A stretch of 64,000 bases of DNA from Chelativorans alearensis. Its GTDB lineage: Bacteria > Pseudomonadota > Alphaproteobacteria > Rhizobiales > Rhizobiaceae. The position numbers and the translations under genes were made by a program. The stretch's first letter is position 1; each line of letters opens with the position of its first letter. The stretch spans positions 62,001-126,000 of the forward strand of contig NZ_WQNI01000004.1 of NCBI RefSeq assembly GCF_010993735.1, read 5' to 3'. Positions 1 through 64,000 of the stretch are shown here, piece after piece. The notes below the pieces were generated by a model, which searched no databases, was not told the origin of the DNA, and was given only the letters and a program-made list of their open reading frames with translations.

Positions 1-116
1 CGCTGCACGGCTGTTGGCGGTTTTCGGGGGCTGCGCCGGTGCGGTAGCCGCGGATCGTGGCCGACAACCGGTCCGCCCAAAAAGAACATCAGGCAACATC
101 GACTAGGGAGATACCC

Positions 117-1070
117 ATGCGAAAATTTCTTCTTGTCGCCGCGGCGAGCCTTGCCCTGGCAACGGCAGCTTCAGCCCAGACCGTCAAAGTGTCGGTGACG
201 GCCATCGTCGAGCACCCGGCGCTCGACGCCGTGCGTGACGGCGTCCGCGACGGGCTGGAGGAGGCCGGCTATCGCCAAGGCGAGAACCTCGAATTCGCTT
301 ACGAGTCTGCGCAGGGAAATCCCGCCACGGCCGCCCAGATCGCACGCGAATTCGTGGGCGACGCGCCGGACGTGATCGTGCCGATCTCCACCCCCTCCGC
401 CCAGGCAGTCGCCGCGGCTACCCGCGATATCCCGGTGGTCTTCTCCGCGGTCACCGACCCGCTGGCAGCCGGCCTGGTCGAATCTATCGAGGCGCCGGGC
501 GGAAACGTCACCGGCGTTTCCGACCTGACGCCGATCGCCGAGCACGTTGCACTCATCAGGGAACTGGTGCCCTCGGTGGAAAGCATCGGCTTCGTCTACA
601 ATCCCGGCGAGGCGAACTCGGTGGCCTTGCTCGAGCACTTCCGCAACGCGGCCGAGGAAGAGGGGCTTTCGGTGGTCGAGGCGGCGGCCAACAAGTCGGC
701 TGACGTGCAGGCGGCGGCGCGCAGCCTGGTCGGCAAGGCGGACGCCATGTACGTGCCCACCGACAATACCGTGGTCTCCGCGCTCGAGGCCTTGGTCGCG
801 GTGGCGGAAGAGAACGACCTGCCGCTGATCTCCGGCGACACGGACTCGGTGGAACGCGGCACGCTGGCCTCCATCGGCTTCGACTACTACGCGCTCGGCA
901 AGCAGACCGCCGAAGTGGTGGTGCGCGTGCTCAAGGGCGAGGAGCCGGGCGCCATTCCAGTGACCTTCGCCGCCGGCACCGACCTGGTGGTCAACCGCAA
1001 TGCGGCGGAGGCCATGGGCGTAACGCTTCCCGATGAGATGGTGCAGCGGGCCTCGAAGGTTATCGAGTAG
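117..1070 (+). CDS. ABC transporter substrate-binding protein (TrpX/DUF534-like)
   Basis: A 317-aa exported binding protein that should capture a small ligand in the periplasm and deliver it to the permease and ATPase downstream. The N-terminus (MRKFLLVAAASLALATAASAQ) is a typical Sec signal peptide ending at ASA-Q. The mature part has the two-lobed periplasmic-binding fold of the TrpX/DUF534 family (VIVPISTPSAQAVAAAT, FVYNPGEANS and GFDYYALGKQTAEVV patterns). I chose the ATG at 117 because AGGGAG lies 6 nt upstream and the signal peptide starts there; an upstream ATG/GTG frame extension from 57 has no signal sequence. The family includes tryptophan/tyrosine and other ligands, so the substrate is not assignable. 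Bases 1-116 carry no gene I can support. Confidence 0.9.
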   Translation: MRKFLLVAAASLALATAASAQTVKVSVTAIVEHPALDAVRDGVRDGLEEAGYRQGENLEFAYESAQGNPATAAQIAREFVGDAPDVIVPISTPSAQAVAAATRDIPVVFSAVTDPLAAGLVESIEAPGGNVTGVSDLTPIAEHVALIRELVPSVESIGFVYNPGEANSVALLEHFRNAAEEEGLSVVEAAANKSADVQAAARSLVGKADAMYVPTDNTVVSALEALVAVAEENDLPLISGDTDSVERGTLASIGFDYYALGKQTAEVVVRVLKGEEPGAIPVTFAAGTDLVVNRNAAEAMGVTLPDEMVQRASKVIE

Positions 1071-1087
1071 GGCCGGAGACGCAGAAG

Positions 1088-1120
1088 TCGGCGCGCGAAT
1101 CTGAAGTGGGCGCGCGCCGA
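1088..1120. terminator. 10-bp perfect hairpin between binding-protein and permease genes
   Basis: The arms TCGGCGCGCG (1088-1097) and CGCGCGCCGA (1111-1120) pair perfectly around a 13-nt loop, 17 nt after the stop of the binding-protein gene. There is no clear T-run directly after it. In ABC import operons such stems often limit read-through or protect the upstream mRNA so that the binding protein is made in excess; that role is inferred here. Confidence 0.5.
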
Positions 1121-1225
1121 CCGGTCCCTAAAGCCGCACCCCCCATTTTTCCCTTGCACTGACCGCCCGTTCGGGCCACCGGAAGGCGCAAGTTTGGGAT
1201 ATTCGCTGCGGAGCACTTCGATCCA

Positions 1226-2110
1226 ATGTCTGCAATCGCTTTTTGGGGCGCCGTCGAGCTTGGCCTGATCTACGGCTTCGTCGCCCTCGGGGTCTACCTG
1301 GCCTTCCGCGTGCTCGACTTTCCGGACCTCACCGTCGACGGCTCCTTTCCGCTGGGAGCGGCGGTGGCTGCCGTGGCGATCACCGCCGGCTGGGACCCCT
1401 GGCTTGCTTGTGTGCTCGCCGCTATCGGCGGCGCCCTGTGCGGGCTGGTGACGGCTTTCCTCAATGTCCGCTTCGGCATACTGAACCTGCTCGCCTCGAT
1501 CCTTACCATGATCGCGCTCTTCTCGGTCAACCTGCGCATCATGGGCCGGCCCAACATGGCCGTGCTCAACCGGGAGACCGTGATCACGCCGTTTTACGAC
1601 CTTGGCCTTGCCGACCACCTGGTGCGGCCGGCGGTGCTGGCCGTCCTGGTGCTTGCGACCGTGCTGCTTCTGGCACGCTTTCTCGGCAGCGATTTCGGCC
1701 TTGCGACGCGCGCGGCCGGCGCCAATCCGCGCATGGCGCGGGCCAACGGCGTCGATGTCGGCCGCCAGATCTATTTCGGCATGGGTCTGTCGAATGCGCT
1801 GACGGGGCTGGGCGGCGCGCTGTTCGCGCAGATCGCCGGCTTTGCCGACGTCACCTCGGGCGTCGGCACCATCGTTGTGGGGCTTGCCGCGGTCATCGTC
1901 GGCGAGACGCTGTTCCGCAGCCGCGCCATGCTGGTGGCGCTTCTGTCCGTCGTCGTCGGCTCGGTCGTCTACCGCGTCGCCGTGCAGTTGGCGCTTTCGG
2001 CGGATTTCCTGTTTCTCAAGGCATCCGACCTCAACCTCGTCACCGCCGTCCTCGTCACGCTGGCGCTGATCCTGCCGAAGCTGCGTGCCCGCAGGAGGGC
2101 CGTCCAATGA
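1226..2110 (+). CDS. ABC transporter permease (BPD_transp_2 / TrpY-like)
   Basis: A 294-aa inner-membrane permease with about eight hydrophobic segments, beginning with GLIYGFVALGVYLAFRVLDF. The sequence resembles branched-chain amino acid and TrpY-type permeases, including the DGSFPLGAAV and ARANGVDVGRQI stretches that precede the cytoplasmic coupling region. It lies 155 bp after the binding-protein gene and its stop overlaps the ATPase start (ATGA at 2107-2110), so it is translationally coupled to the ATPase. Together the three genes make one importer. Only one permease gene is present, so a homodimer is expected. Confidence 0.9.
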   Translation: MSAIAFWGAVELGLIYGFVALGVYLAFRVLDFPDLTVDGSFPLGAAVAAVAITAGWDPWLACVLAAIGGALCGLVTAFLNVRFGILNLLASILTMIALFSVNLRIMGRPNMAVLNRETVITPFYDLGLADHLVRPAVLAVLVLATVLLLARFLGSDFGLATRAAGANPRMARANGVDVGRQIYFGMGLSNALTGLGGALFAQIAGFADVTSGVGTIVVGLAAVIVGETLFRSRAMLVALLSVVVGSVVYRVAVQLALSADFLFLKASDLNLVTAVLVTLALILPKLRARRRAVQ

Positions 2111-2904
2111 TCTCCGTCGAGGCGCTCCACGTCACCTTCAACCCCGGCACGCCGATCGAGCGTCGAGCCGTCAACGGCATCGACCTGGCGCTGACAGAGG
2201 GCGAGTTCGCCACCGTCATCGGCTCCAACGGCGCCGGCAAGTCGACGCTTCTGGCGGCGATCGCCGGCGACGCGCCGCCGCAGAAGGGCACGATCAAGAT
2301 CGGCGGTCGCGACGTCACGCGGGAGGCCCCGGCCAAACGGGCGCGCCGTGTCGCCCGAGTCTTCCAGGATCCGCTCGCCGGCTCCTGCGCCGACCTTTCC
2401 ATCGAGGAGAACCTGGCGCTTGCGGCCATGCGCGGCGCCCGGCGCGGCCTCAGATCCGCTCTCCACGCCGACCGGCGGGCGCTCCTGCGCGAGCGGGTGG
2501 CTGAGCTCGGCCTCGACCTGGAAGACCGCATGGGCGACCGCATGGGCCTGCTGTCGGGCGGTCAGCGGCAGGCGCTCGCCCTCGTCATGGCCACGCTCGC
2601 CGGCGCCGAGGTGCTGCTCCTCGACGAACATACGGCCGCCCTCGACCCCGGTATGGCCGAGTTCGTCATCGACCTTACCCGCCGCCTCGTCGCCGCCCAT
2701 GGGCTGACGACGCTGATGGTTACCCATTCCATGCGTCAGGCGCTCGATCTCGGCTCGCGCACGGTCATGCTGCACGAAGGCCGCATCGTGCTCGACATCA
2801 CCGGCGACCGCCGCAAGAACATGGACGTGGACGACCTCGTCGCCATGTTCCGCCGCGTGCGTGGCGGCGAGGAGCTCGACGACGATTCGCTGCGCATCGG
2901 GTAG
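2107..2904 (+). CDS. ABC transporter ATP-binding protein (TrpZ/LivG-like)
   Basis: A 265-aa cytoplasmic ATPase that powers the importer. All core motifs are visible: Walker A GSNGAGKST, signature LSGGQRQAL, Walker B VLLLDEHTAALD and the switch His in MVTHS. The start is the ATG at 2107 that overlaps the permease stop; the longer reading frame upstream is a shadow of the permease gene. It ends the operon, and 87 bp separate it from the next gene. Confidence 0.92.
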   Translation: MISVEALHVTFNPGTPIERRAVNGIDLALTEGEFATVIGSNGAGKSTLLAAIAGDAPPQKGTIKIGGRDVTREAPAKRARRVARVFQDPLAGSCADLSIEENLALAAMRGARRGLRSALHADRRALLRERVAELGLDLEDRMGDRMGLLSGGQRQALALVMATLAGAEVLLLDEHTAALDPGMAEFVIDLTRRLVAAHGLTTLMVTHSMRQALDLGSRTVMLHEGRIVLDITGDRRKNMDVDDLVAMFRRVRGGEELDDDSLRIG

Positions 2905-2991
2905 GGCCTCCGTGCCGGGACGCCCGATGGCGTAGGGTACGAAGACGCGCTATAAGCCGTTTTCGGGCGGGGCGCGGCAAGGGGAGGCGCT

Positions 2992-5103
2992 ATGCAGGCG
3001 GTTGTCGGAGCGGTTCCGCTGATCGCGCTCGACGCGGTGGCGATCGACACGGAGACGACCGGGCTCGATCCGCGCAAGGCGCGTATCGTGCAGCTCGGCG
3101 GCGTCGCCATCGCCGGTGGGGCGATGCGTCCGGACCGCACCTTCGAGACCCTGGTCGACCCCGCGGTGCCCATCCCGCCCGAAGCCATGCGCATCCACGG
3201 CATCACCAATGCGATGGTGCGCCAGGCGCCCAGCTTCGCCACGGCCTGGGAACGCTTCGAGGCGTTCCGTGCCGGGCGCCTTCTGGTCGGCTATGCCGTC
3301 GGCTTCGACATGGCGGTGGCCAAACAGGAGGCCCGCCGCGCCGGCCTCGAGTGGAAGCGGCCGCGAACGCTGTGCGTGCGCACGTTGAGCCATCTCGTCA
3401 ACCCCGAGCTTCGGGACCCGTCGCTGGAGGCGATCGCCGCCTGGCTCGGCATCGAGGTGACGGGGCGCCACCAGGCGCTTGGAGATGCCATCTCCGCGGC
3501 GAAAATCTTCGCGGCGCTTCTGCCCCGGCTGCAGGCGTGCGGCGTCCGCACGCTCGCCGAGGCCGAGCGCTCCTTGCTGCGGCTTGCCAAGGAGCGGGAA
3601 CGGCAGCACAAGGCCGGCTGGGACGCACCGGCGTCCAGCCCGGAGACCCTGCCGTCCTTTGCCGCCGTCGATCCCTTCGCCTACCGCCACCACGTCGGCG
3701 ATCTCATGAGGCGACCGCCGGTGCTTGTGCGCGACGAAACCCCGCTGCGTGCGGCAATGGCCCTGATGATGGAAAGGAAGACCGGCTCGATCCTCGTCAG
3801 CAAGAGCGGCGAACCGGGTGGGCCGGTGGGCGATTACGGCATCATCACGGAGCGCGACGTGCTGCGGCTGGTGGCGGTGCAAGGCGAGAGGAGTTTCGAG
3901 CGGCCGGCAGGCGCTCTTGCCAGCCGGCCGCTCGTCAGTATCCGCGCGCAGGCCTTCGCCTATCGCGCCATCGGCCGCATGGAGCGGCTCGGCATCCGCC
4001 ACCTCGGCGTGCGCGACGAGAAGGATGCGCTTGCCGGCGTGATCTCGGCGCGCGATCTTCTGCGCCTGCGTGCCAGCGTGGCGATCCAACTCGATGACAC
4101 GATCGATGCAGCAAACTCCACCGCCGAAATGGCCGCCGCCTGGGCCAGCCTTCCCACCGTCGCCAATGCACTGGCCGCCGAGGAGGTGGACGCCGGTATC
4201 GTCGCCGAGATCGTCAGCGAGGAACTGCGGGCGATGACGCGCCGGGCGGCGGTGCTCGCCGAACAGGAGATGCGCGATGTCGGCCTCGGCGGACCGCCTT
4301 CGCCCTATGCCGTGCTCGTGCTCGGCTCGGCCGGGCGGGGCGAGAGCCTGCTTGCCGCCGACCAGGACAACGCCATCGTCTACGAAAGCGGAGAGCCGGA
4401 CGGGCCGGAAGACCGCTGGTTTGCCGCGCTGGGAGAACGGATCGCCGCCATGCTCGACACCGCCGGCATCGCCTATTGCAACGGCGGTGTGATGGCGAAG
4501 AACGCCGAGTGGCGCGGCTCGCTGGCGCTTTGGAAGGAGCGCGTCGGCCAGTGGGTGAGACGCTCCCGCCCGCAAGACCTTCTCAACGTCGACATCTTCT
4601 TCGACCTGAGCCCGGTGCACGGTGACCGAGGGCTCGGCGAGGCGCTTTTCGAGGAGGCGTATCAGCGCGGGCACGCCGAGGCGCCGTTTCCGCTGCTGCT
4701 TGGCGAGCAGCTTGCGAACCTGGCGTCTCCGTTCACCCTGTTCGGGCGGTTTCGCACCGAAGAGGGGCGGTTGGACCTCAAGCGCTTTGCCCTTTTCCCC
4801 ATCGTGTCGGCGGCGCGCACACTGTCGATCCGCCACGATATCCGGGTGCGCTCCACCCGAGCGCGTCTCGAAGGGCTGCTTGAGCGGGAGATCGGCAGCG
4901 AAGTATCGCTTCAACGCGTACTGTCCGCCCACACCCTCGTGCTTTCGCTTACGCTCGCCCAGCAGAGCCGCGACCGGCACGAGGGCATCCCCGTCTCCAA
5001 CAAGGTGGAGATCGCCGCGCTCTCGCGCTCGCAGCAGGCCGCCCTCAGGATAGCGCTCCGGGACCTGCAGATACTCCCTGAACTGGTGCGCGACCTGATG
5101 TGA
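2992..5103 (+). CDS. DnaQ-like exonuclease-CBS-DUF294 nucleotidyltransferase fusion
   Basis: A 703-aa cytoplasmic protein with three parts. Residues about 12-180 form a DEDD 3'-5' exonuclease (AIDTETTGLDP with D19/E21, then VGFD and HQALGDA). Residues about 230-360 hold a pair of CBS domains (DLMRRPPVLV and a second repeat), which usually bind adenine nucleotides. The rest is a DUF294 putative nucleotidyltransferase (GSAGRGESLLAADQDNA, the G-S and D-x-D pattern) plus its C-terminal helical domain. GGGGAGG precedes the ATG. The CBS-DUF294 pairing is known in bacteria and is thought to be regulatory; the added exonuclease suggests a nucleic acid or nucleotide substrate. The biological role is unknown. 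Confidence 0.85.
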   Translation: MQAVVGAVPLIALDAVAIDTETTGLDPRKARIVQLGGVAIAGGAMRPDRTFETLVDPAVPIPPEAMRIHGITNAMVRQAPSFATAWERFEAFRAGRLLVGYAVGFDMAVAKQEARRAGLEWKRPRTLCVRTLSHLVNPELRDPSLEAIAAWLGIEVTGRHQALGDAISAAKIFAALLPRLQACGVRTLAEAERSLLRLAKERERQHKAGWDAPASSPETLPSFAAVDPFAYRHHVGDLMRRPPVLVRDETPLRAAMALMMERKTGSILVSKSGEPGGPVGDYGIITERDVLRLVAVQGERSFERPAGALASRPLVSIRAQAFAYRAIGRMERLGIRHLGVRDEKDALAGVISARDLLRLRASVAIQLDDTIDAANSTAEMAAAWASLPTVANALAAEEVDAGIVAEIVSEELRAMTRRAAVLAEQEMRDVGLGGPPSPYAVLVLGSAGRGESLLAADQDNAIVYESGEPDGPEDRWFAALGERIAAMLDTAGIAYCNGGVMAKNAEWRGSLALWKERVGQWVRRSRPQDLLNVDIFFDLSPVHGDRGLGEALFEEAYQRGHAEAPFPLLLGEQLANLASPFTLFGRFRTEEGRLDLKRFALFPIVSAARTLSIRHDIRVRSTRARLEGLLEREIGSEVSLQRVLSAHTLVLSLTLAQQSRDRHEGIPVSNKVEIAALSRSQQAALRIALRDLQILPELVRDLM

Positions 5104-5127
5104 GGCCGGGCGGCACTTCGGTTCCAC

Positions 5128-5583
5128 CTACTCGACGGCGTAAACCTCCGGCGCGCCGTCGGCGATCCCGTAGACCGTGAACGGCTCCGACTTCTCGCCG
5201 CCCATACCGGGTGAACCCATGGGCATACCCGGCAGGGTGATGCCCTTGATGTCGGGACGCTCACTCATGAGCCGGTCGACGATGCCCACCGGCACGTGGC
5301 CGCTGACGACGTAGCCGTCGATGTGAACCAGATGGCAACCCTGGTATTCGTCCGGGATGCCGGCCTCGCGGCTCATGAGGGCGAGGTCGTGCGTGGGTTT
5401 GACCGAGACCGTGTACCCGTTGTCGCGCAGGTATTCGGCATATCCCTCGCAGCATCCGCATTGCGGGTTCTTGTAGAGGGTCGCGGCTTTCACCTCGGCC
5501 GCCGCAGCCGGCGCGCCGCTTGCCATTGCAGCGGCGCCAATGGTCGCCGCAGCGATGATCGATATCGGAAAAGTCCGTTTCAT
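5128..5583 (-). CDS. DUF411 family exported metal-binding protein
   Basis: A 151-aa periplasmic protein with a signal peptide (MKRTFPISIIAAATIGAAAM...) followed by the DUF411 core: YKNPQCGCC with three clustered Cys, then LMSREAGIP, GCHLVHIDGYVVSGHVP and LPGMPMGSPGM. DUF411 proteins are linked with copper resistance and probably bind metal. I used the second ATG because AAGGAA lies 8 nt before it and the signal peptide starts there. It follows the multicopper oxidase gene by 44 bp on the same strand, which fits a copper-handling operon. Confidence 0.85.
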   Translation of the reverse strand: MKRTFPISIIAAATIGAAAMASGAPAAAAEVKAATLYKNPQCGCCEGYAEYLRDNGYTVSVKPTHDLALMSREAGIPDEYQGCHLVHIDGYVVSGHVPVGIVDRLMSERPDIKGITLPGMPMGSPGMGGEKSEPFTVYGIADGAPEVYAVE

Positions 5584-5627
5584 GAGCCAAGTTCCTTTCT
5601 TTCGCATTTTGCTTTGTCTTTTCAGTC

Positions 5628-7088
5628 TCAGGCGACCCGGATCACACCCATCATACCCGCCGCCTGGTGTTCGAGGATGTGACAGTGGAACATCCAGTCA
5701 CCCGGATTGTCGGCGACAAACGCGATCTCGACCCGCTCGCGCGGCGCCATCAGCACGGTGTCCTGCCACTCACGGTGGCGCGTAGGCGTGCCCTCGCGGC
5801 CAAGCACGCGGAAGGAATGGCCGTGCAGGTGGATCGGATGATGCCAGGCCGTATCGTTGTGGAGGGCCAGCACATAGGAGCGGCCGCGCGCGAGCGTGAG
5901 CATGGGGTCCATCACGTGGCCTTCGGCGGCGATGCCGTTGACCGTCCAAACGCCGCCATGGCGCATTCCCGGCATCATGCGATCCATCATCCTGCCCATG
6001 TCTCTACCCGGCATGCCTCCATCCATCATGCCGCCGCCCATCATTCCGCTCATCATGCCGCCGCCGAAGGTGATCTCGTGGCGCTCAGCGGTTGCAAGGT
6101 CGGGCTCGGCCAGCGGGTTGTCGGGCAGGCGGAGGGGTGTGTCGGGCGGGGCTTCGCGCAAGGGGCGGTCGGCGTAGACGAGGTCCAACAAGCGGTATTC
6201 CAGGTCCCGGTAGAAGGTGTCGATCACCTGGAAACGCGCGCCGGGGGTGCCGGTCATGTCGATGACGAGGTCGGCGCGCATGGCCGGCCCGAGGACGACC
6301 CGGTCATCCTCCGGCGCGTGTGGCTCGACCGGTTGCCCGTCGAGGGCGACGACGCGGGGGCGGTGACCCTCGAACGCGAGGGCGAAGATGCGGGCGTTGG
6401 CGGCGTTGATCAGCCGCAGGCGAATGCGCTCGCCGCCGCGCACGGCGAAAGTCTCGGGCAGGCGGCCGTTGACGGTGGCGGTGTTGCCGATCCGCCCCGC
6501 CATGCCGGCGTCCATCATGTTGTCGAAGTCGTCGCTGATCTGCCCGTCCCGCAGCAGCCGCCAATCGTCGAGCACCCATGTGACATCGCGGTCAACGGGG
6601 ATCGGCTCGGGCTCCTCGACGATCAGCGGACCGTAAAGGCCGCGCCCCACCTGCTCGGAACCGCGCTGGTGCGGGTGATACCAGAAGGTGCCGGCATCCG
6701 GGCAGTCGAAGGCATAGACGAAGGTCTCGCCCGGCGCTATCGGTGCCTGCGTGAGGTGCGGCACACCGTCCATTGCGTTCGGCACGCGCATGCCGTGCCA
6801 GTGGACCGTGGTCTCCTCGTCAAGCCGGTTCTCGACGGCGACCCGCAGCCTCTCGCCCTGGCGAACCCGGATTTCCGGTCCCGGCACCGCGCCGTTGTAG
6901 TGCCACACCGCCGTTTCGGGGTAGCGGCCGCCGAGCAGCGGCACACGCCCCTTCTTCGCCGTGATCCGATATTCGTTGCCGATGGCAGCTTGCGCCGGGC
7001 GAAGCGCGGGGAACGCCAAGGCGGCGAACCCGGCCCCGGCCTTAAGAAGCCCCCGGCGCGAGATGGGATTGCTGAAATGATTGCTCAT
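5628..7088 (-). CDS. Multicopper oxidase with Met-rich segment (CopA/CueO-like)
   Basis: A 486-aa periplasmic laccase-type oxidase. The N-terminus carries a twin-arginine signal (NPISRRGLLKAG). Copper ligand motifs are all present: HWHG, WYHPH, HPIHLHGHSF and the type 1/3 motif HCHILEHQAAGMM near the C-terminus. A Met-rich insert (about residues 340-375, many MMGG/GGMM units) resembles the cuprous-ion binding region of CueO and CopA. Its likely job is to oxidise Cu(I) in the periplasm. It is flanked by a DUF411 protein and a Cys-rich exported protein on the same strand. No copper ATPase gene is nearby. Confidence 0.92.
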   Translation of the reverse strand: MSNHFSNPISRRGLLKAGAGFAALAFPALRPAQAAIGNEYRITAKKGRVPLLGGRYPETAVWHYNGAVPGPEIRVRQGERLRVAVENRLDEETTVHWHGMRVPNAMDGVPHLTQAPIAPGETFVYAFDCPDAGTFWYHPHQRGSEQVGRGLYGPLIVEEPEPIPVDRDVTWVLDDWRLLRDGQISDDFDNMMDAGMAGRIGNTATVNGRLPETFAVRGGERIRLRLINAANARIFALAFEGHRPRVVALDGQPVEPHAPEDDRVVLGPAMRADLVIDMTGTPGARFQVIDTFYRDLEYRLLDLVYADRPLREAPPDTPLRLPDNPLAEPDLATAERHEITFGGGMMSGMMGGGMMDGGMPGRDMGRMMDRMMPGMRHGGVWTVNGIAAEGHVMDPMLTLARGRSYVLALHNDTAWHHPIHLHGHSFRVLGREGTPTRHREWQDTVLMAPRERVEIAFVADNPGDWMFHCHILEHQAAGMMGVIRVA

Positions 7089-7190
7089 GCCCTACGTCCT
7101 GTGGACGGTTAAGATCGTGGCAGCGCTGATGCGCGTGCGGACACATGTGAGGGCGCAGACGCCGGCCGCGTGGAGCGGCCGACACTCCCG

Positions 7191-7547
7191 TCACACGAGG
7201 ACGTCGGGTCTGGGAGGGTGCGGGTCGGGCAGGGCGGACCGTCCGCTCATCGGGGCTGACGGCGGCAAGGACGGGGCCGAGACTATGGCAATCGCCGTCG
7301 TCGGCACATGCGGAAGCACGGCGAGGGTGGGAGCGGCGCAGGCCGCTGCCGGGCAGGGCGCTTGCGCCCCGTGGTCACCGCCGGTGTCCGGGCAATCCTG
7401 GCAGTTTCCGTCGACGGAGGCAGTCATCTCCGCCGTGGCCATCCGAACCGTCATATCGCCGGACTGGACCGGCGCTAGGCTCAAACCCACGGTCACGAAT
7501 ACCGCGAGCAGAAAAGTAACGACCTGGCGTGCCGAACGATGCTTCAT
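7191..7547 (-). CDS. Small exported Cys/His-containing protein, copper cluster
   Basis: A 118-aa protein with an N-terminal hydrophobic segment (VVTFLLAVFVTVGLSLAP) followed by a short region with four Cys (NCQDCPD, APCPAAACA) and a Pro-rich tail. I do not recognise a named family. Small proteins with a signal anchor and Cys pairs like this are common beside multicopper oxidases and are often assumed to bind copper. The ATG at 7547 is preferred because the preceding 36 codons run through the region next to the inverted repeat and are not protein-like. It would be the first gene of the minus-strand copper set; 102 bp separate it from the oxidase gene. Confidence 0.6.
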   Translation of the reverse strand: MKHRSARQVVTFLLAVFVTVGLSLAPVQSGDMTVRMATAEMTASVDGNCQDCPDTGGDHGAQAPCPAAACAAPTLAVLPHVPTTAIAIVSAPSLPPSAPMSGRSALPDPHPPRPDVLV

Positions 7548-7637
7548 AGCGTTTGGTACGATGATCGCAAAGCCGCCAAAAGGCAAGCTGCCCCGTCGAT
7601 ATGAGACCTTCCGCCGCGTCCTGCAGGCCAAGACGCC

Positions 7638-7682
7638 GTTAGACCAGTTCATCATTTCGTGGATCCGATGAACTGGTCTAAC
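7638..7682. repeat. Perfect 16-bp inverted repeat, 13-nt spacer
   Basis: GTTAGACCAGTTCATC (7638-7653) is exactly repeated in reverse complement at 7667-7682. It lies 90 bp upstream of the small Cys-rich gene that heads the copper set and 57 bp past the end of the next upstream gene. It may be an operator with two half-sites (the TGGTC core recalls GntR-type sites), a terminator for the gene at 7740 or a remnant of transposon ends. The + strand side is followed by TCTTTGTTTT, the minus strand side has no T-run. Confidence 0.7.
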
Positions 7683-7739
7683 TCTTTGTTTTGTCGAAAT
7701 TCCGGACGCAGATGGGTACCATCTGTCAGGATCGCACCA

Positions 7740-8999
7740 CTAGAGTGTCCAGTCGGAAGAGTTGAAAAGCTGCGCCACCCCGCCGGGGCCGGGGGGGCCG
7801 CCTGCCAGGACAAGTTCGGCGGCCTTGAGTGCGCCGGCGATGAGGCGCACCATCGGTTCGGGCTCCAGCGCCTCCAGCGGTATGCCCATCTGGCTCTTGC
7901 CGGGGGTGCGCGGCGGCCAGACCTTGAGGTCGAAATAGCGGGCTGCCTTGCGGTCGATATCTCCCCAGTACTGGAGGATAACCGCATCTGGGGCGACCTT
8001 TGCGATGCGCCCGAGATCGTGGATGCCGAGGCTTGGCCGGTTTGTCGGCCTCTGCGCCAGGACGACAACGTCCCAGGAATGGGTGAACACCATGTCCGGA
8101 TTGGGGAACACCTCGACCTGGGCGCCCGCCGCCCGCATGCCTCGCTGGAGGTTGCGAGCCAGCGGGTTGCCGCAAATGAGCGCGACCGAGGTCTTGTCGA
8201 TCGCTATACCCGCCTCCTGGAAAAGCTTTAGGCATAAAGCGGCCTGGTAGTCCGCCCCGCCGATCGCGGGATGGGACTCGTTGACAGCGGAGATGGGGAT
8301 CCGATGCTCCTGGCACGCCCTGATGTCGATCTCTCCCTTCAACAGCATCCATGGCTCGCTCATCATCGCTATGACCGAGCGCCTGGGCAGCCGCTCGATG
8401 ATCGATCGCGTGATGGGGGGGATGGGTTCGCTGTTGAAAAGGATGTTCGTGTTGCTGCAGGTCTGGTGGTCGATGCGCTCGCTGATCGTGACACGGCCAC
8501 GAACCCCCGCCAGCGCGGCCAGCGACAACGTTATGTCCGCCGCTTCCTGGGCGGAGTGATAGCGGTTGGAGGGGCGGGTGATGGCCGTCACGCTCGCGGC
8601 GCCGGCCAGAAGCGCGAGCGTCGCCGTCGCCGCGCGGTACCCCAAGGTTGCCGGAACCACAACGTGCAGGCCCGAGACATCCAACGCAAAATCGCCGACA
8701 TTCTTTTGGATGAGCGACAGCACCTTCGGCATGTCGGTTCGCGCAATCGGTCTTTGGGAACTGCTAGCGTGCCACATCACCCGTACTTGCCCGGTTTGCC
8801 GACAGTTGAGTTGGTCGCGTTCTGCTCCGCTGTCGAACCACAAGGCTTCTTGTTTGTGCGGCAATTTGATGAAGGAATTGAGGAAACTTATTGCCTCGAA
8901 ATCCGCATCGCCCATGCCCGTCCACACGGCCCGATTTGCGTGTCGTAAGAGCAGATCATAGAGCCGTATCTGTTTGATGCAGCTAAGATATTTGTGCAA
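7740..8999 (-). CDS. Unrecognised protein with two Rossmann-like segments
   Basis: Up to 419 aa (TTG start at 8999; in-frame starts around residues 28, 75 and 90 are equally possible, and no strong ribosome site decides). Two nucleotide-binding-like stretches are seen: VVVPATLGYRAATATLALLAG followed by a basic loop (TRPSNRYHS), and SVALICGNPLARNLQRGMRAAGA, about 150 residues later. The region between them (VIAMMSEPWMLLKGEIDI, NESHPAIGG) recalls the two-domain layout of S-adenosylhomocysteine hydrolase or 2-hydroxyacid dehydrogenases, but I see no catalytic signature of either. Function unknown. It stands alone between the copper set and the exopolysaccharide genes. Confidence 0.6.
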   Translation of the reverse strand: MHKYLSCIKQIRLYDLLLRHANRAVWTGMGDADFEAISFLNSFIKLPHKQEALWFDSGAERDQLNCRQTGQVRVMWHASSSQRPIARTDMPKVLSLIQKNVGDFALDVSGLHVVVPATLGYRAATATLALLAGAASVTAITRPSNRYHSAQEAADITLSLAALAGVRGRVTISERIDHQTCSNTNILFNSEPIPPITRSIIERLPRRSVIAMMSEPWMLLKGEIDIRACQEHRIPISAVNESHPAIGGADYQAALCLKLFQEAGIAIDKTSVALICGNPLARNLQRGMRAAGAQVEVFPNPDMVFTHSWDVVVLAQRPTNRPSLGIHDLGRIAKVAPDAVILQYWGDIDRKAARYFDLKVWPPRTPGKSQMGIPLEALEPEPMVRLIAGALKAAELVLAGGPPGPGGVAQLFNSSDWTL

Positions 9000-9129
9000 G
9001 ATTCCCAGCGCATAGGTGTTAGCATTCTCTATCTATCAGCGTATCCGGCCCATCGATCTAATCAATTTGGGAGGTGCAGGATGCACAACCGCGAAGGCGC
9101 GCACCGCATCGACTGACTGTTGGGAGGAC

Positions 9130-9474
9130 CTAATCAATGTCGTGCTCGACCGCGAAAGAGCGAACAGCTCCTCGCAGCCCCGTGACAAGGCCGATCTGAC
9201 TGTCCAGCGCCGCGATGCGCTCGCTGAACGCCTTCAGCGAGCGCGTGAGATCGTCCACCTTTGCCGACGACCGGGCATCATTGACTTCGTCTTCGTAGTA
9301 TTGCTGGGCGAAGGCTGCAGTGATGGCGGCGGATTCGTAGCGCTTCTGGAAGCCTGTCTTTTCGGCGAGCAGCTCCATCTCGATCTCGTCGAGAACCCTT
9401 TCGAGCGTGGCGATCCGCTCATGGTCCGCGTAGCGGTCGCGTTCCTCCCTGCGTGTGAGAAAGCCTAACATCAT
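9130..9474 (-). CDS. Small coiled-coil protein of the exopolysaccharide locus
   Basis: A 114-aa, highly charged, mostly helical protein (RIATLERVLDEIEMELLAEK, DDLTRSLKAFSERIAALDSQI) with no signal peptide, membrane segment or recognised family. AAGGTGG precedes the double ATG by a good distance. It begins 38 nt after the stop of the glycosyltransferase gene on the same strand, so the two are probably co-transcribed. The overlapping + strand frame (9016-9468) lacks protein-like features and was dropped. Confidence 0.6.
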   Translation of the reverse strand: MMLGFLTRREERDRYADHERIATLERVLDEIEMELLAEKTGFQKRYESAAITAAFAQQYYEDEVNDARSSAKVDDLTRSLKAFSERIAALDSQIGLVTGLRGAVRSFAVEHDID

Positions 9475-9512
9475 ACCACCTTGCCCTTCCGCATCGACCT
9501 CAACCCGTAACT

Positions 9513-10643
9513 CTAGGCGGCGGCGCGTTCGGGAAGGCGGGATCCGGCACCATGCCGCCGCATCAGCTCCGCGTCGATGATTTGTTGCATCTTCGCCTTG
9601 AAGTTTGCTTCGCTGAACTGGAGGGCATGATTGCGGATCAGGTCCGGGCGGAATGCCGTTTCCATCGACCGAAAGCGCCTTACGGCCTCGATCAGCCCTT
9701 GCACGGACTGTTCCTGGAACAGGATGCCCGTACGGTCGGGAACGACGCTATCCAGCGCACCGCCGCCATAGAAGGCGATGACAGGCCGGCCGCTCGCCAT
9801 GGCTTCGACCGGAACGATGCCGAAGTCCTCCTCGCCGGGAAAGACGAGGGCGCGGCAGCGGGCGAGCATATCTCGCAACACGGGGGAGGGCGCCCGGCCG
9901 AGGAAGGTGACCGTCGGACCGGCCATGCGCTTGAGCCGCGCCATCTCCTTTCCTTCGCCGATGACGACAAGGTTCTCCGCCATTTTCGTGAAGGCTTCCA
10001 CTGCCAGCTCGACGCGTTTGTAGCCGACGAGCTGGCCGGCGCAGAGATAAAAATCGCCGATTTTGGCAGCGGGCGAGAAGTCCTGAACCGCAACAGGCGG
10101 ATTGAGCACGGCGGCGTCGCGCCGGTAGTATTTCTCGATGCGGGCGGCCACGTGGTGCGAGTTGGCGACGAATTTGTCGACCCGCGCGCTGGTCGACACG
10201 TCCCAGGCCCTCAGCGCCGGGGCAAGGACCGGCAGCAATGCGCGGGTGAGAAGGCCGGAGCCGGCACGGTAGAAGTGGTAGTGATCCCATAGATACCGCA
10301 TCGGCGAGTGGCAGTAGCAGATGTGAGTTGCCTGCGGCCCGGGGACGATGCCCTTGGCGGGTCCCGATTCACTGGAGAGGATCAGGTCGTAGCCCGACAG
10401 ATCGAGGCTTTCGAGCGCGAAGGGCATCAGCGGCAGCAGGGACTGGTAATGCTTGCGCGCGCCGGGGATCTTCTGCAGGAAGGACGGCGTGACCTTGTGG
10501 CGCCGGATCTTCGCCGAGACCCGTTCTTCATCGTAGACGAGCGTGAAGATATCGGCGCCGGGATACATGTCGCAGAGCGCCTCCACGACCTTCTCCCCAC
10601 CCCGCATCGACACCAGCCAATAATGGACTATCGCGACGCGCAA
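9513..10643 (-). CDS. Glycosyltransferase family 4 (mannosyltransferase-like)
   Basis: A 376-aa retaining glycosyltransferase, expected at the cytoplasmic face of the inner membrane during repeat-unit assembly. It begins RVAIVHYWLVSMRGGEKVVEAL, the GGxE loop typical of GT4 enzymes, and has the C-terminal donor site LVFPGEEDFGIVPVEAMASGRPVIA with the E-x7-E pattern. I place the start at the TTG at 10643, since AGGAGG sits 6 nt upstream of it; the longer frame to 10715 lacks such a site. It is divergent from the export genes across a 311-bp region. Confidence 0.88.
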   Translation of the reverse strand: MRVAIVHYWLVSMRGGEKVVEALCDMYPGADIFTLVYDEERVSAKIRRHKVTPSFLQKIPGARKHYQSLLPLMPFALESLDLSGYDLILSSESGPAKGIVPGPQATHICYCHSPMRYLWDHYHFYRAGSGLLTRALLPVLAPALRAWDVSTSARVDKFVANSHHVAARIEKYYRRDAAVLNPPVAVQDFSPAAKIGDFYLCAGQLVGYKRVELAVEAFTKMAENLVVIGEGKEMARLKRMAGPTVTFLGRAPSPVLRDMLARCRALVFPGEEDFGIVPVEAMASGRPVIAFYGGGALDSVVPDRTGILFQEQSVQGLIEAVRRFRSMETAFRPDLIRNHALQFSEANFKAKMQQIIDAELMRRHGAGSRLPERAAA

Positions 10644-10954
10644 AACATTCCTCCTGGAATGAATCCAAGTGTTGGGATCGTGGCGTGAAAGAGCGCTTGG
10701 GGACACGCCGTACATCAGGCCAATCCCCTATCTGTACGGTCAATCCGCCGGCGCAAAGGGACTAAGCCTTCATCCGTTCGGGCTGGAATCGGCCTTATGC
10801 AGCGTTCCACCTGCGTCGAAGATGGCAGACGCTTAGCCGCCTATAGCCGAAAGGGACTAGGGCCAACGGTATTTACCTTGCCGGGATTCAATTGATGATC
10901 GGCAGGAAGGGGCGGGCTTTTCGCGCGTCCTTTCCACCGGGGTGCTTGGATCTT
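10644..10954. promoter_or_regulatory. Divergent intergenic region with 10-bp direct repeat
   Basis: This 311-bp gap lies between the divergent glycosyltransferase and export-protein genes and must hold both promoters. AAAGGGACTA occurs twice in the same orientation, at 10755-10764 and 10850-10859, 95 bp apart. No confident -35/-10 pair was identified. An in-frame extension of the + strand gene to 10892 is possible. Confidence 0.45.
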
Positions 10955-12298
10955 ATGGCAGAGAACCGCACAGAAATCGTTGAAACTCCCGGCCTGCCGC
11001 AGCAACTCGCCTTCATGGTGCTGACAGCGATCATCGTCTGTGCCGTCTGTCTTGCAGCGCTGCCGGCGCGGGCGGACGAATTGTACCAGCTCCGACCGCA
11101 TACGCGGGTCAAGGTGACGGTGGTGGAATGGGTGCCCAACCTGGGCGAATACCGGGAATGGACCCCTTTGAATGGCGAATACGCGGTTGCGCAGTCGGGC
11201 TCGATCTCGATACCGCTGGTTGGCGAACTTCCCGCCGCTGGACGGACCGCCAGCGCCCTTGCATCCGAAATCGCCGAGGAATTGAAACGGCGGACGGGGC
11301 TCGTCACCGCGCCGGTCACGACCGTCGAGGTGGTGCGGTACCCATCGCTCTATGTGACGGGCAGCGTCGACCGGCCCGGCGAGTTCGAGTACCGGCCGGG
11401 CCTCACCGTCCTGCAGGCATTGGCGATGGCGGGCGGGCGGGCGCGGAAGAGTGACCCGCAGGGCGGATATTCGGAGCTGGAGCAGATCCGCTACGTGGGC
11501 GAACTCGGGCGTATCGATCTGGAATTGCATCGGTCGATGGCGCGGCGGGCGCGGCTGGAAGCCGAACTCCACGGGAGAGCCACGATCGAATTTCAGGCGG
11601 AGATCGGCGGTGCCGGCCTACCCGCCGCTACCGCGCAAATCCTGCGCGAGGAGGAAACGATCTTCACGGCTCGGACCGAGGCATTCGAGCGTCAGCTTGA
11701 ATCGCTGGAAGAGTTGAGTGCGCTCTTCAGCGAGGAGATCGCGGTCCTCGAGGAAAAGATGGTTGCGCAAGACCGGCAGGTTGGCATCGCCGAAGCCGAG
11801 CTCAAGGACATCTCCAAGCTCGTCAGCAGCGGCACGGCCACCCGGTCGCGCGAGACGGGGCTGGAGCGGGTCGTCGCCGATCTGCAGAGCGAGCGGCTGG
11901 ACCTGGCGATAGCCTCCATGCGCGCCAAGCAGAGGCTGAGCGAGACGAACCGCGACGCACTGAGCCTCAAGGGGCAGCGCAAGACCGAAATCGGCCGCGA
12001 CCTGCAGACGACCATTGCGGAAATCGAGGAACTGAAGCTGCGGCGGGAGACCAACGAAAGGCTGCTTCAGGCGACAGGCGCCTCGATCGCAAGGCGTGAC
12101 ATGCAGATGGCCATCGAGGAGCATCCGCTGCGCTTCACCATCGTCCGGGGCGGCGAGAATGGCGATACCTTCGAAGCTTCACCCGGCACGGTTCTTGAGC
12201 CCGGCGATGTTCTCGAGGTGCGTCTCGATTTGGCGGAGGTGGCGGTTGGGACAGCACCGGCAGGAGCCGCGGAGATCAGCGGAATGCTTTCCCGGTAA
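10955..12298 (+). CDS. exoF: Outer-membrane polysaccharide export protein (ExoF-like, Wza family)
   Basis: A 447-aa export protein: a hydrophobic export signal (FMVLTAIIVCAVCLAAL, cut near ARA-DE), then the polysaccharide export domain (VKVTVVEWVPNLGEY, GSISIPLVGELPAAGRTA) and SLBB-type segment (VTGSVDRPGEFEYRPGLTVLQALAMAGG). The second half is a long coiled coil (about residues 170-380) that is typical of rhizobial ExoF rather than enteric Wza. It should form or gate the outer-membrane or periplasmic channel for the polymer. The ATG at 10955 was chosen over 10892 because the extra residues are unlike a signal region, though the choice is not firm. The copolymerase gene follows at once. Confidence 0.85.
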   Translation: MAENRTEIVETPGLPQQLAFMVLTAIIVCAVCLAALPARADELYQLRPHTRVKVTVVEWVPNLGEYREWTPLNGEYAVAQSGSISIPLVGELPAAGRTASALASEIAEELKRRTGLVTAPVTTVEVVRYPSLYVTGSVDRPGEFEYRPGLTVLQALAMAGGRARKSDPQGGYSELEQIRYVGELGRIDLELHRSMARRARLEAELHGRATIEFQAEIGGAGLPAATAQILREEETIFTARTEAFERQLESLEELSALFSEEIAVLEEKMVAQDRQVGIAEAELKDISKLVSSGTATRSRETGLERVVADLQSERLDLAIASMRAKQRLSETNRDALSLKGQRKTEIGRDLQTTIAEIEELKLRRETNERLLQATGASIARRDMQMAIEEHPLRFTIVRGGENGDTFEASPGTVLEPGDVLEVRLDLAEVAVGTAPAGAAEISGMLSR

Positions 12299-12323
12299 GG
12301 GCGAGGCGACCGAACATGGATGG

Positions 12324-14693
12324 ATGAACAGGGGCATGGTGGTTCAGGAGATTCGCAAGCTTAGCGGCGAACGCGGCCTGTCGGCGGCGAGCAAGGAATA
12401 TGTCACGTTTCGCGACATCTGGTCTTTCCTGCGCCGTCACATCCTGCTCCTCATCCTGATGACCGTGGTCGGCATCGCGCTCGGGGGGCTCTACATTTCA
12501 AAGACCGAGCCGACCTATTCGGCCATCGCTCGTCTGGTGATCGATCATGAGCAGGCGCGCATCGCCTCCCAGGATCCCTCGACGGGAACAATCATCATCG
12601 AGGCGGCGGAAATCGCCAGCGAGGTCGAGATCATCAAATCAGAGGCGATCGCCAGGTCGGTGATCAAGGAGCTCAATCTTCTTGAAGATCCGGAAATCCT
12701 GACAAGCCGGTCCTGGAGGTCGGCCATACGCTCGGGGATCGCCTTTCTCTTCACGCTTTTCCGGAACGAGCCGGATGCCGATGAGGAGGATGCGGGGGTG
12801 CTGGACGAAGAAGAGACCATGCGCCGGACGATGGCCGGCTTTCTGTCCAGGGTATCGGCTCGCCGCGTCGGGCAATCCTACGTGCTGGAGATCGGGTACA
12901 CCTCGACCGACCCCGTGAAAGCTGCAAGGGCTGCGAACGCCATTGCCAGGGCCTATATGCAAGCGAACCTTAACGCCAAGGCCGAGGCCCTGACGCGCGG
13001 CGCGGCGTGGTTGGAAGATCGGCTGATAGATGTCGCCCAGCAGGCGCGCGAAGCCGCGCTCGACGTGGAGGAATACCGCAACAAGAACGGTATCACACAG
13101 GTCGGCGATGCGGCCTCGCTCGACCACCAGCAGCTTTCTGAAATCAGCACGCAGCTCCTGGTGGCGCAGGCCAACAGGGCCACGGAATCGGCCAGGCTTG
13201 CGACCATCAACCGCCTGCTCGCCGGGGATATAGCGGACGGTTATGTCGGCGAGGCGCTGAACAACACGCAGATCTACAAACTGCGCGAGGACCTTCAGGC
13301 GGCGACCGTCAAGCTGGAAACACTGCAGAGCCGCTATGGAGCGGGCGGAGCGCCAGTGCGCGCGGCGAAGGAGGAGATTGCACAACTCGAAGGCGAGATC
13401 CGCCGCGAATTGGTGCGCATTCAGGGTGTCTACAAGACGAACCTGGAGACCGCGATCACGCGCGAGAAGCTGTTGAGCGAACGGCTCGACGGCCTGAAGC
13501 AAGCCACCGCCGGCACGAACCTTGCCCGCGTCGAGCTCGCCGAATTGGAAAGCCGGGCAGCGACCTACCGGCGCATGTATGAAAACCTGCTACAGCAGCT
13601 CCTCGCCGCCTTGCAGAAGCAGTCGTTTCCGGTCGGCGATGCGCGCATCGTCACCGCGGCGACACCGCCGCTGTCCAAGATTGGGCCGAAGACGACGCTG
13701 GTTCTGCCGTTCTCGATGCTGCTCGGTTTCGCCGCCGGCATAGGCCTTGCCGGCGCGCGCGAAATCCTCGACCGCCGCATCGGTTCGGGCGAGCGTCTCG
13801 GCCGTGAGTTGGGGTTGCCCATGCTCGGCCACGTGCCGGCGGCACGCTTCCGCCCGACCTGGGACCTATCGTCCGGCAGCGAGACCGGCAGCCTGCGCTA
13901 TGTGCTGGACGCGCCTTACTCGAACTTTTCGGAAGCGTTACGCAGCGTCAAGAACTCCATCGACGCAACTTTTCCGGCGAACGGATCGATCATGCTGGGC
14001 ATCACCTCGGTCGATGCCGGCGAAGGCAAGACGACGATCGCCACCAATCTGGCGCAGCTTTACCTGAACGAAGGCGTCTCCGTTATCCTCGTCGATGCCA
14101 ATTTCCCTCACCCGCATATCAGCCATTTGGCGGCAGGGCAGGGTGCGGACCTGGGCCTCACCATGGCGCGGCTTACCGCACCATCCGTCGAGCCTGACAA
14201 GGTTGAGCAGCCCCTTCCGCGTTACAGCGAGCGCAAGACCACGTCGCGCTTTGCGGAGGGGGAACTGAAGGAGAAGGAGGGCGACCAGCCGTCGCTGCCG
14301 GAGGAACCCGACGATCTGGCGGCGGTGCCGGTGCTGACGGTCGATCAGATCAAGCGTTCGGCGCATCCCTCCCATCGCTATGGCCACCTGCCGGCTCTGA
14401 AGGCGCAGATCGATATGCTTCGCGGCCGCTACGCCGTCGTCATCGTTGATCTGTCGGCGTTCGAGAGTTCGGTCGATGCCCGTGTCGCCAGCTCCTATCT
14501 CGACGGCATTCTGCTTGTCATGGGCAATCATCGGAAGATGACGGTCGAGCGGCTGGCGGAGGCGCTGGCGACCTTCGGCAAGTCGCGCGTGAGCATTCTC
14601 GGCGTGATCTTCAATCGGAGCACGCGCCGCCGGCGGCCTGCCGGCCCGCTTCCCGCTCCACAGCTTTACGGCGGCAGCCATGGCGCAACCTGA
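12324..14693 (+). CDS. exoP: Polysaccharide copolymerase, Wzz plus kinase-like domain (ExoP-like)
   Basis: A 789-aa inner-membrane protein controlling chain length and export. The Wzz domain starts after the first membrane helix (HILLLILMTVVGIALGGLYI), followed by a long periplasmic coiled coil and a second helix (TTLVLPFSMLLGFAAGIGLAG). The cytoplasmic part keeps Walker A (DAGEGKTT, near residue 565), but the Walker A' region reads ILVDANFPHP, not the usual D-x-D-x-R, and there is an acidic insert (KEKEGDQPSLPEEPDD). The C-terminus has a single Tyr and no tyrosine cluster. So autophosphorylation of the normal type is doubtful. It overlaps the next gene by 14 nt. Confidence 0.88.
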   Translation: MNRGMVVQEIRKLSGERGLSAASKEYVTFRDIWSFLRRHILLLILMTVVGIALGGLYISKTEPTYSAIARLVIDHEQARIASQDPSTGTIIIEAAEIASEVEIIKSEAIARSVIKELNLLEDPEILTSRSWRSAIRSGIAFLFTLFRNEPDADEEDAGVLDEEETMRRTMAGFLSRVSARRVGQSYVLEIGYTSTDPVKAARAANAIARAYMQANLNAKAEALTRGAAWLEDRLIDVAQQAREAALDVEEYRNKNGITQVGDAASLDHQQLSEISTQLLVAQANRATESARLATINRLLAGDIADGYVGEALNNTQIYKLREDLQAATVKLETLQSRYGAGGAPVRAAKEEIAQLEGEIRRELVRIQGVYKTNLETAITREKLLSERLDGLKQATAGTNLARVELAELESRAATYRRMYENLLQQLLAALQKQSFPVGDARIVTAATPPLSKIGPKTTLVLPFSMLLGFAAGIGLAGAREILDRRIGSGERLGRELGLPMLGHVPAARFRPTWDLSSGSETGSLRYVLDAPYSNFSEALRSVKNSIDATFPANGSIMLGITSVDAGEGKTTIATNLAQLYLNEGVSVILVDANFPHPHISHLAAGQGADLGLTMARLTAPSVEPDKVEQPLPRYSERKTTSRFAEGELKEKEGDQPSLPEEPDDLAAVPVLTVDQIKRSAHPSHRYGHLPALKAQIDMLRGRYAVVIVDLSAFESSVDARVASSYLDGILLVMGNHRKMTVERLAEALATFGKSRVSILGVIFNRSTRRRRPAGPLPAPQLYGGSHGAT

Positions 14694-15585
14694 CGGCACC
14701 CGCTTTGCCATCGGCATCGCCACCAGCGGCAGGCGCGAAATCCTGAGAACGTTGCTGCCGCATCTGGCGCGGCAAGTCCGTCGGCCGGACGAGATCGTCA
14801 TCTGCGCGGCGTGCGAGGACGATGTCGACATGGCCGCGCTGGACACGGTCGGGCTCAATATACGTGTGCTTGTTGCCGAGCGCGGCCTGTGCCGGCAGCG
14901 CAATCATATCCTGCGCAATGTCCCCACCGCCGACATCCTGCTGTATCTGGACGACGATTTCCTCATGGGGCCGTCCTATGTCGATGAGACGGAGCGGATT
15001 TTCGCGTCGGACCCGGAAGTGGTCATGTGCACGGGAACGGTCGACGCGGACGGGATCACCGGCCCCGGCATAGATGTCTCGGAGGCGCTGGCGATCATAG
15101 ATCGCGGGCAGCATGAACCCGCGGGCGCCGCGGACGATCCACAGGTGATTTACAACGCCTATGGCTGCAACATGGCCGTGCGCATGGCAATGGTGCGCGC
15201 CGAGGGATTGGCCTTCGACGAAAACCTGCCGCTTTACGGTTGGCTGGAGGATGTCGATTTCAGCCGCCAGATGGCCCGTTATGGAAAGATCGTGGTTTCG
15301 CGGCGGCTGCGCGGTGTTCATCTTGGCACGAAATCAGGCCGCACGTCCGGCGTCCGCTTCGGCTATTCGCAGATCGCCAACCCGATCTATCTCATGCGCA
15401 AGAGAACCATGAGCTTCCGGCACGCTTCCGTACAGATCGCGCGAAACCTCATCGCCAACACGGTCAAGCTCACCACGCCCGAGCCGTGGGTGGACCGCAA
15501 GGGGCGCTTGAAGGGCAATCTCCGGGCGCTGGCGGATCTCGTTCGCGGCCGGCTGGCGCCGCAAAAAATCGTGGCGCTCGAATAG
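14680..15585 (+). CDS. Glycosyltransferase family 2
   Basis: A 301-aa inverting GT-A glycosyltransferase for repeat-unit assembly. The nucleotide-sugar site is seen at FAIGIATSGRREIL and YLDDDFLMGPSYV (DDD metal-binding motif), and the likely catalytic acidic pair at WLEDVDFSRQM. It overlaps the copolymerase gene by 14 nt and is followed 2 nt later by the next glycosyltransferase, so the export and glycosyltransferase genes from 10955 to 16880 look like one operon. The sugar donor cannot be told. Confidence 0.88.
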   Translation: MAQPDGTRFAIGIATSGRREILRTLLPHLARQVRRPDEIVICAACEDDVDMAALDTVGLNIRVLVAERGLCRQRNHILRNVPTADILLYLDDDFLMGPSYVDETERIFASDPEVVMCTGTVDADGITGPGIDVSEALAIIDRGQHEPAGAADDPQVIYNAYGCNMAVRMAMVRAEGLAFDENLPLYGWLEDVDFSRQMARYGKIVVSRRLRGVHLGTKSGRTSGVRFGYSQIANPIYLMRKRTMSFRHASVQIARNLIANTVKLTTPEPWVDRKGRLKGNLRALADLVRGRLAPQKIVALE

Positions 15586-15587
15586 CC

Positions 15588-16880
15588 ATGACACAGCCGA
15601 GGCCAGACCGCGTCGTCATCATCAACGATCGCTCAGCCGATGTGGGCGGTGCTTCCAATCTCTCGCGCCTTTCAGCGCGTCTGTTGCGGGAAAGGGGCAT
15701 TCCGGTGACCTTCTTTGCGGGCGACCGGGCGGATGCGGCGGCAATCGAGACGGATGCGGTCAACCTCAACAGTGCGCCGCTGCTGGAGCAGGGCCGCCTG
15801 TCGGCACTGGTCGGCGGCCTTTACAATGCCTCGGCATTTGCCGCCCTTAGCCGGCTGGTCGGCACCACGGACACACCATCGACCGTCTACCATGTGCACG
15901 GCTGGTCGAAGATCCTTTCGCCGGCGATCTTCCGGGCCCTGAACACGGTGCGCGAGCGTGTCGTCCTGCACGCGCACGACTATTTTCTCGCTTGCCCGAA
16001 CGGCGGCTTCGTCAACTATCGGAAGGCGTCTGTCTGCCCCCTTACGCCTATGTCGGCACGTTGCCTGCTGACGCAATGCGACAAGCGCGGCGTGCACCAG
16101 AAGATGTGGCGTTCGGCGCGGCATGCCTTGCGCCAGAGCCTGTACGATATCCGGCGCCAGCCGGCGAATATCGTTCTCGTGCATGAGGAAATGCAGAGCT
16201 ATTTCAAGCGCACCGGCATAGTGGACCAACGCGTCGTTACGATCCGCAATCCGGTAGAGCCATTCTCGCAGACCCATGCAGAGCCCTGGAAATCCCGGAA
16301 TTTTTTCTTCATCGCCCGGTTGGAGCCGGAGAAGGGATTTGAAGATGCCGCAAGAGCCGCGCGTATGGCGGGGGTGCGGCTTCACGTGATCGGGGATGGG
16401 GCGGGGCGGGCGCTCTTGGAGCGTTCCTATCCGGAGGTCGTTCTGCATGGCTGGAAGAAGCGGGAAGAGATTGCCCAGCTTGTGCGGGAGGCGCGCGCCG
16501 TTGTCGTTTCCTCGCGCGTGCCCGAGCCATTTGGCCTGGCGGCGCTGGAGGCAATCGGCAGCGGCATTCCCGTGATCGTGCCATCGCGGGCGCTGTTAAG
16601 CCGCGAGATCGTCGAGGCGGACTGTGGGTTGGGCTTCGCGACCGGCGACGTCAATTCGCTCGCCGACGCCATGCGGGCGATGGCGTGCGACGACCTCGGC
16701 GTGCGCCGCATGAGCCGGAACGGCTTTCAGGAGGCCCCACGCATGGCCAACACACCGCAATCCTGGTGTGAGGCGCTGATGGCACTTTATGCGGACGTTC
16801 TGGAACATGCACGTCCGCCGATGAATATGGCCACGGCCGGTGCGAGGCGCGCCGCCGCAAAGGTGTATCCGCTCTCGTAG
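15588..16880 (+). CDS. Glycosyltransferase family 4
   Basis: A 430-aa retaining glycosyltransferase with a GT-B fold. It opens VVIINDRSADVGGASNLSRL with the Gly-rich acceptor-side loop and ends with the donor site (RVPEPFGLAALEAIGSGIPV, E-x7-E). The central part has the HVHGWSK and HAHDYFLACPNGG stretches found in group 1 transferases. The start at 15588 lies 2 nt after the previous stop; the frame open upstream to 15240 overlaps the GT2 gene and is a shadow. Confidence 0.87.
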   Translation: MTQPRPDRVVIINDRSADVGGASNLSRLSARLLRERGIPVTFFAGDRADAAAIETDAVNLNSAPLLEQGRLSALVGGLYNASAFAALSRLVGTTDTPSTVYHVHGWSKILSPAIFRALNTVRERVVLHAHDYFLACPNGGFVNYRKASVCPLTPMSARCLLTQCDKRGVHQKMWRSARHALRQSLYDIRRQPANIVLVHEEMQSYFKRTGIVDQRVVTIRNPVEPFSQTHAEPWKSRNFFFIARLEPEKGFEDAARAARMAGVRLHVIGDGAGRALLERSYPEVVLHGWKKREEIAQLVREARAVVVSSRVPEPFGLAALEAIGSGIPVIVPSRALLSREIVEADCGLGFATGDVNSLADAMRAMACDDLGVRRMSRNGFQEAPRMANTPQSWCEALMALYADVLEHARPPMNMATAGARRAAAKVYPLS

Positions 16881-17099
16881 GCTCTAAGACTTTTGGGCGA
16901 CATGAGAGCAAGATATTCAAGGTGAAGCCGTATGAGAGCGACGGGATATGAAATAGGGGAAGCAGGCTTAATCCAAGCCATCGAAATATCTGTATAAGTT
17001 ACACCAATAGAATTATATCTGATTGGTTAGCCACATTATAATCTGTTCCTGTAGCCGGCGATGAGGCCAGCTAAGTATATTAACACTTGGGGAATTTTT

Positions 17100-17777
17100 A
17101 TGCTGTCTACGCTGGATAGCACCACTCGCGAATCGGTCCGCTCCCATGCCTCGCACAGACGGGGAGCCGGAGAATCCGTAAAACGTTCTCTCGACGTCTC
17201 TGTTGCTCTTTTGTCGCTCGTGTTTCTGTTCCCCGCCCTTGCCATCATCTGCATTCTTCTGCTGGTGCACGACGGCTGGCCGCTGATCTATCGGCACAAG
17301 CGGGTAGGCCGCGACGGGAAGACGTTCGATTGCCTCAAATTCCGCACCATGCGCCGCGATGCCGACAAGGTGCTTCATGACCTGTTGAGCACGAGCGAGG
17401 CTGCGCGGCAGGAATGGAGCACGCAACACAAGCTGCGGCGGGACCCGCGGATCCATAGGCTTGGGCGCTTCCTCCGGATGACGAGCCTCGACGAGGTTCC
17501 CCAGTTCATCAACGTCCTGCGTGGAGAGATGAGCATCGTCGGGCCACGGCCGATCGTGGAGGACGAAATCCCCCGCTATGGCGACCGGATACACTGCTAC
17601 TTGTCGATGACGCCTGGCATCACCGGCCTTTGGCAGGTCTCGGGGCGAAGCGACACCTCATACGATTATCGTGTCGATCTCGATGCGGAATATCACCGCA
17701 CGCGCTCGCTCAATCTCGACCTGAGGATCATGTGGCGGACGGTTGGCGTGCTGCTGTTCGACCGAAACGGCTGCTGA
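17100..17777 (+). CDS. exoY: Initiating sugar-phosphate transferase (ExoY-like)
   Basis: A 225-aa enzyme that transfers a sugar phosphate (galactose in ExoY itself) to undecaprenyl phosphate, the first step of exopolysaccharide repeat synthesis. It has one N-terminal membrane segment (VALLSLVFLFPALAIICILLL) and the conserved bacterial sugar transferase core: KRVGRDGKTFDCLKFRTM, LGRFLRMTSLDEVPQFINV, GEMSIVGPRP and TPGITGLWQVSGRS. The length equals that of rhizobial ExoY. GGGGA sits 6 nt before the ATG. It has its own AT-rich upstream region of about 220 bp (16881-17099), likely with a separate promoter. Confidence 0.93.
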   Translation: MLSTLDSTTRESVRSHASHRRGAGESVKRSLDVSVALLSLVFLFPALAIICILLLVHDGWPLIYRHKRVGRDGKTFDCLKFRTMRRDADKVLHDLLSTSEAARQEWSTQHKLRRDPRIHRLGRFLRMTSLDEVPQFINVLRGEMSIVGPRPIVEDEIPRYGDRIHCYLSMTPGITGLWQVSGRSDTSYDYRVDLDAEYHRTRSLNLDLRIMWRTVGVLLFDRNGC

Positions 17778-17783
17778 GACAGC

Positions 17784-17960
17784 TCACAGGATGAAAGCGG
17801 CGAGGATGGCGATCCAGAAAACGAGACAGAAGGCGATGACGAGCCAGCGGATCGCGGCCCTGGTGCTCAGCGATCTCAGCGGCCGGGCCAGGAATATGCG
17901 GCCCAGATATGTCTCCCTTCCCGCGTTCCGCGCCATTCGTTCAATATCCGTCAAAGTCAC
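17784..17960 (-). CDS. Small membrane protein convergent with the ExoY gene
   Basis: A predicted 58-aa protein starting at a GTG (MTLTDIERMARNAG...) with GGACGGG just upstream, ending in one hydrophobic helix (WLVIAFCLVFWIAILAAFIL). The 3' end lies 6 bp from the end of the ExoY gene. Rhizobial exoX, a small membrane inhibitor of exopolysaccharide synthesis, also sits beside exoY, but I see no sequence match that would prove it. Function unknown; a 69-aa version from 17993 is possible. The rest of the gap from 17778 to 18152 holds nothing else that I can support. Confidence 0.45.
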   Translation of the reverse strand: MTLTDIERMARNAGRETYLGRIFLARPLRSLSTRAAIRWLVIAFCLVFWIAILAAFIL

Positions 17961-18152
17961 AGCCCGTCCGGCTGCCGGGCCTGTATGCACCACCGTTCAA
18001 ACGAGAATGTCTCATGCGGCTGTCCTCGAAGTGCTCCTGATGCCGAAGGCGGTGAATCAACGTCGGTTCGCGACGAAACCTATCCGATGAAAGGGCGGTC
18101 GTGAATACCGGGGAGATGAAGAACGGCTTCTACACCGACAACAGGGCAAGTC

Positions 18153-19745
18153 ATGGGGGCGGGGATAGTGGTTGAGACAAACGGGGTGAGCGCCGGAGCG
18201 GAACCAAGACGGATGTTTCGCCTGAGCGTCCCCACCATCGTTGGTGGCGGCCTCTGGACGCTTTCGGCCAAGCTCGTCTCCCAGGTAGCGCAGCTTTCCG
18301 CGTTCGTCGTCGCCGCGCGCATCCTGACGCCGGCGGAATTCGGCTTCTTCGCCTTCAGTTCTGCCGTTGCCATCTTCCTCGTGGTGCTGGCCGAGGGGGG
18401 ATGGGCCGAATTCGTTATGAAATCGGCCGATGGGGAAGGGCGCCTCGACCAGGTCACGACCATCTCGCTCGCGAGCGGTCTTCTGTTCACGATCCTTGGG
18501 TTGGGCGCCGCAGGCATTCTCTACGGCGTCTTCGACAAGGTCTGGGAGGCGTCGCTTCTGGCGCTTTTCTGTTGCTGGATACTGCCTTCGGCGATGACGA
18601 CCGTCTATGACGGGGTGCTTGTCCATCGCGGGCAATTGCACAGCCAGGCGATCATCCGGATCACCGCCGAGGCGGCGGGGCTCGCCTTGGCCGTCCTCGG
18701 GCTTTTCATAGGGTGGAATGTCTTCGCCCTCGTCGCCGGGCGGTTGGCGATGCAGCTTGTGATCCTGTGCGGCTCGATCTTCGCCGTCGGCTGGGTGCGG
18801 CCCGCCGGTCCGAGCCTGGTCGTCACGCGCGAAGTGCTACGGTTCTCAAAGCATGTCCTCGCCAACAGGCTGATCGTCTTCTTCCGCTCCTATTCGGGTA
18901 CGTTCGCCGTGGGCGGTTTTCTCGGTCTGGCCGAGGTCGGCTACTACCGGGCAGCCGAGCGCATCGTGGCGGCGTTCTACGAGCTCGTGGGCGAGCCGGC
19001 GCGTACGCTCGCATGGATCGTCTTCCGGCGCGCGCGCGATCGTGAGGACACGCAAGCGGGTAGGGAAGACGAGGTCAGGAGAGCGGGAAACATGCTGCTC
19101 CCGGTCCTTCTGGCCGTCGCTGCACCTGTCTTTCTGGGGTTGGCGCTGGTCTCCGGCAGCTTCGTCGACCTCTTGCTTGGGGAGGTATGGGCACCAGCGG
19201 CCGTGGTGGTGAGCATCCTTTCGATAAGGCAGTTGCTGCTGATCACCGGCAGCATGACCGAGCCGCTGCTTGCCATCAAAGGCAACATCCGCAGGTTAGC
19301 CCCGGTCGGCCTTGCAAACTCGCTCGTTTCCGTTGGCCTCGTCGTCGTCCTCGCGCCCTTCGGCCTGCTGGCGGTGGCATGCGGGCAGGTTCTCGCCGCC
19401 GTGGTGGCGTTCGCGACTTTGGTCTGGCTGCAAGGGCGCTATGGCGGCCTCGACTGGCATGGCGTTGTACGCGGCAGCGGTTTCGTCGCGCTCGCCGTCG
19501 CTGGGATGCTCTGTGCTATCTTTGCGCTGGGTCGGGCAATCGATCTCTCCACGCTGCCTCCCTTGGCGGCGCTGGCGCTTCAGGCGACAGCCGGTGCCGC
19601 GGGCTACCTGCTCGTCCTGCTGCTTTTGAAGAAATTCGCCGCGAGCATGCTTTCCGCCCTGGCGAGAGAGCATACCTCCGCGTCTCAGGCGGCGGGCGAT
19701 CAAGATGCGAACACCGGCTCATTGCGGGTGGAGGCAAGCCAATGA
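18153..19745 (+). CDS. Oligosaccharide flippase, Wzx/MATE-like (ExoT family)
   Basis: A 530-aa polytopic inner-membrane protein of the polysaccharide biosynthesis (MVF) superfamily, which should flip lipid-linked repeat units to the periplasm. About twelve hydrophobic segments are visible, beginning with TIVGGGLWTLSAKLVSQVA and the typical AARILTPAEFGFFAFSS. AGGGCAAG precedes the ATG. Together with the ExoY-like, Wzy-like and copolymerase proteins it completes a Wzy-dependent pathway. Confidence 0.87.
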   Translation: MGAGIVVETNGVSAGAEPRRMFRLSVPTIVGGGLWTLSAKLVSQVAQLSAFVVAARILTPAEFGFFAFSSAVAIFLVVLAEGGWAEFVMKSADGEGRLDQVTTISLASGLLFTILGLGAAGILYGVFDKVWEASLLALFCCWILPSAMTTVYDGVLVHRGQLHSQAIIRITAEAAGLALAVLGLFIGWNVFALVAGRLAMQLVILCGSIFAVGWVRPAGPSLVVTREVLRFSKHVLANRLIVFFRSYSGTFAVGGFLGLAEVGYYRAAERIVAAFYELVGEPARTLAWIVFRRARDREDTQAGREDEVRRAGNMLLPVLLAVAAPVFLGLALVSGSFVDLLLGEVWAPAAVVVSILSIRQLLLITGSMTEPLLAIKGNIRRLAPVGLANSLVSVGLVVVLAPFGLLAVACGQVLAAVVAFATLVWLQGRYGGLDWHGVVRGSGFVALAVAGMLCAIFALGRAIDLSTLPPLAALALQATAGAAGYLLVLLLLKKFAASMLSALAREHTSASQAAGDQDANTGSLRVEASQ

Positions 19746-19844
19746 GCGTACTGCGATGACCAAGCGCGGGCGTTTAATTCCGCCTCGGCCGGGCGTGGCG
19801 CGGCGGCCGATCGGAAAAGACATTCATCGAACAAGGACAGGGCG

Positions 19845-20663
19845 ATGAATATGATCTCCAAGCAAGGTGCCCGCCAGGCTCTTGCGCGCGCGGCCAGGAC
19901 CGCACGCTCGTCGCTGGCCCCTTTGCGCGCGGCACGGGGGAGGCTGCGTTTCCTGTCGCCGTTTCCCTGCCGCTTCTCGGGCGCTTACGCCACCTATGCC
20001 GAGGCGCTTGCGGCGGCCGCCGGAAGGGGGCTGGCGGGCTACGATCACGACGAGGTCGCCGACGTGGCCTTCGAGAAGATGTGCCATGTCGCGCTGTGGG
20101 ACTATCCGGTGCTTTTTTGGCTGCGCCAGTTGTCCGGCGAGGTCAGATTCCTGATCGATGCTGGCGGCCACATGGGTACCAAGTACCGCGCCTTCCGCGA
20201 CCTGTTGCCGATAACGGACGACTGGCACTGGGTGGTCTACGACCTTCCGGCCATCGTGCGCGCCGGGCGGCGGCGTGCAGAGGCGGACGGCCTGACGGGC
20301 CTGCACTTCGTGGAGCGGCTGGAGGATGCCGGGGCAGCCGAAGTCTTCCTCGGCTCGGGGCTCCTGCAATATCTCGATGTTCCCTTGTCGAACCTTCTCC
20401 GCCGGTTGCCGTGGGCACCGCGACACCTTATTCTCAACAAGGTTGCGCTGCGCGAGGGGCCGACCGTCGTCACGCTGGAGCGGATCGGCAAGGCGAGGGT
20501 GCCGTACCAGATGCGCAACGAGGACGCTTTCCTGCACGATGTGCAAAGCCTCGGCTATAGCCTCGTAGACCGCTGGTCGATCCCCTCGCTGTCGCACGTG
20601 ATCGATACGCATCCCGAATTGGGGGCGAGCGAAAGCGCCGGGTTCTATTTCAGACTGGCCTGA
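19845..20663 (+). CDS. Putative methyltransferase, TIGR04325 family
   Basis: A 272-aa protein matching the TIGR04325 pattern: GAYATYAEALAAA near residue 45, FLIDAGGHMGTKYRAF where a SAM-binding loop would lie, VFLGSGLLQYLD, then LILNKVALREGPTVVTLERIG and the C-terminal FYFRL. Members of this family occur in LPS and capsule loci and are presumed to methylate a sugar or its substituent. The SAM loop reads DAGGHMG, close to the usual D-x-G-G-S-x-G. Its end overlaps the convergent GMC oxidoreductase gene by 14 nt. Confidence 0.8.
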   Translation: MNMISKQGARQALARAARTARSSLAPLRAARGRLRFLSPFPCRFSGAYATYAEALAAAAGRGLAGYDHDEVADVAFEKMCHVALWDYPVLFWLRQLSGEVRFLIDAGGHMGTKYRAFRDLLPITDDWHWVVYDLPAIVRAGRRRAEADGLTGLHFVERLEDAGAAEVFLGSGLLQYLDVPLSNLLRRLPWAPRHLILNKVALREGPTVVTLERIGKARVPYQMRNEDAFLHDVQSLGYSLVDRWSIPSLSHVIDTHPELGASESAGFYFRLA

Positions 20664-22362
20664 GAAGCCGCTCCCGCTTGGGCCGGAGGTGGGAGCCCTT
20701 CTCGAACTGGTCCTTCAAGTGATCGGCAAGGCGGATAGCAAGCGCCACGATCATGAGCGTCGGGTTGGCGTGGCTAGCGGTGGGAAAGACCGAGCTTCCG
20801 GCGATATAGAGCCCCTCCATGCCGTGGACCCGGGCGTTCTCGTCGACGACACTGGTCGCCGGGTCGCGTCCCATGCGCGTCGTGCAGGCCGGGTGAGCCA
20901 TATCGCTGAAGGCTGCTCCGCCGAGGTCATTGCGCTGGATCCAGTCCGCCAGCCTGGGCTGAGGCAGGCCGACGCGCTGAAACTCCGCCGACATCAACTC
21001 GGCAAGCCGTGCGACGCTCGCGATCTCCTGGATCGAAATCTTCCAGTTGATGCGCGCAAGCGGCATGCCCAGCCGGTCCCGGCGGGCAGAGAGGGTTACA
21101 CGGCTTTCCGGATCCGGGCGCTGCTCGACCATGGTGTCGAAGCGGATGCCTTCGAGCCTGCGCGGCAGACCGCGCTTCAGCACCAGACGGCGGTGAAGGC
21201 CGGCGGCAATGAGCCCTGGGGACGAAAGCACCCGCCATGCGTGCCGCATCCGGTTTCCAGCCCTGCTGCGACCGAGGCGCCTCAGCGCCAGCCAAGGATC
21301 GTCCTCGGCGAGTTCCTGTACCGGATAGGCCGCGCAATTGAGCAAGCCCTCCCGCTCCTGTAGCCGCGGGCTGAGGGTGAGGCCATGCAGGTAGAACTGT
21401 GTCCGATAGCCTGATTCAAGGCCATAGAAGCCGAAGTGCCGGGCGATGGCTGCTGCTTGTTCTTTGTCGAAGCGGGCGACGACGGCTCGGGGATGGTCGG
21501 CGAGATAGCGGCCGACGATGCCAAAGCGGTTGCCGATGCCGCCGGAGGCGAGCAGCAGGCGTGGGTTCTCGATACCACCCGCGCTGAGCACCACCACATC
21601 CGCCCGCACGGATGCGTGAGAGCCGTCGAGGGAGCGAAGGTCGAGCGAGACGAGCCTTTGTCCCGTCTCGTCCGTGTTGAGATGCGTCACGGTTGCGTTG
21701 GTGAGGATCTCGATATTGGGGGCGTCGAGCTTTCCGATCTCATCGCCGAAACGCAGCGGTTCGGCGCGCTCACGCGCATGGCTGAACTGCCAGAAGAACG
21801 GGCGAAGCAGTTCCCGGTTTATCCGGAGATCGGCGGGCGGCGAGCGGAGGAGGCTGTAGAGCCCCTCGTCATAGACGTTCGGCCCGAGGTTGAGCACGAC
21901 GGCAGCCCGGTCGAGCGCGCCTGAAAGGCTCTCGCGGGCGATTGGCCATCCCGAATCTGGGACCCAGTGGCGCTCGGCGAAGTCGATCTCGTCGAAGGCC
22001 GCACATTTCCCGACCCAGGTATGGGTGCTGCCGCCGACGAGCCGGTTGCGCAGCTCGAATGCAGGGATGTCGTTGAGCCATGAAAGCTCGTCCGCATAGC
22101 CGCGGCCGGGCGCGGTGCCGCGTTCGATCGGCTCGCCGATATTGTCGACCTGGTTGAGGGCCTGTGCTCGGGGTTCGAAGCCAGCGCCGCCGCTTTCCAA
22201 AACGAGGACCCGTATCTTGGTATTGGCGAGTTCACGCGCGACCGTCAGCCCGGCCGGGCCGGCGCCGATGATCGCCAAATCCGCTTTCAGAGACGTTCCT
22301 GCAGGGATGGATTGCAAGTCGAGGATTTTCACAGCGGGCCCCGCCGAACTGGAAATTCCCAT
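20650..22362 (-). CDS. GMC-family FAD-dependent oxidoreductase
   Basis: A 570-aa flavoenzyme. The dinucleotide-binding motif is IIGAGPAGLTVARELA with the acidic end LVLESGG; a second FAD contact is GGSTHTWVG, and the C-terminus has the GMC pattern ASHANPTLMIVALAIRLAD with the active-site His and Asn. It should oxidise an alcohol, such as a sugar hydroxyl, to a carbonyl. Beside a DegT aminotransferase this suggests an oxidise-then-transaminate route to an amino sugar, which is an inference. The start is unclear: a TTG at 22398, ATG at 22362 and GTG at 22332 are all open, none with a strong ribosome site. Confidence 0.85.
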   Translation of the reverse strand: MGISSSAGPAVKILDLQSIPAGTSLKADLAIIGAGPAGLTVARELANTKIRVLVLESGGAGFEPRAQALNQVDNIGEPIERGTAPGRGYADELSWLNDIPAFELRNRLVGGSTHTWVGKCAAFDEIDFAERHWVPDSGWPIARESLSGALDRAAVVLNLGPNVYDEGLYSLLRSPPADLRINRELLRPFFWQFSHARERAEPLRFGDEIGKLDAPNIEILTNATVTHLNTDETGQRLVSLDLRSLDGSHASVRADVVVLSAGGIENPRLLLASGGIGNRFGIVGRYLADHPRAVVARFDKEQAAAIARHFGFYGLESGYRTQFYLHGLTLSPRLQEREGLLNCAAYPVQELAEDDPWLALRRLGRSRAGNRMRHAWRVLSSPGLIAAGLHRRLVLKRGLPRRLEGIRFDTMVEQRPDPESRVTLSARRDRLGMPLARINWKISIQEIASVARLAELMSAEFQRVGLPQPRLADWIQRNDLGGAAFSDMAHPACTTRMGRDPATSVVDENARVHGMEGLYIAGSSVFPTASHANPTLMIVALAIRLADHLKDQFEKGSHLRPKRERLLRPV

Positions 22363-22618
22363 GCTAGCAAACAATCCGCGATGCCCGTACTCAGCCAAAT
22401 TGCCTATAATAAATGCCTTGCTAATGGATTTGGGTACTAGCGGATAACGCGCTCGGTAAGTTGAAAGATATCATAGGCTTATTTGAATAATTCGCGTCTG
22501 CGAAATAGTCTTGAAGAACTAAGGGCGGCTCGATGGCGTGGGAGTTCATCCTGCAGGCGATAGCGATATCGACAGGCGCGCCGCCGCAACGCCACCAGGC
22601 ATTTCGGGGAAGCAGGCG

Positions 22619-23797
22619 ATGGCAAGGGTCGGGTTGCGGGAATGGTTCGCGGTCGGGCGAGTCGTGATGTCGGGACGTCTCGCCCGCTATGGCGGTGGAG
22701 GCGAGGGGCCGTTGACGCGGTTCGAGGCAGATTATTCGGAGAAATTCGGGGTCAAGCATACGCTTGCGGTAAGCAGCGGAACGGGGGCGCTGATCTGCGC
22801 ACTTGCGGCGGCCGGCGTGGGGCCGGGCGACGAGGTGCTGGTGCCAGCCTATACCTGGATCGCAACCGCCGCAGCACCCCTTGCCGTCGGCGCCGTTCCC
22901 GTGCTTGTCGACATCGACCAGACGCTGACCATGGATCCGGCCGACATCCTGCGCAAGATCACGCCGCGTACGCGCGCCATCCTGCCGGTACATATGGCCA
23001 ACATGGTCTGCGACATGGACCGGATCATGGAGATTGCCCGCAAGCACGGGCTCCTCGTCATCGAGGATGCCTGCCAGGCGGTCGGTGTCACCTATAAGGG
23101 AAGACGGGTCGGCACGATCGGTGATATCGGCGCCTACAGCTTCAACCAGTTCAAGAACATCAACATCGGAGAGGGCGGGGCCGTTGTCACCAACAGCGAC
23201 CGCTATTTCGTACGTGCGCGGATGTATCACGACGTGGGTGCGGTCTTCCGCGGCCATCTCGACAACGACAACGAGCCACACTTCCTCGGCGTGAACCTGA
23301 AGGCGAGCCAGATCCAGGGCGCGATGCTCAATGTCCAGCTCGCCAAGCTCGATCCGATGATCCGCCGCATGCGTAAGCGCTATCGGATCATGTCGCGCAT
23401 CCTGGCTTCCTCGCCGGCATTCCGGATCGGCCCGCACAACGACGTGGAGAACGCGGCCGGCCTGCACCTGATCTTCGAGAGCGCCGAGGAAGCGGAGCGC
23501 TTCGCCGGGCGCAACCGGCGCGGGGTTTACAGGCTCTACGATTCAAGCCGTCATGTTTACACCAACTGGGTACCCGTTCTCGAACAGCGTGCCACCCATC
23601 CCAAGATGAACCCCTTCGCCTGGGCCTCGCCCAGGATCGAGTATACGCCGGAGATGTGCGCACGCACGCTCGACATCCTGCAGCGCACTTGCCGCATCAG
23701 CCTCGGCGAGAACTATCCCTCGCCCCTGGCGGCTTTCCTTGCGCGGCGCATGGCGAACGGGGCCGATCCGGCGAGGAGGCTCTCCTATGCGGTATAG
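22619..23797 (+). CDS. DegT/DnrJ/EryC1 PLP aminotransferase
   Basis: A 392-aa class V-like aminotransferase of the sugar-aminotransferase family. Features are VSSGTGALICALAAAGVGPGDEVLVPAYTW, the pyridine-binding IEDACQAVG and the PLP Lys in SFNQFKNINIGEGGAV (K179). Such enzymes make amino sugars on nucleotide carriers, or aminocyclitols. GGGGAAG lies 8 nt before the ATG at 22619, so I prefer it to a GTG at 22538 whose extra 27 residues are not conserved-looking. The gene is divergent from the GMC oxidoreductase and overlaps the phosphopantetheinyl transferase gene by 11 nt, tying amino-sugar chemistry to the NRPS system. Confidence 0.87.
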   Translation: MARVGLREWFAVGRVVMSGRLARYGGGGEGPLTRFEADYSEKFGVKHTLAVSSGTGALICALAAAGVGPGDEVLVPAYTWIATAAAPLAVGAVPVLVDIDQTLTMDPADILRKITPRTRAILPVHMANMVCDMDRIMEIARKHGLLVIEDACQAVGVTYKGRRVGTIGDIGAYSFNQFKNINIGEGGAVVTNSDRYFVRARMYHDVGAVFRGHLDNDNEPHFLGVNLKASQIQGAMLNVQLAKLDPMIRRMRKRYRIMSRILASSPAFRIGPHNDVENAAGLHLIFESAEEAERFAGRNRRGVYRLYDSSRHVYTNWVPVLEQRATHPKMNPFAWASPRIEYTPEMCARTLDILQRTCRISLGENYPSPLAAFLARRMANGADPARRLSYAV

Positions 23798-24593
23798 CTC
23801 CCCCACCATTGGCCCCGATGTCATCGACATCTGGCGCTGGTCGCTCGACGTCGGGATGGACGACCTGCCGCGCTATGTGACCGCGCTCAGCGAGGGGGAG
23901 TTCGCTCGCGCCTCGCGCTTCGTGCACGAGCGCGATCGTCTGCGCTTCATCGTCGGGCGAGGCAAGCTGCGCGAGATCATCGGCCGTTATCTGCGCGTGC
24001 CCGCCAGGCGCCTCTCCTTCGCTTGCAACGCGTTCGGGAAGCCGCGCCTGGCGGCATCGCGGCCGCCGCTGCATTTCAATCTCAGCCACACCGGCGGCAT
24101 GGCGGTCCTGGCAGTGTCGGACCGGTATCACGTCGGCATCGACATCGAGAAGATCGTGCCGCTCAAGGAGGACGTGGCGGGCCACTTCTTCTCGCCCAGC
24201 GAACGCCTGGCGCTGCGCAATGTGCCGCCGGGCGGCTATCTCGAAGCCTTCTACCGGTGCTGGACGCGCAAGGAGGCGTTCGTGAAGGCGCACGGGGCGG
24301 GGCTTTCCCTGCCACTCGAGGCCTTCGACGTGTCGATCGATTCCGTTGGCGAGCCGAGGCTGCTGCGGCTCGAGGGTGATCTTGAAGCGCCCGCGCAGTG
24401 GCGGCTTCTCAACCTGACCCTGCCGGCGGGCTTCGTGGGCGCCATAGCGGCCCTGACGGCCGACAACGATATTTCGCTGCGTTATCGGGCGGATGAAGCG
24501 GCAGAAGATGTGCAGGAGGAAATGCCGCTTGCAGCGCGTGTTCTGCGAGGTTCGCCCGACAATCAGCTGCTCAACCGCGCGTCGAGAATGTAG
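23787..24593 (+). CDS. 4'-phosphopantetheinyl transferase, Sfp type
   Basis: A 268-aa enzyme that moves phosphopantetheine from CoA to the carrier-domain Ser, needed for the ACP and PCP domains encoded next to it. The family motifs are present: LHFNLSHTGG, VGIDIEKI (D119, E121) and WTRKEAFVKAHG (W159, K162, E163). GAGGAGG precedes the ATG, which lies inside the end of the aminotransferase gene. The 3' end overlaps the convergent GINT1-like gene by 31 nt. Its dedicated position supports a functional assembly line. Confidence 0.93.
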   Translation: MRYSSPTIGPDVIDIWRWSLDVGMDDLPRYVTALSEGEFARASRFVHERDRLRFIVGRGKLREIIGRYLRVPARRLSFACNAFGKPRLAASRPPLHFNLSHTGGMAVLAVSDRYHVGIDIEKIVPLKEDVAGHFFSPSERLALRNVPPGGYLEAFYRCWTRKEAFVKAHGAGLSLPLEAFDVSIDSVGEPRLLRLEGDLEAPAQWRLLNLTLPAGFVGAIAALTADNDISLRYRADEAAEDVQEEMPLAARVLRGSPDNQLLNRASRM

Positions 24594-26212
24594 CGGCCGC
24601 CGGCGGCATCGAAATGGTGGCAGCCGGCGAGGCCGGGCTTGAAGTCCGGGATGATCGTCCTGATACATGTCTCGCGATAGGTCTCGCGGCTCAGCTCCTG
24701 GATCTCCATGATATTGAGGCCATAGCCATAAATGCCGTAGGCGTTGTTCTGCGACGGCCGGAACAGGCGGCCATGGCGGGTGAAGACCCTGCCGGCATTG
24801 CGCGCGACGGTGCTGCCGATGACCACGGGATTGCGCGCATGCGGGACGACGCGCGACAACGTGGGCCCGTCGACCTCGAATGCGTGAAGTTCGCCGCAAT
24901 GATCCTCGTATGCGTGGTGGTCGGACAGATTCGACAAGAGCCACCATGTGCCTTTGTGCCGGAAGAGAGTGCTGTCGGCGGCCGAGTAGCCCTCGAGCGC
25001 GGTTGCATAGAGTTCCCATTTCAAGGGGAAATCGGTGCAGCGCCAGATCTCGATGCGTTTTTCCTGATGCGTTTCCGGCATCATGAAAATGCCCTTGCCG
25101 TTACGGAATACGAAGGGGAAGGAGAGGTGGCTTGCACTCTCTATCGCCGGGCCGAGCGGCTCTATCCCATCGTTCGTGAGCCTGCCGACGGCGATATGGG
25201 CTTTGCGGTCGCCGACAGCATAATTCTCGTAGAAGACATAGACGTCTTCGCCATGTCTGAAGAGAAAGGGGTCGGCCTTGATCGAGTCTTTCGTGGGCGA
25301 AAGTTCGACGGCGAGATGCGGATCGAAATGCTCGACGGAGCCGGCGCCGCTATAGAGCGTCCAGACGGCTGTCTCCATGCCCGCTTTTCTTCGTAGCTCC
25401 TTCGCGGCACGTGCGGCCGCCGCGCGCGCCAACCCGAGGGCATAGCGCGCGACCTCTGCCGTGCCCGGCGGGCCGGCGGGCCGAGCCGAAGCCGTGTCGT
25501 GCCCAGATGTGAGGCTTCCGGTATCGGCCAGCCGCCGTAGCTCTCTCATGAGCAGGATCACGGCCTTTTCCTTCAGGAAAGCCGAATTTCTGGCGGCGCT
25601 GAACTTTGGGTTGAAGGCGGCCGAGGCGATCTCTTCAACGGGGCCTCCTCCGCCATGATTGACGTTGAGCCCTATTTGCACCGTTGGCGCACCGGCGCTG
25701 ACCTCGGCAAAGCTGCACCAGTCCGCGGTACGGGATTTAAGATCGGCGAACGTCAACGCCCATTCTCCGTATGGGAGCGTGGCGACGAAGGCGTCTGGGA
25801 GCCCTCGGGGGACCGTGCGGAGGACAAGATCGAGGCGCAGGTCTTCCAGGGCCGGCGATCCGATCGTGTGGCCCGAACCCGCTTCGCCGAGATGGATGAA
25901 CTCGGTCCGCTGGTGGATATCTTCGAAATAACTCGGGCGATAAGCAGGCTGGCGAGCGAACAGCAAGCGGTCGACCTTTGCGACGAGGTCGAAAAGGGGC
26001 GTCGAGCGGTGTTGGCCATAGCCGCCCGGATGTATCAACACGGCCTTGAGATCGAAGCGCGGGTCGGCAAACAGCCGGTCGAAAAGCTGCAGTTCCCAGT
26101 TCTCGAAGCCCTCTTCGCTACCGACAAGGATGCCGATGCGAAGGGGAGGCCGGTTGCTTTTGCCAGTCCACTCGAGGACCGGCTGTACATAGGCCTTGCC
26201 ATTGAAGCGCAA
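24563..26212 (-). CDS. Formyltransferase-like plus GINT1-type glycosyltransferase-like protein
   Basis: A 549-aa protein with two parts. Residues about 15-270 resemble the formyltransferase fold (LRIGILVGSEEGFENWELQLFDRL) but the expected His and Asp of the active site are not evident (YGEWALTFADLK where H and D would be). Residues about 285-549 match the domain of plant glucosamine inositolphosphorylceramide transferase GINT1 (KADPFLFRHGEDVYVFYE, IFMMPETHQEKRIEIWRC, GYSAADSTLFRHKGTWWLL). The start is a TTG at 26212, two nt past the TGA of the NRPS gene with GGGGGG upstream, so translation is coupled to the assembly line. Upstream frame to 26509 is a shadow. Confidence 0.78.
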   Translation of the reverse strand: MRFNGKAYVQPVLEWTGKSNRPPLRIGILVGSEEGFENWELQLFDRLFADPRFDLKAVLIHPGGYGQHRSTPLFDLVAKVDRLLFARQPAYRPSYFEDIHQRTEFIHLGEAGSGHTIGSPALEDLRLDLVLRTVPRGLPDAFVATLPYGEWALTFADLKSRTADWCSFAEVSAGAPTVQIGLNVNHGGGGPVEEIASAAFNPKFSAARNSAFLKEKAVILLMRELRRLADTGSLTSGHDTASARPAGPPGTAEVARYALGLARAAAARAAKELRRKAGMETAVWTLYSGAGSVEHFDPHLAVELSPTKDSIKADPFLFRHGEDVYVFYENYAVGDRKAHIAVGRLTNDGIEPLGPAIESASHLSFPFVFRNGKGIFMMPETHQEKRIEIWRCTDFPLKWELYATALEGYSAADSTLFRHKGTWWLLSNLSDHHAYEDHCGELHAFEVDGPTLSRVVPHARNPVVIGSTVARNAGRVFTRHGRLFRPSQNNAYGIYGYGLNIMEIQELSRETYRETCIRTIIPDFKPGLAGCHHFDAAGGRYILDARLSS

Positions 26213-26213
26213 G

Positions 26214-29033
26214 TCAGCCCCCCACGTTGAGCCGCTTCGACAGGATCGAAGACAGCTTGCTGATGCCGGTGCTGCTGAGCGAATCCTCGTGCCACCCATC
26301 GAGATCGAAAGCCGGCGTGTCGTCGCGGATGAAGCCGCGCCATCCGAACAGGAGCTTTTTGGCGCGTTTGTGGTTTGCCCGGCTGCGGAACAAAAGGACA
26401 TCTTCGCCGGTGATCGGCCGCGGCCGGTAGCTGCGGGCAGCCTCGACCAGCAACTCCGTGACGAGCTCGTTCTGCCGCTCCTCCTTGCTCGGCGCCCCTT
26501 TCGCACCAAGAAGCTTCAGCGTGACGTTGAACTCTTTCAGGTAGTCGATCAGCGCTATCCTGCCGCCGATGAGCTTGCCGGTGAAATAGAGGAGCCGCTT
26601 GGCGCGCTTTTCCATGGTCCAGCGTAACTGTCTCAAGCGGGGGAGCGAGCGGAAATAGCCGGGCGCCCAGCTATCGATGACGGCCACGAACTGGACGCGG
26701 TGGCCGAGGCGGCGCAGCTGCCTTGCCAACTCGATCGCCAGAATGCCGTTCACGCACAGCCCGACGACGGCGACCGGGCCTGAATCGGGACGAAGGTTCA
26801 TTGCGGCGATCGCATCGGCCACGATCTGCTCCATCGGGAACCCGCGAAGCGCGTCGTCGATCTCGGCTCCGAACATGTGGAGGTTCACCACCGCCGGTCC
26901 TTCGGCAAGCTCGTTGGCCATGCGGTAGTAGAGGAATGGGTGATTCAGCGTATAGAGGGTGCACGCGCCATTGCCTTCCCGGTAGAGCGACGTCTCCCAA
27001 TAGGCGGATCGCCGCATGATGGTAGCCGGCTCGGGGCTTGCGGGCGCGGGCAGCTCCTCGCCGAAGGCTTCGCGGGAGAAAGCAGTAAGGGTGGACGCCC
27101 TGAAGAGGAGGGCGAGATCCGGTGCGACGCCGAATGTCTCCCTCATCGTCGACAACATGCGCAGGGCGAGCAGGGAGTGGCCGCCGAGAGCGAAGAAATC
27201 GTCGGAGCCCACCACCTTCTCCACGCCGAGCACATCCGCCCATATCTCTGCGAGTTGGCGCTCCTTGCCGGTTGCGGGGCCGGTTACAGTGTCGGTCAGG
27301 GGGCGCCCGACTGCCGGCGTTGGCGTGGCGGCGGGACGCTCCTTCGCCTGCGAAGGCGAGGGGGCTTGCAGCGCTTGCCGGTCTATGCCACCTGCGGCCG
27401 TGCGCGGAAACGCCAGCAGAACGCTGATGCCATCCGGCATATCCCTGGCCTCGATACGGGTCGACAGATACTCCATCAGGTGCTCGGGAAGCGCTTCGAC
27501 GGGATGGGCAAGTGTCGGCGAAGGCACGACGAACCCGTAGGGGCGGCCGATTGCCGATGTGCCGGCACCGATTGCGACGGCCTCGGCAACGTCGGGGTGC
27601 TCCGTCAGGATTTTCTCTAGGTATGTGGGGCTGCCCGAAGCCGGCTCGTCGGGAACCCGCCGACGGATGGGTGCACTTGGCAAGTGAAGTGCGGTGTCCG
27701 GATCCGCCAGGGCTTGCTCGTAGGTATCCTGCCAGAGGCGCAGCAGCTCTTGCGCCGTGCCCGCGTCGAAGAGGTCGGTGTTGTACTCGACCGACATGCG
27801 CCAGCCGTTCGGTCGGCCGATCATGATGAAGTTCAGGTCGTAGATCACGCCAGGCGATTGCGAGGGGGCGCTGATAAGTTCGAACGCGCCGTAGCGCGCA
27901 TTCTCCAGGAACGCCTTTTGCTGGTTGAAATTGATCGAGATCAGCGGATTGCGCGATGGGTCCCGCACCGGGTTTATGAGTTCGACCAGATTGTTGAACG
28001 GCATCTTCTGGTGATTGAGGGCCGCAGTGACCGTCTCGCTTGCACGGCGGATATGCTCGGCAAAGGACAGGTCGTCCGCTACGTCGAAGCGCAGGACGAG
28101 GTTGTTGATGAAGACGCCGATGAGGTTTTCGAGGTCCACTTCGTCGCGCCCGGCGATCTGTGTTCCGAACAGGATCTGCCGCTCGCCGGTGAGCCGGCCC
28201 AATGCGGCACTGATCACAGCGGCGCCGTAGCTGAAGAGGGAGACCTGATGGGCGCGGGCGGCCTTGTCGATGCGCTCGCCGAATTCGAGCGGCATCGCCG
28301 CCGACAGGATCTCGCCGCGGCTGGTCTTTGTGTGCCCGCGTGGGCGGTCGGGAGGGACCTCGAAATAGGGAGCGTCCGCCAGTTGCTGGCGCCAGTATGT
28401 CTTCTCTGCTTCGAACCCATAGCTGCGGCGGTATTCATCCTGCCACAGGGCGAAGTCGCCATATTGCAGGGGTAGGTCTGGGAGATTGGGGCTCCGGTTG
28501 GCGTCGATCGCCGAGGCGATTTCCCCCACCTCGCGGCCGAGCACGCGGATCGACCAGCCATCGAAGCAGGTCTGGTGAGCGGTGATGAGGATGAAGCCGC
28601 GATCATTCTCCACCATCAGGAAGGTGACGCGGAAAAGCCCTGGCTCCCGCAGATCGAACGGTGCGCTCGCCGTCTCGCGGCTGATGGACTGGATGCGCTC
28701 GTCGCGCTGGTCCGCCGGCACATTCCTGAGATCGATCACCGACATCTTGAAATCGACCTTGTCGACCACCTGCTGAACCGGCTGGCCGGAGACGTCCAGA
28801 AAGCGGGTGCGCAGGATTTCGTGCCGGTCGATGATTTGCCGGAAGGCAGCCTCTATGCTGGCGATCTTGAAGGTGCCGCGGATTTCCCAGCGCACGGCGA
28901 CGTTGAGCGCGGGGTTGCCGGGGCTGAGTTGGTCGAGAAACCAGCAGCGCAGCTGCGTCTGCGTGCAGGGGAACTCGGCGACGACGGCATGACGCCTGTC
29001 GGAGAATGTCGCGGCGGGGTCCATTTTGTTCAT
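26214..29033 (-). CDS. NRPS: condensation*, adenylation remnant, PCP, thioesterase
   Basis: A 939-aa terminating protein. Residues about 18-450 form a condensation domain, but its HHxxxDG motif reads HQTCFDG (153-159), with Gln at the usual catalytic second His. Residues about 468-556 look only like the C-terminal subdomain of an adenylation domain (YLEKILTEHPDVAEAVAIG ... AGGIDRQAL), with the A10 Lys replaced by Gly and no ATP-binding subdomain. A PCP follows (LGGHSL, S620). The C-terminal thioesterase has GLCVNG with C760 where Ser is usual, D787 and H915 (GWHED). It overlaps the upstream synthetase by 4 nt. Confidence 0.9.
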   Translation of the reverse strand: MNKMDPAATFSDRRHAVVAEFPCTQTQLRCWFLDQLSPGNPALNVAVRWEIRGTFKIASIEAAFRQIIDRHEILRTRFLDVSGQPVQQVVDKVDFKMSVIDLRNVPADQRDERIQSISRETASAPFDLREPGLFRVTFLMVENDRGFILITAHQTCFDGWSIRVLGREVGEIASAIDANRSPNLPDLPLQYGDFALWQDEYRRSYGFEAEKTYWRQQLADAPYFEVPPDRPRGHTKTSRGEILSAAMPLEFGERIDKAARAHQVSLFSYGAAVISAALGRLTGERQILFGTQIAGRDEVDLENLIGVFINNLVLRFDVADDLSFAEHIRRASETVTAALNHQKMPFNNLVELINPVRDPSRNPLISINFNQQKAFLENARYGAFELISAPSQSPGVIYDLNFIMIGRPNGWRMSVEYNTDLFDAGTAQELLRLWQDTYEQALADPDTALHLPSAPIRRRVPDEPASGSPTYLEKILTEHPDVAEAVAIGAGTSAIGRPYGFVVPSPTLAHPVEALPEHLMEYLSTRIEARDMPDGISVLLAFPRTAAGGIDRQALQAPSPSQAKERPAATPTPAVGRPLTDTVTGPATGKERQLAEIWADVLGVEKVVGSDDFFALGGHSLLALRMLSTMRETFGVAPDLALLFRASTLTAFSREAFGEELPAPASPEPATIMRRSAYWETSLYREGNGACTLYTLNHPFLYYRMANELAEGPAVVNLHMFGAEIDDALRGFPMEQIVADAIAAMNLRPDSGPVAVVGLCVNGILAIELARQLRRLGHRVQFVAVIDSWAPGYFRSLPRLRQLRWTMEKRAKRLLYFTGKLIGGRIALIDYLKEFNVTLKLLGAKGAPSKEERQNELVTELLVEAARSYRPRPITGEDVLLFRSRANHKRAKKLLFGWRGFIRDDTPAFDLDGWHEDSLSSTGISKLSSILSKRLNVGG

Positions 29034-32000
29034 GAGGGCCTCTCCATTCCGCGCCGCGCGCCGTTTCGGAATTCCCGCAGCGAGGGAATGTGCGGCGCCG
29101 TGCCGTTGATGGGCGCTTCGTCCTGCTCCTCGGCATAGCTCGCCAGCTCCGAAATGGTCGGGTGGCGCAGGAGATGCTTGGCTTCGAGCGGCAGGCCGTC
29201 ATCCATCATGCGCGCGGCGATGCGGAAGATGCTCAAGGAATCCGCGCCCAGCGCGTAGAGGTTTTCGTCAACGCCGATTTCGCCGATCTCCAGCACCTCT
29301 TTCCAGATATGCGACAGTCTCTCTTCCATAGGCGTGCGCGGTTTGGTGCGGATGGGGGCGGTCTCGCGCTGCGGAACGCCCAGCCTCTCGAGCGCCTTGC
29401 GGTCGAGCTTGCCGTTCGCCGTGCGTGGAAGCTCGCTTGTAGCCACCCAGAAGCTCGGCACCATGTGCCCTGGCAGATGCGCTTTGGCGTGGGAGGCGAG
29501 CTCTTCCGCTGACGGCTCCGATCCGTCCGCCGGCACGAAGTGGCAGACGAGCTGACGGTCGCCGTTCCTGTTCTGGGCAGCGACGACGGCGCATTGCCTG
29601 ATGCCGTCCTTCCTGTCGATTACCGCTTCGATGTCGCCGAGCTCGATGCGGAAGCCGCGCAGCTTGATCTGGTTGTCGCGCCGGCCGAGCAGTTGCAGCG
29701 TTCCGTCCGGAAGGCGCCTGCCGACGTCGCCGGTCTTATAGAGCCCGCGAGGCAACTTGCCGCCAATCCTGACTGGCCGGAAGGCGGCCTCTGTCAGGTC
29801 GAGGCGGTTGAAGTAGCCGTTCGCCAATCCGTCGCCGCCGATACAGAGTTCGCCGACGACGCCTACCGGGGCGATGCGGTCATGGCCGTCGAGGATATAG
29901 AGCTGGGTGTTGGCGATGGGGTGGCCGATGTGGATAGGGTTGTCGTCGTCTTCGACGCGGGCGAGCGATGACCAGATGGTGGTCTCGGTCGGGCCGTACA
30001 TGTTCCACAGCTCGCCGCCGATCTTCAGTAGCGCGCGCGCCAGTTCCTTCGGCAGCGGCTCGCCGCCGCACAGCATCTTGAGTCTCGGCCGGTCTGAAAG
30101 GCCCGCCTCGACAAGCATCTGCCACAGCGTCGGGGTCGCCTGCAGGACCGTTGCGCCGCACGTCTTGAGGAGTTCGACGAGCGCGAAGCCGTCCTGCACC
30201 TGCGCGCGGTCGGCGATGACCACCTTGCCCCCGACGATCAGCGGCAGGTAGAGTTCGAGACCTGCGATATCGAAGGAGATGGTGGTAACCGCAAGGAGCG
30301 CGTCTTGCGGTGTGAAACCGGGCTCCCTGGCCATGGAGGTCAGGAAGTTGACCAGGGAGCGGTGCGACACCTCGACGCCCTTGGGCGTACCCGTCGAGCC
30401 CGAGGTGAAGATGATGTAGGCGGCCGAGCCGGCGTCCGCCACCTGCAGCTCCAGCGGAGCCGCGTCCTGCGCCTCGATCTTCGCCTGCTCGGTGTCCATG
30501 CGGATCACGCAGGTGTTCTTGGTGGCGAGCTTTGCAATCGCATCGCTGCCGCAGACGAGAGCAGAGATATCCGCGGCCTCCATCGTTTGCCGCAGACGCG
30601 CTTCGGGGTGGTCGGGGTCGAGCGGCACATAGGCGTGGCCCGCCTTCATGATTGCCAGAAGGGCGATGAGCATCTCTATGGAGCGGTCGAGCGCCAGGGC
30701 GACGCGCTGGCCGGGTATGAAGAGCCTGGCCTGGATATGCCGGGCGAGCTGGTTGCTCCTGGCTTCGAGCGCACCGTAGGTGATGGATGCGCCGCCGTGC
30801 TCGGCGGCTATTGCATCAGGATGTTCGCCGGCCTTGCGGGCGAACAGCTCGAAGACGAAGCGGTCGCGCTCATACTCGGCCGCGGTCTGGTTGATCTCGT
30901 TGACGAGCCAGTTCTCCTGATCGTCGGAAAGCAGAGGGAGGTCCACGACCTTGCGGCCTATATCGTCAGCGATAGCGGAGACGAGGGTGTTGAAGTGCTC
31001 CAGCCAGCGCTCGATGGTCGCCCGATCGAAAACGTCGCCATTGTAGTCGACGTCGATACGGATGCCGTCCTCGCTTTCGATCATGTTGAGGAACATGTCG
31101 AAGTTGGAGAAGGCTTTCGGGTTCGGCGCGATCTGCGCCGACAGACCTTCAAATCCTGCGTTCCTGGCGGTACGTTCCAGGTTGAACTGGATTTCCGTGA
31201 GGGGCAGGCGGCTCGGGTCGCGTTTGAGACCGAGTTTGCGAACCATTGTCCCGTAGGTGTAGTCCTGATGTTCGAAGGCTTGCAGGACGCCTTGCTGCGT
31301 CGCGCGCAGATGCTTTTCGAACGGAACGCCGGCATCGACCTCCTGGCGCAGCGGCAGGAGGTTGACGCAATGGCCGACCAGGGTCTGGTCGCCAAGCAGG
31401 CTTTGACCCGCCGACGGGACGGCGATGACGATGTCCGTGCTGCCGGAAAGGCGCGCGATCATGACCTGGAGCGCGGCGAGCAGCGTCGAGAACATGGTGG
31501 CGCCGCTCTTCGCACCGGCCTTCTTGAGGCGCTTATAGGTCTCCTTTTCGATATGCGCGGTGCAGGTGCCGCCCGCGAATGTCCGGCGCTCCGGGCGTGG
31601 CCGGTCGGTCGGCAGCTCGGCCAATTCCGGGACGGTTTCGAACTGTTTTAGCCAAAAATCCTCCGTCGCCGCGTTCGTCTCCGCCTTGGCGAGATTGCCC
31701 GCATGGGCGGCGAAGGAGAGTGCGGGCGGAAGGTTGGGCTCGCGGTTCGATACGAACGCGGAATAAGCCGCGGCCAGTTCCTCGACGATGACGTTGGTCG
31801 ACCAGCCGTCGCAGACGATGTGGTGTGCAGTGAAGACCAGCACGTGCCGGTCGGCAGCGAGGCGCACGAGCCGTGTGCGGGCAAGGGGCCCAGTCACAAG
31901 GTCGAAGGGTGTATAGGCCTCCTCCGCGACGATCTCTTCAAGCTCGGCCTCGGGATCCGGATCCCCGGCATAATCTTTGAATTCCATGCTTATCCGGAAA

Positions 32001-35000
32001 TTGGGGATGATCTCCAACCGGTCGCCCGCGCGCGAGAAACGGATGTGAAGGGCATCGTGACGTTCGATAACCAAGTCGAGTGCGCGGCGCAAAGCTTCTT
32101 TGTTCAGAATGCCTTCAAGGGTGAGATTGAAGGATTCATTGAAGGAGCAGGAAGCTTCGTCGCCCGCCTGGGCGGCGAGCCAGATTTCCTTCTGCGCTTC
32201 AGTGAGTTCGGCCGATGTCACGGCCTCTCCAGCCGTCGGCACGGGGGCCGCGGCCAGCGTTTTACCCTCGGAAGGCGCCAGGACGCCGGCGGCCTGGAGA
32301 GCATCGAGGCTGTTGCGGAAGACGTCGGATATGCGCTGGAAATCCTCCTCCGTATGGACGGTGGTGAGGAAACAGGGATAGCCGTCCTGCACATGGATGC
32401 CCTGCATGCGCGCGTGCGGGTAAAACAGCGCGCCGAGAGGATCGAGGCTGCCAAAGTCCGTCACGAACCAACTTGCATAGCCGTTGACCGTGCCGGCGAT
32501 GCCGCGGCGGGCGAGGTCGGCATTCAGCTCTTCCACGAGCAATTGCGTGCGGTCGGCGACCCGGCCGTAAAGTGCCTGGCCTTCGCCCTTGATGTGCTGC
32601 AGAACCGCCTTGGCCGCCGCCAGCGTGACCGGGTGGCGCACGAAGGTGCCGGCGAAGAAGGTGGGCGCCACCATCGGAACGGAGTCGTCCCCATAGGTCC
32701 AGTGGCCGCCGTCTAGGGCATCCATGAATCGGCTGTCACCGGCGAGAACACCGATGGGCATGCCGCCGCCCAGCACCTTTCCGTAGGTCGCCATGTCGCC
32801 CCGGATGCCCCAGACGGCCTGCATGCCGCCCGGATGGACGCGGAAGCCGGTGACGACTTCGTCGAACACCAGCGCGAATTCGCCTTCGGTGGCGATCCGC
32901 CGCAGTTCCCGTACGAACTCGACTGGGCGCAGCTCCGGATGGCGGCTTTGCACGGGCTCGATGATGACGGCTGCGATGTCTTCGGCGTTGGCGCGGATCC
33001 AGTCGAGGCTTTCGGGCGCGCCGTAGGTGAGGACCGTCATGTTGGAAAGCGAGGTCGGCGGAATGCCGGCGGCGATCGGCAGCGCTGTGGGCGCGCCTGA
33101 GCGGCTGCGGCCCTTCACCAGAACTTCGTCGAACTGACCGTGGTAGTCGTTGCCGAAGACGACCACCTTTTCCCGGCCCGTGACGGTTCTGGCGACCCGC
33201 ATGGCAGCCATCACGGCCTCCGAGCCGGTGTTGCAGAAGGTCACGCGCTCGTGGCCGGTCATCTCGCCGATAAGTTCGGCCACTTCTCCTGCAAGCGGCG
33301 TCTGCGGACCGATCGCAAAGCCGCTGTCTACCTGGTCGATCATCGCCTTGACGACGAAATCGGGCGCATGGCCGAAGGCCGTCTGGCCCATGCCGTTGAC
33401 GAGGTCGATATATTCGTTGCCGTCGATGTCCCAGATGCGCGAGCCCTTGGAGCGGTCTGAGACGACAGGGAAGACGATCTCCTTCCACTCCGCACGGAAG
33501 CCGGAGGCCGCGCGCGGATCCGCCAGGCGGCGGCGGTTGGCCTCGGTGAAGGCCTTGGACCTGGCATTTCTTGCGGCGTAGCGTTCCGCCAGTTCGGCGA
33601 TGAATGCGCGCTTTTGCGGTGTCAGCTCGCCGTCGCTGAGGCGCATGCCGGGCTTATAAAGGCGCGGCCGCCCGGAGCCGGTCTCCGCTTCTTCGGGCTT
33701 GGCCGCCTCGGTCGCGGGAGGATTGGCGGAGATGGTCGATTGTGGGCTCGTCTGCTGCGGTGCCGGGGGCGGTACCGTAGCACCCAGCGTCTGGGCCGCC
33801 TGCAATTGCTGGGCAAAAAGCTGCTGCATCATCTGAAGCTGCGACTGGAACAGCCCTTCCAAACCGGCGGCAGCCGGTGCGGAAGGCGTTGCCGTGGGCA
33901 CCATTGGCGCCTGGATCGCAGGAACAGGGGGCTGCGCCGCCGGGGCGGCGGCAGGCTGCAGCGCGTCGGGCGGGATCTCGGCGTCGAGATGCCGCGCAAG
34001 GGCGCCGACGGTCGGGATGCTGCTCAGAAGCTCGCGGAAGGAGAGCTTTACCTTGTACTGCTTCTCGATCTTTTGCGCGAACTGGCCAATGAAGAGGGAA
34101 TCGAAGCCGAGTTCCAGGAAGGTCGCGCCGGCGGCATCGGAGGCCAGCTCCTCGCCCGACATCTCGGCTAGAAGGCATAGCAATGCCGCTTCCAGCCTCT
34201 CGATCCTGTTTTCGGAGGGAATTTGCGTGACAACATTCATGGTATCGGTTCCGTGTGCGGGTGCCGGTCGCGGCGCGTTGGCCTGCGGTGCGGTGGCCTC
34301 TGCCGCGATGGAGACTTGCCGGTTTGGCCGTGGCGCCTCAATCCAGTGCTTCTGGCGCTGAAAGGCGTAGGTCGGCAGGGGAAGGCGCCGCTGGGCAGAC
34401 GTCGGCAGTTGCGGCCAGTCAAGGTCGCAGCCGGAGATCCACAGCCGCGCATGCGCCTCGGCGAAGGTGGCGGGGGCGGCGGACGCCCGGTCATGCTCGG
34501 GCAGTGACTGGACGATCGCCGCCAGATCGCCGCGATTGATGGTCTGCGCGGCGAAGACGGACAGCGTTCGACCGGGGCCGACCTCCAGCAGGACCGGCCT
34601 TCTGTCACGGCAGACGGTGGCGAGGCCGTCGGCGAAGCGGACGGCGTCGCGGCAGTGTTGCGCCCAATAGTCGGGCGAGGTGCCGAGGGCATCGGTCTGC
34701 CAGTCGCCGGTCGTGCAGGAAACGTAGGGAATTGTAGCCGTGCCGTAGGCGAGCTTGCCCGTCTCCTTGCGCAGTGCTGCCGCCGCCTTGTCCATCATGG
34801 CCGAATGGAAGGCGTGCGAGGTGTGCAGGCGGCTGAAGGCGATGTCGGCCTCCTGCAGCCGCGCGCAGGCGGCGTCTATAGCCTCGAACGTGCCTGAGAT
34901 AACGCAGAGCTTGGGCGCGTTGACCGCGGCGATCTCCACGCCCTCGTCAAGGTGAACACGCACCGTCTCGGCCTCGGCGCGGATGGAGACCATCGCGCCT

Positions 35001-37021
35001 TGCGGCTGTTTCTGCATCAGACGGCCTCGATTGGCCACCAGAAGCAGCCCGTCGTCGAAGGACATGACATTGGCGAGTGTGGCGGCGACGAACTCGCCGA
35101 CGCTGTGGCCGATCATCGCGGCGGGCACGAGCCCGCGGCTCATCCATAGGCGCGCCGTGGCGTATTCAATGAGATAGAGCCCGGGCTGGGCGATCTTCGT
35201 GTCGCGCAGGGCAGCCGACATCTCGTCGGTGGGATCGCCCGCGTGGCAGATGAATTTGCGCAGGTCGATGCCGGTTCGCGCTTCCAGAAGGCCGGTGCCA
35301 TGATCGATCCAGCGGGCGAATTCGGGCTCGCTGTCGTAGAGGGCGCCGCCCATGCCGACATATTGGGCGCCCTGGCCGGGAAACATGAAGATGACTGGCG
35401 GAGAGGTTTCCTCCGCTGTGCCGGCAAGCGGACGTTCGTTCTCGAGGCCGGCGGCGGCTTCTTCCACGTTTGTGGCGATTACCGCCGTGCGGTGCGCAAA
35501 ATGGTGCCGGCCGTTCTGAAGCGTGTAGGCGGCGGCAGGAAGCGGGATACCTGGATTGCGGCGGAGCGCATCGGCCAGGTTGCGGCGCATGACTGCGAGC
35601 GATGCTTCATTGCGCGCCGACAAAGGTATGATGTAATTTGCTTTTCCGTCTTCTTCTCCAGGTGAAGGAGCGGGCGGCGCCTCTTCCAGGACGAGGTGCA
35701 CATTCGTGCCGCCTACGCCGAAGGAACTGACGCCCGCCCGCCGCCGCGGGCCGTCTGCCGGCCACTCACAGAGCGCCCGCGGAATGTAGAAAGGGCTGTC
35801 GTCGAGATCGATGTGCGGATTGGGCGTGGAGAAATTCGCCATGGGCGGGATCTTGGCGCGGCGCAGCACCAGAGCTGCCTTGATGAGCCCCGCCACGCCG
35901 GCGGCCGCGTCCAGATGGCCGAAATTGCCCTTTACCGAGCCGAGTGCGCAGGACGATCTGGTGGAGACGTCGCCGAAGGCCTTCCTCAGGCCGGCGAACT
36001 CGATCGGGTCGCCCAGCGGCGTGGCGGTGCCGTGGCATTCGACATAGCCGATGGTGGAAGGCTCGATGCCGGCGTTGGCATATGCCGCGGTGATGGCTTC
36101 GGCTTGGCCCGTCACGCTCGGCGCGGTGTAGCCGACCTTGTCGGATCCGTCGTTGTTGACGCCGTAGCCGAGGATGACCGCGTGGATGTGGTCACCGTCG
36201 CGCAGCGCGTCGTCGAGGCGCTTCAGGAGCACAACGCCGGCACCGCTGCCGAAGACCGTGCCGGCCGCATCGGCATCGAAGGGACGGCAGAAGCCATCCG
36301 GGGAGGCCATGCCGCCTTCCTGATAGATGTAGCCGCGCTTCTGGGGAAAGGTGATCGACACACCGCCGGCCAGCGCCATGTCGCAGCTATAGGTCAGGAG
36401 GTTCTGGCAGGCCTGCGCGACCGCCAGGAGTGACGTCGAGCAGGCGGACTGGATGGTGAAGGCGGGGCCGCGCAGATTGAGCTTGTAGGCGACGCGTGTG
36501 GCAAGCGTGTCGTTGATCGAGCCGATCAGCTCGGAGAACATGCCGATCTGGTAGTTCGAGGTGAAGGCCTCGGCTTTTTCGCGGTCCGACAGCACATTGT
36601 TGATGAGGTAGGTGGCAAGCGCGGAACCGGCGAAGACACCCACCTGTCCAGGGCACGCATGGGGGTCGTAGCCGGCGCCTTCGATGGCCTCCCAGCAGAT
36701 CTCCATGAAGATGCGAAACTGCGGGTCGATGAGGGCGGCCTCGCGCGGATACATGCCGAAGAACTCGGCGTCGAACAGCTCTACATCGTCGAGATGGGGT
36801 CTCGCCGGTACGTAATCCTTGGCAGCGCGAACGTCGTCGCCGAAGGCGTCCTCGATCTCTTCTGGCGAGAAATGCGCGAATGCATGTCTGCCCTGGGCGA
36901 TAAGCTCCCAAAGTGCATCGACGGAGGGGGCGCCGGGAAAGCGGCCGGACATGCCGATGATCGCCACGCTGCCTATGCCTTCACCAGCAAGGGCTTCCAC
37001 CTGAGGTGATGTTTCGTTCAT
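29030..37021 (-). CDS. Hybrid PKS-NRPS: KS-AT-ACP-aminotransferase-C-A-PCP
   Basis: A 2663-aa cytoplasmic megasynthase. KS 15-450 has C194, H330 and H369. AT 543-840 has Ser640 in GHSVGE and HAFH (736-739), pointing to malonyl-CoA. The ACP Ser is S975. A Pro/Ala/Gln-rich linker runs 1016-1120. A class III aminotransferase (1160-1585) has PLP Lys K1415 in TYGKVLGGG. The C domain (1600-2030) has an intact HHIVCDG. The A domain (2050-2550) has TSGSTGTPKG and NGKLDRKAL; the binding-pocket residues read D-I-L-Q-M-C-M-I-W-K, close to the glycine-type code DILQLGLIWK. The PCP Ser is S2595. No KR, DH, ER or methyltransferase domain. The layout recalls the aminotransferase module of iturin/mycosubtilin synthetases. 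Confidence 0.95.
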   Translation of the reverse strand: MNETSPQVEALAGEGIGSVAIIGMSGRFPGAPSVDALWELIAQGRHAFAHFSPEEIEDAFGDDVRAAKDYVPARPHLDDVELFDAEFFGMYPREAALIDPQFRIFMEICWEAIEGAGYDPHACPGQVGVFAGSALATYLINNVLSDREKAEAFTSNYQIGMFSELIGSINDTLATRVAYKLNLRGPAFTIQSACSTSLLAVAQACQNLLTYSCDMALAGGVSITFPQKRGYIYQEGGMASPDGFCRPFDADAAGTVFGSGAGVVLLKRLDDALRDGDHIHAVILGYGVNNDGSDKVGYTAPSVTGQAEAITAAYANAGIEPSTIGYVECHGTATPLGDPIEFAGLRKAFGDVSTRSSCALGSVKGNFGHLDAAAGVAGLIKAALVLRRAKIPPMANFSTPNPHIDLDDSPFYIPRALCEWPADGPRRRAGVSSFGVGGTNVHLVLEEAPPAPSPGEEDGKANYIIPLSARNEASLAVMRRNLADALRRNPGIPLPAAAYTLQNGRHHFAHRTAVIATNVEEAAAGLENERPLAGTAEETSPPVIFMFPGQGAQYVGMGGALYDSEPEFARWIDHGTGLLEARTGIDLRKFICHAGDPTDEMSAALRDTKIAQPGLYLIEYATARLWMSRGLVPAAMIGHSVGEFVAATLANVMSFDDGLLLVANRGRLMQKQPQGAMVSIRAEAETVRVHLDEGVEIAAVNAPKLCVISGTFEAIDAACARLQEADIAFSRLHTSHAFHSAMMDKAAAALRKETGKLAYGTATIPYVSCTTGDWQTDALGTSPDYWAQHCRDAVRFADGLATVCRDRRPVLLEVGPGRTLSVFAAQTINRGDLAAIVQSLPEHDRASAAPATFAEAHARLWISGCDLDWPQLPTSAQRRLPLPTYAFQRQKHWIEAPRPNRQVSIAAEATAPQANAPRPAPAHGTDTMNVVTQIPSENRIERLEAALLCLLAEMSGEELASDAAGATFLELGFDSLFIGQFAQKIEKQYKVKLSFRELLSSIPTVGALARHLDAEIPPDALQPAAAPAAQPPVPAIQAPMVPTATPSAPAAAGLEGLFQSQLQMMQQLFAQQLQAAQTLGATVPPPAPQQTSPQSTISANPPATEAAKPEEAETGSGRPRLYKPGMRLSDGELTPQKRAFIAELAERYAARNARSKAFTEANRRRLADPRAASGFRAEWKEIVFPVVSDRSKGSRIWDIDGNEYIDLVNGMGQTAFGHAPDFVVKAMIDQVDSGFAIGPQTPLAGEVAELIGEMTGHERVTFCNTGSEAVMAAMRVARTVTGREKVVVFGNDYHGQFDEVLVKGRSRSGAPTALPIAAGIPPTSLSNMTVLTYGAPESLDWIRANAEDIAAVIIEPVQSRHPELRPVEFVRELRRIATEGEFALVFDEVVTGFRVHPGGMQAVWGIRGDMATYGKVLGGGMPIGVLAGDSRFMDALDGGHWTYGDDSVPMVAPTFFAGTFVRHPVTLAAAKAVLQHIKGEGQALYGRVADRTQLLVEELNADLARRGIAGTVNGYASWFVTDFGSLDPLGALFYPHARMQGIHVQDGYPCFLTTVHTEEDFQRISDVFRNSLDALQAAGVLAPSEGKTLAAAPVPTAGEAVTSAELTEAQKEIWLAAQAGDEASCSFNESFNLTLEGILNKEALRRALDLVIERHDALHIRFSRAGDRLEIIPNFRISMEFKDYAGDPDPEAELEEIVAEEAYTPFDLVTGPLARTRLVRLAADRHVLVFTAHHIVCDGWSTNVIVEELAAAYSAFVSNREPNLPPALSFAAHAGNLAKAETNAATEDFWLKQFETVPELAELPTDRPRPERRTFAGGTCTAHIEKETYKRLKKAGAKSGATMFSTLLAALQVMIARLSGSTDIVIAVPSAGQSLLGDQTLVGHCVNLLPLRQEVDAGVPFEKHLRATQQGVLQAFEHQDYTYGTMVRKLGLKRDPSRLPLTEIQFNLERTARNAGFEGLSAQIAPNPKAFSNFDMFLNMIESEDGIRIDVDYNGDVFDRATIERWLEHFNTLVSAIADDIGRKVVDLPLLSDDQENWLVNEINQTAAEYERDRFVFELFARKAGEHPDAIAAEHGGASITYGALEARSNQLARHIQARLFIPGQRVALALDRSIEMLIALLAIMKAGHAYVPLDPDHPEARLRQTMEAADISALVCGSDAIAKLATKNTCVIRMDTEQAKIEAQDAAPLELQVADAGSAAYIIFTSGSTGTPKGVEVSHRSLVNFLTSMAREPGFTPQDALLAVTTISFDIAGLELYLPLIVGGKVVIADRAQVQDGFALVELLKTCGATVLQATPTLWQMLVEAGLSDRPRLKMLCGGEPLPKELARALLKIGGELWNMYGPTETTIWSSLARVEDDDNPIHIGHPIANTQLYILDGHDRIAPVGVVGELCIGGDGLANGYFNRLDLTEAAFRPVRIGGKLPRGLYKTGDVGRRLPDGTLQLLGRRDNQIKLRGFRIELGDIEAVIDRKDGIRQCAVVAAQNRNGDRQLVCHFVPADGSEPSAEELASHAKAHLPGHMVPSFWVATSELPRTANGKLDRKALERLGVPQRETAPIRTKPRTPMEERLSHIWKEVLEIGEIGVDENLYALGADSLSIFRIAARMMDDGLPLEAKHLLRHPTISELASYAEEQDEAPINGTAPHIPSLREFRNGARRGMERPS

Positions 37022-38958
37022 GAGGCGCTCCGGCGGAATTGGGACATCATCCTTTTTCTCAAGTCCGCCCGCGCTTGGACGGAGGTGGCGGACGCCGCAC
37101 CTGGCCCGCCATTACCGAGATGATGTGCCAGGCTTCGGATGTTGGGATGCTGGAAGACTGCCACGACGTCGATCGAACGTTTGAGGGCTTCCTCCAGCGC
37201 GGCGTGTACGCGGATGAGCTGCATGGAGGTGCCGCCGAGATCGAAGAAGTTCTGGTCCATGCCTATGTCGGCCCTGCCGAGCACCTCTTGCCAGAGCTTC
37301 GTCAGCAGCGCTGCGGTGTCTCCGGTAGGTGGCGGTGCTGCCGGCGCAGCTGCTTCCAGCCGGGGAAGGGGAAGCTGCGAGCGGTCGATCTTGCCGGCCT
37401 GGTTCATGGGGAACCGGTCGAGCACGACCGCATGACTCGGGATCATGTGCGCAGGCAGCACCATCTTCAGCGAAGAGAGAACCGCTGTTGCGAAGTCGGT
37501 TTCACTCATCGCTATCGGAGGCTGGGGCCGCAGATAGGCGACGATCCGTTTGGCGCCGGTGCTGCCCTCATGGCAGACCGCCACGGCATCGGCGAGGCGT
37601 GCGTCCCGGCGCAGCGCCGCCTCAATCTCGTCGAGCTCTATACGCTTTCCGTCAATTTTGATCTGCCGGTCCAGGCGTCCCCTGAAGTGCAGGATCCCTT
37701 CGCTGTCCATCATGGCGAGATCGCCGGTGAGGTAGCAGCGCAAAGAGGTTCCGTCGGCTGTATGGATGGTGACGAAGCGCTCGCGCGTGAGGTCGGGCCG
37801 GTTGAGATAGCCGATCGCCAGACCGTCGCCCGACACCGCCAGCTGCCCCTCCGAACCCGGCGGCAGCTCGCGGAGATGCTCGTCGAGGATGTGGATACGG
37901 CTGTGAGCGATGCTACGCCCGATGGGAATTTCATCGCCTTTGAAATCCGACGGTATGGTGTAGGCCGAGGCCATGACGGTCACTTCCGTAGGGCCGTAGG
38001 CGTTTGTGAGGATGCAATCGGGGTTGTTTCGCAGGAACCGCTTAGCGTGGTCGGCCGAGGCAACCTCGCCGCCGAACAGCACATGCCTCAATGAGGCAAG
38101 CCGGCTACCCCAATGATCGACCAGCAAGTGGAAAAGGCCCGTCGTCAGCAGCATGACGGTGACACGATTGTCGTCGATGGCCTGGGCAATGCGCGGCAGC
38201 GACAGCGTGCGGTCGCCTATTCCCAGCAGTGTGCAGCCGTTGAGCAGTGCGCCCCAGATCTCGAAGGTCGCCGCGTCGAAGGAGATCGTGGCCGTGTGCA
38301 GGACGACGTCGTCGGGCCCGAAACGAATGTAGTTCTGGTCACGTACGAGGCGGGCAATGCCACGATGGGGGATGACGACACCTTTGGGCCGGCCGGTCGA
38401 GCCGGAGGTGTACATGACATAGGCGGCATCGCCGCCTGAGACATCGGGCAAATCCTGAGGCGGGCCTTCTTCTGCGCTTTCCAGAAGGCGGTCGAGGTCT
38501 GCTACAGCGCCGGCGGTCGGAATCGCGCGGATCGCCGCGGCGCTCTCCTTATCGACCAGGATAAGCTTGGGATCGCAGTCGCCGATCATATAGCCGAGAT
38601 GCTCGGCGGGATAGGACGGGTCGAAGGGAGCGTAGGCCGCTCCCGATTTGAGGATCGCCAGCTTGGCGACTATCGTGTTCAGCGCACGTGGCAGAAAGAG
38701 GCCGACGACGTCGCCCTTCGCCACCCCAAGCCGCATCAGTTCGCCGGCGAGCGCGGAGGACCGACGGTCGAGCTCGGCGTAGGTGAGGCGGGTGCTGCCG
38801 AATTGGACGGCTATTGCATACGGCCGCAGCGAAGCCTGCTCGCTCACGAGATCATGAATGCTGCGCCAGCGCTCGTAGCTGTTTCGCGCCTGAAAAACGG
38901 GGCGCGCCGCCGTCGCGCGTCCATTAAGAAATTCCACCCGCCCTTCATTGCTGTTCAT
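37018..38958 (-). CDS. NRPS loading protein: adenylation-PCP
   Basis: A 646-aa starter module. The adenylation domain (about 35-530) has TSGSTGRPKG (184-193), YGPTE, the TGD motif and AGKIDRSQL (K523). The pocket residues read D-A-F-L-V-F-A-V-M-K; the leading Asp (D228) fits an alpha-amino acid and the rest is hydrophobic, but I cannot name the substrate. The PCP has LGGTS with S578. With no condensation domain it most likely loads the first residue, which the KS of the next protein extends. It is the first gene of the operon and overlaps the next by ATGA. AAGGTG lies about 10 nt before its ATG. Confidence 0.93.
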   Translation of the reverse strand: MNSNEGRVEFLNGRATAARPVFQARNSYERWRSIHDLVSEQASLRPYAIAVQFGSTRLTYAELDRRSSALAGELMRLGVAKGDVVGLFLPRALNTIVAKLAILKSGAAYAPFDPSYPAEHLGYMIGDCDPKLILVDKESAAAIRAIPTAGAVADLDRLLESAEEGPPQDLPDVSGGDAAYVMYTSGSTGRPKGVVIPHRGIARLVRDQNYIRFGPDDVVLHTATISFDAATFEIWGALLNGCTLLGIGDRTLSLPRIAQAIDDNRVTVMLLTTGLFHLLVDHWGSRLASLRHVLFGGEVASADHAKRFLRNNPDCILTNAYGPTEVTVMASAYTIPSDFKGDEIPIGRSIAHSRIHILDEHLRELPPGSEGQLAVSGDGLAIGYLNRPDLTRERFVTIHTADGTSLRCYLTGDLAMMDSEGILHFRGRLDRQIKIDGKRIELDEIEAALRRDARLADAVAVCHEGSTGAKRIVAYLRPQPPIAMSETDFATAVLSSLKMVLPAHMIPSHAVVLDRFPMNQAGKIDRSQLPLPRLEAAAPAAPPPTGDTAALLTKLWQEVLGRADIGMDQNFFDLGGTSMQLIRVHAALEEALKRSIDVVAVFQHPNIRSLAHHLGNGGPGAASATSVQARADLRKRMMSQFRRSAS

Positions 38959-39239
38959 TCCAGCACCCCACCTTCAAGGTGATCTGCGCCGACCGCGGAG
39001 ATTGCCCCTGAGAAACCTGCTGCTCCAGATAGAATGCAAGAAAATCAATGATTTCCCGCGTTCTCCAGTGCAAGGATTTCATGCGTGAGAGAAAAGGAAC
39101 AGATATTCATCCGGATGAGGCTTTCCTGACCGGAAGCTGTATGTGGATTGTGTTTTAGATCATTCGGCGAGGACGCGCTTCACACCCAAGCCAGCGCTGT
39201 TCCAAAAGCATTAAATGACTGCCCAACGATCTCCAAATC
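38959..39239 (-). promoter_or_regulatory. Upstream region of the PKS-NRPS operon
   Basis: This 281-bp gap, AT-richer than its surroundings, must hold the operon promoter. CACCTTCAAGGTG (38969-38981, arms of 6 bp, 1-nt centre) covers the Shine-Dalgarno AAGGTG of the first synthetase gene. A second short dyad, AAATCAATGATTT, lies at 39042-39054. Either could be an operator. No clear sigma-70 boxes were identified. Confidence 0.4.
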
Positions 39240-40079
39240 TCAGTCGGCGCGATAGGCGCGTACATAGTCCACATCCATGTGGGATGGGTCGAGGGTATCG
39301 TTTTTCGTCGGTCCGTCGACCAGTGCGAGGTTGACCAGGATGTAGAGCGGCTGCCGGTGCTCTTCCTGGGTCTCTGTCTTCCACACGAGCTCGCGGTCGA
39401 AATAGAAGCGGATCCAGTCACGGTCGATCTTGACGCCGTAGGTATGGAAGTCGCCGGGGTCGGCATCGCCAAAAACCTCGTTGCGCATGTAGCGCGAATA
39501 GTGCCGGCCGTCGCGATGCCACACATGGACGACGGATGAGTAGCCGTCCGGCTTGTCGCCGTAGAATTCGATTACGTCTATTTCGGCGGTGAAGCGGGAC
39601 CGGTCCTTACCGATCAGCCAGAAGGCGGGCCACACGCCCGGACCCACCGGCAGGCGGGCGCGCATTTCGAAATAGCCGTATTGCTGCGCAAAGCCGTTTC
39701 CCTTCGGGTCGACGGATGCCAGCAGTCCGGAACGCCATTCGCCCTCGGCGTCCCTTTTCGCCTCGATGCGCAGGATGCCGTCGTCAACGGTGAAGGGGCG
39801 TTCCTCGGGGTCGGCGAAACGGGCACCGCCGAAGTCTCCGGACCAGGGCGTGTGCGCGATCCAACGCGTGCCTGGCCCCCAAGCGGAGACGCTGAGGGTA
39901 TCGAACTCCTCCTCAAAGGAGACGCTCATCTCCTCCAGATCGAGCCTGTCCTCCGCCGAGCCGGCGATGCCGGGAGAGGCAATCATTGCCGCAAGGGCAG
40001 CCGCGGCAAGGAGCACCCTACCTCCGCCACCATATCGAACGTTGCGTGTCTTGAGGGGGATTTGTTCCGGAGAATTCAT
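39240..40079 (-). CDS. Glycoside hydrolase family 16 (ExoK/ExsH-like beta-glucanase)
   Basis: A 279-aa exported endoglycanase. A signal peptide (VLLAAAALAAMIASPGIAGSA) precedes the GH16 domain, which has the catalytic motif EIDVIE (E-x-D-x-x-E) and typical neighbours YGYFEMRARLPVGPGVWPAFWL and DFHTYGVKID. Rhizobial enzymes of this family cut nascent exopolysaccharide into shorter chains. AGGAGGT lies 7 nt before the ATG at 40079, which fixes the start; an 82-codon upstream extension is not real. It is divergent from the polymerase gene and ends just before the PKS-NRPS promoter region. Confidence 0.9.
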   Translation of the reverse strand: MNSPEQIPLKTRNVRYGGGGRVLLAAAALAAMIASPGIAGSAEDRLDLEEMSVSFEEEFDTLSVSAWGPGTRWIAHTPWSGDFGGARFADPEERPFTVDDGILRIEAKRDAEGEWRSGLLASVDPKGNGFAQQYGYFEMRARLPVGPGVWPAFWLIGKDRSRFTAEIDVIEFYGDKPDGYSSVVHVWHRDGRHYSRYMRNEVFGDADPGDFHTYGVKIDRDWIRFYFDRELVWKTETQEEHRQPLYILVNLALVDGPTKNDTLDPSHMDVDYVRAYRAD

Positions 40080-40239
40080 ATGACTACCTCCTGGCCCAGC
40101 ATACTTCATGGGCGAAGGCCGCAACCAGACGGGCGAACGGTGCGCGCCATACATCATAAGCAGTACCGGGGGTGGAACGACGGCGTGGGGGAACGGTGAT
40201 AATTTATGCCGCTTCCGGATAAGGGGCGGGGAACGCCGC

Positions 40240-41700
40240 ATGAATTTCGAGTTGCTCGGCATTGTGACGATGGTTCTTGGGGTGACCGTTCTGTTCGCCC
40301 CGATCCGCAGAGCTTTCTCCATCATGGTCCTGTCGACGCTTTTCGGCGCGGCGGCGGCTTTCAGCCTGCCGGGGTTGGGCGGGGCCTCGGTGCTCGTGCC
40401 GAGCCTGTTCCTGGTCTTCTACTCCCTGCGCCTGTTCATGGCGTTCGGGGAGGGGCCGGTGTTGGCTGCCGTGGCTGCGCCGCGTGCCGGGTTCTGGCTT
40501 CTGCTTTTGACGGTATATGCGCTCGTCACAGCGGTGTTCTTCCCGCGGCTTCTGGAGGGGATGACGGAGACGATGGTCGTGCAGCGGATAGCGGCCGGAC
40601 GCAGCGCCATTTCCATGGTTCCGTTGGCACCGTCCACAGCCAACATAACACAGGCTGTCTACGCGCTGGGTGGGCTGGTCTGCTTCGCCTTCACCGTCGC
40701 CTATCTTCGCCGCGTCGGCTCGCTTGCCCATCTTGCCAGCGTGGTCCTTGTGCTGGGGGCGGCGAACCTGGTTTTCGCTCTGCTCGACGTGGTCACCTAC
40801 TATTCGGGGGCCGCATATCTGTTCGACTATGTCCGCACAGCCAATTACGCTTTGCTGACCGGCGCCGAGAAAGCCGGCTTCAAGCGCATTTCGGGCACGT
40901 TTCCCGAAGCTTCGGCCTTTGCCGGCTACACCGTGGTGCTGTTCGCCTTCATTGCCAGCCTCTGGCTCGACCGGGTGCGCTCCTGGACCAGCGGCTTGTT
41001 AGCCGGCCTGCTCCTTGTCGTGCTGCTCCTGGCGACGTCCACAACCGGGCTCGTCGCCCTTATGGCCGTCGTTCTGTTCCTCGGCCTGAGATCGGCACGG
41101 GGATCGGTCGGCAGGAAGCCCGTGGGTAGGCCCGTCTTTCTGACGGGGACGGTGTTTGGGATTCCACTCATTATCTTACTTGCCGTCATCCTCATGCCCG
41201 AGGCGGTGGATCAGATTATGGATTTCCTCGACGAGATCCTGTTTTCCAAGCTCGAGAGCCAATCCGGGCGGGAACGCTTCATGTGGAACGCCGTCGCCTA
41301 TCAGGCCTTTCTGGATACGTGGGGGCTTGGTGCGGGACTGGGGAGCGCCCGCGCATCGAGCTATCTTCTCGTGCTTCTGTCCAACGTCGGCCTGCTGGGC
41401 ACGGTCATATTCTTCATCTTCTTCGGCTCCATCCTGTTTTCGCGCGTGGGAACGGGCGGTGCCGGCCAGGAGATGGACGACAAGATCGCCAGGGCCGCAA
41501 AAGCCGGACTGGTCGCCGGTCTCGCCGAAGCGCTGATTTCCGGGACCGTTTATGATCTTGGGTTGATGTTCTACCTGCTGGCCGGTGCGGTGGCGGCGAT
41601 GCACATGCCGGTTCCCAGCGTAAGGAGAACGCGGGTGCGGGAAATGTCTTTCCAGAAGCATGAAGCGCCGGCCATGCCTTCCACGAGGGAAAGCCATTGA
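40240..41700 (+). CDS. O-antigen ligase/polymerase family (Wzy, ExoQ-like)
   Basis: A 486-aa polytopic membrane protein with about eleven hydrophobic segments and a large periplasmic stretch that includes RISGTFPEASAFAGY, the typical region of Wzy/WaaL polymerases. It should join repeat units in the periplasm. GGGGCGGGG precedes the ATG at 40240. The stop overlaps the TTG start of the pyruvyl transferase gene (TTGA). No other Wzy-like gene is in the window, so this is the polymerase of the pathway. Confidence 0.85.
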   Translation: MNFELLGIVTMVLGVTVLFAPIRRAFSIMVLSTLFGAAAAFSLPGLGGASVLVPSLFLVFYSLRLFMAFGEGPVLAAVAAPRAGFWLLLLTVYALVTAVFFPRLLEGMTETMVVQRIAAGRSAISMVPLAPSTANITQAVYALGGLVCFAFTVAYLRRVGSLAHLASVVLVLGAANLVFALLDVVTYYSGAAYLFDYVRTANYALLTGAEKAGFKRISGTFPEASAFAGYTVVLFAFIASLWLDRVRSWTSGLLAGLLLVVLLLATSTTGLVALMAVVLFLGLRSARGSVGRKPVGRPVFLTGTVFGIPLIILLAVILMPEAVDQIMDFLDEILFSKLESQSGRERFMWNAVAYQAFLDTWGLGAGLGSARASSYLLVLLSNVGLLGTVIFFIFFGSILFSRVGTGGAGQEMDDKIARAAKAGLVAGLAEALISGTVYDLGLMFYLLAGAVAAMHMPVPSVRRTRVREMSFQKHEAPAMPSTRESH

Positions 41701-42962
41701 AGATACTGGTCTTCAACGTCAAATACAGCCCCAACCTCGGCGACGGTATTCTGGCCGAGTGCCTCGAGAGCGCGCTGCGACGGAACGGTTGCGAGGTCGA
41801 GACGATCGATCTCGCCGGCCGCTGTGCCTATGGGGGCGCGGGAGGCGGCCGCATGGGGGCGCTCGCGATACTGGGAGTGTTGCCACCGCGCCTGCGCAGG
41901 GCGGCGGTTGCATTCGTGCTCGGGCGCAGGTTGCGGGGTCTGCACGGTGGATGGCAGGCTCGCGTTGAGATGGCGGATGCAGTGGTGATCGGCGGTGGCA
42001 ATCTCTTCCAGGACGACGACTTGAACTTCCCTCTCAAGATTGCGGCGGTGCTGGAGTGCGCATGTCGCACCAAGCGACCGCTCGCCGTCTTTGCCGTCGG
42101 CGTCACCGCCCACTGGTCGGACCGCGCGGCAAAGCTTTTCGGCAGGCTGCGCGGCTGCCGGATCTTTCACGTATCGGTTCGCGACCATGCCGCACGGGAC
42201 AGCTGGATCGCCCATTTCGGCCGCCATCACGATGTGGAGGTCTGTCCCGATCCCGGCCTGCTGGCATGCGACCTGCCGCGGGCTGGAGAGGTGGAGCCCG
42301 CGGTCGACCGTCCGCTTATCGGCGTATGCGTCACGCATCCGCTCGTCTTGCGGCGGCATGCGGCCATCGCCGACGCACAGATTCCACTTTTGACAGTGGG
42401 CGAGTACCGGCAACTAGCGGAGTGGCTGATCAATGCCGGCTATAAGGTCCTGCTGTTCACCAATGGCGCCAGCGAGGACCAGCAGTTTCTCGAGCGTATT
42501 CTTCGAGACCCTGCTTGCGCCGCGCACCTGGCTGCGGGGCGGCTTGTGGCAGCGGCTCCCCCGCGCGCACCGGCGGATCTCGTCGGGATTTTACGGCGGC
42601 CTGCCGCCGTTGTCGCCCATCGGCTGCACGCCTGCATCGCCTCCTATTCGCTGGGTACCCCGCAGATTGGTCTCGGCTGGGACCGCAAGGTGGAGAGCTT
42701 TTTCAGATCCGTCGGCCGCGAGGACTTCTTTGTTCAAGGAAACGTCCCGCCGCAGGAGATCGGCACGCTTGTCTTGAAGGCAATGGATGAGGGCATCGAC
42801 ATGGAAGCACATGGCAGGCATCTCGAGCATGCCAGGCGGGCGGTAGCACTGCTTGTCGAGAAGATGCGGAAAATGACCTGTCAGATGGATGTCGGCCAGA
42901 CGGATGTCGTTGCCAATCAACCTTTGGACAATCGTCGCCAGATGGACGCCGCAGGCCCATGA
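41697..42962 (+). CDS. Polysaccharide pyruvyl transferase
   Basis: A 421-aa cytoplasmic enzyme that adds a pyruvate ketal from phosphoenolpyruvate to a sugar of the repeat unit. Features are KYSPNLGDGILAECLE near the start, VVIGGGNLFQDDDLNF, and the C-terminal HRLHACIASYSLGTPQIGL. The start is a TTG coupled to the polymerase stop, with GAGGGAAAG upstream. The last 40 residues lack conserved features. About 210 bp without a gene follow it (42963-43172). Confidence 0.88.
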   Translation: MKILVFNVKYSPNLGDGILAECLESALRRNGCEVETIDLAGRCAYGGAGGGRMGALAILGVLPPRLRRAAVAFVLGRRLRGLHGGWQARVEMADAVVIGGGNLFQDDDLNFPLKIAAVLECACRTKRPLAVFAVGVTAHWSDRAAKLFGRLRGCRIFHVSVRDHAARDSWIAHFGRHHDVEVCPDPGLLACDLPRAGEVEPAVDRPLIGVCVTHPLVLRRHAAIADAQIPLLTVGEYRQLAEWLINAGYKVLLFTNGASEDQQFLERILRDPACAAHLAAGRLVAAAPPRAPADLVGILRRPAAVVAHRLHACIASYSLGTPQIGLGWDRKVESFFRSVGREDFFVQGNVPPQEIGTLVLKAMDEGIDMEAHGRHLEHARRAVALLVEKMRKMTCQMDVGQTDVVANQPLDNRRQMDAAGP

Positions 42963-43172
42963 ATGTTCGGCCGAAGGCTTCGAAGACCCTGATCACCAAG
43001 ATGTGATCCTTGGGCACAGCGCGCTGTTTGCCTTGAGACGGTTGACGATAGAAGCGGAGAATGACCGAGAAACGTAGGCGCTACCACCTTAGGAGAAATG
43101 CCTGGGGAAATTTGCTCGTGTTATAAATGAGATAGTTCAAGAATAAGTAGCATACCGGTAAGAGGTGGGGGT

Positions 43173-43901
43173 GTGCTTTTAAGCGCGACGGGGAATTTTC
43201 GAGATATTCTTGGGGCTCTCGAGGCTCCCGCTAAAGCTGTGCCGCCAGATGACCCTTGGCCAAAGGGTATCCTGCGATCAGCCGTTAGGCGGCAGACCTA
43301 CCCAACAGGATCGACTATTGCCGATGGCGACGAGAAGAAGCCGGCAATTCTGCTGGTCATGTCCGGCTGGGTGGCTTCCTGCAAGGTGCTGAACAACGGC
43401 ATGCGAACGATCCTCGACGTTTCACTCGCCGGCGACGTGATCATGACGGGATGGACCCGGGAGGCAGCCATTGCCCTTTCTCCCGCGGTGGTGGTGGAGT
43501 TGCCCGGGCCGACCTTTGAAGGCCTTCTGTCCTATCCCCAACCGATATCGGAGATCATTCTCAAGGGGATGGCAAAGCGTTATGCCAGGCTTGCCGAGCA
43601 TGTGGTGAATATCGGCAGGCGAGGAGCGGTCGAGCGCGCGGCGCATCTGCTTCTGGAACTTGCATATCGCATAAACGCACGAGAAAAGAACGGGGTCGCG
43701 GGTTTTGCCTGTCCGTTGACGCAAGCCGACCTAGGCGATGCCCTTGGCCTTTCTGCGGTGCATGTGAACCGTGTTTTGAAAGAGTTGCGCGAAGGTGGCT
43801 TTGTGTCGTTCAGGGGTGGGGTTGTCCAGATTTACAATCGGCGAGGCTTGGTTGAACTCGCCGGTTTCGATCCATCCTACCTTGAATTGCGCTCGGTATA
43901 G
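43173..43901 (+). CDS. Crp/Fnr family transcription regulator
   Basis: A 242-aa regulator with a cyclic-nucleotide-type beta barrel (about 30-130) and a C-terminal winged helix-turn-helix (LTQADLGDALGLSAVHVNRVLKELREGG). The barrel lacks the usual GE-L and R-T/S-A cAMP contacts and has no Cys cluster for an iron-sulfur centre, so the signal is unknown. The start is a GTG with AGGTGG upstream. It lies directly after the exopolysaccharide genes and may control them. Confidence 0.88.
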   Translation: MLLSATGNFRDILGALEAPAKAVPPDDPWPKGILRSAVRRQTYPTGSTIADGDEKKPAILLVMSGWVASCKVLNNGMRTILDVSLAGDVIMTGWTREAAIALSPAVVVELPGPTFEGLLSYPQPISEIILKGMAKRYARLAEHVVNIGRRGAVERAAHLLLELAYRINAREKNGVAGFACPLTQADLGDALGLSAVHVNRVLKELREGGFVSFRGGVVQIYNRRGLVELAGFDPSYLELRSV

Positions 43902-44231
43902 ACTCCATTTCGACCGGTGTCGCCTCATCTGGGTATCGCCGGGTTGTAGGTTTAAAATTATACAACTATAAATTGCAAGAATATTACTTACCAAACGATA
44001 AATATTTGGCAAGGTATTAATCCAAGTTAGTGCATCTTATCCCCAATTCGCAGATACTTACCATCCAAGTTGACCAATCGGGATATCTCTCGAAATGGGG
44101 CGGACAATTGTTCCGCAAGGTTGGGGAATGGCAACTGGGGAGCAGAGAAGGAAACACGCAGGTTCGCCGACCCTGTGGTCGGGGAGACTTGGCCTGTGCA
44201 AGACAAGTAAACAGTTCAGGGGAGTTGTGTC
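43902..44231. promoter_or_regulatory. AT-rich gap with imperfect palindrome upstream of LuxR gene
   Basis: This 330-bp gap carries CTTACCAAA-N9-TTTGGCAAG (43987-44013, 8 of 9 positions paired), about 220 bp before the LuxR-type start. The stretch 43955-44010 is the most AT-rich part of the region. No gene is evident in it. The palindrome is a candidate operator. Confidence 0.4.
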
Positions 44232-44993
44232 GTGGAATATACGAACGCGATTACACAGGTACCTGGCCTTAAACAGGTACCAAACATACCGGGGACTTTG
44301 GAGAAAATCGGAGAGTATGAAGCAGGCGGGGAGCCCGGCGGGGAGAAGCGCCGCGATCTTGTTCTGCTGATCGATCCGCGGGCGCTCGACCGGGAGTGCC
44401 TGGCGCGAAGCCTGAGTGAGCAGAACCCTGCCATGGATATCGTGGCGGTCGGCTCCGCCAACGAATGGCGCGGAAAGCATGAATCACGTGAACCATCCGC
44501 GGTGCTGTTCATTGTCGGCAGCAGGAAGATTGCCGAACCGGCCGTGAGCGGGGAAATCCAGGAGCTGGCGAGGAAATTCGAGGGAAGCCCGGTCGTCGTG
44601 GTTGCTGATACGGATGATCTCGGACAAATCCTGAAGGCGCTCGACTCGGGAGCGCGGGGCTATATCCCCAGCAACGTTGGTGTCGGTGTGGCTGCGGAGG
44701 CAATTCTGCTGGCCCGCGCGGGGGGCGTGTTCGTACCCGCCAGTGGTGTGCTCGCCATGCGCGACATCATCAACTCGACGACCAACCGCATTGCCGGTCT
44801 CGGCAATCTGTTCACATCGCGCGAGGCGGAGGTTGCGGAGGCATTGCGGCGCGGAAAGGCGAACAAGATCATCGCCTACGAGCTGCAGCTTTGTGAAAGT
44901 ACGGTCAAGGTCCATATCCGCAACATCATGAAAAAGCTCAACGCCACCAATCGCACCGAGGTGGCCTACAAGATAAGGGAGATGTTGCCCTGA
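44232..44993 (+). CDS. LuxR-family regulator with degenerate receiver domain
   Basis: A 253-aa DNA-binding regulator with a receiver-like N-terminal domain and a LuxR-type C-terminal helix-turn-helix (FTSREAEVAEALRRGKANKI..., ESTVKVHIRNIMKKL). The receiver lacks the phosphorylation set: the acidic pair reads LIDPR, the phospho-Asp place reads FIVGS and the Lys place GYIPS. So control by phosphorylation is unlikely and a ligand or interaction is more plausible. GTG start with GGGGAG upstream. It is convergent with a paralogue. Confidence 0.88.
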   Translation: MEYTNAITQVPGLKQVPNIPGTLEKIGEYEAGGEPGGEKRRDLVLLIDPRALDRECLARSLSEQNPAMDIVAVGSANEWRGKHESREPSAVLFIVGSRKIAEPAVSGEIQELARKFEGSPVVVVADTDDLGQILKALDSGARGYIPSNVGVGVAAEAILLARAGGVFVPASGVLAMRDIINSTTNRIAGLGNLFTSREAEVAEALRRGKANKIIAYELQLCESTVKVHIRNIMKKLNATNRTEVAYKIREMLP

Positions 44994-45104
44994 CCAGGAA
45001 ATCGTTCATCGCCGATGAACTGATGCCGGCGCCATCAGCGCCCCTAAGAGGCTTTCTTTGCCCCTGCAATCCAATTGTCGCCGCGAGGGCGGTCGCGGCG
45101 GCTG

Positions 45105-45129
45105 CCGGACCCGCTGAACGCGGGTCCGG
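45105..45129. terminator. Shared hairpin between convergent LuxR genes
   Basis: The arms CCGGACCCGC (45105-45114) and GCGGGTCCGG (45120-45129) pair perfectly around a 5-nt loop. The stem ends against the stop codon of the minus-strand LuxR gene at 45130 and lies 112 bp after the stop of the plus-strand one. No T-run is seen on either side, so it could be an incomplete bidirectional terminator or an mRNA-stabilising stem. Confidence 0.6.
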
Positions 45130-45924
45130 TCAAGCTGTATCGCTGGGGAACAGATCCCTTATCTTGTAAGCGATCTCGGTGCGGTTCGTTGCCTTAAGCT
45201 TCTGCATGATGTTGCGGATATGAACCTTCACGGTGCTTTCGCACATGTTAAGTTCATAGGCGATGATCTTGTTCGGTTTGCCCTGCCTGATGGCGTCTGC
45301 AACCTTTATCTGACGCGGCGTGAAAAGTTCTGCCAGACGGCCGTTTCGCGACGTATCGGATGTGATGGTCTGGCGTATCGCAAAAACGCTGCTTGCCGGT
45401 ACGTATACACCCCCGGCGATAGCCAAATTGATCGCCTCGACACAGACTTCTATACTCACCGATGACGGGATATAGCCGCTGACCCCGTATTCCAGCGCGT
45501 TAACGATCTGAACGATATCGTCGGAGTCGGCGAGAATGATAACGGGCAGCGAACCGGCATCGGCAATGAGCTTTCTGATCTGGTCCGCGGCCTCGGTAGC
45601 CTTCTGTGCCCCCAGGTGAAAGACGATCGCCGCCAAGGGGGGGTGAAGATCTTCCGATGCACGCCACTCTTCCAATGAGCCATAGGCAGCCACCACCCAC
45701 GAAACGCGTTGTGATACCAGGCTGCGCCGCAGGCTTTCTCTGCGGAGCGTGCGATTGTCGATGAGTGCAACCGATTGCAGCCCTTCGCCGATTTCAACGG
45801 GACCATTCTCATCGGAGTGTATCTCGTGGTCGAAGCTGCCTATCTCTTCTTTGACAACGCGCTCCGTGCCATGGAAAGCACTCGGCCTTCGCAGACCAAG
45901 ATCGGTGTGCGTGGAAAGAGTCAT
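45130..45924 (-). CDS. LuxR-family regulator, paralogue of the gene at 44232
   Basis: A 264-aa regulator clearly related to its convergent neighbour: both share IIAYEL-CESTVKVHIRNIM-KL-ATNRTE-AYKIR at the C-terminus and the same receiver-like layout. The receiver is again degenerate (LIDNR, IVFHLG, GYIPSSVS in place of DD, D and K). The ATG at 45924 has GGGGGA 8 nt upstream; an ATG at 45933 and a longer frame to 45975 are possible. A pair of close paralogues facing each other suggests duplication. Confidence 0.87.
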   Translation of the reverse strand: MTLSTHTDLGLRRPSAFHGTERVVKEEIGSFDHEIHSDENGPVEIGEGLQSVALIDNRTLRRESLRRSLVSQRVSWVVAAYGSLEEWRASEDLHPPLAAIVFHLGAQKATEAADQIRKLIADAGSLPVIILADSDDIVQIVNALEYGVSGYIPSSVSIEVCVEAINLAIAGGVYVPASSVFAIRQTITSDTSRNGRLAELFTPRQIKVADAIRQGKPNKIIAYELNMCESTVKVHIRNIMQKLKATNRTEIAYKIRDLFPSDTA

Positions 45925-46187
45925 GTCGAACATCCCCCGTGCGTTGAGAATTAGGAACTGGTTGTCTTGGAGCATTGCAAGTTAGGGAGTGATGGCCCTT
46001 TCGTCTGTGAAATTTGCTACACATGTTTCTTCTATTCGTGCAATCATGCGGTACCGGCTCCGACGCGGCGAATGCAGGGGGTTACACTGGGGCGACGGCG
46101 AATATTCAAGCTGCCACTCGGTTGTCGGAAACTTACTGCAGAGATATTCTTTCCACTTGAAGGCGAGGGCGGCTAGCCCGATCGAAG

Positions 46188-47927
46188 ATGACTGGACGGC
46201 TGTATACCCGTCATGTCGCAACCATCGTTTCTATTGATGCCGCCGGCTTTTCACGCCTGATGGGCATCAATGATGAATTTGCTGTAACGGCTTTCGAGGC
46301 GCGGCGGGCGATCATTGTAGAGAGTTGCGATGCTGGGGGCGGGCGGATGTTCGGCGCAGCAGGCGATAGCCTCATGGCCGAATTCGGGGCGCCGATCGAT
46401 GCCATGAGGGCGGCTTTCGATTTTCAGGAGAAGATCGCGGCGCTGAATGCCTCCGTTTCCGACGAGATGCGTATGCCCTTCCGCGTAGGCATCAATACCG
46501 GGAGCGTGATCGTCCGCGACGAAAGCCTTTACGGCGACGACGTCAACATCGCCGCCCGGATCCAGGAACTTGCGCCCTATGACGGGTTGGCGATCTCAGA
46601 GACCACCTGGCATCACGTGAAGGACAAGACGGCCGCCCGCTTCACGGACCTGGGCGAACAGATCCTGAAGAACATAGCGCTGCCCGTGCGTATATTCACG
46701 GCAACCCGTGGCGGCGAAGGCGCCGAAGTTCCTCGTCGGCAGGAGGCCTCTGCGGCCATGCCGCCGTCCGTTGCCGTTCTGCCGTTTCACAACGAGAGCG
46801 GAGATCGCGAACTTGACTACGTTGCGGACGGCATTGCGGAGGACGTCATTCAGGGCCTTTCCAACACCCGATGGCTCCCCGTTATCGCCAAGAGCTCCAG
46901 CTTTCAGTTTCGTAGTAAATCGCTCGGCACGCGGATGATCGGCAGTGCGCTCGGCGCGCGCTACATCGTCGACGGCAGGCTTGCCCGGGCAAACACGTAT
47001 TTCGTCCTGAAGGTCATGCTTACCGACGCGGCGAATGGAAGGCTGATCTGGTCGAGGGAGTTCAAGCGCCGGGCGGACGAGGTGGCCCTGCTTCACGACG
47101 AGATCGGCGGCATGATCGTCTCCATGCTGGAGAAGGAGGTCGAGCGGGCCGAGCAGGCGCGCACGTTCCAGGTTCCGTGGGAGAGCCTGGAGACATGGCA
47201 GCTCGTCAGGCGCGGCCGCTGGCACATGCAGCGTCGCAGCCGCGAGGATATGGCCCTGGCGTTCGAGTGCTTTGAGCAGGCACAGGCGAAAGATCCCAAT
47301 TCGAGCGCCGTGCTCAACGAGTTCGCGTGGTGGTATTTCTGGCGTGCCTGGCTGCGTTCGGGCGACAGCGACGATCTGGACAAGGTCGTGGAGTATTCGC
47401 GCAAATCGCTGCTGATGGACAGCCAGGACGCGCGCCCGCACGCCTATCTTGGTGTCGTCGCGATTATGCGCGGCCAGCCGAAGATGGCTCTCGCACATCT
47501 GAGCGAGGCGCTCGAGATAAATCCCAGTTTCGCTTTTGCCCACTCGGCAATGGGGAGCGCGCACCTTCTTCTCGGCCAGGCGGTGGAGGCGATCCCACTT
47601 TTCCAGGCGGCGTCGCGACTGAGCCCCTTCGACATCTATGCGTTCCACAATCTCGGCGAACTGACAGCCGCCTATTGCCTAACCTCCCAGTGGGACGAGG
47701 CGATCAAGACCGCGGACCGCTCGCTCAGTCTTTCCCCCGGCTATTTCTATGCGCGCTTCCTGAAGATCGGCGCGCTCGCACGCGGTGGGCGCCTCGAGGA
47801 GGCTCGGCGAGAGCTTTCAATTTTCCGGACACGGCACCCCGACTTCACGAACGCGCGCATCGAATGGATCCCATTCGCCAACGCATCCGCGAAGGCCGCT
47901 CTCATAAGCAATTTCGAACTGGCATGA
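46188..47927 (+). CDS. Class III adenylate/guanylate cyclase with TPR repeats
   Basis: A 579-aa cytoplasmic protein. Residues 1-170 form a class III cyclase catalytic domain with both metal-binding Asp (D17 in VSIDAAGF and D60 in GAAGDSLMAEF) and GDDVNIAARI with Asn and Arg. The middle (SVAVLPFHNESGD ... YIVDGRL) is the TolB-like N-terminal fold common in rhizobial cyclases; the rest has several TPR units (DARPHAYLGVVAIMRGQPKMALAHLSEAL and others). Rhizobia carry many such cyclases. It may make cAMP for a nearby Crp-type regulator, which is inferred only. Confidence 0.88.
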   Translation: MTGRLYTRHVATIVSIDAAGFSRLMGINDEFAVTAFEARRAIIVESCDAGGGRMFGAAGDSLMAEFGAPIDAMRAAFDFQEKIAALNASVSDEMRMPFRVGINTGSVIVRDESLYGDDVNIAARIQELAPYDGLAISETTWHHVKDKTAARFTDLGEQILKNIALPVRIFTATRGGEGAEVPRRQEASAAMPPSVAVLPFHNESGDRELDYVADGIAEDVIQGLSNTRWLPVIAKSSSFQFRSKSLGTRMIGSALGARYIVDGRLARANTYFVLKVMLTDAANGRLIWSREFKRRADEVALLHDEIGGMIVSMLEKEVERAEQARTFQVPWESLETWQLVRRGRWHMQRRSREDMALAFECFEQAQAKDPNSSAVLNEFAWWYFWRAWLRSGDSDDLDKVVEYSRKSLLMDSQDARPHAYLGVVAIMRGQPKMALAHLSEALEINPSFAFAHSAMGSAHLLLGQAVEAIPLFQAASRLSPFDIYAFHNLGELTAAYCLTSQWDEAIKTADRSLSLSPGYFYARFLKIGALARGGRLEEARRELSIFRTRHPDFTNARIEWIPFANASAKAALISNFELA

Positions 47928-48008
47928 TAACAATGTCGGCTACGTGATCTGTTTCACATACGCGGGGCGCTCAAGGACGTAGGCAACCGTTGAATCCGGG
48001 GGTGAGCG

Positions 48009-51000
48009 ATGGTGGCTGTCAAGTACTACGAAGGGGTTCTCGAAGCGCAAGAGGAGCAGCGGCCGCTTGCCGAGATGCCCCCATTCGACATGGAGCGCCT
48101 GCGCACCAGGGGCATGTGGGGACGCCTGACGGAGCGGCTTCTGGAAGACCCGCGCTGGGCGCTCGCGCTGCTTAGGCGTTTTTGGCCGATGCCGCGTTTC
48201 GGCAAGTTTCTTCTGGTGACAAGGAACGCGGACGTCCGTGAAGTCCTCGAGCGGCAGGATGTGTTCCAGACGCCTTACGGCCTGGAGATGGCGGAAATCG
48301 CCGGCGGGCACAACTTCATCCTCGGAATGCAGGATGGGCCGCAATACCGGCACATGAAGTCTACTATCCTGAGCGTCTTTCCCGTGGACGAGGTGGAGCA
48401 GCTGGTGAGGCCGCTGGCGGCCCGGCACGCCCAGGAGATCATGCGGCTGGCGGCTCCCGATTTCGACGTGGTGGGCGAGCTCTTGAAGGTGATGCCGGTA
48501 CGCATCTGCCGCGACTACTTCGGCATCAAGATCGACGACGAGAGGCAATTCTCCGACTGGGCGAATGCGCTGAGCGGTCTGTTCTTTGCCGACCCTTTCG
48601 CCAATCCGACCGCGCGCGAGCTTGCCGTTGTCGCCGCGGACAGAATGAAAAGGACGATCGACCTATCCATAGAAGCCGTCAGGGACGGCACGGCAAGCCG
48701 GTCTACGCCGCTTGGCCGGCTTGTCGACCTGCTCGACGACGCCGGTTCAGACGTCGGTATCGGGCATGTCCATTCCATCATGATGGGCATGATAGCCGGC
48801 TTTGCGCCGACTAACCTGCTTGCCGGCAGCAACTGCCTTGACGTGGTGCTTTCGCGTGACGACGCGCGCAGGGAAATCGGGGAGGCTGTCGCCGCGAAGG
48901 ACGATGCACGCCTCGAGCGGGTGATCCTGGAAGCGATGCGGTTCAAGCCAATCTGGATCGGGCCTTTTCGCTACACCGCCCGCGACGCGGTGATAGCCAG
49001 GGGCACGCGCCGGGAGCGCGAAGTTAAGGCCGAAACCTCCGTCATGCCGGCAGTGTTGTCGGCGATGTTCGATCCGGACGCCGTGACCAATCCGGACATG
49101 TTCGACATCGAACGGCCGGCGCGCGACTATCTCGTCTTCGGTCACGGCATTCACCAATGCATAGGCGCGGCGATCGCCCGCGTGCAGATCGCCGAATGCT
49201 TCCGCGCGATCTTCTCAAAACCGGGTGTGCGGCGAGCCAAGGGCAGGGCCGGCCGTCTTTCGCGGCTCGGCGCCTATCCGGAGAGCCTGAGGATAGCCTT
49301 CGAGCCTTCGCCGCTTTCGAAAGCGGTAGAGCACTCGATGGTCACGGTCGTGTTCGAGTGCAGCGAAGGCACAGAAGCCGAAAGATTGCGGAAAGAGGTC
49401 GACAAGCTCGGCAACCCGGCCAACGAACGGGCAGCGGCGGCGCTGGATGCAAGCGGCATCATCCACTTCGCGAGCCTCGCTGTCGTCTGCGCTCCGAGCA
49501 CCCCCGCGAACGGTGAACGGCCATATCTCGTGCTCGAACTCTCGGGCGACGGCGCGGATGAGGCCGTTACCCAGGCTTTTGCCGAACACGCCGGTTCCCT
49601 GGTTCGTGACCTGTTGGAAGACGTGTGCGGGCTGGGTGCCGAAGAGTCCCTCGAGGATTTCATGCGCGCGCGAATGATCAAAATCTCCCCGACCTTCGGC
49701 AGCAATGCGGGCCTCGTATTTTCCGGCACGCCCGGCCATTCGGTTGCCCGCATCCGTGCGGAGGCGAAGCTGCAGAATGCGGCACGCGAAATCATAGCCG
49801 AAGCGCGGGGTAACGATGCCGGCGACGTACTTGCCGAGGTGCGGGAAAGGTTGGCGCGGGACGGCGGCTACGAATGGGCATTCGAGCCGGTGCAAAGTCT
49901 TCTGGAATTGCCGGAGGGAAGTCTGTGGGCGGCCATCAAGAGAACGCTTCGATCCCCTAGGCTGCTGGTCACGGCCGCGATCGTGCTCCTCGTGTGCTGG
50001 GGGATCACCTACACCCTCGTTTTCGGATACACGCCCGGCATCTTCCGCAATCTTCTGGTCTTCGGGACCTCGCTTGTGCTCAGCCTCTTGGGGGTCAGCA
50101 TGTCTCTGGCCTTCATCGGACTGGTCCTCCATCTCGCGCTGCGGCGGCTTGAAAAGCGGGACGTGCCTAGTGACGCTCAGCCGGATCCGGAAACGCTTGC
50201 CGAGATTATAAGGCGGGAAAACCATTTTCCACAGAACCACCTGACCGCCGTCTCGGTCATGAAGCCCGGCTGGCTGCGGCGGCTGACGCTGCGCCTCTCC
50301 TTTTATCTTATCTCCATCATGGCCCGGCACGTTTTCCGGCCCGGCTTCCTCGCCGACATCAACACAATCCACTTTGCGCGCTGGGTGCTTTTGCCCGGCA
50401 CAGACAGGCTGGTGTTCTTCAGCAACTACGGAGGCAGCTGGGAAAGCTATCTCGAAGACTTCATTGCCAAGGCGCGCGCCGGTTTGACGGGTGTCTGGAG
50501 CAATACGCTGGGCTTTCCCAGGACCCGTTCCCTTTTCCTGGAAGGCGCGGGAGACGGCGCCCGCTTCAAGCGGTGGGCGCGGGCGCAACAGATACCGACC
50601 CTTTTCTGGTATTCGGCTTATCCCGACCTCAACACGAATCGCATCCGTATCAATTCGCTCATAAGGAGCGGCATTGCGAAGGCCGAGACAGAGAGCGAGG
50701 CGCGCGACTGGCTTCGACTTTTCGGTTCCCAGCCACGCCCGCACGGCACGCTGGAAACGGAGGAGATACAGACGATCTTCTTCGGTCCCCTCGGGCCGCT
50801 ACAGTATGCCCGCATGACGGCAGTCGGCATTCCCGAGGGCCTTGGGCGCACGAAGCGGAAGGCCTGGTTGCGTTTCGTGGCGGAGAGGACCAGCTTCGGC
50901 AACCGGCTTCCCGGGAAGCGGGCTATGGCAGTCATGTTCGGGCCGAACGGGCTGGCGCGCCTCGGCCTTGACGATCATTCGCCCGAGAGTGGGCTTGAGA

Positions 51001-52175
51001 CTTTCCCGGCGGTGTTCCGCCAGGGAATGGGTACAGAGCCGAGAAGCCGCATACTCGACGACATCGGCCGCAGTGCGCCGGAACAGTGGGAGTGGGGATC
51101 GGCGGAAAAGCCGGTGGATGCAGTGCTCATATGCTACGCAGCCGATGAGGAGACGCTCACGGAAGACATCAAGGAATTGCACGAGCGCACGGAAGAGGCA
51201 GGGATGGCGATCGTCACGCAACTGCCGCTCCAGGTAAAGAGGCGGGGGAAACAGGCGGTCGAGCATTTCGGCTTCGCGGATGGGATCTCACAGCCCGTTG
51301 TGATGGGCACCCGACGCGCCAACGCGCCGGTCCCCTCCATGCACCTGGTGGCACCTGGCGAATTCCTCCTAGGTTACAAGGATGAAAGCGGCTTTTATCC
51401 GCTGACCCCGACAGTGCATTCATCACGCGATCGCTGCGGCATACTGCCGGCAGTAGAGAGCGAGCATCAACCTCTCTTCGGGGCAAGGTCGCGGTTGCGG
51501 GATTTCGGCAGGAACGGCTCCTTCGTGGTCGTACGCCAGCTCGAACAGCACGTCGACACGTTCCACGCGTACTGCAAGAAAGCCGCGACCACGGCGCGCT
51601 CGCAGATCGGCAATCCCGCCATCAATGCGCGCTGGATCTCCGCAAAAATGGTCGGTCGCTGGCCCGACGGAACGTCGCTGGTCCGTAACCCGAATGGCCG
51701 CAAGGCACGCAACCCGGATAACGACTTCTCCTACGCCACAGAAGACCCGCAGGGGCTGCGCTGCCCGTTCGGCTCGCATGTGAGGCGCTCCAATCCACGG
51801 GATTCGCTGGGTGACGACAATGACGACAAGGAGACACAGATCAGGCTCAACAATCGCCACCGCATCCTGCGCTGCGGGCGCACCTACGAGAGGGGGAGCG
51901 AAAAAGGGCTGCTCTTCATGTGTCTCAACGCCGACATTGAGCGCCAGTACGAGTTCATGCAGCAAAGCTGGGTCTCGGCCACCACCTTCCATGGGCTTCT
52001 GGCGGAGAAGGACCCGACAATAGGAGCCAATGGCGGGGAAGGGCGGTTCACGATCCCTTCCAGCGACGGCTCATTGGTGCTGACCGGCCTACCCGAATTC
52101 GTCACTACGCGCGGCGGCGGCTATTTCTTCATGCCGAGCCGGTCAAGCCTGCGCTATCTGCTTTCAAGACTTTAG
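48009..52175 (+). CDS. Cytochrome P450-membrane-DyP peroxidase fusion
   Basis: A 1388-aa protein with three parts. Residues about 15-440 are a cytochrome P450: ExxR in LEAMR (near 309), helix I AGFAPT, and heme ligand Cys384 in FGHGIHQCIG. A linker holds two membrane helices (about 652-674 and 683-711). Residues about 760-1388 contain a DyP-type peroxidase: GFADG with D1091 and the proximal His H1257 in GSHVRRSNPRD. The order is P450, membrane anchor, peroxidase. DyP peroxidases use hydrogen peroxide, so the fusion may couple two heme oxidations. The start is a GTG/ATG near 48009; the only ATG in good position is used. No redox partner gene is near. Confidence 0.9.
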   Translation: MVAVKYYEGVLEAQEEQRPLAEMPPFDMERLRTRGMWGRLTERLLEDPRWALALLRRFWPMPRFGKFLLVTRNADVREVLERQDVFQTPYGLEMAEIAGGHNFILGMQDGPQYRHMKSTILSVFPVDEVEQLVRPLAARHAQEIMRLAAPDFDVVGELLKVMPVRICRDYFGIKIDDERQFSDWANALSGLFFADPFANPTARELAVVAADRMKRTIDLSIEAVRDGTASRSTPLGRLVDLLDDAGSDVGIGHVHSIMMGMIAGFAPTNLLAGSNCLDVVLSRDDARREIGEAVAAKDDARLERVILEAMRFKPIWIGPFRYTARDAVIARGTRREREVKAETSVMPAVLSAMFDPDAVTNPDMFDIERPARDYLVFGHGIHQCIGAAIARVQIAECFRAIFSKPGVRRAKGRAGRLSRLGAYPESLRIAFEPSPLSKAVEHSMVTVVFECSEGTEAERLRKEVDKLGNPANERAAAALDASGIIHFASLAVVCAPSTPANGERPYLVLELSGDGADEAVTQAFAEHAGSLVRDLLEDVCGLGAEESLEDFMRARMIKISPTFGSNAGLVFSGTPGHSVARIRAEAKLQNAAREIIAEARGNDAGDVLAEVRERLARDGGYEWAFEPVQSLLELPEGSLWAAIKRTLRSPRLLVTAAIVLLVCWGITYTLVFGYTPGIFRNLLVFGTSLVLSLLGVSMSLAFIGLVLHLALRRLEKRDVPSDAQPDPETLAEIIRRENHFPQNHLTAVSVMKPGWLRRLTLRLSFYLISIMARHVFRPGFLADINTIHFARWVLLPGTDRLVFFSNYGGSWESYLEDFIAKARAGLTGVWSNTLGFPRTRSLFLEGAGDGARFKRWARAQQIPTLFWYSAYPDLNTNRIRINSLIRSGIAKAETESEARDWLRLFGSQPRPHGTLETEEIQTIFFGPLGPLQYARMTAVGIPEGLGRTKRKAWLRFVAERTSFGNRLPGKRAMAVMFGPNGLARLGLDDHSPESGLETFPAVFRQGMGTEPRSRILDDIGRSAPEQWEWGSAEKPVDAVLICYAADEETLTEDIKELHERTEEAGMAIVTQLPLQVKRRGKQAVEHFGFADGISQPVVMGTRRANAPVPSMHLVAPGEFLLGYKDESGFYPLTPTVHSSRDRCGILPAVESEHQPLFGARSRLRDFGRNGSFVVVRQLEQHVDTFHAYCKKAATTARSQIGNPAINARWISAKMVGRWPDGTSLVRNPNGRKARNPDNDFSYATEDPQGLRCPFGSHVRRSNPRDSLGDDNDDKETQIRLNNRHRILRCGRTYERGSEKGLLFMCLNADIERQYEFMQQSWVSATTFHGLLAEKDPTIGANGGEGRFTIPSSDGSLVLTGLPEFVTTRGGGYFFMPSRSSLRYLLSRL

Positions 52176-52195
52176 AGCGCCGCGCTTCGGGCCGA

Positions 52196-52915
52196 TCACG
52201 CATCCCCCAGATCGACAATCTCCTGCAAGCCATCCGCGCTCCTCACGCGGATCGCGCCGCGCTTTATCGTGATCAGCGAGCGGCTACGCCATTCGTTCAG
52301 CATCTTGTTGACCGATTCCCGGGTCGCCCCCAGAAACGCGGCGAGTTCGGCTTGCGAAATTGGAATCCAACCATCCTTGTCAGCCAATATTCCGGAGAGG
52401 AACAACAGCCGTTTGGCGAGACGGGCTTCGATCTTGAGCAAAGCCTGGTCGTTCCGCTCGCCGCTGACCCAGCGTAACCGCGCGCACAGAAGCTCTATCA
52501 TCGCCAGCGCGAGGGGGGCATTTTTCTCCAGCTTGTCAAAAAGCTGCGCCCTGTTGAGGGAGACCAGCGTGCAATCGGTCAGGCAAAGTGCGCTTGCCGT
52601 GCGGGCGCCTCCGTCGAGCACCCCGATTTCGCCGACGAGGCTTCGCGACAATTCGATGTTGGCGACGAGCTTGCGCCCGCCTGGAGAGTAGATCGAAATC
52701 TCCACCGTGCCCGACAACACGCCATAAATGCGGTCGGCCACATCCTCCTGCATGAAGAGATGGACGCCAGCGCTGTATTGTTCGGGCCGGCATGCGCCGA
52801 ACAGAAGGTCGAACAGATCGGGGCGCAACATGGCCAGGCGTGGGGCGGGGTCACCGCTCCACGGGGCGCTCATCTCCCGCATTCCAGGCTGTTCCGCCGT
52901 CATCTGTACAACCAC
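52196..52915 (-). CDS. Crp/Fnr family regulator, cAMP-like pocket
   Basis: A 239-aa regulator. The nucleotide barrel has VGEIGVLDGGARTASA, close to the cAMP phosphate-binding pattern (G-E then R-x-A/S), and a C-terminal winged helix-turn-helix (ISQAELAAFLGATRESVNKML). It could therefore bind cAMP from the cyclase at 46188, which is a guess from proximity. It is convergent with the P450-DyP gene, 20 bp away. The start may be the GTG at 52915 or the ATG at 52903. Confidence 0.87.
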   Translation of the reverse strand: MVVQMTAEQPGMREMSAPWSGDPAPRLAMLRPDLFDLLFGACRPEQYSAGVHLFMQEDVADRIYGVLSGTVEISIYSPGGRKLVANIELSRSLVGEIGVLDGGARTASALCLTDCTLVSLNRAQLFDKLEKNAPLALAMIELLCARLRWVSGERNDQALLKIEARLAKRLLFLSGILADKDGWIPISQAELAAFLGATRESVNKMLNEWRSRSLITIKRGAIRVRSADGLQEIVDLGDA

Positions 52916-53609
52916 GCTTGGGCATATAGCAGGCCACAGGGGTCCTCAATTCGCCGAACTTGAACCCTCCGTAACCATAGCCGTCCCCTATAGTCTCCCA
53001 ATCCGTGCACAGCGGGATCCGGGCCGGAAACCCGTGCAATTTGATCCAAGAAAGTGCATGGCGCTACGGTCTAATCCAGCTGAAATGTATCATAAAACTT
53101 TGAAAAACAAAGAAGAGGCATTTGCCAATACGCCTCTGATGAATTGAGACGAAAGTTCAAATATTTCAGTCAATTGTAGAAGAAACCGTACAAATTACAC
53201 ACAGTAACCTTACAGTTCCCGACCGTCGCAGAAGGGTGGAATTTATAAATTGCCATTCGACGGGCTTCTTGAAGGCCGACCTTCGCAACGCTCAAGTTGA
53301 CCCCGCTCCATGACCTGCAGGAACGCGAAAGAGCTGTCTGACGGTTTAGGGATTAGTTGGAACGGCAAAGATTCCATCAATCCATAATCCTTCGGAAAAA
53401 GATCCTAGACGTTGTCGGCGCCACAATTCGTGTAGCGGCTTGCTTGCCGGCAGTTCGTGTGGCGTTCAAATCGACATGTTGTCGAGGGCGCCTTCGGACT
53501 GGCACACTCATTTTAGGCTAGTGCTCGGCGCTTCGCGAAATGCACTGAAGCGACCACGGATGCGTTTTCGCTTGTCGGTTTTTCGGGATGAAAAGAGGGG
53601 ATTGGCGCA
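52916..53609. other. 694-bp region without a recognisable gene
   Basis: Between the Crp-like regulator and the MFS gene, which both start away from it, no frame on either strand looks like a protein and no repeat or element end was recognised. Around 53050-53250 the DNA is AT-rich (AAACTTTGAAAAACAAAG and similar), so promoters for both genes probably lie here. A small RNA cannot be excluded. Confidence 0.5.
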
Positions 53610-54884
53610 ATGTCCGCAATCGAAACGGTCAAGGAAGCGTGCACACGCGGTCTCGTGCTGGCACCCGTGGGAGCGTTGCTCCTCAGCGTCGCGCTGCTGC
53701 TTATGGGCAACGGCCTCTTGGGAACCCTGCTGGTGGTCCGTGCGGGGCAGGAAGATTTCGGCAGCGATACCATCGGTGCGATGATGTCCGTCTATTTTGC
53801 GGGCTACACTCTCGGTGCTATCTTCCTGCCGCGCCTGATCGTCTCCGTCGGGCATATCCGCACCTTCGCCGGCTTCGCTGCGATCGCATCGATGACAGCC
53901 CTGCTTCACTTGGCGCAGGTTAGCCCCTGGGCCTGGGTGCCGCTGCGCGCGCTGACCGGCCTCGGCTATGCCGGTATGATCCTGGCGACCGAAAGCTGGC
54001 TCAATGCCCATGCCGTGCCGTCGACGCGCGGACAATTGCTGTCGATCTTCGGCGTGGTGTCCATGGGATCGTGGGCCCTCGGACAGGCTCTCCTCAACGT
54101 CGCTCCTCCCAACGGCGTCGCACTGTTCCTCATCGTGTCGTTACTGATTTCGGCCGCAGTGGTGCCGATCACATTGCTGCCAAGCCGCGCGCCAGCCGAT
54201 GTCGATCAGGAGCCGGTCAGCTTCCGTGCGCTCTACGCGATCTCACCGCTGGCCTCGGCCGGAGTTTTTCTGGCGGGCCTCGCCATAGGCGGCTTCTGGG
54301 GTCTAGGCCCCGATTTCGCCCAACAGATCGGGCTCGGCATCGGCGGTATCTCCGCCTTCATGGCCGCGGTCCTTGCAGGTGCCCTCGTGCTGCAGTGGCC
54401 ACTCGGCTGGCTGTCGGATCGCCTCCCGCGCAACCTGATCATCGCGGCGGCGTCGCTTGGCGCGGCAGCCGCCGCCACCGGCCTCGTCTTCTCGACGGAA
54501 GCGGCCCTTCCGATCTTACTCGTCGCTGCTGCCCTGTTCGGCGGCTTCGCAATCCCGATATACTCGTTGTGTGTCGCCTATGCCAACGACAGCCTGTCCC
54601 CCGGGCAGATGCTCGGCGCTGCACGGGGGCTGCTTCTTCTCAACGGGCTCGGCACCGCCGCAGGCCCCCTCGTCGGCGGCTTTGCGATGCGCACTGCAGG
54701 TCCATCGGGCCTCTTCCTATATGCCGCGATCCTACTGGCCGTATTGATGGCTTGCGCCCTTCCGTCGCCGCGAGCCAGCCGCGGGCGCGATACGGCATCG
54801 ACGCGTTGTCCGCACACTCCCGCGTTCACGCCGTCCCTCAATTCCATACTGCAGGGCCAGGATACCAAGCCAAAAGGCGCGTAG
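53610..54884 (+). CDS. MFS transporter
   Basis: A 424-aa inner-membrane carrier with about twelve hydrophobic segments. The first is GLVLAPVGALLLSVALLLMGNGLL; the loop between helices 2 and 3 reads GHIRTFAGFAAI and the pattern ALTGLGYAGMILATESWLN resembles YfkF/UMF-type sugar and drug carriers. AGAGGGGAT lies upstream of the ATG. The C-terminal 35 residues are polar and unusually Ser/Pro-rich. Substrate unknown. Confidence 0.87.
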   Translation: MSAIETVKEACTRGLVLAPVGALLLSVALLLMGNGLLGTLLVVRAGQEDFGSDTIGAMMSVYFAGYTLGAIFLPRLIVSVGHIRTFAGFAAIASMTALLHLAQVSPWAWVPLRALTGLGYAGMILATESWLNAHAVPSTRGQLLSIFGVVSMGSWALGQALLNVAPPNGVALFLIVSLLISAAVVPITLLPSRAPADVDQEPVSFRALYAISPLASAGVFLAGLAIGGFWGLGPDFAQQIGLGIGGISAFMAAVLAGALVLQWPLGWLSDRLPRNLIIAAASLGAAAAATGLVFSTEAALPILLVAAALFGGFAIPIYSLCVAYANDSLSPGQMLGAARGLLLLNGLGTAAGPLVGGFAMRTAGPSGLFLYAAILLAVLMACALPSPRASRGRDTASTRCPHTPAFTPSLNSILQGQDTKPKGA

Positions 54885-54932
54885 TATCGGAATGACAGGA
54901 CCGCCCTCTCCGCAGTACGCGGTCGAAACGAT

Positions 54933-55187
54933 CCTGTGGACCGCCTGAAGATCGATCGCTCCTTGCTGCAAGCGCTTTCGGAGAACGATCAGCGTTGCGC
55001 GATCGTCGGCGCGATGTTCAAGATGGCGCATGCGCTGGAACTGCAGGTTGTCGCGGTGGAGACTGCCGATCAGCGCGCGCTTCTGCATTCCCTCGGCTGC
55101 CGCGAGATGCAGGGATATCTCTTTTCGCGCCCCCTCAATGGCGAGCAATTCCTGAATGATCTGCGGGGACTAACAGCGTCCGCCTGA
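54933..55187 (+). pseudogene. C-terminal remnant of an EAL (c-di-GMP phosphodiesterase) domain
   Basis: About 83 codons match the last third of an EAL domain: PVDRLKIDRSL, then VVAVETADQRALLHSLGC and the ending QGYLFSRPLNGEQF. The catalytic EAL motif and the front two-thirds of the domain are absent, and in-frame sequence before 54933 is unlike EAL. It is best read as a decayed gene. The Glu-to-Val style change in VVAVET (VVAEGVET is usual) includes a deletion of two residues. Confidence 0.75.
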
Positions 55188-55460
55188 GCGGTGGGGGCAT
55201 GCTGCCTTCCCTTAGCGTTCCGCGCCGGCTGGGGATGTCGGGTGCCTTTGTGTGGGCAGCTATCGATGAACTGCGCCCATGCAGGCGCGTCTGATGCCGA
55301 CGAAAAAGTAACCGCTCGGTAAGGCTGGGAAATCGGCATGTTGCGGTGGCAAAGCTTTGTTGGCTACACTGGGTTAGTCCAAAAGGAGGAGGCACCGGAT
55401 CGAAATGATGACGAATCCTTATCTTTCTGGAAGCCAGGAGGTATTCTTCCGGAGCGCGAT

Positions 55461-56153
55461 ATGAAGGCTGGATTTGGCCCTTCGACTGCGCTTGTAGCGG
55501 ACGATGATGAGTTTTTCCGGATTGCGTTGCGGACGATTCTGAAGAGCGAGTTGGGGTTCGCGGACGTGATCGAAACGGGATCGCTCGACGAGGCGGTCGA
55601 ACAGCTCTCCGAGCATGATGAGATTGCCTTGGCGCTGTTCGACTTGGCGATGCCGGGCATGAAGGATGCCGGGAGCCTCGAGGCGGTCCTGGATTTTCGC
55701 CGTGACATGCGCGTCGCCGTGGTTTCCGCATCGACCAGGAAATCCGACATGCTGGCGGCACTGTCAGCAGGCGTGCACGGTTATGTGCCCAAGGGGCTGG
55801 GTGCCGCGGAACTGGCTGCAGCCCTCGGGCGCGTTTTGGAGGGAGCTATATACGTCCCGCCCGAGATCGCTGCCCGCGACAAGAGCGATGAGCCGAGGGA
55901 GGAGCAGCCGGAGCCGTCGAAGGAACAGGAAAGCCGCGTCCTCGCCAGTCTGACGCGCCGCCAGCGGGAGGTGCTGATCCTTCTCGTCGACGGTCTGTCG
56001 AACAAGGAGATCGCGCGCAAGCTGCAACTTGGCGAGGGAACGGTGAAGATTCACCTGGCCGCGCTCCTTCGCGGCCTGGGTGTCAGGAACCGGCAAGCGG
56101 CTGCCGCAACCGGGGCCCGGCTCCTTTCGAGCCGAGAGGGAGAGCCCCGCTAA
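55461..56153 (+). CDS. LuxR/NarL-type response regulator
   Basis: A 230-aa response regulator with an intact receiver: ADDDEFF for the acidic pair, D61 in LFDLAMPG as phospho-acceptor and Lys in YVPKGLG. After a Glu-rich linker comes a LuxR helix-turn-helix (LTRRQREVLILLVDGLSNKEIARKL...). GGAG precedes the ATG. It heads the chemosensory operon and is the only response regulator with a DNA-binding output in it, so it is the probable target of the CheA-REC kinase. 99 bp separate it from the CheR gene. Confidence 0.9.
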   Translation: MKAGFGPSTALVADDDEFFRIALRTILKSELGFADVIETGSLDEAVEQLSEHDEIALALFDLAMPGMKDAGSLEAVLDFRRDMRVAVVSASTRKSDMLAALSAGVHGYVPKGLGAAELAAALGRVLEGAIYVPPEIAARDKSDEPREEQPEPSKEQESRVLASLTRRQREVLILLVDGLSNKEIARKLQLGEGTVKIHLAALLRGLGVRNRQAAAATGARLLSSREGEPR

Positions 56154-56252
56154 CCGCCCGTTCACGATGGATCAGGCTAGGCCATCTGGCCGAATAGGCG
56201 ACATCGGAGAAGAGGTGCAGATATCGAGGCATATCAACGCAGCGGGCGAACG

Positions 56253-57689
56253 ATGCAATCAGTCACCACCTGCCGGGAAAGCGCGGTATCCTTGAAGCGG
56301 GAAGCGGAGCCGTTTTGGCACCACGTCGTTTCGCAAAGCCACAGCTGCGACCTACTGATCTCGTCCATCGTGGCAAAGATGGGCTTCGACATCGCTCCGC
56401 TTGGGAGGCGTGTCCTTGCCGGCAATATGATGGAGCTTATGGAACGGCACGGAATAGACGACCCGGCCTTCTTGCTCGAACGCCTCAAACTCGACCCGGA
56501 GCTGGCCGATGAGATCGTCTCGGAGATGACCGTAGGTGAGACGTATTTCTTCCGCGACTCCAGCCAATTCGATCTCATTCGCGACGAGGTGCTGCCGGAA
56601 CTGCTGCGCGCGCGATCGGCAGGCTTGCCTTTGAAGATCTGGAGCGCAGGGTGCTCGACGGGCGAGGAGACCTATTCACTTGCGGTTCTCGCCGAGGAGA
56701 TGGGCCTCGGCGAGAAAGTGCAGATTACCGGAACCGACATTTCCGGCAGCGCCCTGCGAAAGGCTGCGGCCGCGTGCTACGACCAACGCTCGTTGAGGGG
56801 TGGAGCGTCGAAGCGCATGTATCCCCACCTCGTCCCTCGCGGTGACCAACTGCGTGTGAGCGAACACGTGAGAAGCCGGGTCCGGTTCGATAGATTTTGC
56901 CTCGGCACGGACGAACTCCCTTCTGGGCCGCAAGGTCTCGCCAATCTCGATCTGATCCTGTGTCGCAACGTGCTCATCTATCTGACGCCGGACGTGGTGA
57001 AGCGCGTCGCGCGCCAGTTCTATCAATGCCTCAGAACGGGGGGCTGGCTCCTGCTTGGCCCTTCCGATCCGCCGCTTTGGGAGCACGCGCCATTCACTAC
57101 ATTCACCACACCTGCGGGGATTCTCTACAGGCGCGACCCGGCAATGCCGCATTCCCGCGCGCTTGGTCGCGGCAACACGTCCGTCGATCACGGTGCGGCG
57201 TCCGAGCGCAGTCGCGACCTGGATCATGTCGGCAGCCGCCTAAAGAAAGCGATTCTGACACCCGGAGAAGGGCCGATCGTGCGCCGGATCCTGTCGGCCC
57301 TGCACAACGGATCGATGGATGTGGCCGCAAAGCGTGCTGCTGAAGCGGCCGGAAAACATCCCCTTTCAGCCAGGCTGCACTATGTCAACGGCCTCGCCCT
57401 GATGGCGGTGGGAGAGTGTGAGAAAGCGGGCGCCGCACTCCGGAAGCTTCTGTATCTGAACAGAAGCCTCGCCGCCGCGCATTTCCTTCTTGGAAAGTGC
57501 TGCCTGCCCCGTGACCACAAGGTTGCCCTTCGCGCCTTCGAGACGGCTCACGCGCTCTGCGCGGACCGACCGCCCGACGAGCGTGTGGAATTGATGGAAG
57601 ATTTCAGCGCTGGCCAGTTCGTCGCCCTTATCGGTCGCGAAATCGCCGATTTGAGGCGCTTGCGACAGGATGGGCCCGATGCCGGTTGA
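56253..57689 (+). CDS. cheR: CheR-type receptor methyltransferase with C-terminal TPR-like region
   Basis: A 478-aa enzyme that methylates receptor Glu residues using SAM. The CheR part (about 40-290) has SEMTVGETYFFRD, the SAM loop KIWSAGCSTGEETYS and LDLILCRNVLIYL. The last 150 residues form helix pairs (ARLHYVNGLALMAVGECEKAGAALRKLLYLN) resembling TPR units, as in WspC and FrzF. Its end overlaps the CheW gene by 20 nt. Confidence 0.9.
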   Translation: MQSVTTCRESAVSLKREAEPFWHHVVSQSHSCDLLISSIVAKMGFDIAPLGRRVLAGNMMELMERHGIDDPAFLLERLKLDPELADEIVSEMTVGETYFFRDSSQFDLIRDEVLPELLRARSAGLPLKIWSAGCSTGEETYSLAVLAEEMGLGEKVQITGTDISGSALRKAAAACYDQRSLRGGASKRMYPHLVPRGDQLRVSEHVRSRVRFDRFCLGTDELPSGPQGLANLDLILCRNVLIYLTPDVVKRVARQFYQCLRTGGWLLLGPSDPPLWEHAPFTTFTTPAGILYRRDPAMPHSRALGRGNTSVDHGAASERSRDLDHVGSRLKKAILTPGEGPIVRRILSALHNGSMDVAAKRAAEAAGKHPLSARLHYVNGLALMAVGECEKAGAALRKLLYLNRSLAAAHFLLGKCCLPRDHKVALRAFETAHALCADRPPDERVELMEDFSAGQFVALIGREIADLRRLRQDGPDAG

Positions 57690-58323
57690 GAAAGACAGAG
57701 GGCGCGCGGCCGATTGGGCCGTTGTTCGCCAGAGGCTGGAGGCGGCCATGAATGCGGTGGCCAGTCTCCAGGGTCCCGCCGACGACGCGCGGCGGCACAA
57801 GCTCGAGGCACGGGCAAAGGCTTTCGAGCACTCTCGCACTACAGGCCGGAACGGCATCCCGACAGTGGGATCGGTTCATTTCGATCTGGGCGGCAAGCGC
57901 TTCGCCATAGAGGCGCGTTACGTCCAGGAACTGGTGCCGATGCGATGGATCACGCCCCTTCCGCGCGCGCCACGCTTCGTAATCGGCCTTTATGACCTGC
58001 GTGGACAGGTGTTCCCCGTCTTCGATCTCCAGCTGCTTCTGGCACCGACCACGAGTGGATCGCTTTCCTCGAATTGGGGCATTGTCTGCGGTCGGAATCG
58101 GCCGGAGTTCCTCTTTGCGACTTCCGGCATGGCGGCGATCGTGCCCGACGTTCCGCAGCCCGTCGTGCCGGCCGAAGAAGACGCGGCCGTGCCGTGGATA
58201 CGTGGTGCCGCCGGCGACGGAACGATCATCCTGGACGGCGCCGCACTGGTCACCGACCGGCAACTGTTTCTCGAAGACCCGAAAAGCGCGTCCCAGGGCG
58301 GGGGAAAGGAAGAGGGACAATGA
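57670..58323 (+). CDS. cheW: CheW-like adaptor protein
   Basis: A 217-aa cytoplasmic coupling protein that links receptor and CheA. After about 60 charged residues, the CheW domain is seen ([46 protein letters not shown]). The start may be the ATG at 57670 or the one at 57679. It overlaps the receptor gene by ATGA. Confidence 0.88.
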
Positions 58324-59939
58324 GCTTTCTGCAAAGGCGGAGCCTTTATGGCACGCTCGGCGTGCCCATGGTTTTTTTCGTCGCGGTCTGGGCTGTTTTC
58401 ATAAGCTTTGGGCTGGTGACGCTCGAGAAAGTCCGTTCCGATGTTGCGGTGACGTCTTATCTCGGCAGGGAGCATGTCTTCTACCGTCTGCTCTACCTCG
58501 CTTCCCGTTTACCGGGTCCTTCAGGCGACCAGACCTTCGCCACCGATCTGCGTGAAGCCATGATCGGCAACGAGCGTATGCTGTCCACGCTGATCAACGG
58601 AAGCTCGGAGCAAGGGTTGCCGTCGGCGGCGGATCCTCACGTATTGGCGGAACTCGAGGAAAGCCGCCAGTATTGGCTGACCACCGTAAGGCCGGCCTTT
58701 GAGACGGCCATTGTGAACGCTCCCCTGTCCGGCGGGGAGATGGATAGCCTGCAGCGCGTTATGGAAGCCTATGTAACGCGGCTCAACCGGCAGATCCGCT
58801 TCATGGAGCAGGCCGCCGGCGCACGGCTGGGGCAAACCCGCCTTCTGCTTGTCGGCTCCTCCGCTGTCGTGGTGCTCGGTTTTTTCACGATGCTGCTCCT
58901 GGTTCATCACTTCGCTCAACGCGCAAAGGCGCTGGTGGAGACGGCGCAGGAGATCAGTGCCGGGAATATGGACAGGAGGGCACCCGAGAAAGGTGTGGAC
59001 GAGCTGTCGCAACTCGGCGCTTCGTTCAATGGCATGACGGCCAAGCTTCTGGCCATGATCGACAGCGAGCGGAACGACCGCACGAGGCTCGAAGGGCTCG
59101 TTGCGACGATCGCCGAGACGGCCGAGCAGCTTTCTTCCTCCGCAACCGAGATTCTCGCCGGCGCTTCGCAACAGGTCGAGGGAATGCGCGAGCAATCGAC
59201 CGCAGTCACCCAGACGACCACGAGCGTCGACGAAGTGCTGCAGACCGCGGAGCAGGCGACAAAGCGGGCCGAAGTGGTCGCTGCCTCGTCGGAGGCGGCA
59301 GTTAACGTCAGCAGCGCCGGCCGCGAGGCTGTTGACGAGACGGTGGCGGTCATGCACGCGGTCAGCGACCGGACCGAAGCGATCGCGAGCGATATCCTCG
59401 CGCTCGCAGAAAGCAACCAGGAGATCGGCGAGATCATCTTGGCGGTGACCGAGATTGCCGACCAGACCAACCTGCTTGCCCTCAACGCGGCAATCGAAGC
59501 ATCGCGCGCGGGCGAGCACGGACACGGGTTCAGTGTCGTCGCAACCGAGATTAAGGCGCTGGCCGGCCAGTCCAAGGACGCCACGGACAAGGTCCGCCGA
59601 ATTCTCCTGGAAATCCAGAAAGGCACCAATGCAGCGGTCATCGGGATGGAGGAGGGGGCGAAAAGCGTCAGCCGAGCCTTGGAAAAGGTGAACGAAGCCG
59701 GCGAGACCATCCGCCAGCTCGAGAGCATCATTGCCGATGCCGCGAGATCCGCTGCCCAGATCGCCGCTTCGGCCGGCCAGCAGCGAACGGGCATGAAGCA
59801 GATTCACGAGGCGATGCACCATATCCAACAGACGAGCACGCAGAATCTCGCTGCAGTTCGTCAGACGGAGCAGGCTGCCAGCGACCTCAACCTGCTCGGA
59901 GCCCGCCTGAAGGCCATGCTGGACGGGCGCGGGGAGTGA
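58320..59939 (+). CDS. Methyl-accepting chemotaxis receptor
   Basis: A 539-aa membrane receptor. Two transmembrane helices (about 14-35 and 178-200) flank a helical periplasmic sensor of about 140 residues ([16 protein letters not shown]..., [15 protein letters not shown]) that looks like the PilJ/NIT type. A HAMP domain follows ([22 protein letters not shown]), then the signalling hairpin with the conserved tip [35 protein letters not shown] overlap with CheW and a 3' overlap or near-overlap with CheA indicate one operon. Confidence 0.92.
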
Positions 59940-59941
59940 GC

Positions 59942-62098
59942 ATGGCGAAAGACCAGATCGATCGGCAACTGCTGGAACTGTTCACGCGCGAGATGCAAGA
60001 GCGCGCACGCGAGTTGGAGCATCTGCTGCTTTCCCTCGAGGGGACTCAGGAGACGCGGGTACGGCGAAGCATTATGGAAAGGCTCCTGCGCATCGCCCAT
60101 AGCCTGAAGGGCGCTGCAGGTCTGGTGGAGGTGCGTCCCGTCGAGCTCATCTGTCATAAGATGGAAGATGTGCTCACGCTCCTCGTGGGCGGCAAATATG
60201 GTGTGCAAAAGGAGGATCTAGATGCCCTCCTGGCTGCAGTGGACGCCATCGGCGACGCCGCGCGGAGGTTGGATGAAGACACGCGCGTCGACGCTCTGTC
60301 GATCGAGCCCGCGCTGAGGAAGATCGACGCCCGGCTGAAGACGGGGCCGCGGGGCGGTGAAGGGGAGGTCGCGGGGAGCCAAGCCTCTGAAGACGAGGCG
60401 GAGACGAGCCAAACCGGGCCTGCATATGCGCCACGCATCCGGTCGACTGACCTCGATGGATCCACGCGCATTTCCGGAGAGCGTCTCGACACCCTCCTTT
60501 ATCGGAGCGGAGAACTGGTCGCAGCGAAATCGCGCCTTGCCTCGAAAGCTGCCGAAGTTGCCTCCCTGCGGGAGCGGTTGCGGCATCTCCGCTTCTCCCG
60601 GCAGTCCCGCGTGGACACCTCCGAGTCGCTCGAAGGCGATCTGCGCGAACTTGCTTCCGGACTTGCGGAGGATGCATGGTTGATCGGCAGCCTGGTGGAC
60701 ACGCTCGATCACGAGATCCGGCGTTCCCGCATGCAACGCCTGTCGGAAGCCTGCCAGGGGCTTCCGCGACTGGTTCGGGATCTCGGCGCCGCATCCGGAA
60801 AAATGGCTGAACTGCACATCACGGGCGGCGAGATCGAAATCGACAGATCGCTCGCCGCCGGGCTTCAGGACTGCCTGCGCCATCTCATCCGCAATGCGAT
60901 GGGACATGGGATAGAGACACCGGAAGCGCGCAGCGCGGCAGGCAAACCCGAGAAGGGGCGGATCACCATCTCCGCCGCTCTCTACGGCGACCGCTTTCAA
61001 GTCCATGTCGAGGACGACGGACGCGGATTCGACGTGGCGTCGGTCATGGCGGCCGCCCGCAAGCTGGGCCTTCCAGAGCCTGCGGACGAGCGGCACAGGC
61101 TGCGCCAGGCGCTCGAGCCCGGTGTGTCCACCTCGGCCAAGCTCACAAAGCTGTCGGGCCGTGGCGTGGGCCTCGACATCGTGCGTGACACGATCGAGGC
61201 GTTGCGGGGGAGCGTAGAAGTTATGAACGCGCCCAGCGGCGGCGCGGCCTTCACCCTAACCCTGCCGCTGACGCTGGCTACGGTGCGGGCACTGGAAGTC
61301 ATCGCGGGTGGGCAAGTCTTCGCCTTCGATACCGCCTCGATCCGCCGAGTGGGCCGAGTGCGCACCGGCAACCTGCCGGCGGCGGGACAGAGGAGCACCC
61401 TTAATGCTGAAAACGGCGAAGTCCGGATCTTAGACCTGGCCAGTTGGCTGCAGCTTCCCGCAATGGGGGAACCTGAGGTGCCGGAGCATTGCCCGGTGGT
61501 CTTCGTCGGGCCGGCCGGTGGAGAGACGGCGATCATCGTTGACCGGATTCTCGGAGAGGAGGAACTTCTGGTGCGCCCCTTGGGGCCTCGCCTTACCAAC
61601 CTACGCCACTATAGCGGAGCCACTGTTCTTGCAGATGGCCGTATCGCTTTGCTTCTGAGCGCCTCCGGCTTGATCGAAGCAGCTGCATCCGAGGAACGTT
61701 TCGGGACCAACGCCTATGTTTCCCATCCGCCACCGGTGCGCAAAATCCTGGTGGTTGACGATTCTCCGTCGGTACGCATGCTCCAAAAACTCATTCTCGA
61801 AGCGGCCGGCTACACGGTCATCTTGGCGGCAGACGGATCGGAAGCATGGAAGTACCTGCAAGAACAGGGTGCCGATGTCGTCGTGGCTGACGTCGACATG
61901 CCAGGAATGGATGGGCTTGCGCTGACCGGAGTGATCAGGGGATCGCGCAAGTTCGCCGGGCTGCCGGTCGTTCTCGTCACCGGTCGTGATACGGCGGAGG
62001 AGAAGGCCCGGGGACTGCAGGTGGGAGCCGATGCCTATATCGCCAAGAGCGGCTTTGACCAGCAGCATTTCCTGGAAACGGTTCGTCAGATGATCTGA
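59942..62098 (+). CDS. cheA: Hybrid CheA histidine kinase with C-terminal receiver (WspE-like)
   Basis: A 718-aa kinase. An Hpt domain (H53 in IAHSLKGAAG), dimerisation helices, then the ATPase: N box HLIRNAMGHGIE (the usual Asp is Gly), G boxes VEDDGRGFD and GRGVGLDIV, a CheW-like domain, and a receiver (VVDDSPSVRM and DVVVADVDMPGMDG). The receiver could quench or pass on phosphate. No CheY-binding P2 domain is obvious. GGGGAG sits 6 nt before the ATG at 59942; a GTG at 59936 overlapping the receptor stop is possible. Confidence 0.9.
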   Translation: MAKDQIDRQLLELFTREMQERARELEHLLLSLEGTQETRVRRSIMERLLRIAHSLKGAAGLVEVRPVELICHKMEDVLTLLVGGKYGVQKEDLDALLAAVDAIGDAARRLDEDTRVDALSIEPALRKIDARLKTGPRGGEGEVAGSQASEDEAETSQTGPAYAPRIRSTDLDGSTRISGERLDTLLYRSGELVAAKSRLASKAAEVASLRERLRHLRFSRQSRVDTSESLEGDLRELASGLAEDAWLIGSLVDTLDHEIRRSRMQRLSEACQGLPRLVRDLGAASGKMAELHITGGEIEIDRSLAAGLQDCLRHLIRNAMGHGIETPEARSAAGKPEKGRITISAALYGDRFQVHVEDDGRGFDVASVMAAARKLGLPEPADERHRLRQALEPGVSTSAKLTKLSGRGVGLDIVRDTIEALRGSVEVMNAPSGGAAFTLTLPLTLATVRALEVIAGGQVFAFDTASIRRVGRVRTGNLPAAGQRSTLNAENGEVRILDLASWLQLPAMGEPEVPEHCPVVFVGPAGGETAIIVDRILGEEELLVRPLGPRLTNLRHYSGATVLADGRIALLLSASGLIEAAASEERFGTNAYVSHPPPVRKILVVDDSPSVRMLQKLILEAAGYTVILAADGSEAWKYLQEQGADVVVADVDMPGMDGLALTGVIRGSRKFAGLPVVLVTGRDTAEEKARGLQVGADAYIAKSGFDQQHFLETVRQMI

Positions 62099-62104
62099 GG
62101 CTCC

Positions 62105-63136
62105 ATGCTGCGCCTCCTCCTCATAACAAAGAGCACCGAGCTGCAGTCGCTCATCAGGCGAACAGGCGGATTTGGCGGCGAGGTGGAACTGGTCGGCGTG
62201 GCCGAAAGCCAGCGGGAAGCGATCGACGGGGCGAAGCGGCTCAAGCCGGACATCGTCATCGTCGAGCCGACGGTGGGCGACAGGGAATGCGCGGACGTGG
62301 TGAAGGAGATCATGGTCGAGGCGCCCCTTCCGATCGTCATGGTCTCTTCCGTTTCCGATCCCGGCCTTGCGGGCCTCGCGGTCGAGGCGCTCTCATCGGG
62401 AGCGCTCGCGATCATTCCCGTGCCGTTGGAAACCGACGGGCAAATAGATGAGCCGTCGGTGCGGAAGTTCGTGTCGAGCCTCGCCGCCATGTGCCAGGTG
62501 AAGGTGGTGCGGCGGTGGCGCGCCCGAGGCAGCCCGTCCGCCGCGCGAAGGACGGTTGGCAGATCCGTCCGCATCATAGGGATTGTGGCCTCGACCGGGG
62601 GGCTTGCGGCTATCAAGACGATCTTGAAGAGACTGCCGCCCGATTTCCCCGCACCGATCCTGACGGTCCAGCACATCGCAAGCGGGCATATCGACGCGAT
62701 CGCCGCTTCCCTCGACAAGGAGTCGGCACTCAGGGTGAAGGTCGCCGAAGATGGCGATCTCCTAGCGCCAGCGACGGTTTATCTCGCGCCCGACGGGCGC
62801 CAAATGGGATTGAGCGGCAGAAGGCGGATCCACGTGTTGGACGATCTTCCGGTCGATGGGTTCCTGCCCTCGGGAACCTATCTTTTCTCGTCCATGGCAA
62901 GCGCGTTCGGCAGCGAATGTCTGGCCATCGTGCTTACCGGGATGGGCAGGGACGGGACCGAGGGTTTGAGGACGGTCCGCGCGGTCGGAGGTGTGGCGAT
63001 GGCGCAGGACGGGGAGAGCTCGGCCGTGTTCGGGATGCCGAAGGCAGCCATCGATTCCGGCTTGGTCGATCAGGTCGTGTCTCTGGACAAGATGCCTCGG
63101 GAAATGGCCCGGCTAGCAGGCGTCACGGTCTGCTGA
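62105..63136 (+). CDS. cheB: CheB-type methylesterase with inactive receiver
   Basis: A 343-aa receptor demethylase. The esterase part has Ser in GIVASTGG, His in VQHIASG and Asp in TGMGRDGTEG. The receiver-like front is degenerate: the acidic pair reads ITKS, the phospho-Asp place is E54 (VIVEPTVG) and the Lys place is Val (IIPVP). So the usual activation by CheA phosphate is probably absent, or the Glu mimics it. It lies 6 nt after CheA. Confidence 0.92.
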   Translation: MLRLLLITKSTELQSLIRRTGGFGGEVELVGVAESQREAIDGAKRLKPDIVIVEPTVGDRECADVVKEIMVEAPLPIVMVSSVSDPGLAGLAVEALSSGALAIIPVPLETDGQIDEPSVRKFVSSLAAMCQVKVVRRWRARGSPSAARRTVGRSVRIIGIVASTGGLAAIKTILKRLPPDFPAPILTVQHIASGHIDAIAASLDKESALRVKVAEDGDLLAPATVYLAPDGRQMGLSGRRRIHVLDDLPVDGFLPSGTYLFSSMASAFGSECLAIVLTGMGRDGTEGLRTVRAVGGVAMAQDGESSAVFGMPKAAIDSGLVDQVVSLDKMPREMARLAGVTVC

Positions 63137-63149
63137 CGCGTCGGCCGGG

Positions 63150-64000
63150 CTACTGAATGCCGGCGATCTGGATCGCCGCGGGCGTGACGATCACCGCGAA
63201 GAGCACGGGCAGGAAGAAGATGATCATCGGTACCGTGAGCTTGGGCGGCAGAGCGGCGGCGCGTTTTTCGGCCTCGCTCATGCGCATGTCGCGGTTTTCC
63301 TGGGCCATAACGCGCAGGGCCTGCCCCAAGGGGGTGCCGTATTTCTCCGCCTGGATGAGGCTGGTCACCACGGCGCGCACGCCCTCCACCCCTGTCCGCT
63401 TGCCGAGATTCTCGTAAGCCTGGCGGCGATCTTGCAGATAGGACAGTTCCGCTGTCGTCAGCGCCATCTCCTCCGCGACTTCCGTGGATTGGGTGCCGAT
63501 CTCCTCGGCGACCTTGCGGAACGCGCTTTCGATGCTCATTCCGGATTCCACGGTGATGAGCAGCAGGTCGAGCGCTTCAGGCCACGCGCGGCGGATGGCC
63601 TTCTGCCGCTTGGTGATCCTGTTCCTGATGTAGATGGCTGGAACGAAATATCCGAGCGCCCCGATGGCGGCCGCGATGCCGAATGCCGCGTAAAGCGGCA
63701 CCGACGGCTTCAGAAGGAAGAGAAAATAGAGCGCGGCAATTGCGAATATCACAACCGGCGCGATGAGCCGTATGGCGAGGAACGTGATCACCGGCGCGCT
63801 GCCGCGATAGCCGGCCATCCGCAGCCGTTCGGCGATCTCGCCGCCTTCGGCTTGCTTGGCGAGGTTGAAGCGCTCGACGATCGTCTTGAAGAGCTTGCGC
63901 GGTTCGCTGCGCAACGACATGGGCTTGTGTTCGGCAGTGAGCCGCGCGCGCTCGCGTTTGCGCAGGAGCTGGCGCTCGTTCTCCACCTTCGCCATGCGCC
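63150..64000 (-). CDS. TadC-like type II/IV secretion system F protein, partial
   Basis: A T2SSF-domain membrane protein of the Tad pilus assembly family. The fragment has three hydrophobic segments and the conserved core RRAWPEALDLLLITVESGMSIESAFRKVAEEIG and AEKYGTPLGQALRVMAQ. The ATG at 63995 sits at the edge, but family members usually have another membrane helix before this region, so the gene most likely continues past the window. Its end lies 13 bp from the end of the CheB gene, on the opposite strand. Confidence 0.85.
   Translation of the reverse strand, partial: RMAKVENERQLLRKRERARLTAEHKPMSLRSEPRKLFKTIVERFNLAKQAEGGEIAERLRMAGYRGSAPVITFLAIRLIAPVVIFAIAALYFLFLLKPSVPLYAAFGIAAAIGALGYFVPAIYIRNRITKRQKAIRRAWPEALDLLLITVESGMSIESAFRKVAEEIGTQSTEVAEEMALTTAELSYLQDRRQAYENLGKRTGVEGVRAVVTSLIQAEKYGTPLGQALRVMAQENRDMRMSEAEKRAAALPPKLTVPMIIFFLPVLFAVIVTPAAIQIAGIQ

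What the first reader, a model, noticed from the sequence alone, without database searches (positions are those of the whole stretch)
23787..38958. A PKS-NRPS assembly line embedded in an exopolysaccharide locus
Three synthetase proteins with a dedicated phosphopantetheinyl transferase sit between exopolysaccharide assembly genes: ExoF/ExoP/ExoY/Wzx-like on the left, GH16, Wzy and pyruvyl transferase on the right. A DegT aminotransferase and GMC oxidoreductase are directly linked. The domain and gene content is seen in the sequence. That a peptide-polyketide is attached to a sugar of the polymer, or is made in step with it, is inference; it would be an unusual kind of surface glycoconjugate.
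Basis: partly seen in the sequence, partly recalled or inferred. Interest (0 to 1): 0.85.

Follow-up and report, generated by a model that had tools for sequence, protein, structure and literature searches.

The report
Peptide-polyketide factory inside exopolysaccharide locus
A three-protein peptide-polyketide assembly line sits inside a bacterial exopolysaccharide gene cluster and stays with it across two bacterial orders, which suggests that these bacteria decorate their extracellular sugar polymer with a custom-made aminoacyl group; that chemistry has not been tested.

Summary
The window (genus Chelativorans) holds A-T, KS-AT-ACP-aminotransferase-C-A-T and C-T-TE synthetases plus a PPTase, inside a Wzy-dependent exopolysaccharide (EPS) locus. 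The linkage is not chance: 10 of 297 sampled family genomes carry the terminal synthetase, all 10 with EPS genes beside it; 66 of 70 named loci have at least one EPS gene within about 25 kb, the other 4 lying on short or cut contigs; 0 of 10 chosen unrelated NRPS/PKS loci do.
Conserved oddities: the last module lacks its adenylation core in 80 of 80 homologues, its condensation motif is HQxxxDG in 75 of 80, its thioesterase nucleophile is Cys in 79 of 80 aligned rows. The second adenylation code is nearly fixed (glycine-type, recalled); the first varies (32 codes in 77).
Most likely it makes a short 3,4-diamino-acyl-glycine group placed on a repeat-unit sugar before Wzx export; attachment is inferred, not shown. 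GMC/DegT were not found near 10 of 10 Rhodobacterales-type loci, so that pair is no universal acceptor route. Three genomes have a related EPS locus without the line but with an AMP-ligase-like protein between ExoF and Wzy. Ten paper searches listed no description.

The parts
9513..10715 (-). GT4 glycosyltransferase at the left edge, conserved in the locus incl. Rhodobacterales
   Evidence: Pfam Glycos_transf_1; about 50-97% in syntenic loci
10892..12298 (+). ExoF-like export protein (Poly_export + SLBB)
12300..14693 (+). ExoP/Wzc-like chain-length and tyrosine-kinase protein (start approximate; ORF opens at 12096)
   Evidence: Wzz, GNVR, TIGR01005 (below its cut-off)
14680..15585 (+). GT2 glycosyltransferase
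   Evidence: (weak Pfam), conserved
15590..16880 (+). GT4 glycosyltransferase (start approximate; ORF opens at 15240)
17061..17777 (+). ExoY/WbaP-like initiating sugar-phosphate transferase
   Evidence: PF02397 4.3e-60; NCBIfam, below cut-offs
18153..19745 (+). Wzx-type flippase
   Evidence: Polysacc_synt_3 7.9e-33
19845..20663 (+). TIGR04325 family methyltransferase
   Evidence: 4.5e-54, above the curated cut-off
20650..22398 (-). GMC oxidoreductase (glucose dehydrogenase / 7dve / pyranose oxidase-like)
22538..23797 (+). DegT/DnrJ/EryC1/StrS sugar aminotransferase
   Evidence: 5e-79; nearest solved: 8-amino-Kdo transaminase 5k8b
23787..24593 (+). Sfp/HetI-type phosphopantetheinyl transferase
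   Evidence: ACPS 9.7e-19; HetI model 1.4e-43, below its cut-off
24563..26218 (-). Protein with formyltransferase-fold N-domain lacking a conserved His, plus five-bladed GH130/GH43-like propeller (PF24793); start approximate
26214..29033 (-). Synthetase 3: C (HQxxxDG), remnant AMP-binding_C, T, TE with Cys nucleophile; no adenylation core
29030..37021 (-). Synthetase 2: KS-AT(malonyl motif HAFH)-ACP-class III aminotransferase-C-A(Gly-type code)-T
37018..38958 (-). Synthetase 1: loading A(Leu-like code)-T
39240..40325 (-). GH16 family glycosidase (ExoK-like, recalled)
   Evidence: 1.6e-15
40108..41700 (+). Wzy-type polymerase
   Evidence: weak Wzy_C; close homologue 5-12 kb from the synthetase in 9 of 10 carriers
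41697..42962 (+). Polysaccharide pyruvyl transferase
   Evidence: 1.2e-24; CsaB model, below its cut-off
43173..43901 (+). Crp/Fnr regulator, conserved in most loci
44232..44993 (+). LuxR-type regulator, conserved in Rhizobiaceae-type loci

Best explanation
The block is an integral part of a Wzy-dependent EPS pathway and makes the acyl group of a polymer decoration. Synthetase 1 loads an amino acid (Leu-like in this window, variable elsewhere). Synthetase 2 adds a malonyl C2 unit, and its built-in aminotransferase turns the 3-keto group into an amine, giving a 3,4-diamino acid of the aminostatine kind. Its second module adds glycine. Synthetase 3 has no adenylation core, an altered condensation motif and a Cys thioesterase, and works as a transfer terminus: it passes the chain to a nucleophile on a nucleotide sugar or on the undecaprenyl-linked repeat unit. 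In the Rhizobiaceae type that nucleophile is plausibly an amine made by the GMC/DegT pair. The decorated unit is then flipped by Wzx, polymerised by Wzy and exported through ExoP/ExoF. Shown here: gene content, domain order, conservation and linkage. Inferred: substrates, product, transfer to sugar and order of steps.
For: Same gene set and order in same-genus genomes, Sinorhizobium/Ensifer and Rhizobium, and a reduced set in Rhodobacterales. In 297 family genomes the terminal synthetase (E <= 1e-120) occurs in 10, all with ExoP, ExoY, Wzx, Wzy and GT matches in the region. In 16 genomes of the genus a close Wzx (E <= 1e-180) occurs in exactly the 6 with the full-length PKS-NRPS. Control: 0 of 10 chosen unrelated NRPS/PKS loci. 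No transporter other than Wzx and the EPS export genes is annotated within the block (window genes). Distances of synthetase and EPS proteins track each other over 33 loci (PKS-NRPS with Wzx r 0.99, ExoY 0.98, GT4 0.95, methyltransferase 0.92; C-T-TE with these 0.80-0.90). In the three g80 genomes an EPS locus of the same kind has an AMP-ligase-like protein between ExoF and Wzy instead (3 of 3); in the one looked at closely, G241, it stands with an AsnB-type amidotransferase and an NAD-synthase-like protein, as if one acyl source replaced another. Catalytic residues of KS (C, H, H) are kept in 77 of 77 rows that reach them, AT Ser in 77 of 77, ACP Ser and aminotransferase Lys in 78 of 78, the first C domain's second His in 79 of 79. 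Cys at the TE nucleophile in 79 of 80 aligned rows.
Against: No chemical data. No gene is a proven transferase from a carrier protein to a sugar. GMC/DegT were not found near 10 of 10 Rhodobacterales-type loci, and GMC was not detected in R. jaguaris. The g80 genomes show that such an EPS locus can do without the line. High distance correlation would also follow from vertical inheritance alone; no housekeeping gene was compared. How T3 is loaded without an A domain is unexplained. The two characterised Cys TEs described in the passages read make beta-lactone or beta-lactam rings (PMC11298585, PMC6668435), so ring formation and release of a free product is possible.
Confidence: 0.5

Rival explanations
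1. The synthetases make a free, secreted small molecule (signal, chelator or antibiotic) whose genes are kept beside the EPS genes because both are co-regulated in biofilm or on plant surfaces.
For: Complete line with its own PPTase and TE; sporadic distribution (10 of 297) and plasmid location in Rhizobium, Sinorhizobium and Rhodobacterales records like ordinary secondary-metabolite clusters; Crp and LuxR regulators belong to most Rhizobiaceae-type loci seen at full length; Cys TEs known from ring-forming release.
Against: No own exporter, uptake or resistance gene annotated in the block (3, 4, 15); linkage to flippase/polymerase/GT genes survives at about 30-60% protein identity in Rhodobacterales-type loci; 0 of 10 control NRPS/PKS loci behave so.
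Confidence: 0.22
2. The product is not a repeated decoration but a primer, anchor or terminal cap of the polymer, in the way the PKS/FAS-like RkpA is thought (recalled) to serve K-antigen assembly in Sinorhizobium.
For: Precedent of a gene recalled as PKS/FAS-type that is required for a surface polysaccharide (an S. fredii rkpA mutant makes no KPS: table passage in PMC4270759).
Against: Short, polar predicted product (two amines plus glycine) is not a lipid (inference); an initiating sugar transferase is present.
Confidence: 0.12
3. The amines of the diamino-acyl group cross-link or charge the polymer, and GH16/propeller proteins remodel it, so the block serves mainly matrix mechanics.
For: Two predicted amines in a polymer that a pyruvyl transferase probably makes acidic.
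Against: This is a refinement of the main reading, with no direct evidence.
Confidence: 0.08
4. Chance neighbours: a mobile secondary-metabolite island inserted in an EPS island.
For: Sporadic, often plasmid-borne distribution.
Against: Kept across genera and two orders, even where the order has changed: in 13 Rhizobiaceae-type loci Wzx lies on the other side of the block at 17-25 kb.
Confidence: 0.03

Closest known systems
Succinoglycan-type Wzy-dependent EPS loci of rhizobia (exoF, exoP, exoY, exoT/Q, exoK, exoV; recalled)
   Same: ExoF, ExoP, ExoY-like initiator, Wzx, Wzy, GH16 and pyruvyl transferase are all present
   Different: Known substituents there are acetyl, succinyl and pyruvyl (recalled); here a PKS-NRPS line, PPTase, GMC and DegT are built in
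Mycosubtilin/iturin synthetase MycA (recalled)
   Same: KS-AT-ACP-aminotransferase-C-A-PCP order, beta-amino acid formed on the line
   Different: Here an amino acid, not a fatty acid, is the predicted starter; the product is much shorter; terminal module lacks an A core; EPS context
Dlt system (D-alanylation of teichoic acids; recalled)
   Same: An NRPS-like A domain and carrier protein supply an aminoacyl group to a surface polymer
   Different: Single residue; needs MBOAT DltB, and no MBOAT match was found in this genome
Exosortase A (XrtA) EPS loci with AMP-ligase, amidotransferase and carrier protein (recalled)
   Same: Carrier-bound acyl chemistry beside EPS genes; the g80 relative G241 has AMP-ligase and AsnB
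   Different: No exosortase match in this genome; full PKS-NRPS here
RkpA of Sinorhizobium K-antigen
   Same: Gene needed for a rhizobial surface polysaccharide (rkpA mutant makes no KPS: passage in PMC4270759); its PKS/FAS nature is recalled
   Different: No A, C or aminotransferase domains recalled for RkpA; different locus
AB3403 (4zxh) and ObiF1/SulM Cys thioesterases
   Same: TE nucleophile Cys; AB3403 is the best solved relative of this TE (1.3e-4), and the Asp aligned with it (IDSWAPG) fits the triad position described for AB3403 (passage)
   Different: ObiF/SulM form beta-lactone/beta-lactam with Asp at the other position (passages); very low sequence similarity

Membership tests
Wzy-dependent EPS pathway | Initiating polyprenyl-phosphate sugar transferase, Wzx flippase, Wzy polymerase, Wzz/Wzc and export protein in one locus | tested here: met
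   the Wzy assignment rests on a weak Pfam match plus synteny
Hybrid PKS-NRPS | KS, AT, carrier, C, A, TE domains with intact motifs | tested here: met
   the terminal module departs: no A core, HQxxxDG
MycA-type line with integrated beta-aminotransferase | Class III aminotransferase between the PKS ACP and an NRPS module | tested here: met
   (Aminotran_3 3.6e-49, residues 1184-1543); PLP lysine kept in 78 of 78 rows that reach it
Canonical NRPS termination module C-A-T-TE | A domain and HHxxxDG catalytic His | tested here: not met
   C-to-T distance 94-206 aa in 80 of 80 rows against 605 in the complete module; HQ in 75 of 80
Dlt system | MBOAT acyltransferase DltB | tested here: not met
   PF03062: 0 matches in own genome (99.87% complete); control rang in 3 of 14 known genomes
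XrtA/exosortase EPS locus | Exosortase EpsH | tested here: not met
   PF09721: 0 matches in own genome; the control rang only in Methanocaldococcus jannaschii
Sugar N-formyltransferase (for the 24563-26218 protein) | Formyltransferase fold with conserved N-x-H catalytic motif (motif recalled) | tested here: not met
Sugar aminotransferase (DegT) acting on a nucleotide sugar | Fold family and activity on a keto sugar | tested here: inconclusive
   Family met; below every listed NCBIfam cut-off; substrate untested
EPS-decorating peptide-polyketide pathway (the claim itself) | Acyl group covalently on the polymer | not testable with these tools
   Needs NMR/MS

The most novel reading that the evidence does not exclude
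A class of surface polymer in which each (or many) EPS repeat unit carries a peptide-polyketide group built by a modular assembly line, with a fixed C2-amine-glycine backbone and a first residue that varies between species. The A-less C-T-Cys-TE terminus would be a carrier-to-sugar transferase that joins NRPS/PKS and Wzx/Wzy biosynthesis.
Probability: 0.42. Interest if true: 0.88.

Novelty: new variant of a known kind. Interest (0 to 1): 0.72.

Why it matters
If the decoration is real, natural-product assembly lines can serve as polymer-modifying enzymes, and the species-specific first residue could tune recognition, charge or adhesion of EPS on plant roots, in biofilms and in the sea. Carriers include Rhizobium tropici strains, R. 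freirei PRF 81, S. americanum and S. fredii NXT3, so mutants and polymer analysis should be feasible. It would also give a release mechanism (A-less module with a Cys thioesterase) that could be tested for attaching acyl groups to sugars.

Tried and rejected
Rejected or corrected: (1) Minus-strand ORFs at 19824-20612, 22421-23467 and 23697-25019 as genes: no family match; plus-strand genes replace them. (2) The idea that the first A domain is exchanged by recombination: its pocket region is more variable (mean column identity 0.63-0.65 against 0.78 for the A2 pocket region), but its distances follow the rest of the locus (r 0.98 with the PKS-NRPS over 33 loci), so variation but not swapping is supported. 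(3) GMC/DegT as the universal source of the acceptor amine: not found near 10 of 10 Rhodobacterales-type loci (this label covers two loci, Consotaella L093 and Acuticoccus L113, that by my recall are not Rhodobacterales). (4) The 24563-26218 protein as a sugar formyltransferase: fold yes, no conserved His. It also occurs (42-43%) in the g80 loci that lack the synthetases, so it belongs to the EPS side. VIA rows for the whole model covered mainly residues 294-549, so the N-domain was folded alone. (5) Exosortase and Dlt readings.

Rows dropped or limited: of 78 loci, L108-L112 and L114-L116 (8) are generic NRPS and were left out of the 70. In the A1 code count 3 of 80 rows (L058, L067, L094) were dropped because the hit was not A1; AT1 presence counts can include cross-hits to A2. 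The 80 rows are not independent (some species occur twice). Of 19 loci without a core EPS gene in the fetched flank, 15 were followed further: 13 have a Wzx match on the same contig (contig lengths agree) at 17-25 kb, only Wzx being sought there; L054 has Wzy/pyruvyl transferase/GH16, and L091 has Wzy/ExoY/ExoP/ExoF/GTs. The remaining four (L055, L058, L067, L088) lie on short contigs or at contig ends; L055 and L088 show only GH16. L058 is the one row of 80 whose aligned TE lacks the Cys motif; the motif stands there in another reading frame than the T domain. The ten controls were picked by me from the stronger unrelated hits, not at random; G023 is a 27-kb contig and G026 was fetched on one side only. 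The A codes were read by motif position, and their meaning (Leu-like, Gly) is recalled; no specificity predictor was available. Ten literature searches listed no paper that I recognised as describing a PKS-NRPS line in an EPS locus; only an open-licence library was searched and only listings and passages were seen, so absence from print is not shown. PMC3557214 (R. tropici/PRF 81 genomes) has no occurrence of NRPS, nonribosomal or polyketide in its main text; PMC6256449 (a strain that carries the block, H11) names NRPS and PKS clusters and EPS biosynthesis apart (passages). Passages of PMC11340318 and PMC7902896 gave nothing on the question.

Full report
What is there. The window lies in a genome of the genus Chelativorans: its nearest named relatives are C. 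xinjiangense, C. salis and C. multitrophicus. Between an EPS assembly set on the left (GT4, ExoF, ExoP, GT2, GT4, ExoY-like, Wzx, TIGR04325 methyltransferase) and GH16, Wzy-like and pyruvyl transferase on the right lie GMC, DegT, a PPTase, a formyltransferase-fold/propeller protein and three synthetases. The synthetase ORFs are head to tail and overlap by four bases each (38958 down to 26214), so one operon is likely. Domain order is A-T / KS-AT-ACP-aminotransferase-C-A-T / C-T-TE.

Anatomy of the line. In 80 homologous rows (70 named loci plus ten others), KS Cys and both His are kept in 77 of 77 rows that reach them, AT Ser in 77 of 77, the HAF of the HAFH motif (malonyl type, recalled), ACP Ser and aminotransferase Lys in 78 of 78, and the second His and the Asp of the first condensation domain in 79 of 79; its first His is Tyr in one row. 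The A2 specificity code is DILQLGMIWK in 72 and a near variant in 6 of 80, the other two being incomplete; I read it as glycine (recalled). The A1 code is DAFLLGAVMK in the window, close to a Leu code (recalled). Over 77 rows A1 shows 32 different codes (three non-A1 rows dropped). Mean column identity in 64 Rhizobiaceae-type rows is 0.78 for KS, 0.81 for the aminotransferase and 0.78 for the A2 pocket region, but 0.63-0.65 for the A1 pocket region. So a fixed backbone carries a variable first residue.

The terminal protein is odd in a conserved way. The adenylation core is gone in 80 of 80 rows: 94-206 residues lie between C and T where the complete module has 605. In 39 rows the gap is 183-206 residues, as in the window, which keeps a small C-terminal A subdomain; in 41 it is 119 or less, which suggests that this too is lost. 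The condensation motif is HQxxxDG in 75 of 80, with HH in L092, L093, L100, Loktanella and Rhodobacter CZR27. The TE nucleophile is Cys in 79 of 80 aligned rows; in the other, L058, the same motif lies in another frame. Passages of two papers call a Cys nucleophile less common and tie it to ring-forming ObiF and SulM. The nearest solved TE by sequence is AB3403, which the SulM paper calls uncharacterised and Cys-containing (passage).

Linkage. Synteny of the set holds in same-genus genomes, Sinorhizobium/Ensifer and Rhizobium at about 41-98% protein identity. In Rhodobacterales (Rhodobacter CZR27, Loktanella, Jannaschia) the synthetases, PPTase and polysaccharide genes stay together, while DegT, GMC, the propeller protein and GH16 were not found. 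In an even sample of 297 family genomes the terminal synthetase (E <= 1e-120) occurs in 10. All 10 have ExoP, ExoY, Wzx, Wzy and GT matches in the region. A close Wzy (E <= 1e-100) occurs in 12 of 297: 9 of those 10 carriers, at 5-12 kb, and three genomes of one other genus; 34 of 297 match at 1e-40. Within 16 genomes of the genus the close Wzx is found in exactly the six with the full line; one other, G004, has a weak match, and the window's own genome has a second copy. Of 70 named loci, 51 show at least two core EPS genes within the fetched flank. Fifteen more were shown to have EPS genes further out, 13 of them by Wzx alone, and four are on short or cut contigs. As a control, ten chosen unrelated NRPS/PKS loci from 8 related genomes, most with about 20 kb on each side, show none of the EPS genes. 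One further genome, G017, has a divergent line (A-T; KS-AT-ACP-C-A-T-TE, no aminotransferase, no A-less module) near ExoY, ExoF and a GT, so the association is older or broader than this exact architecture.

Lineages with the EPS locus but without the line. The three g80 genomes have GT2, ExoP, ExoF, Wzy, Wzx, the propeller protein, ExoY and GTs, with an AMP-ligase-like match between ExoF and Wzy in 3 of 3. In the one looked at gene by gene (G241) this ligase stands with an AsnB-type amidotransferase, an NAD-synthase-like protein and a glycosidase. This fits a locus in which the source of an acyl or amide group can be exchanged, and it shows that such EPS genes do not need the line to persist.

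Reading. The simplest account of a partnership this strict, with no exporter of its own in the block, is that the product leaves the cell through the EPS route, that is, bound to the repeat unit. The free-molecule rival remains open, as do anchor or cap roles. Distance matrices agree (PKS-NRPS with four EPS proteins r 0.92-0.99, C-T-TE 0.80-0.90), but vertical inheritance alone would also give this.

Novelty. The parts are of known kinds; the fixed combination, and the conserved A-less C-T-Cys-TE terminus beside a Wzx/Wzy system, I did not find in ten searches of an open-licence library. I rate it a new variant of a known kind, with a categorically new polymer class as the bold reading.

Noticed in passing
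window 48009-52175 +: A 1388-residue protein with a cytochrome P450 domain and a C-terminal Dyp-type peroxidase match (just under the TIGR01413 cut-off); near full-length relatives on plasmids of Pararhizobium, Novosphingobium and Sulfitobacter (9 records cover 80% or more). Function of the fusion unknown.
   Followed up: partly
window 46188-47927 +: Adenylate/guanylate cyclase domain fused to a long TPR region next to LuxR regulators.
   Followed up: no
G241 (L140, L141), G094 (L142, L143), G294 (L144, L145): Related EPS loci without the PKS-NRPS; an AMP-ligase-like match between ExoF and Wzy in all three, with an AsnB-type amidotransferase and NAD-synthase-like protein in G241.
   Followed up: partly
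G017 (L034-L036): Divergent, shorter assembly line without aminotransferase or A-less module, near ExoY/ExoF.
   Followed up: partly
G000:C20:24945-26357 (L151): A second Wzx homologue (50% identical to the window's) on another, 32-kb contig where none of the other locus proteins matched.
   Followed up: partly
L015 and L016, beside the PPTase: A CocE/NonD-family hydrolase neighbours the PPTase in Rhodobacter CZR27 and Loktanella; it could be an alternative release or transfer enzyme.
   Followed up: no
L015, 351-10346: In Rhodobacter CZR27 the loading A-T and the PKS-NRPS are fused into one protein.
   Followed up: no
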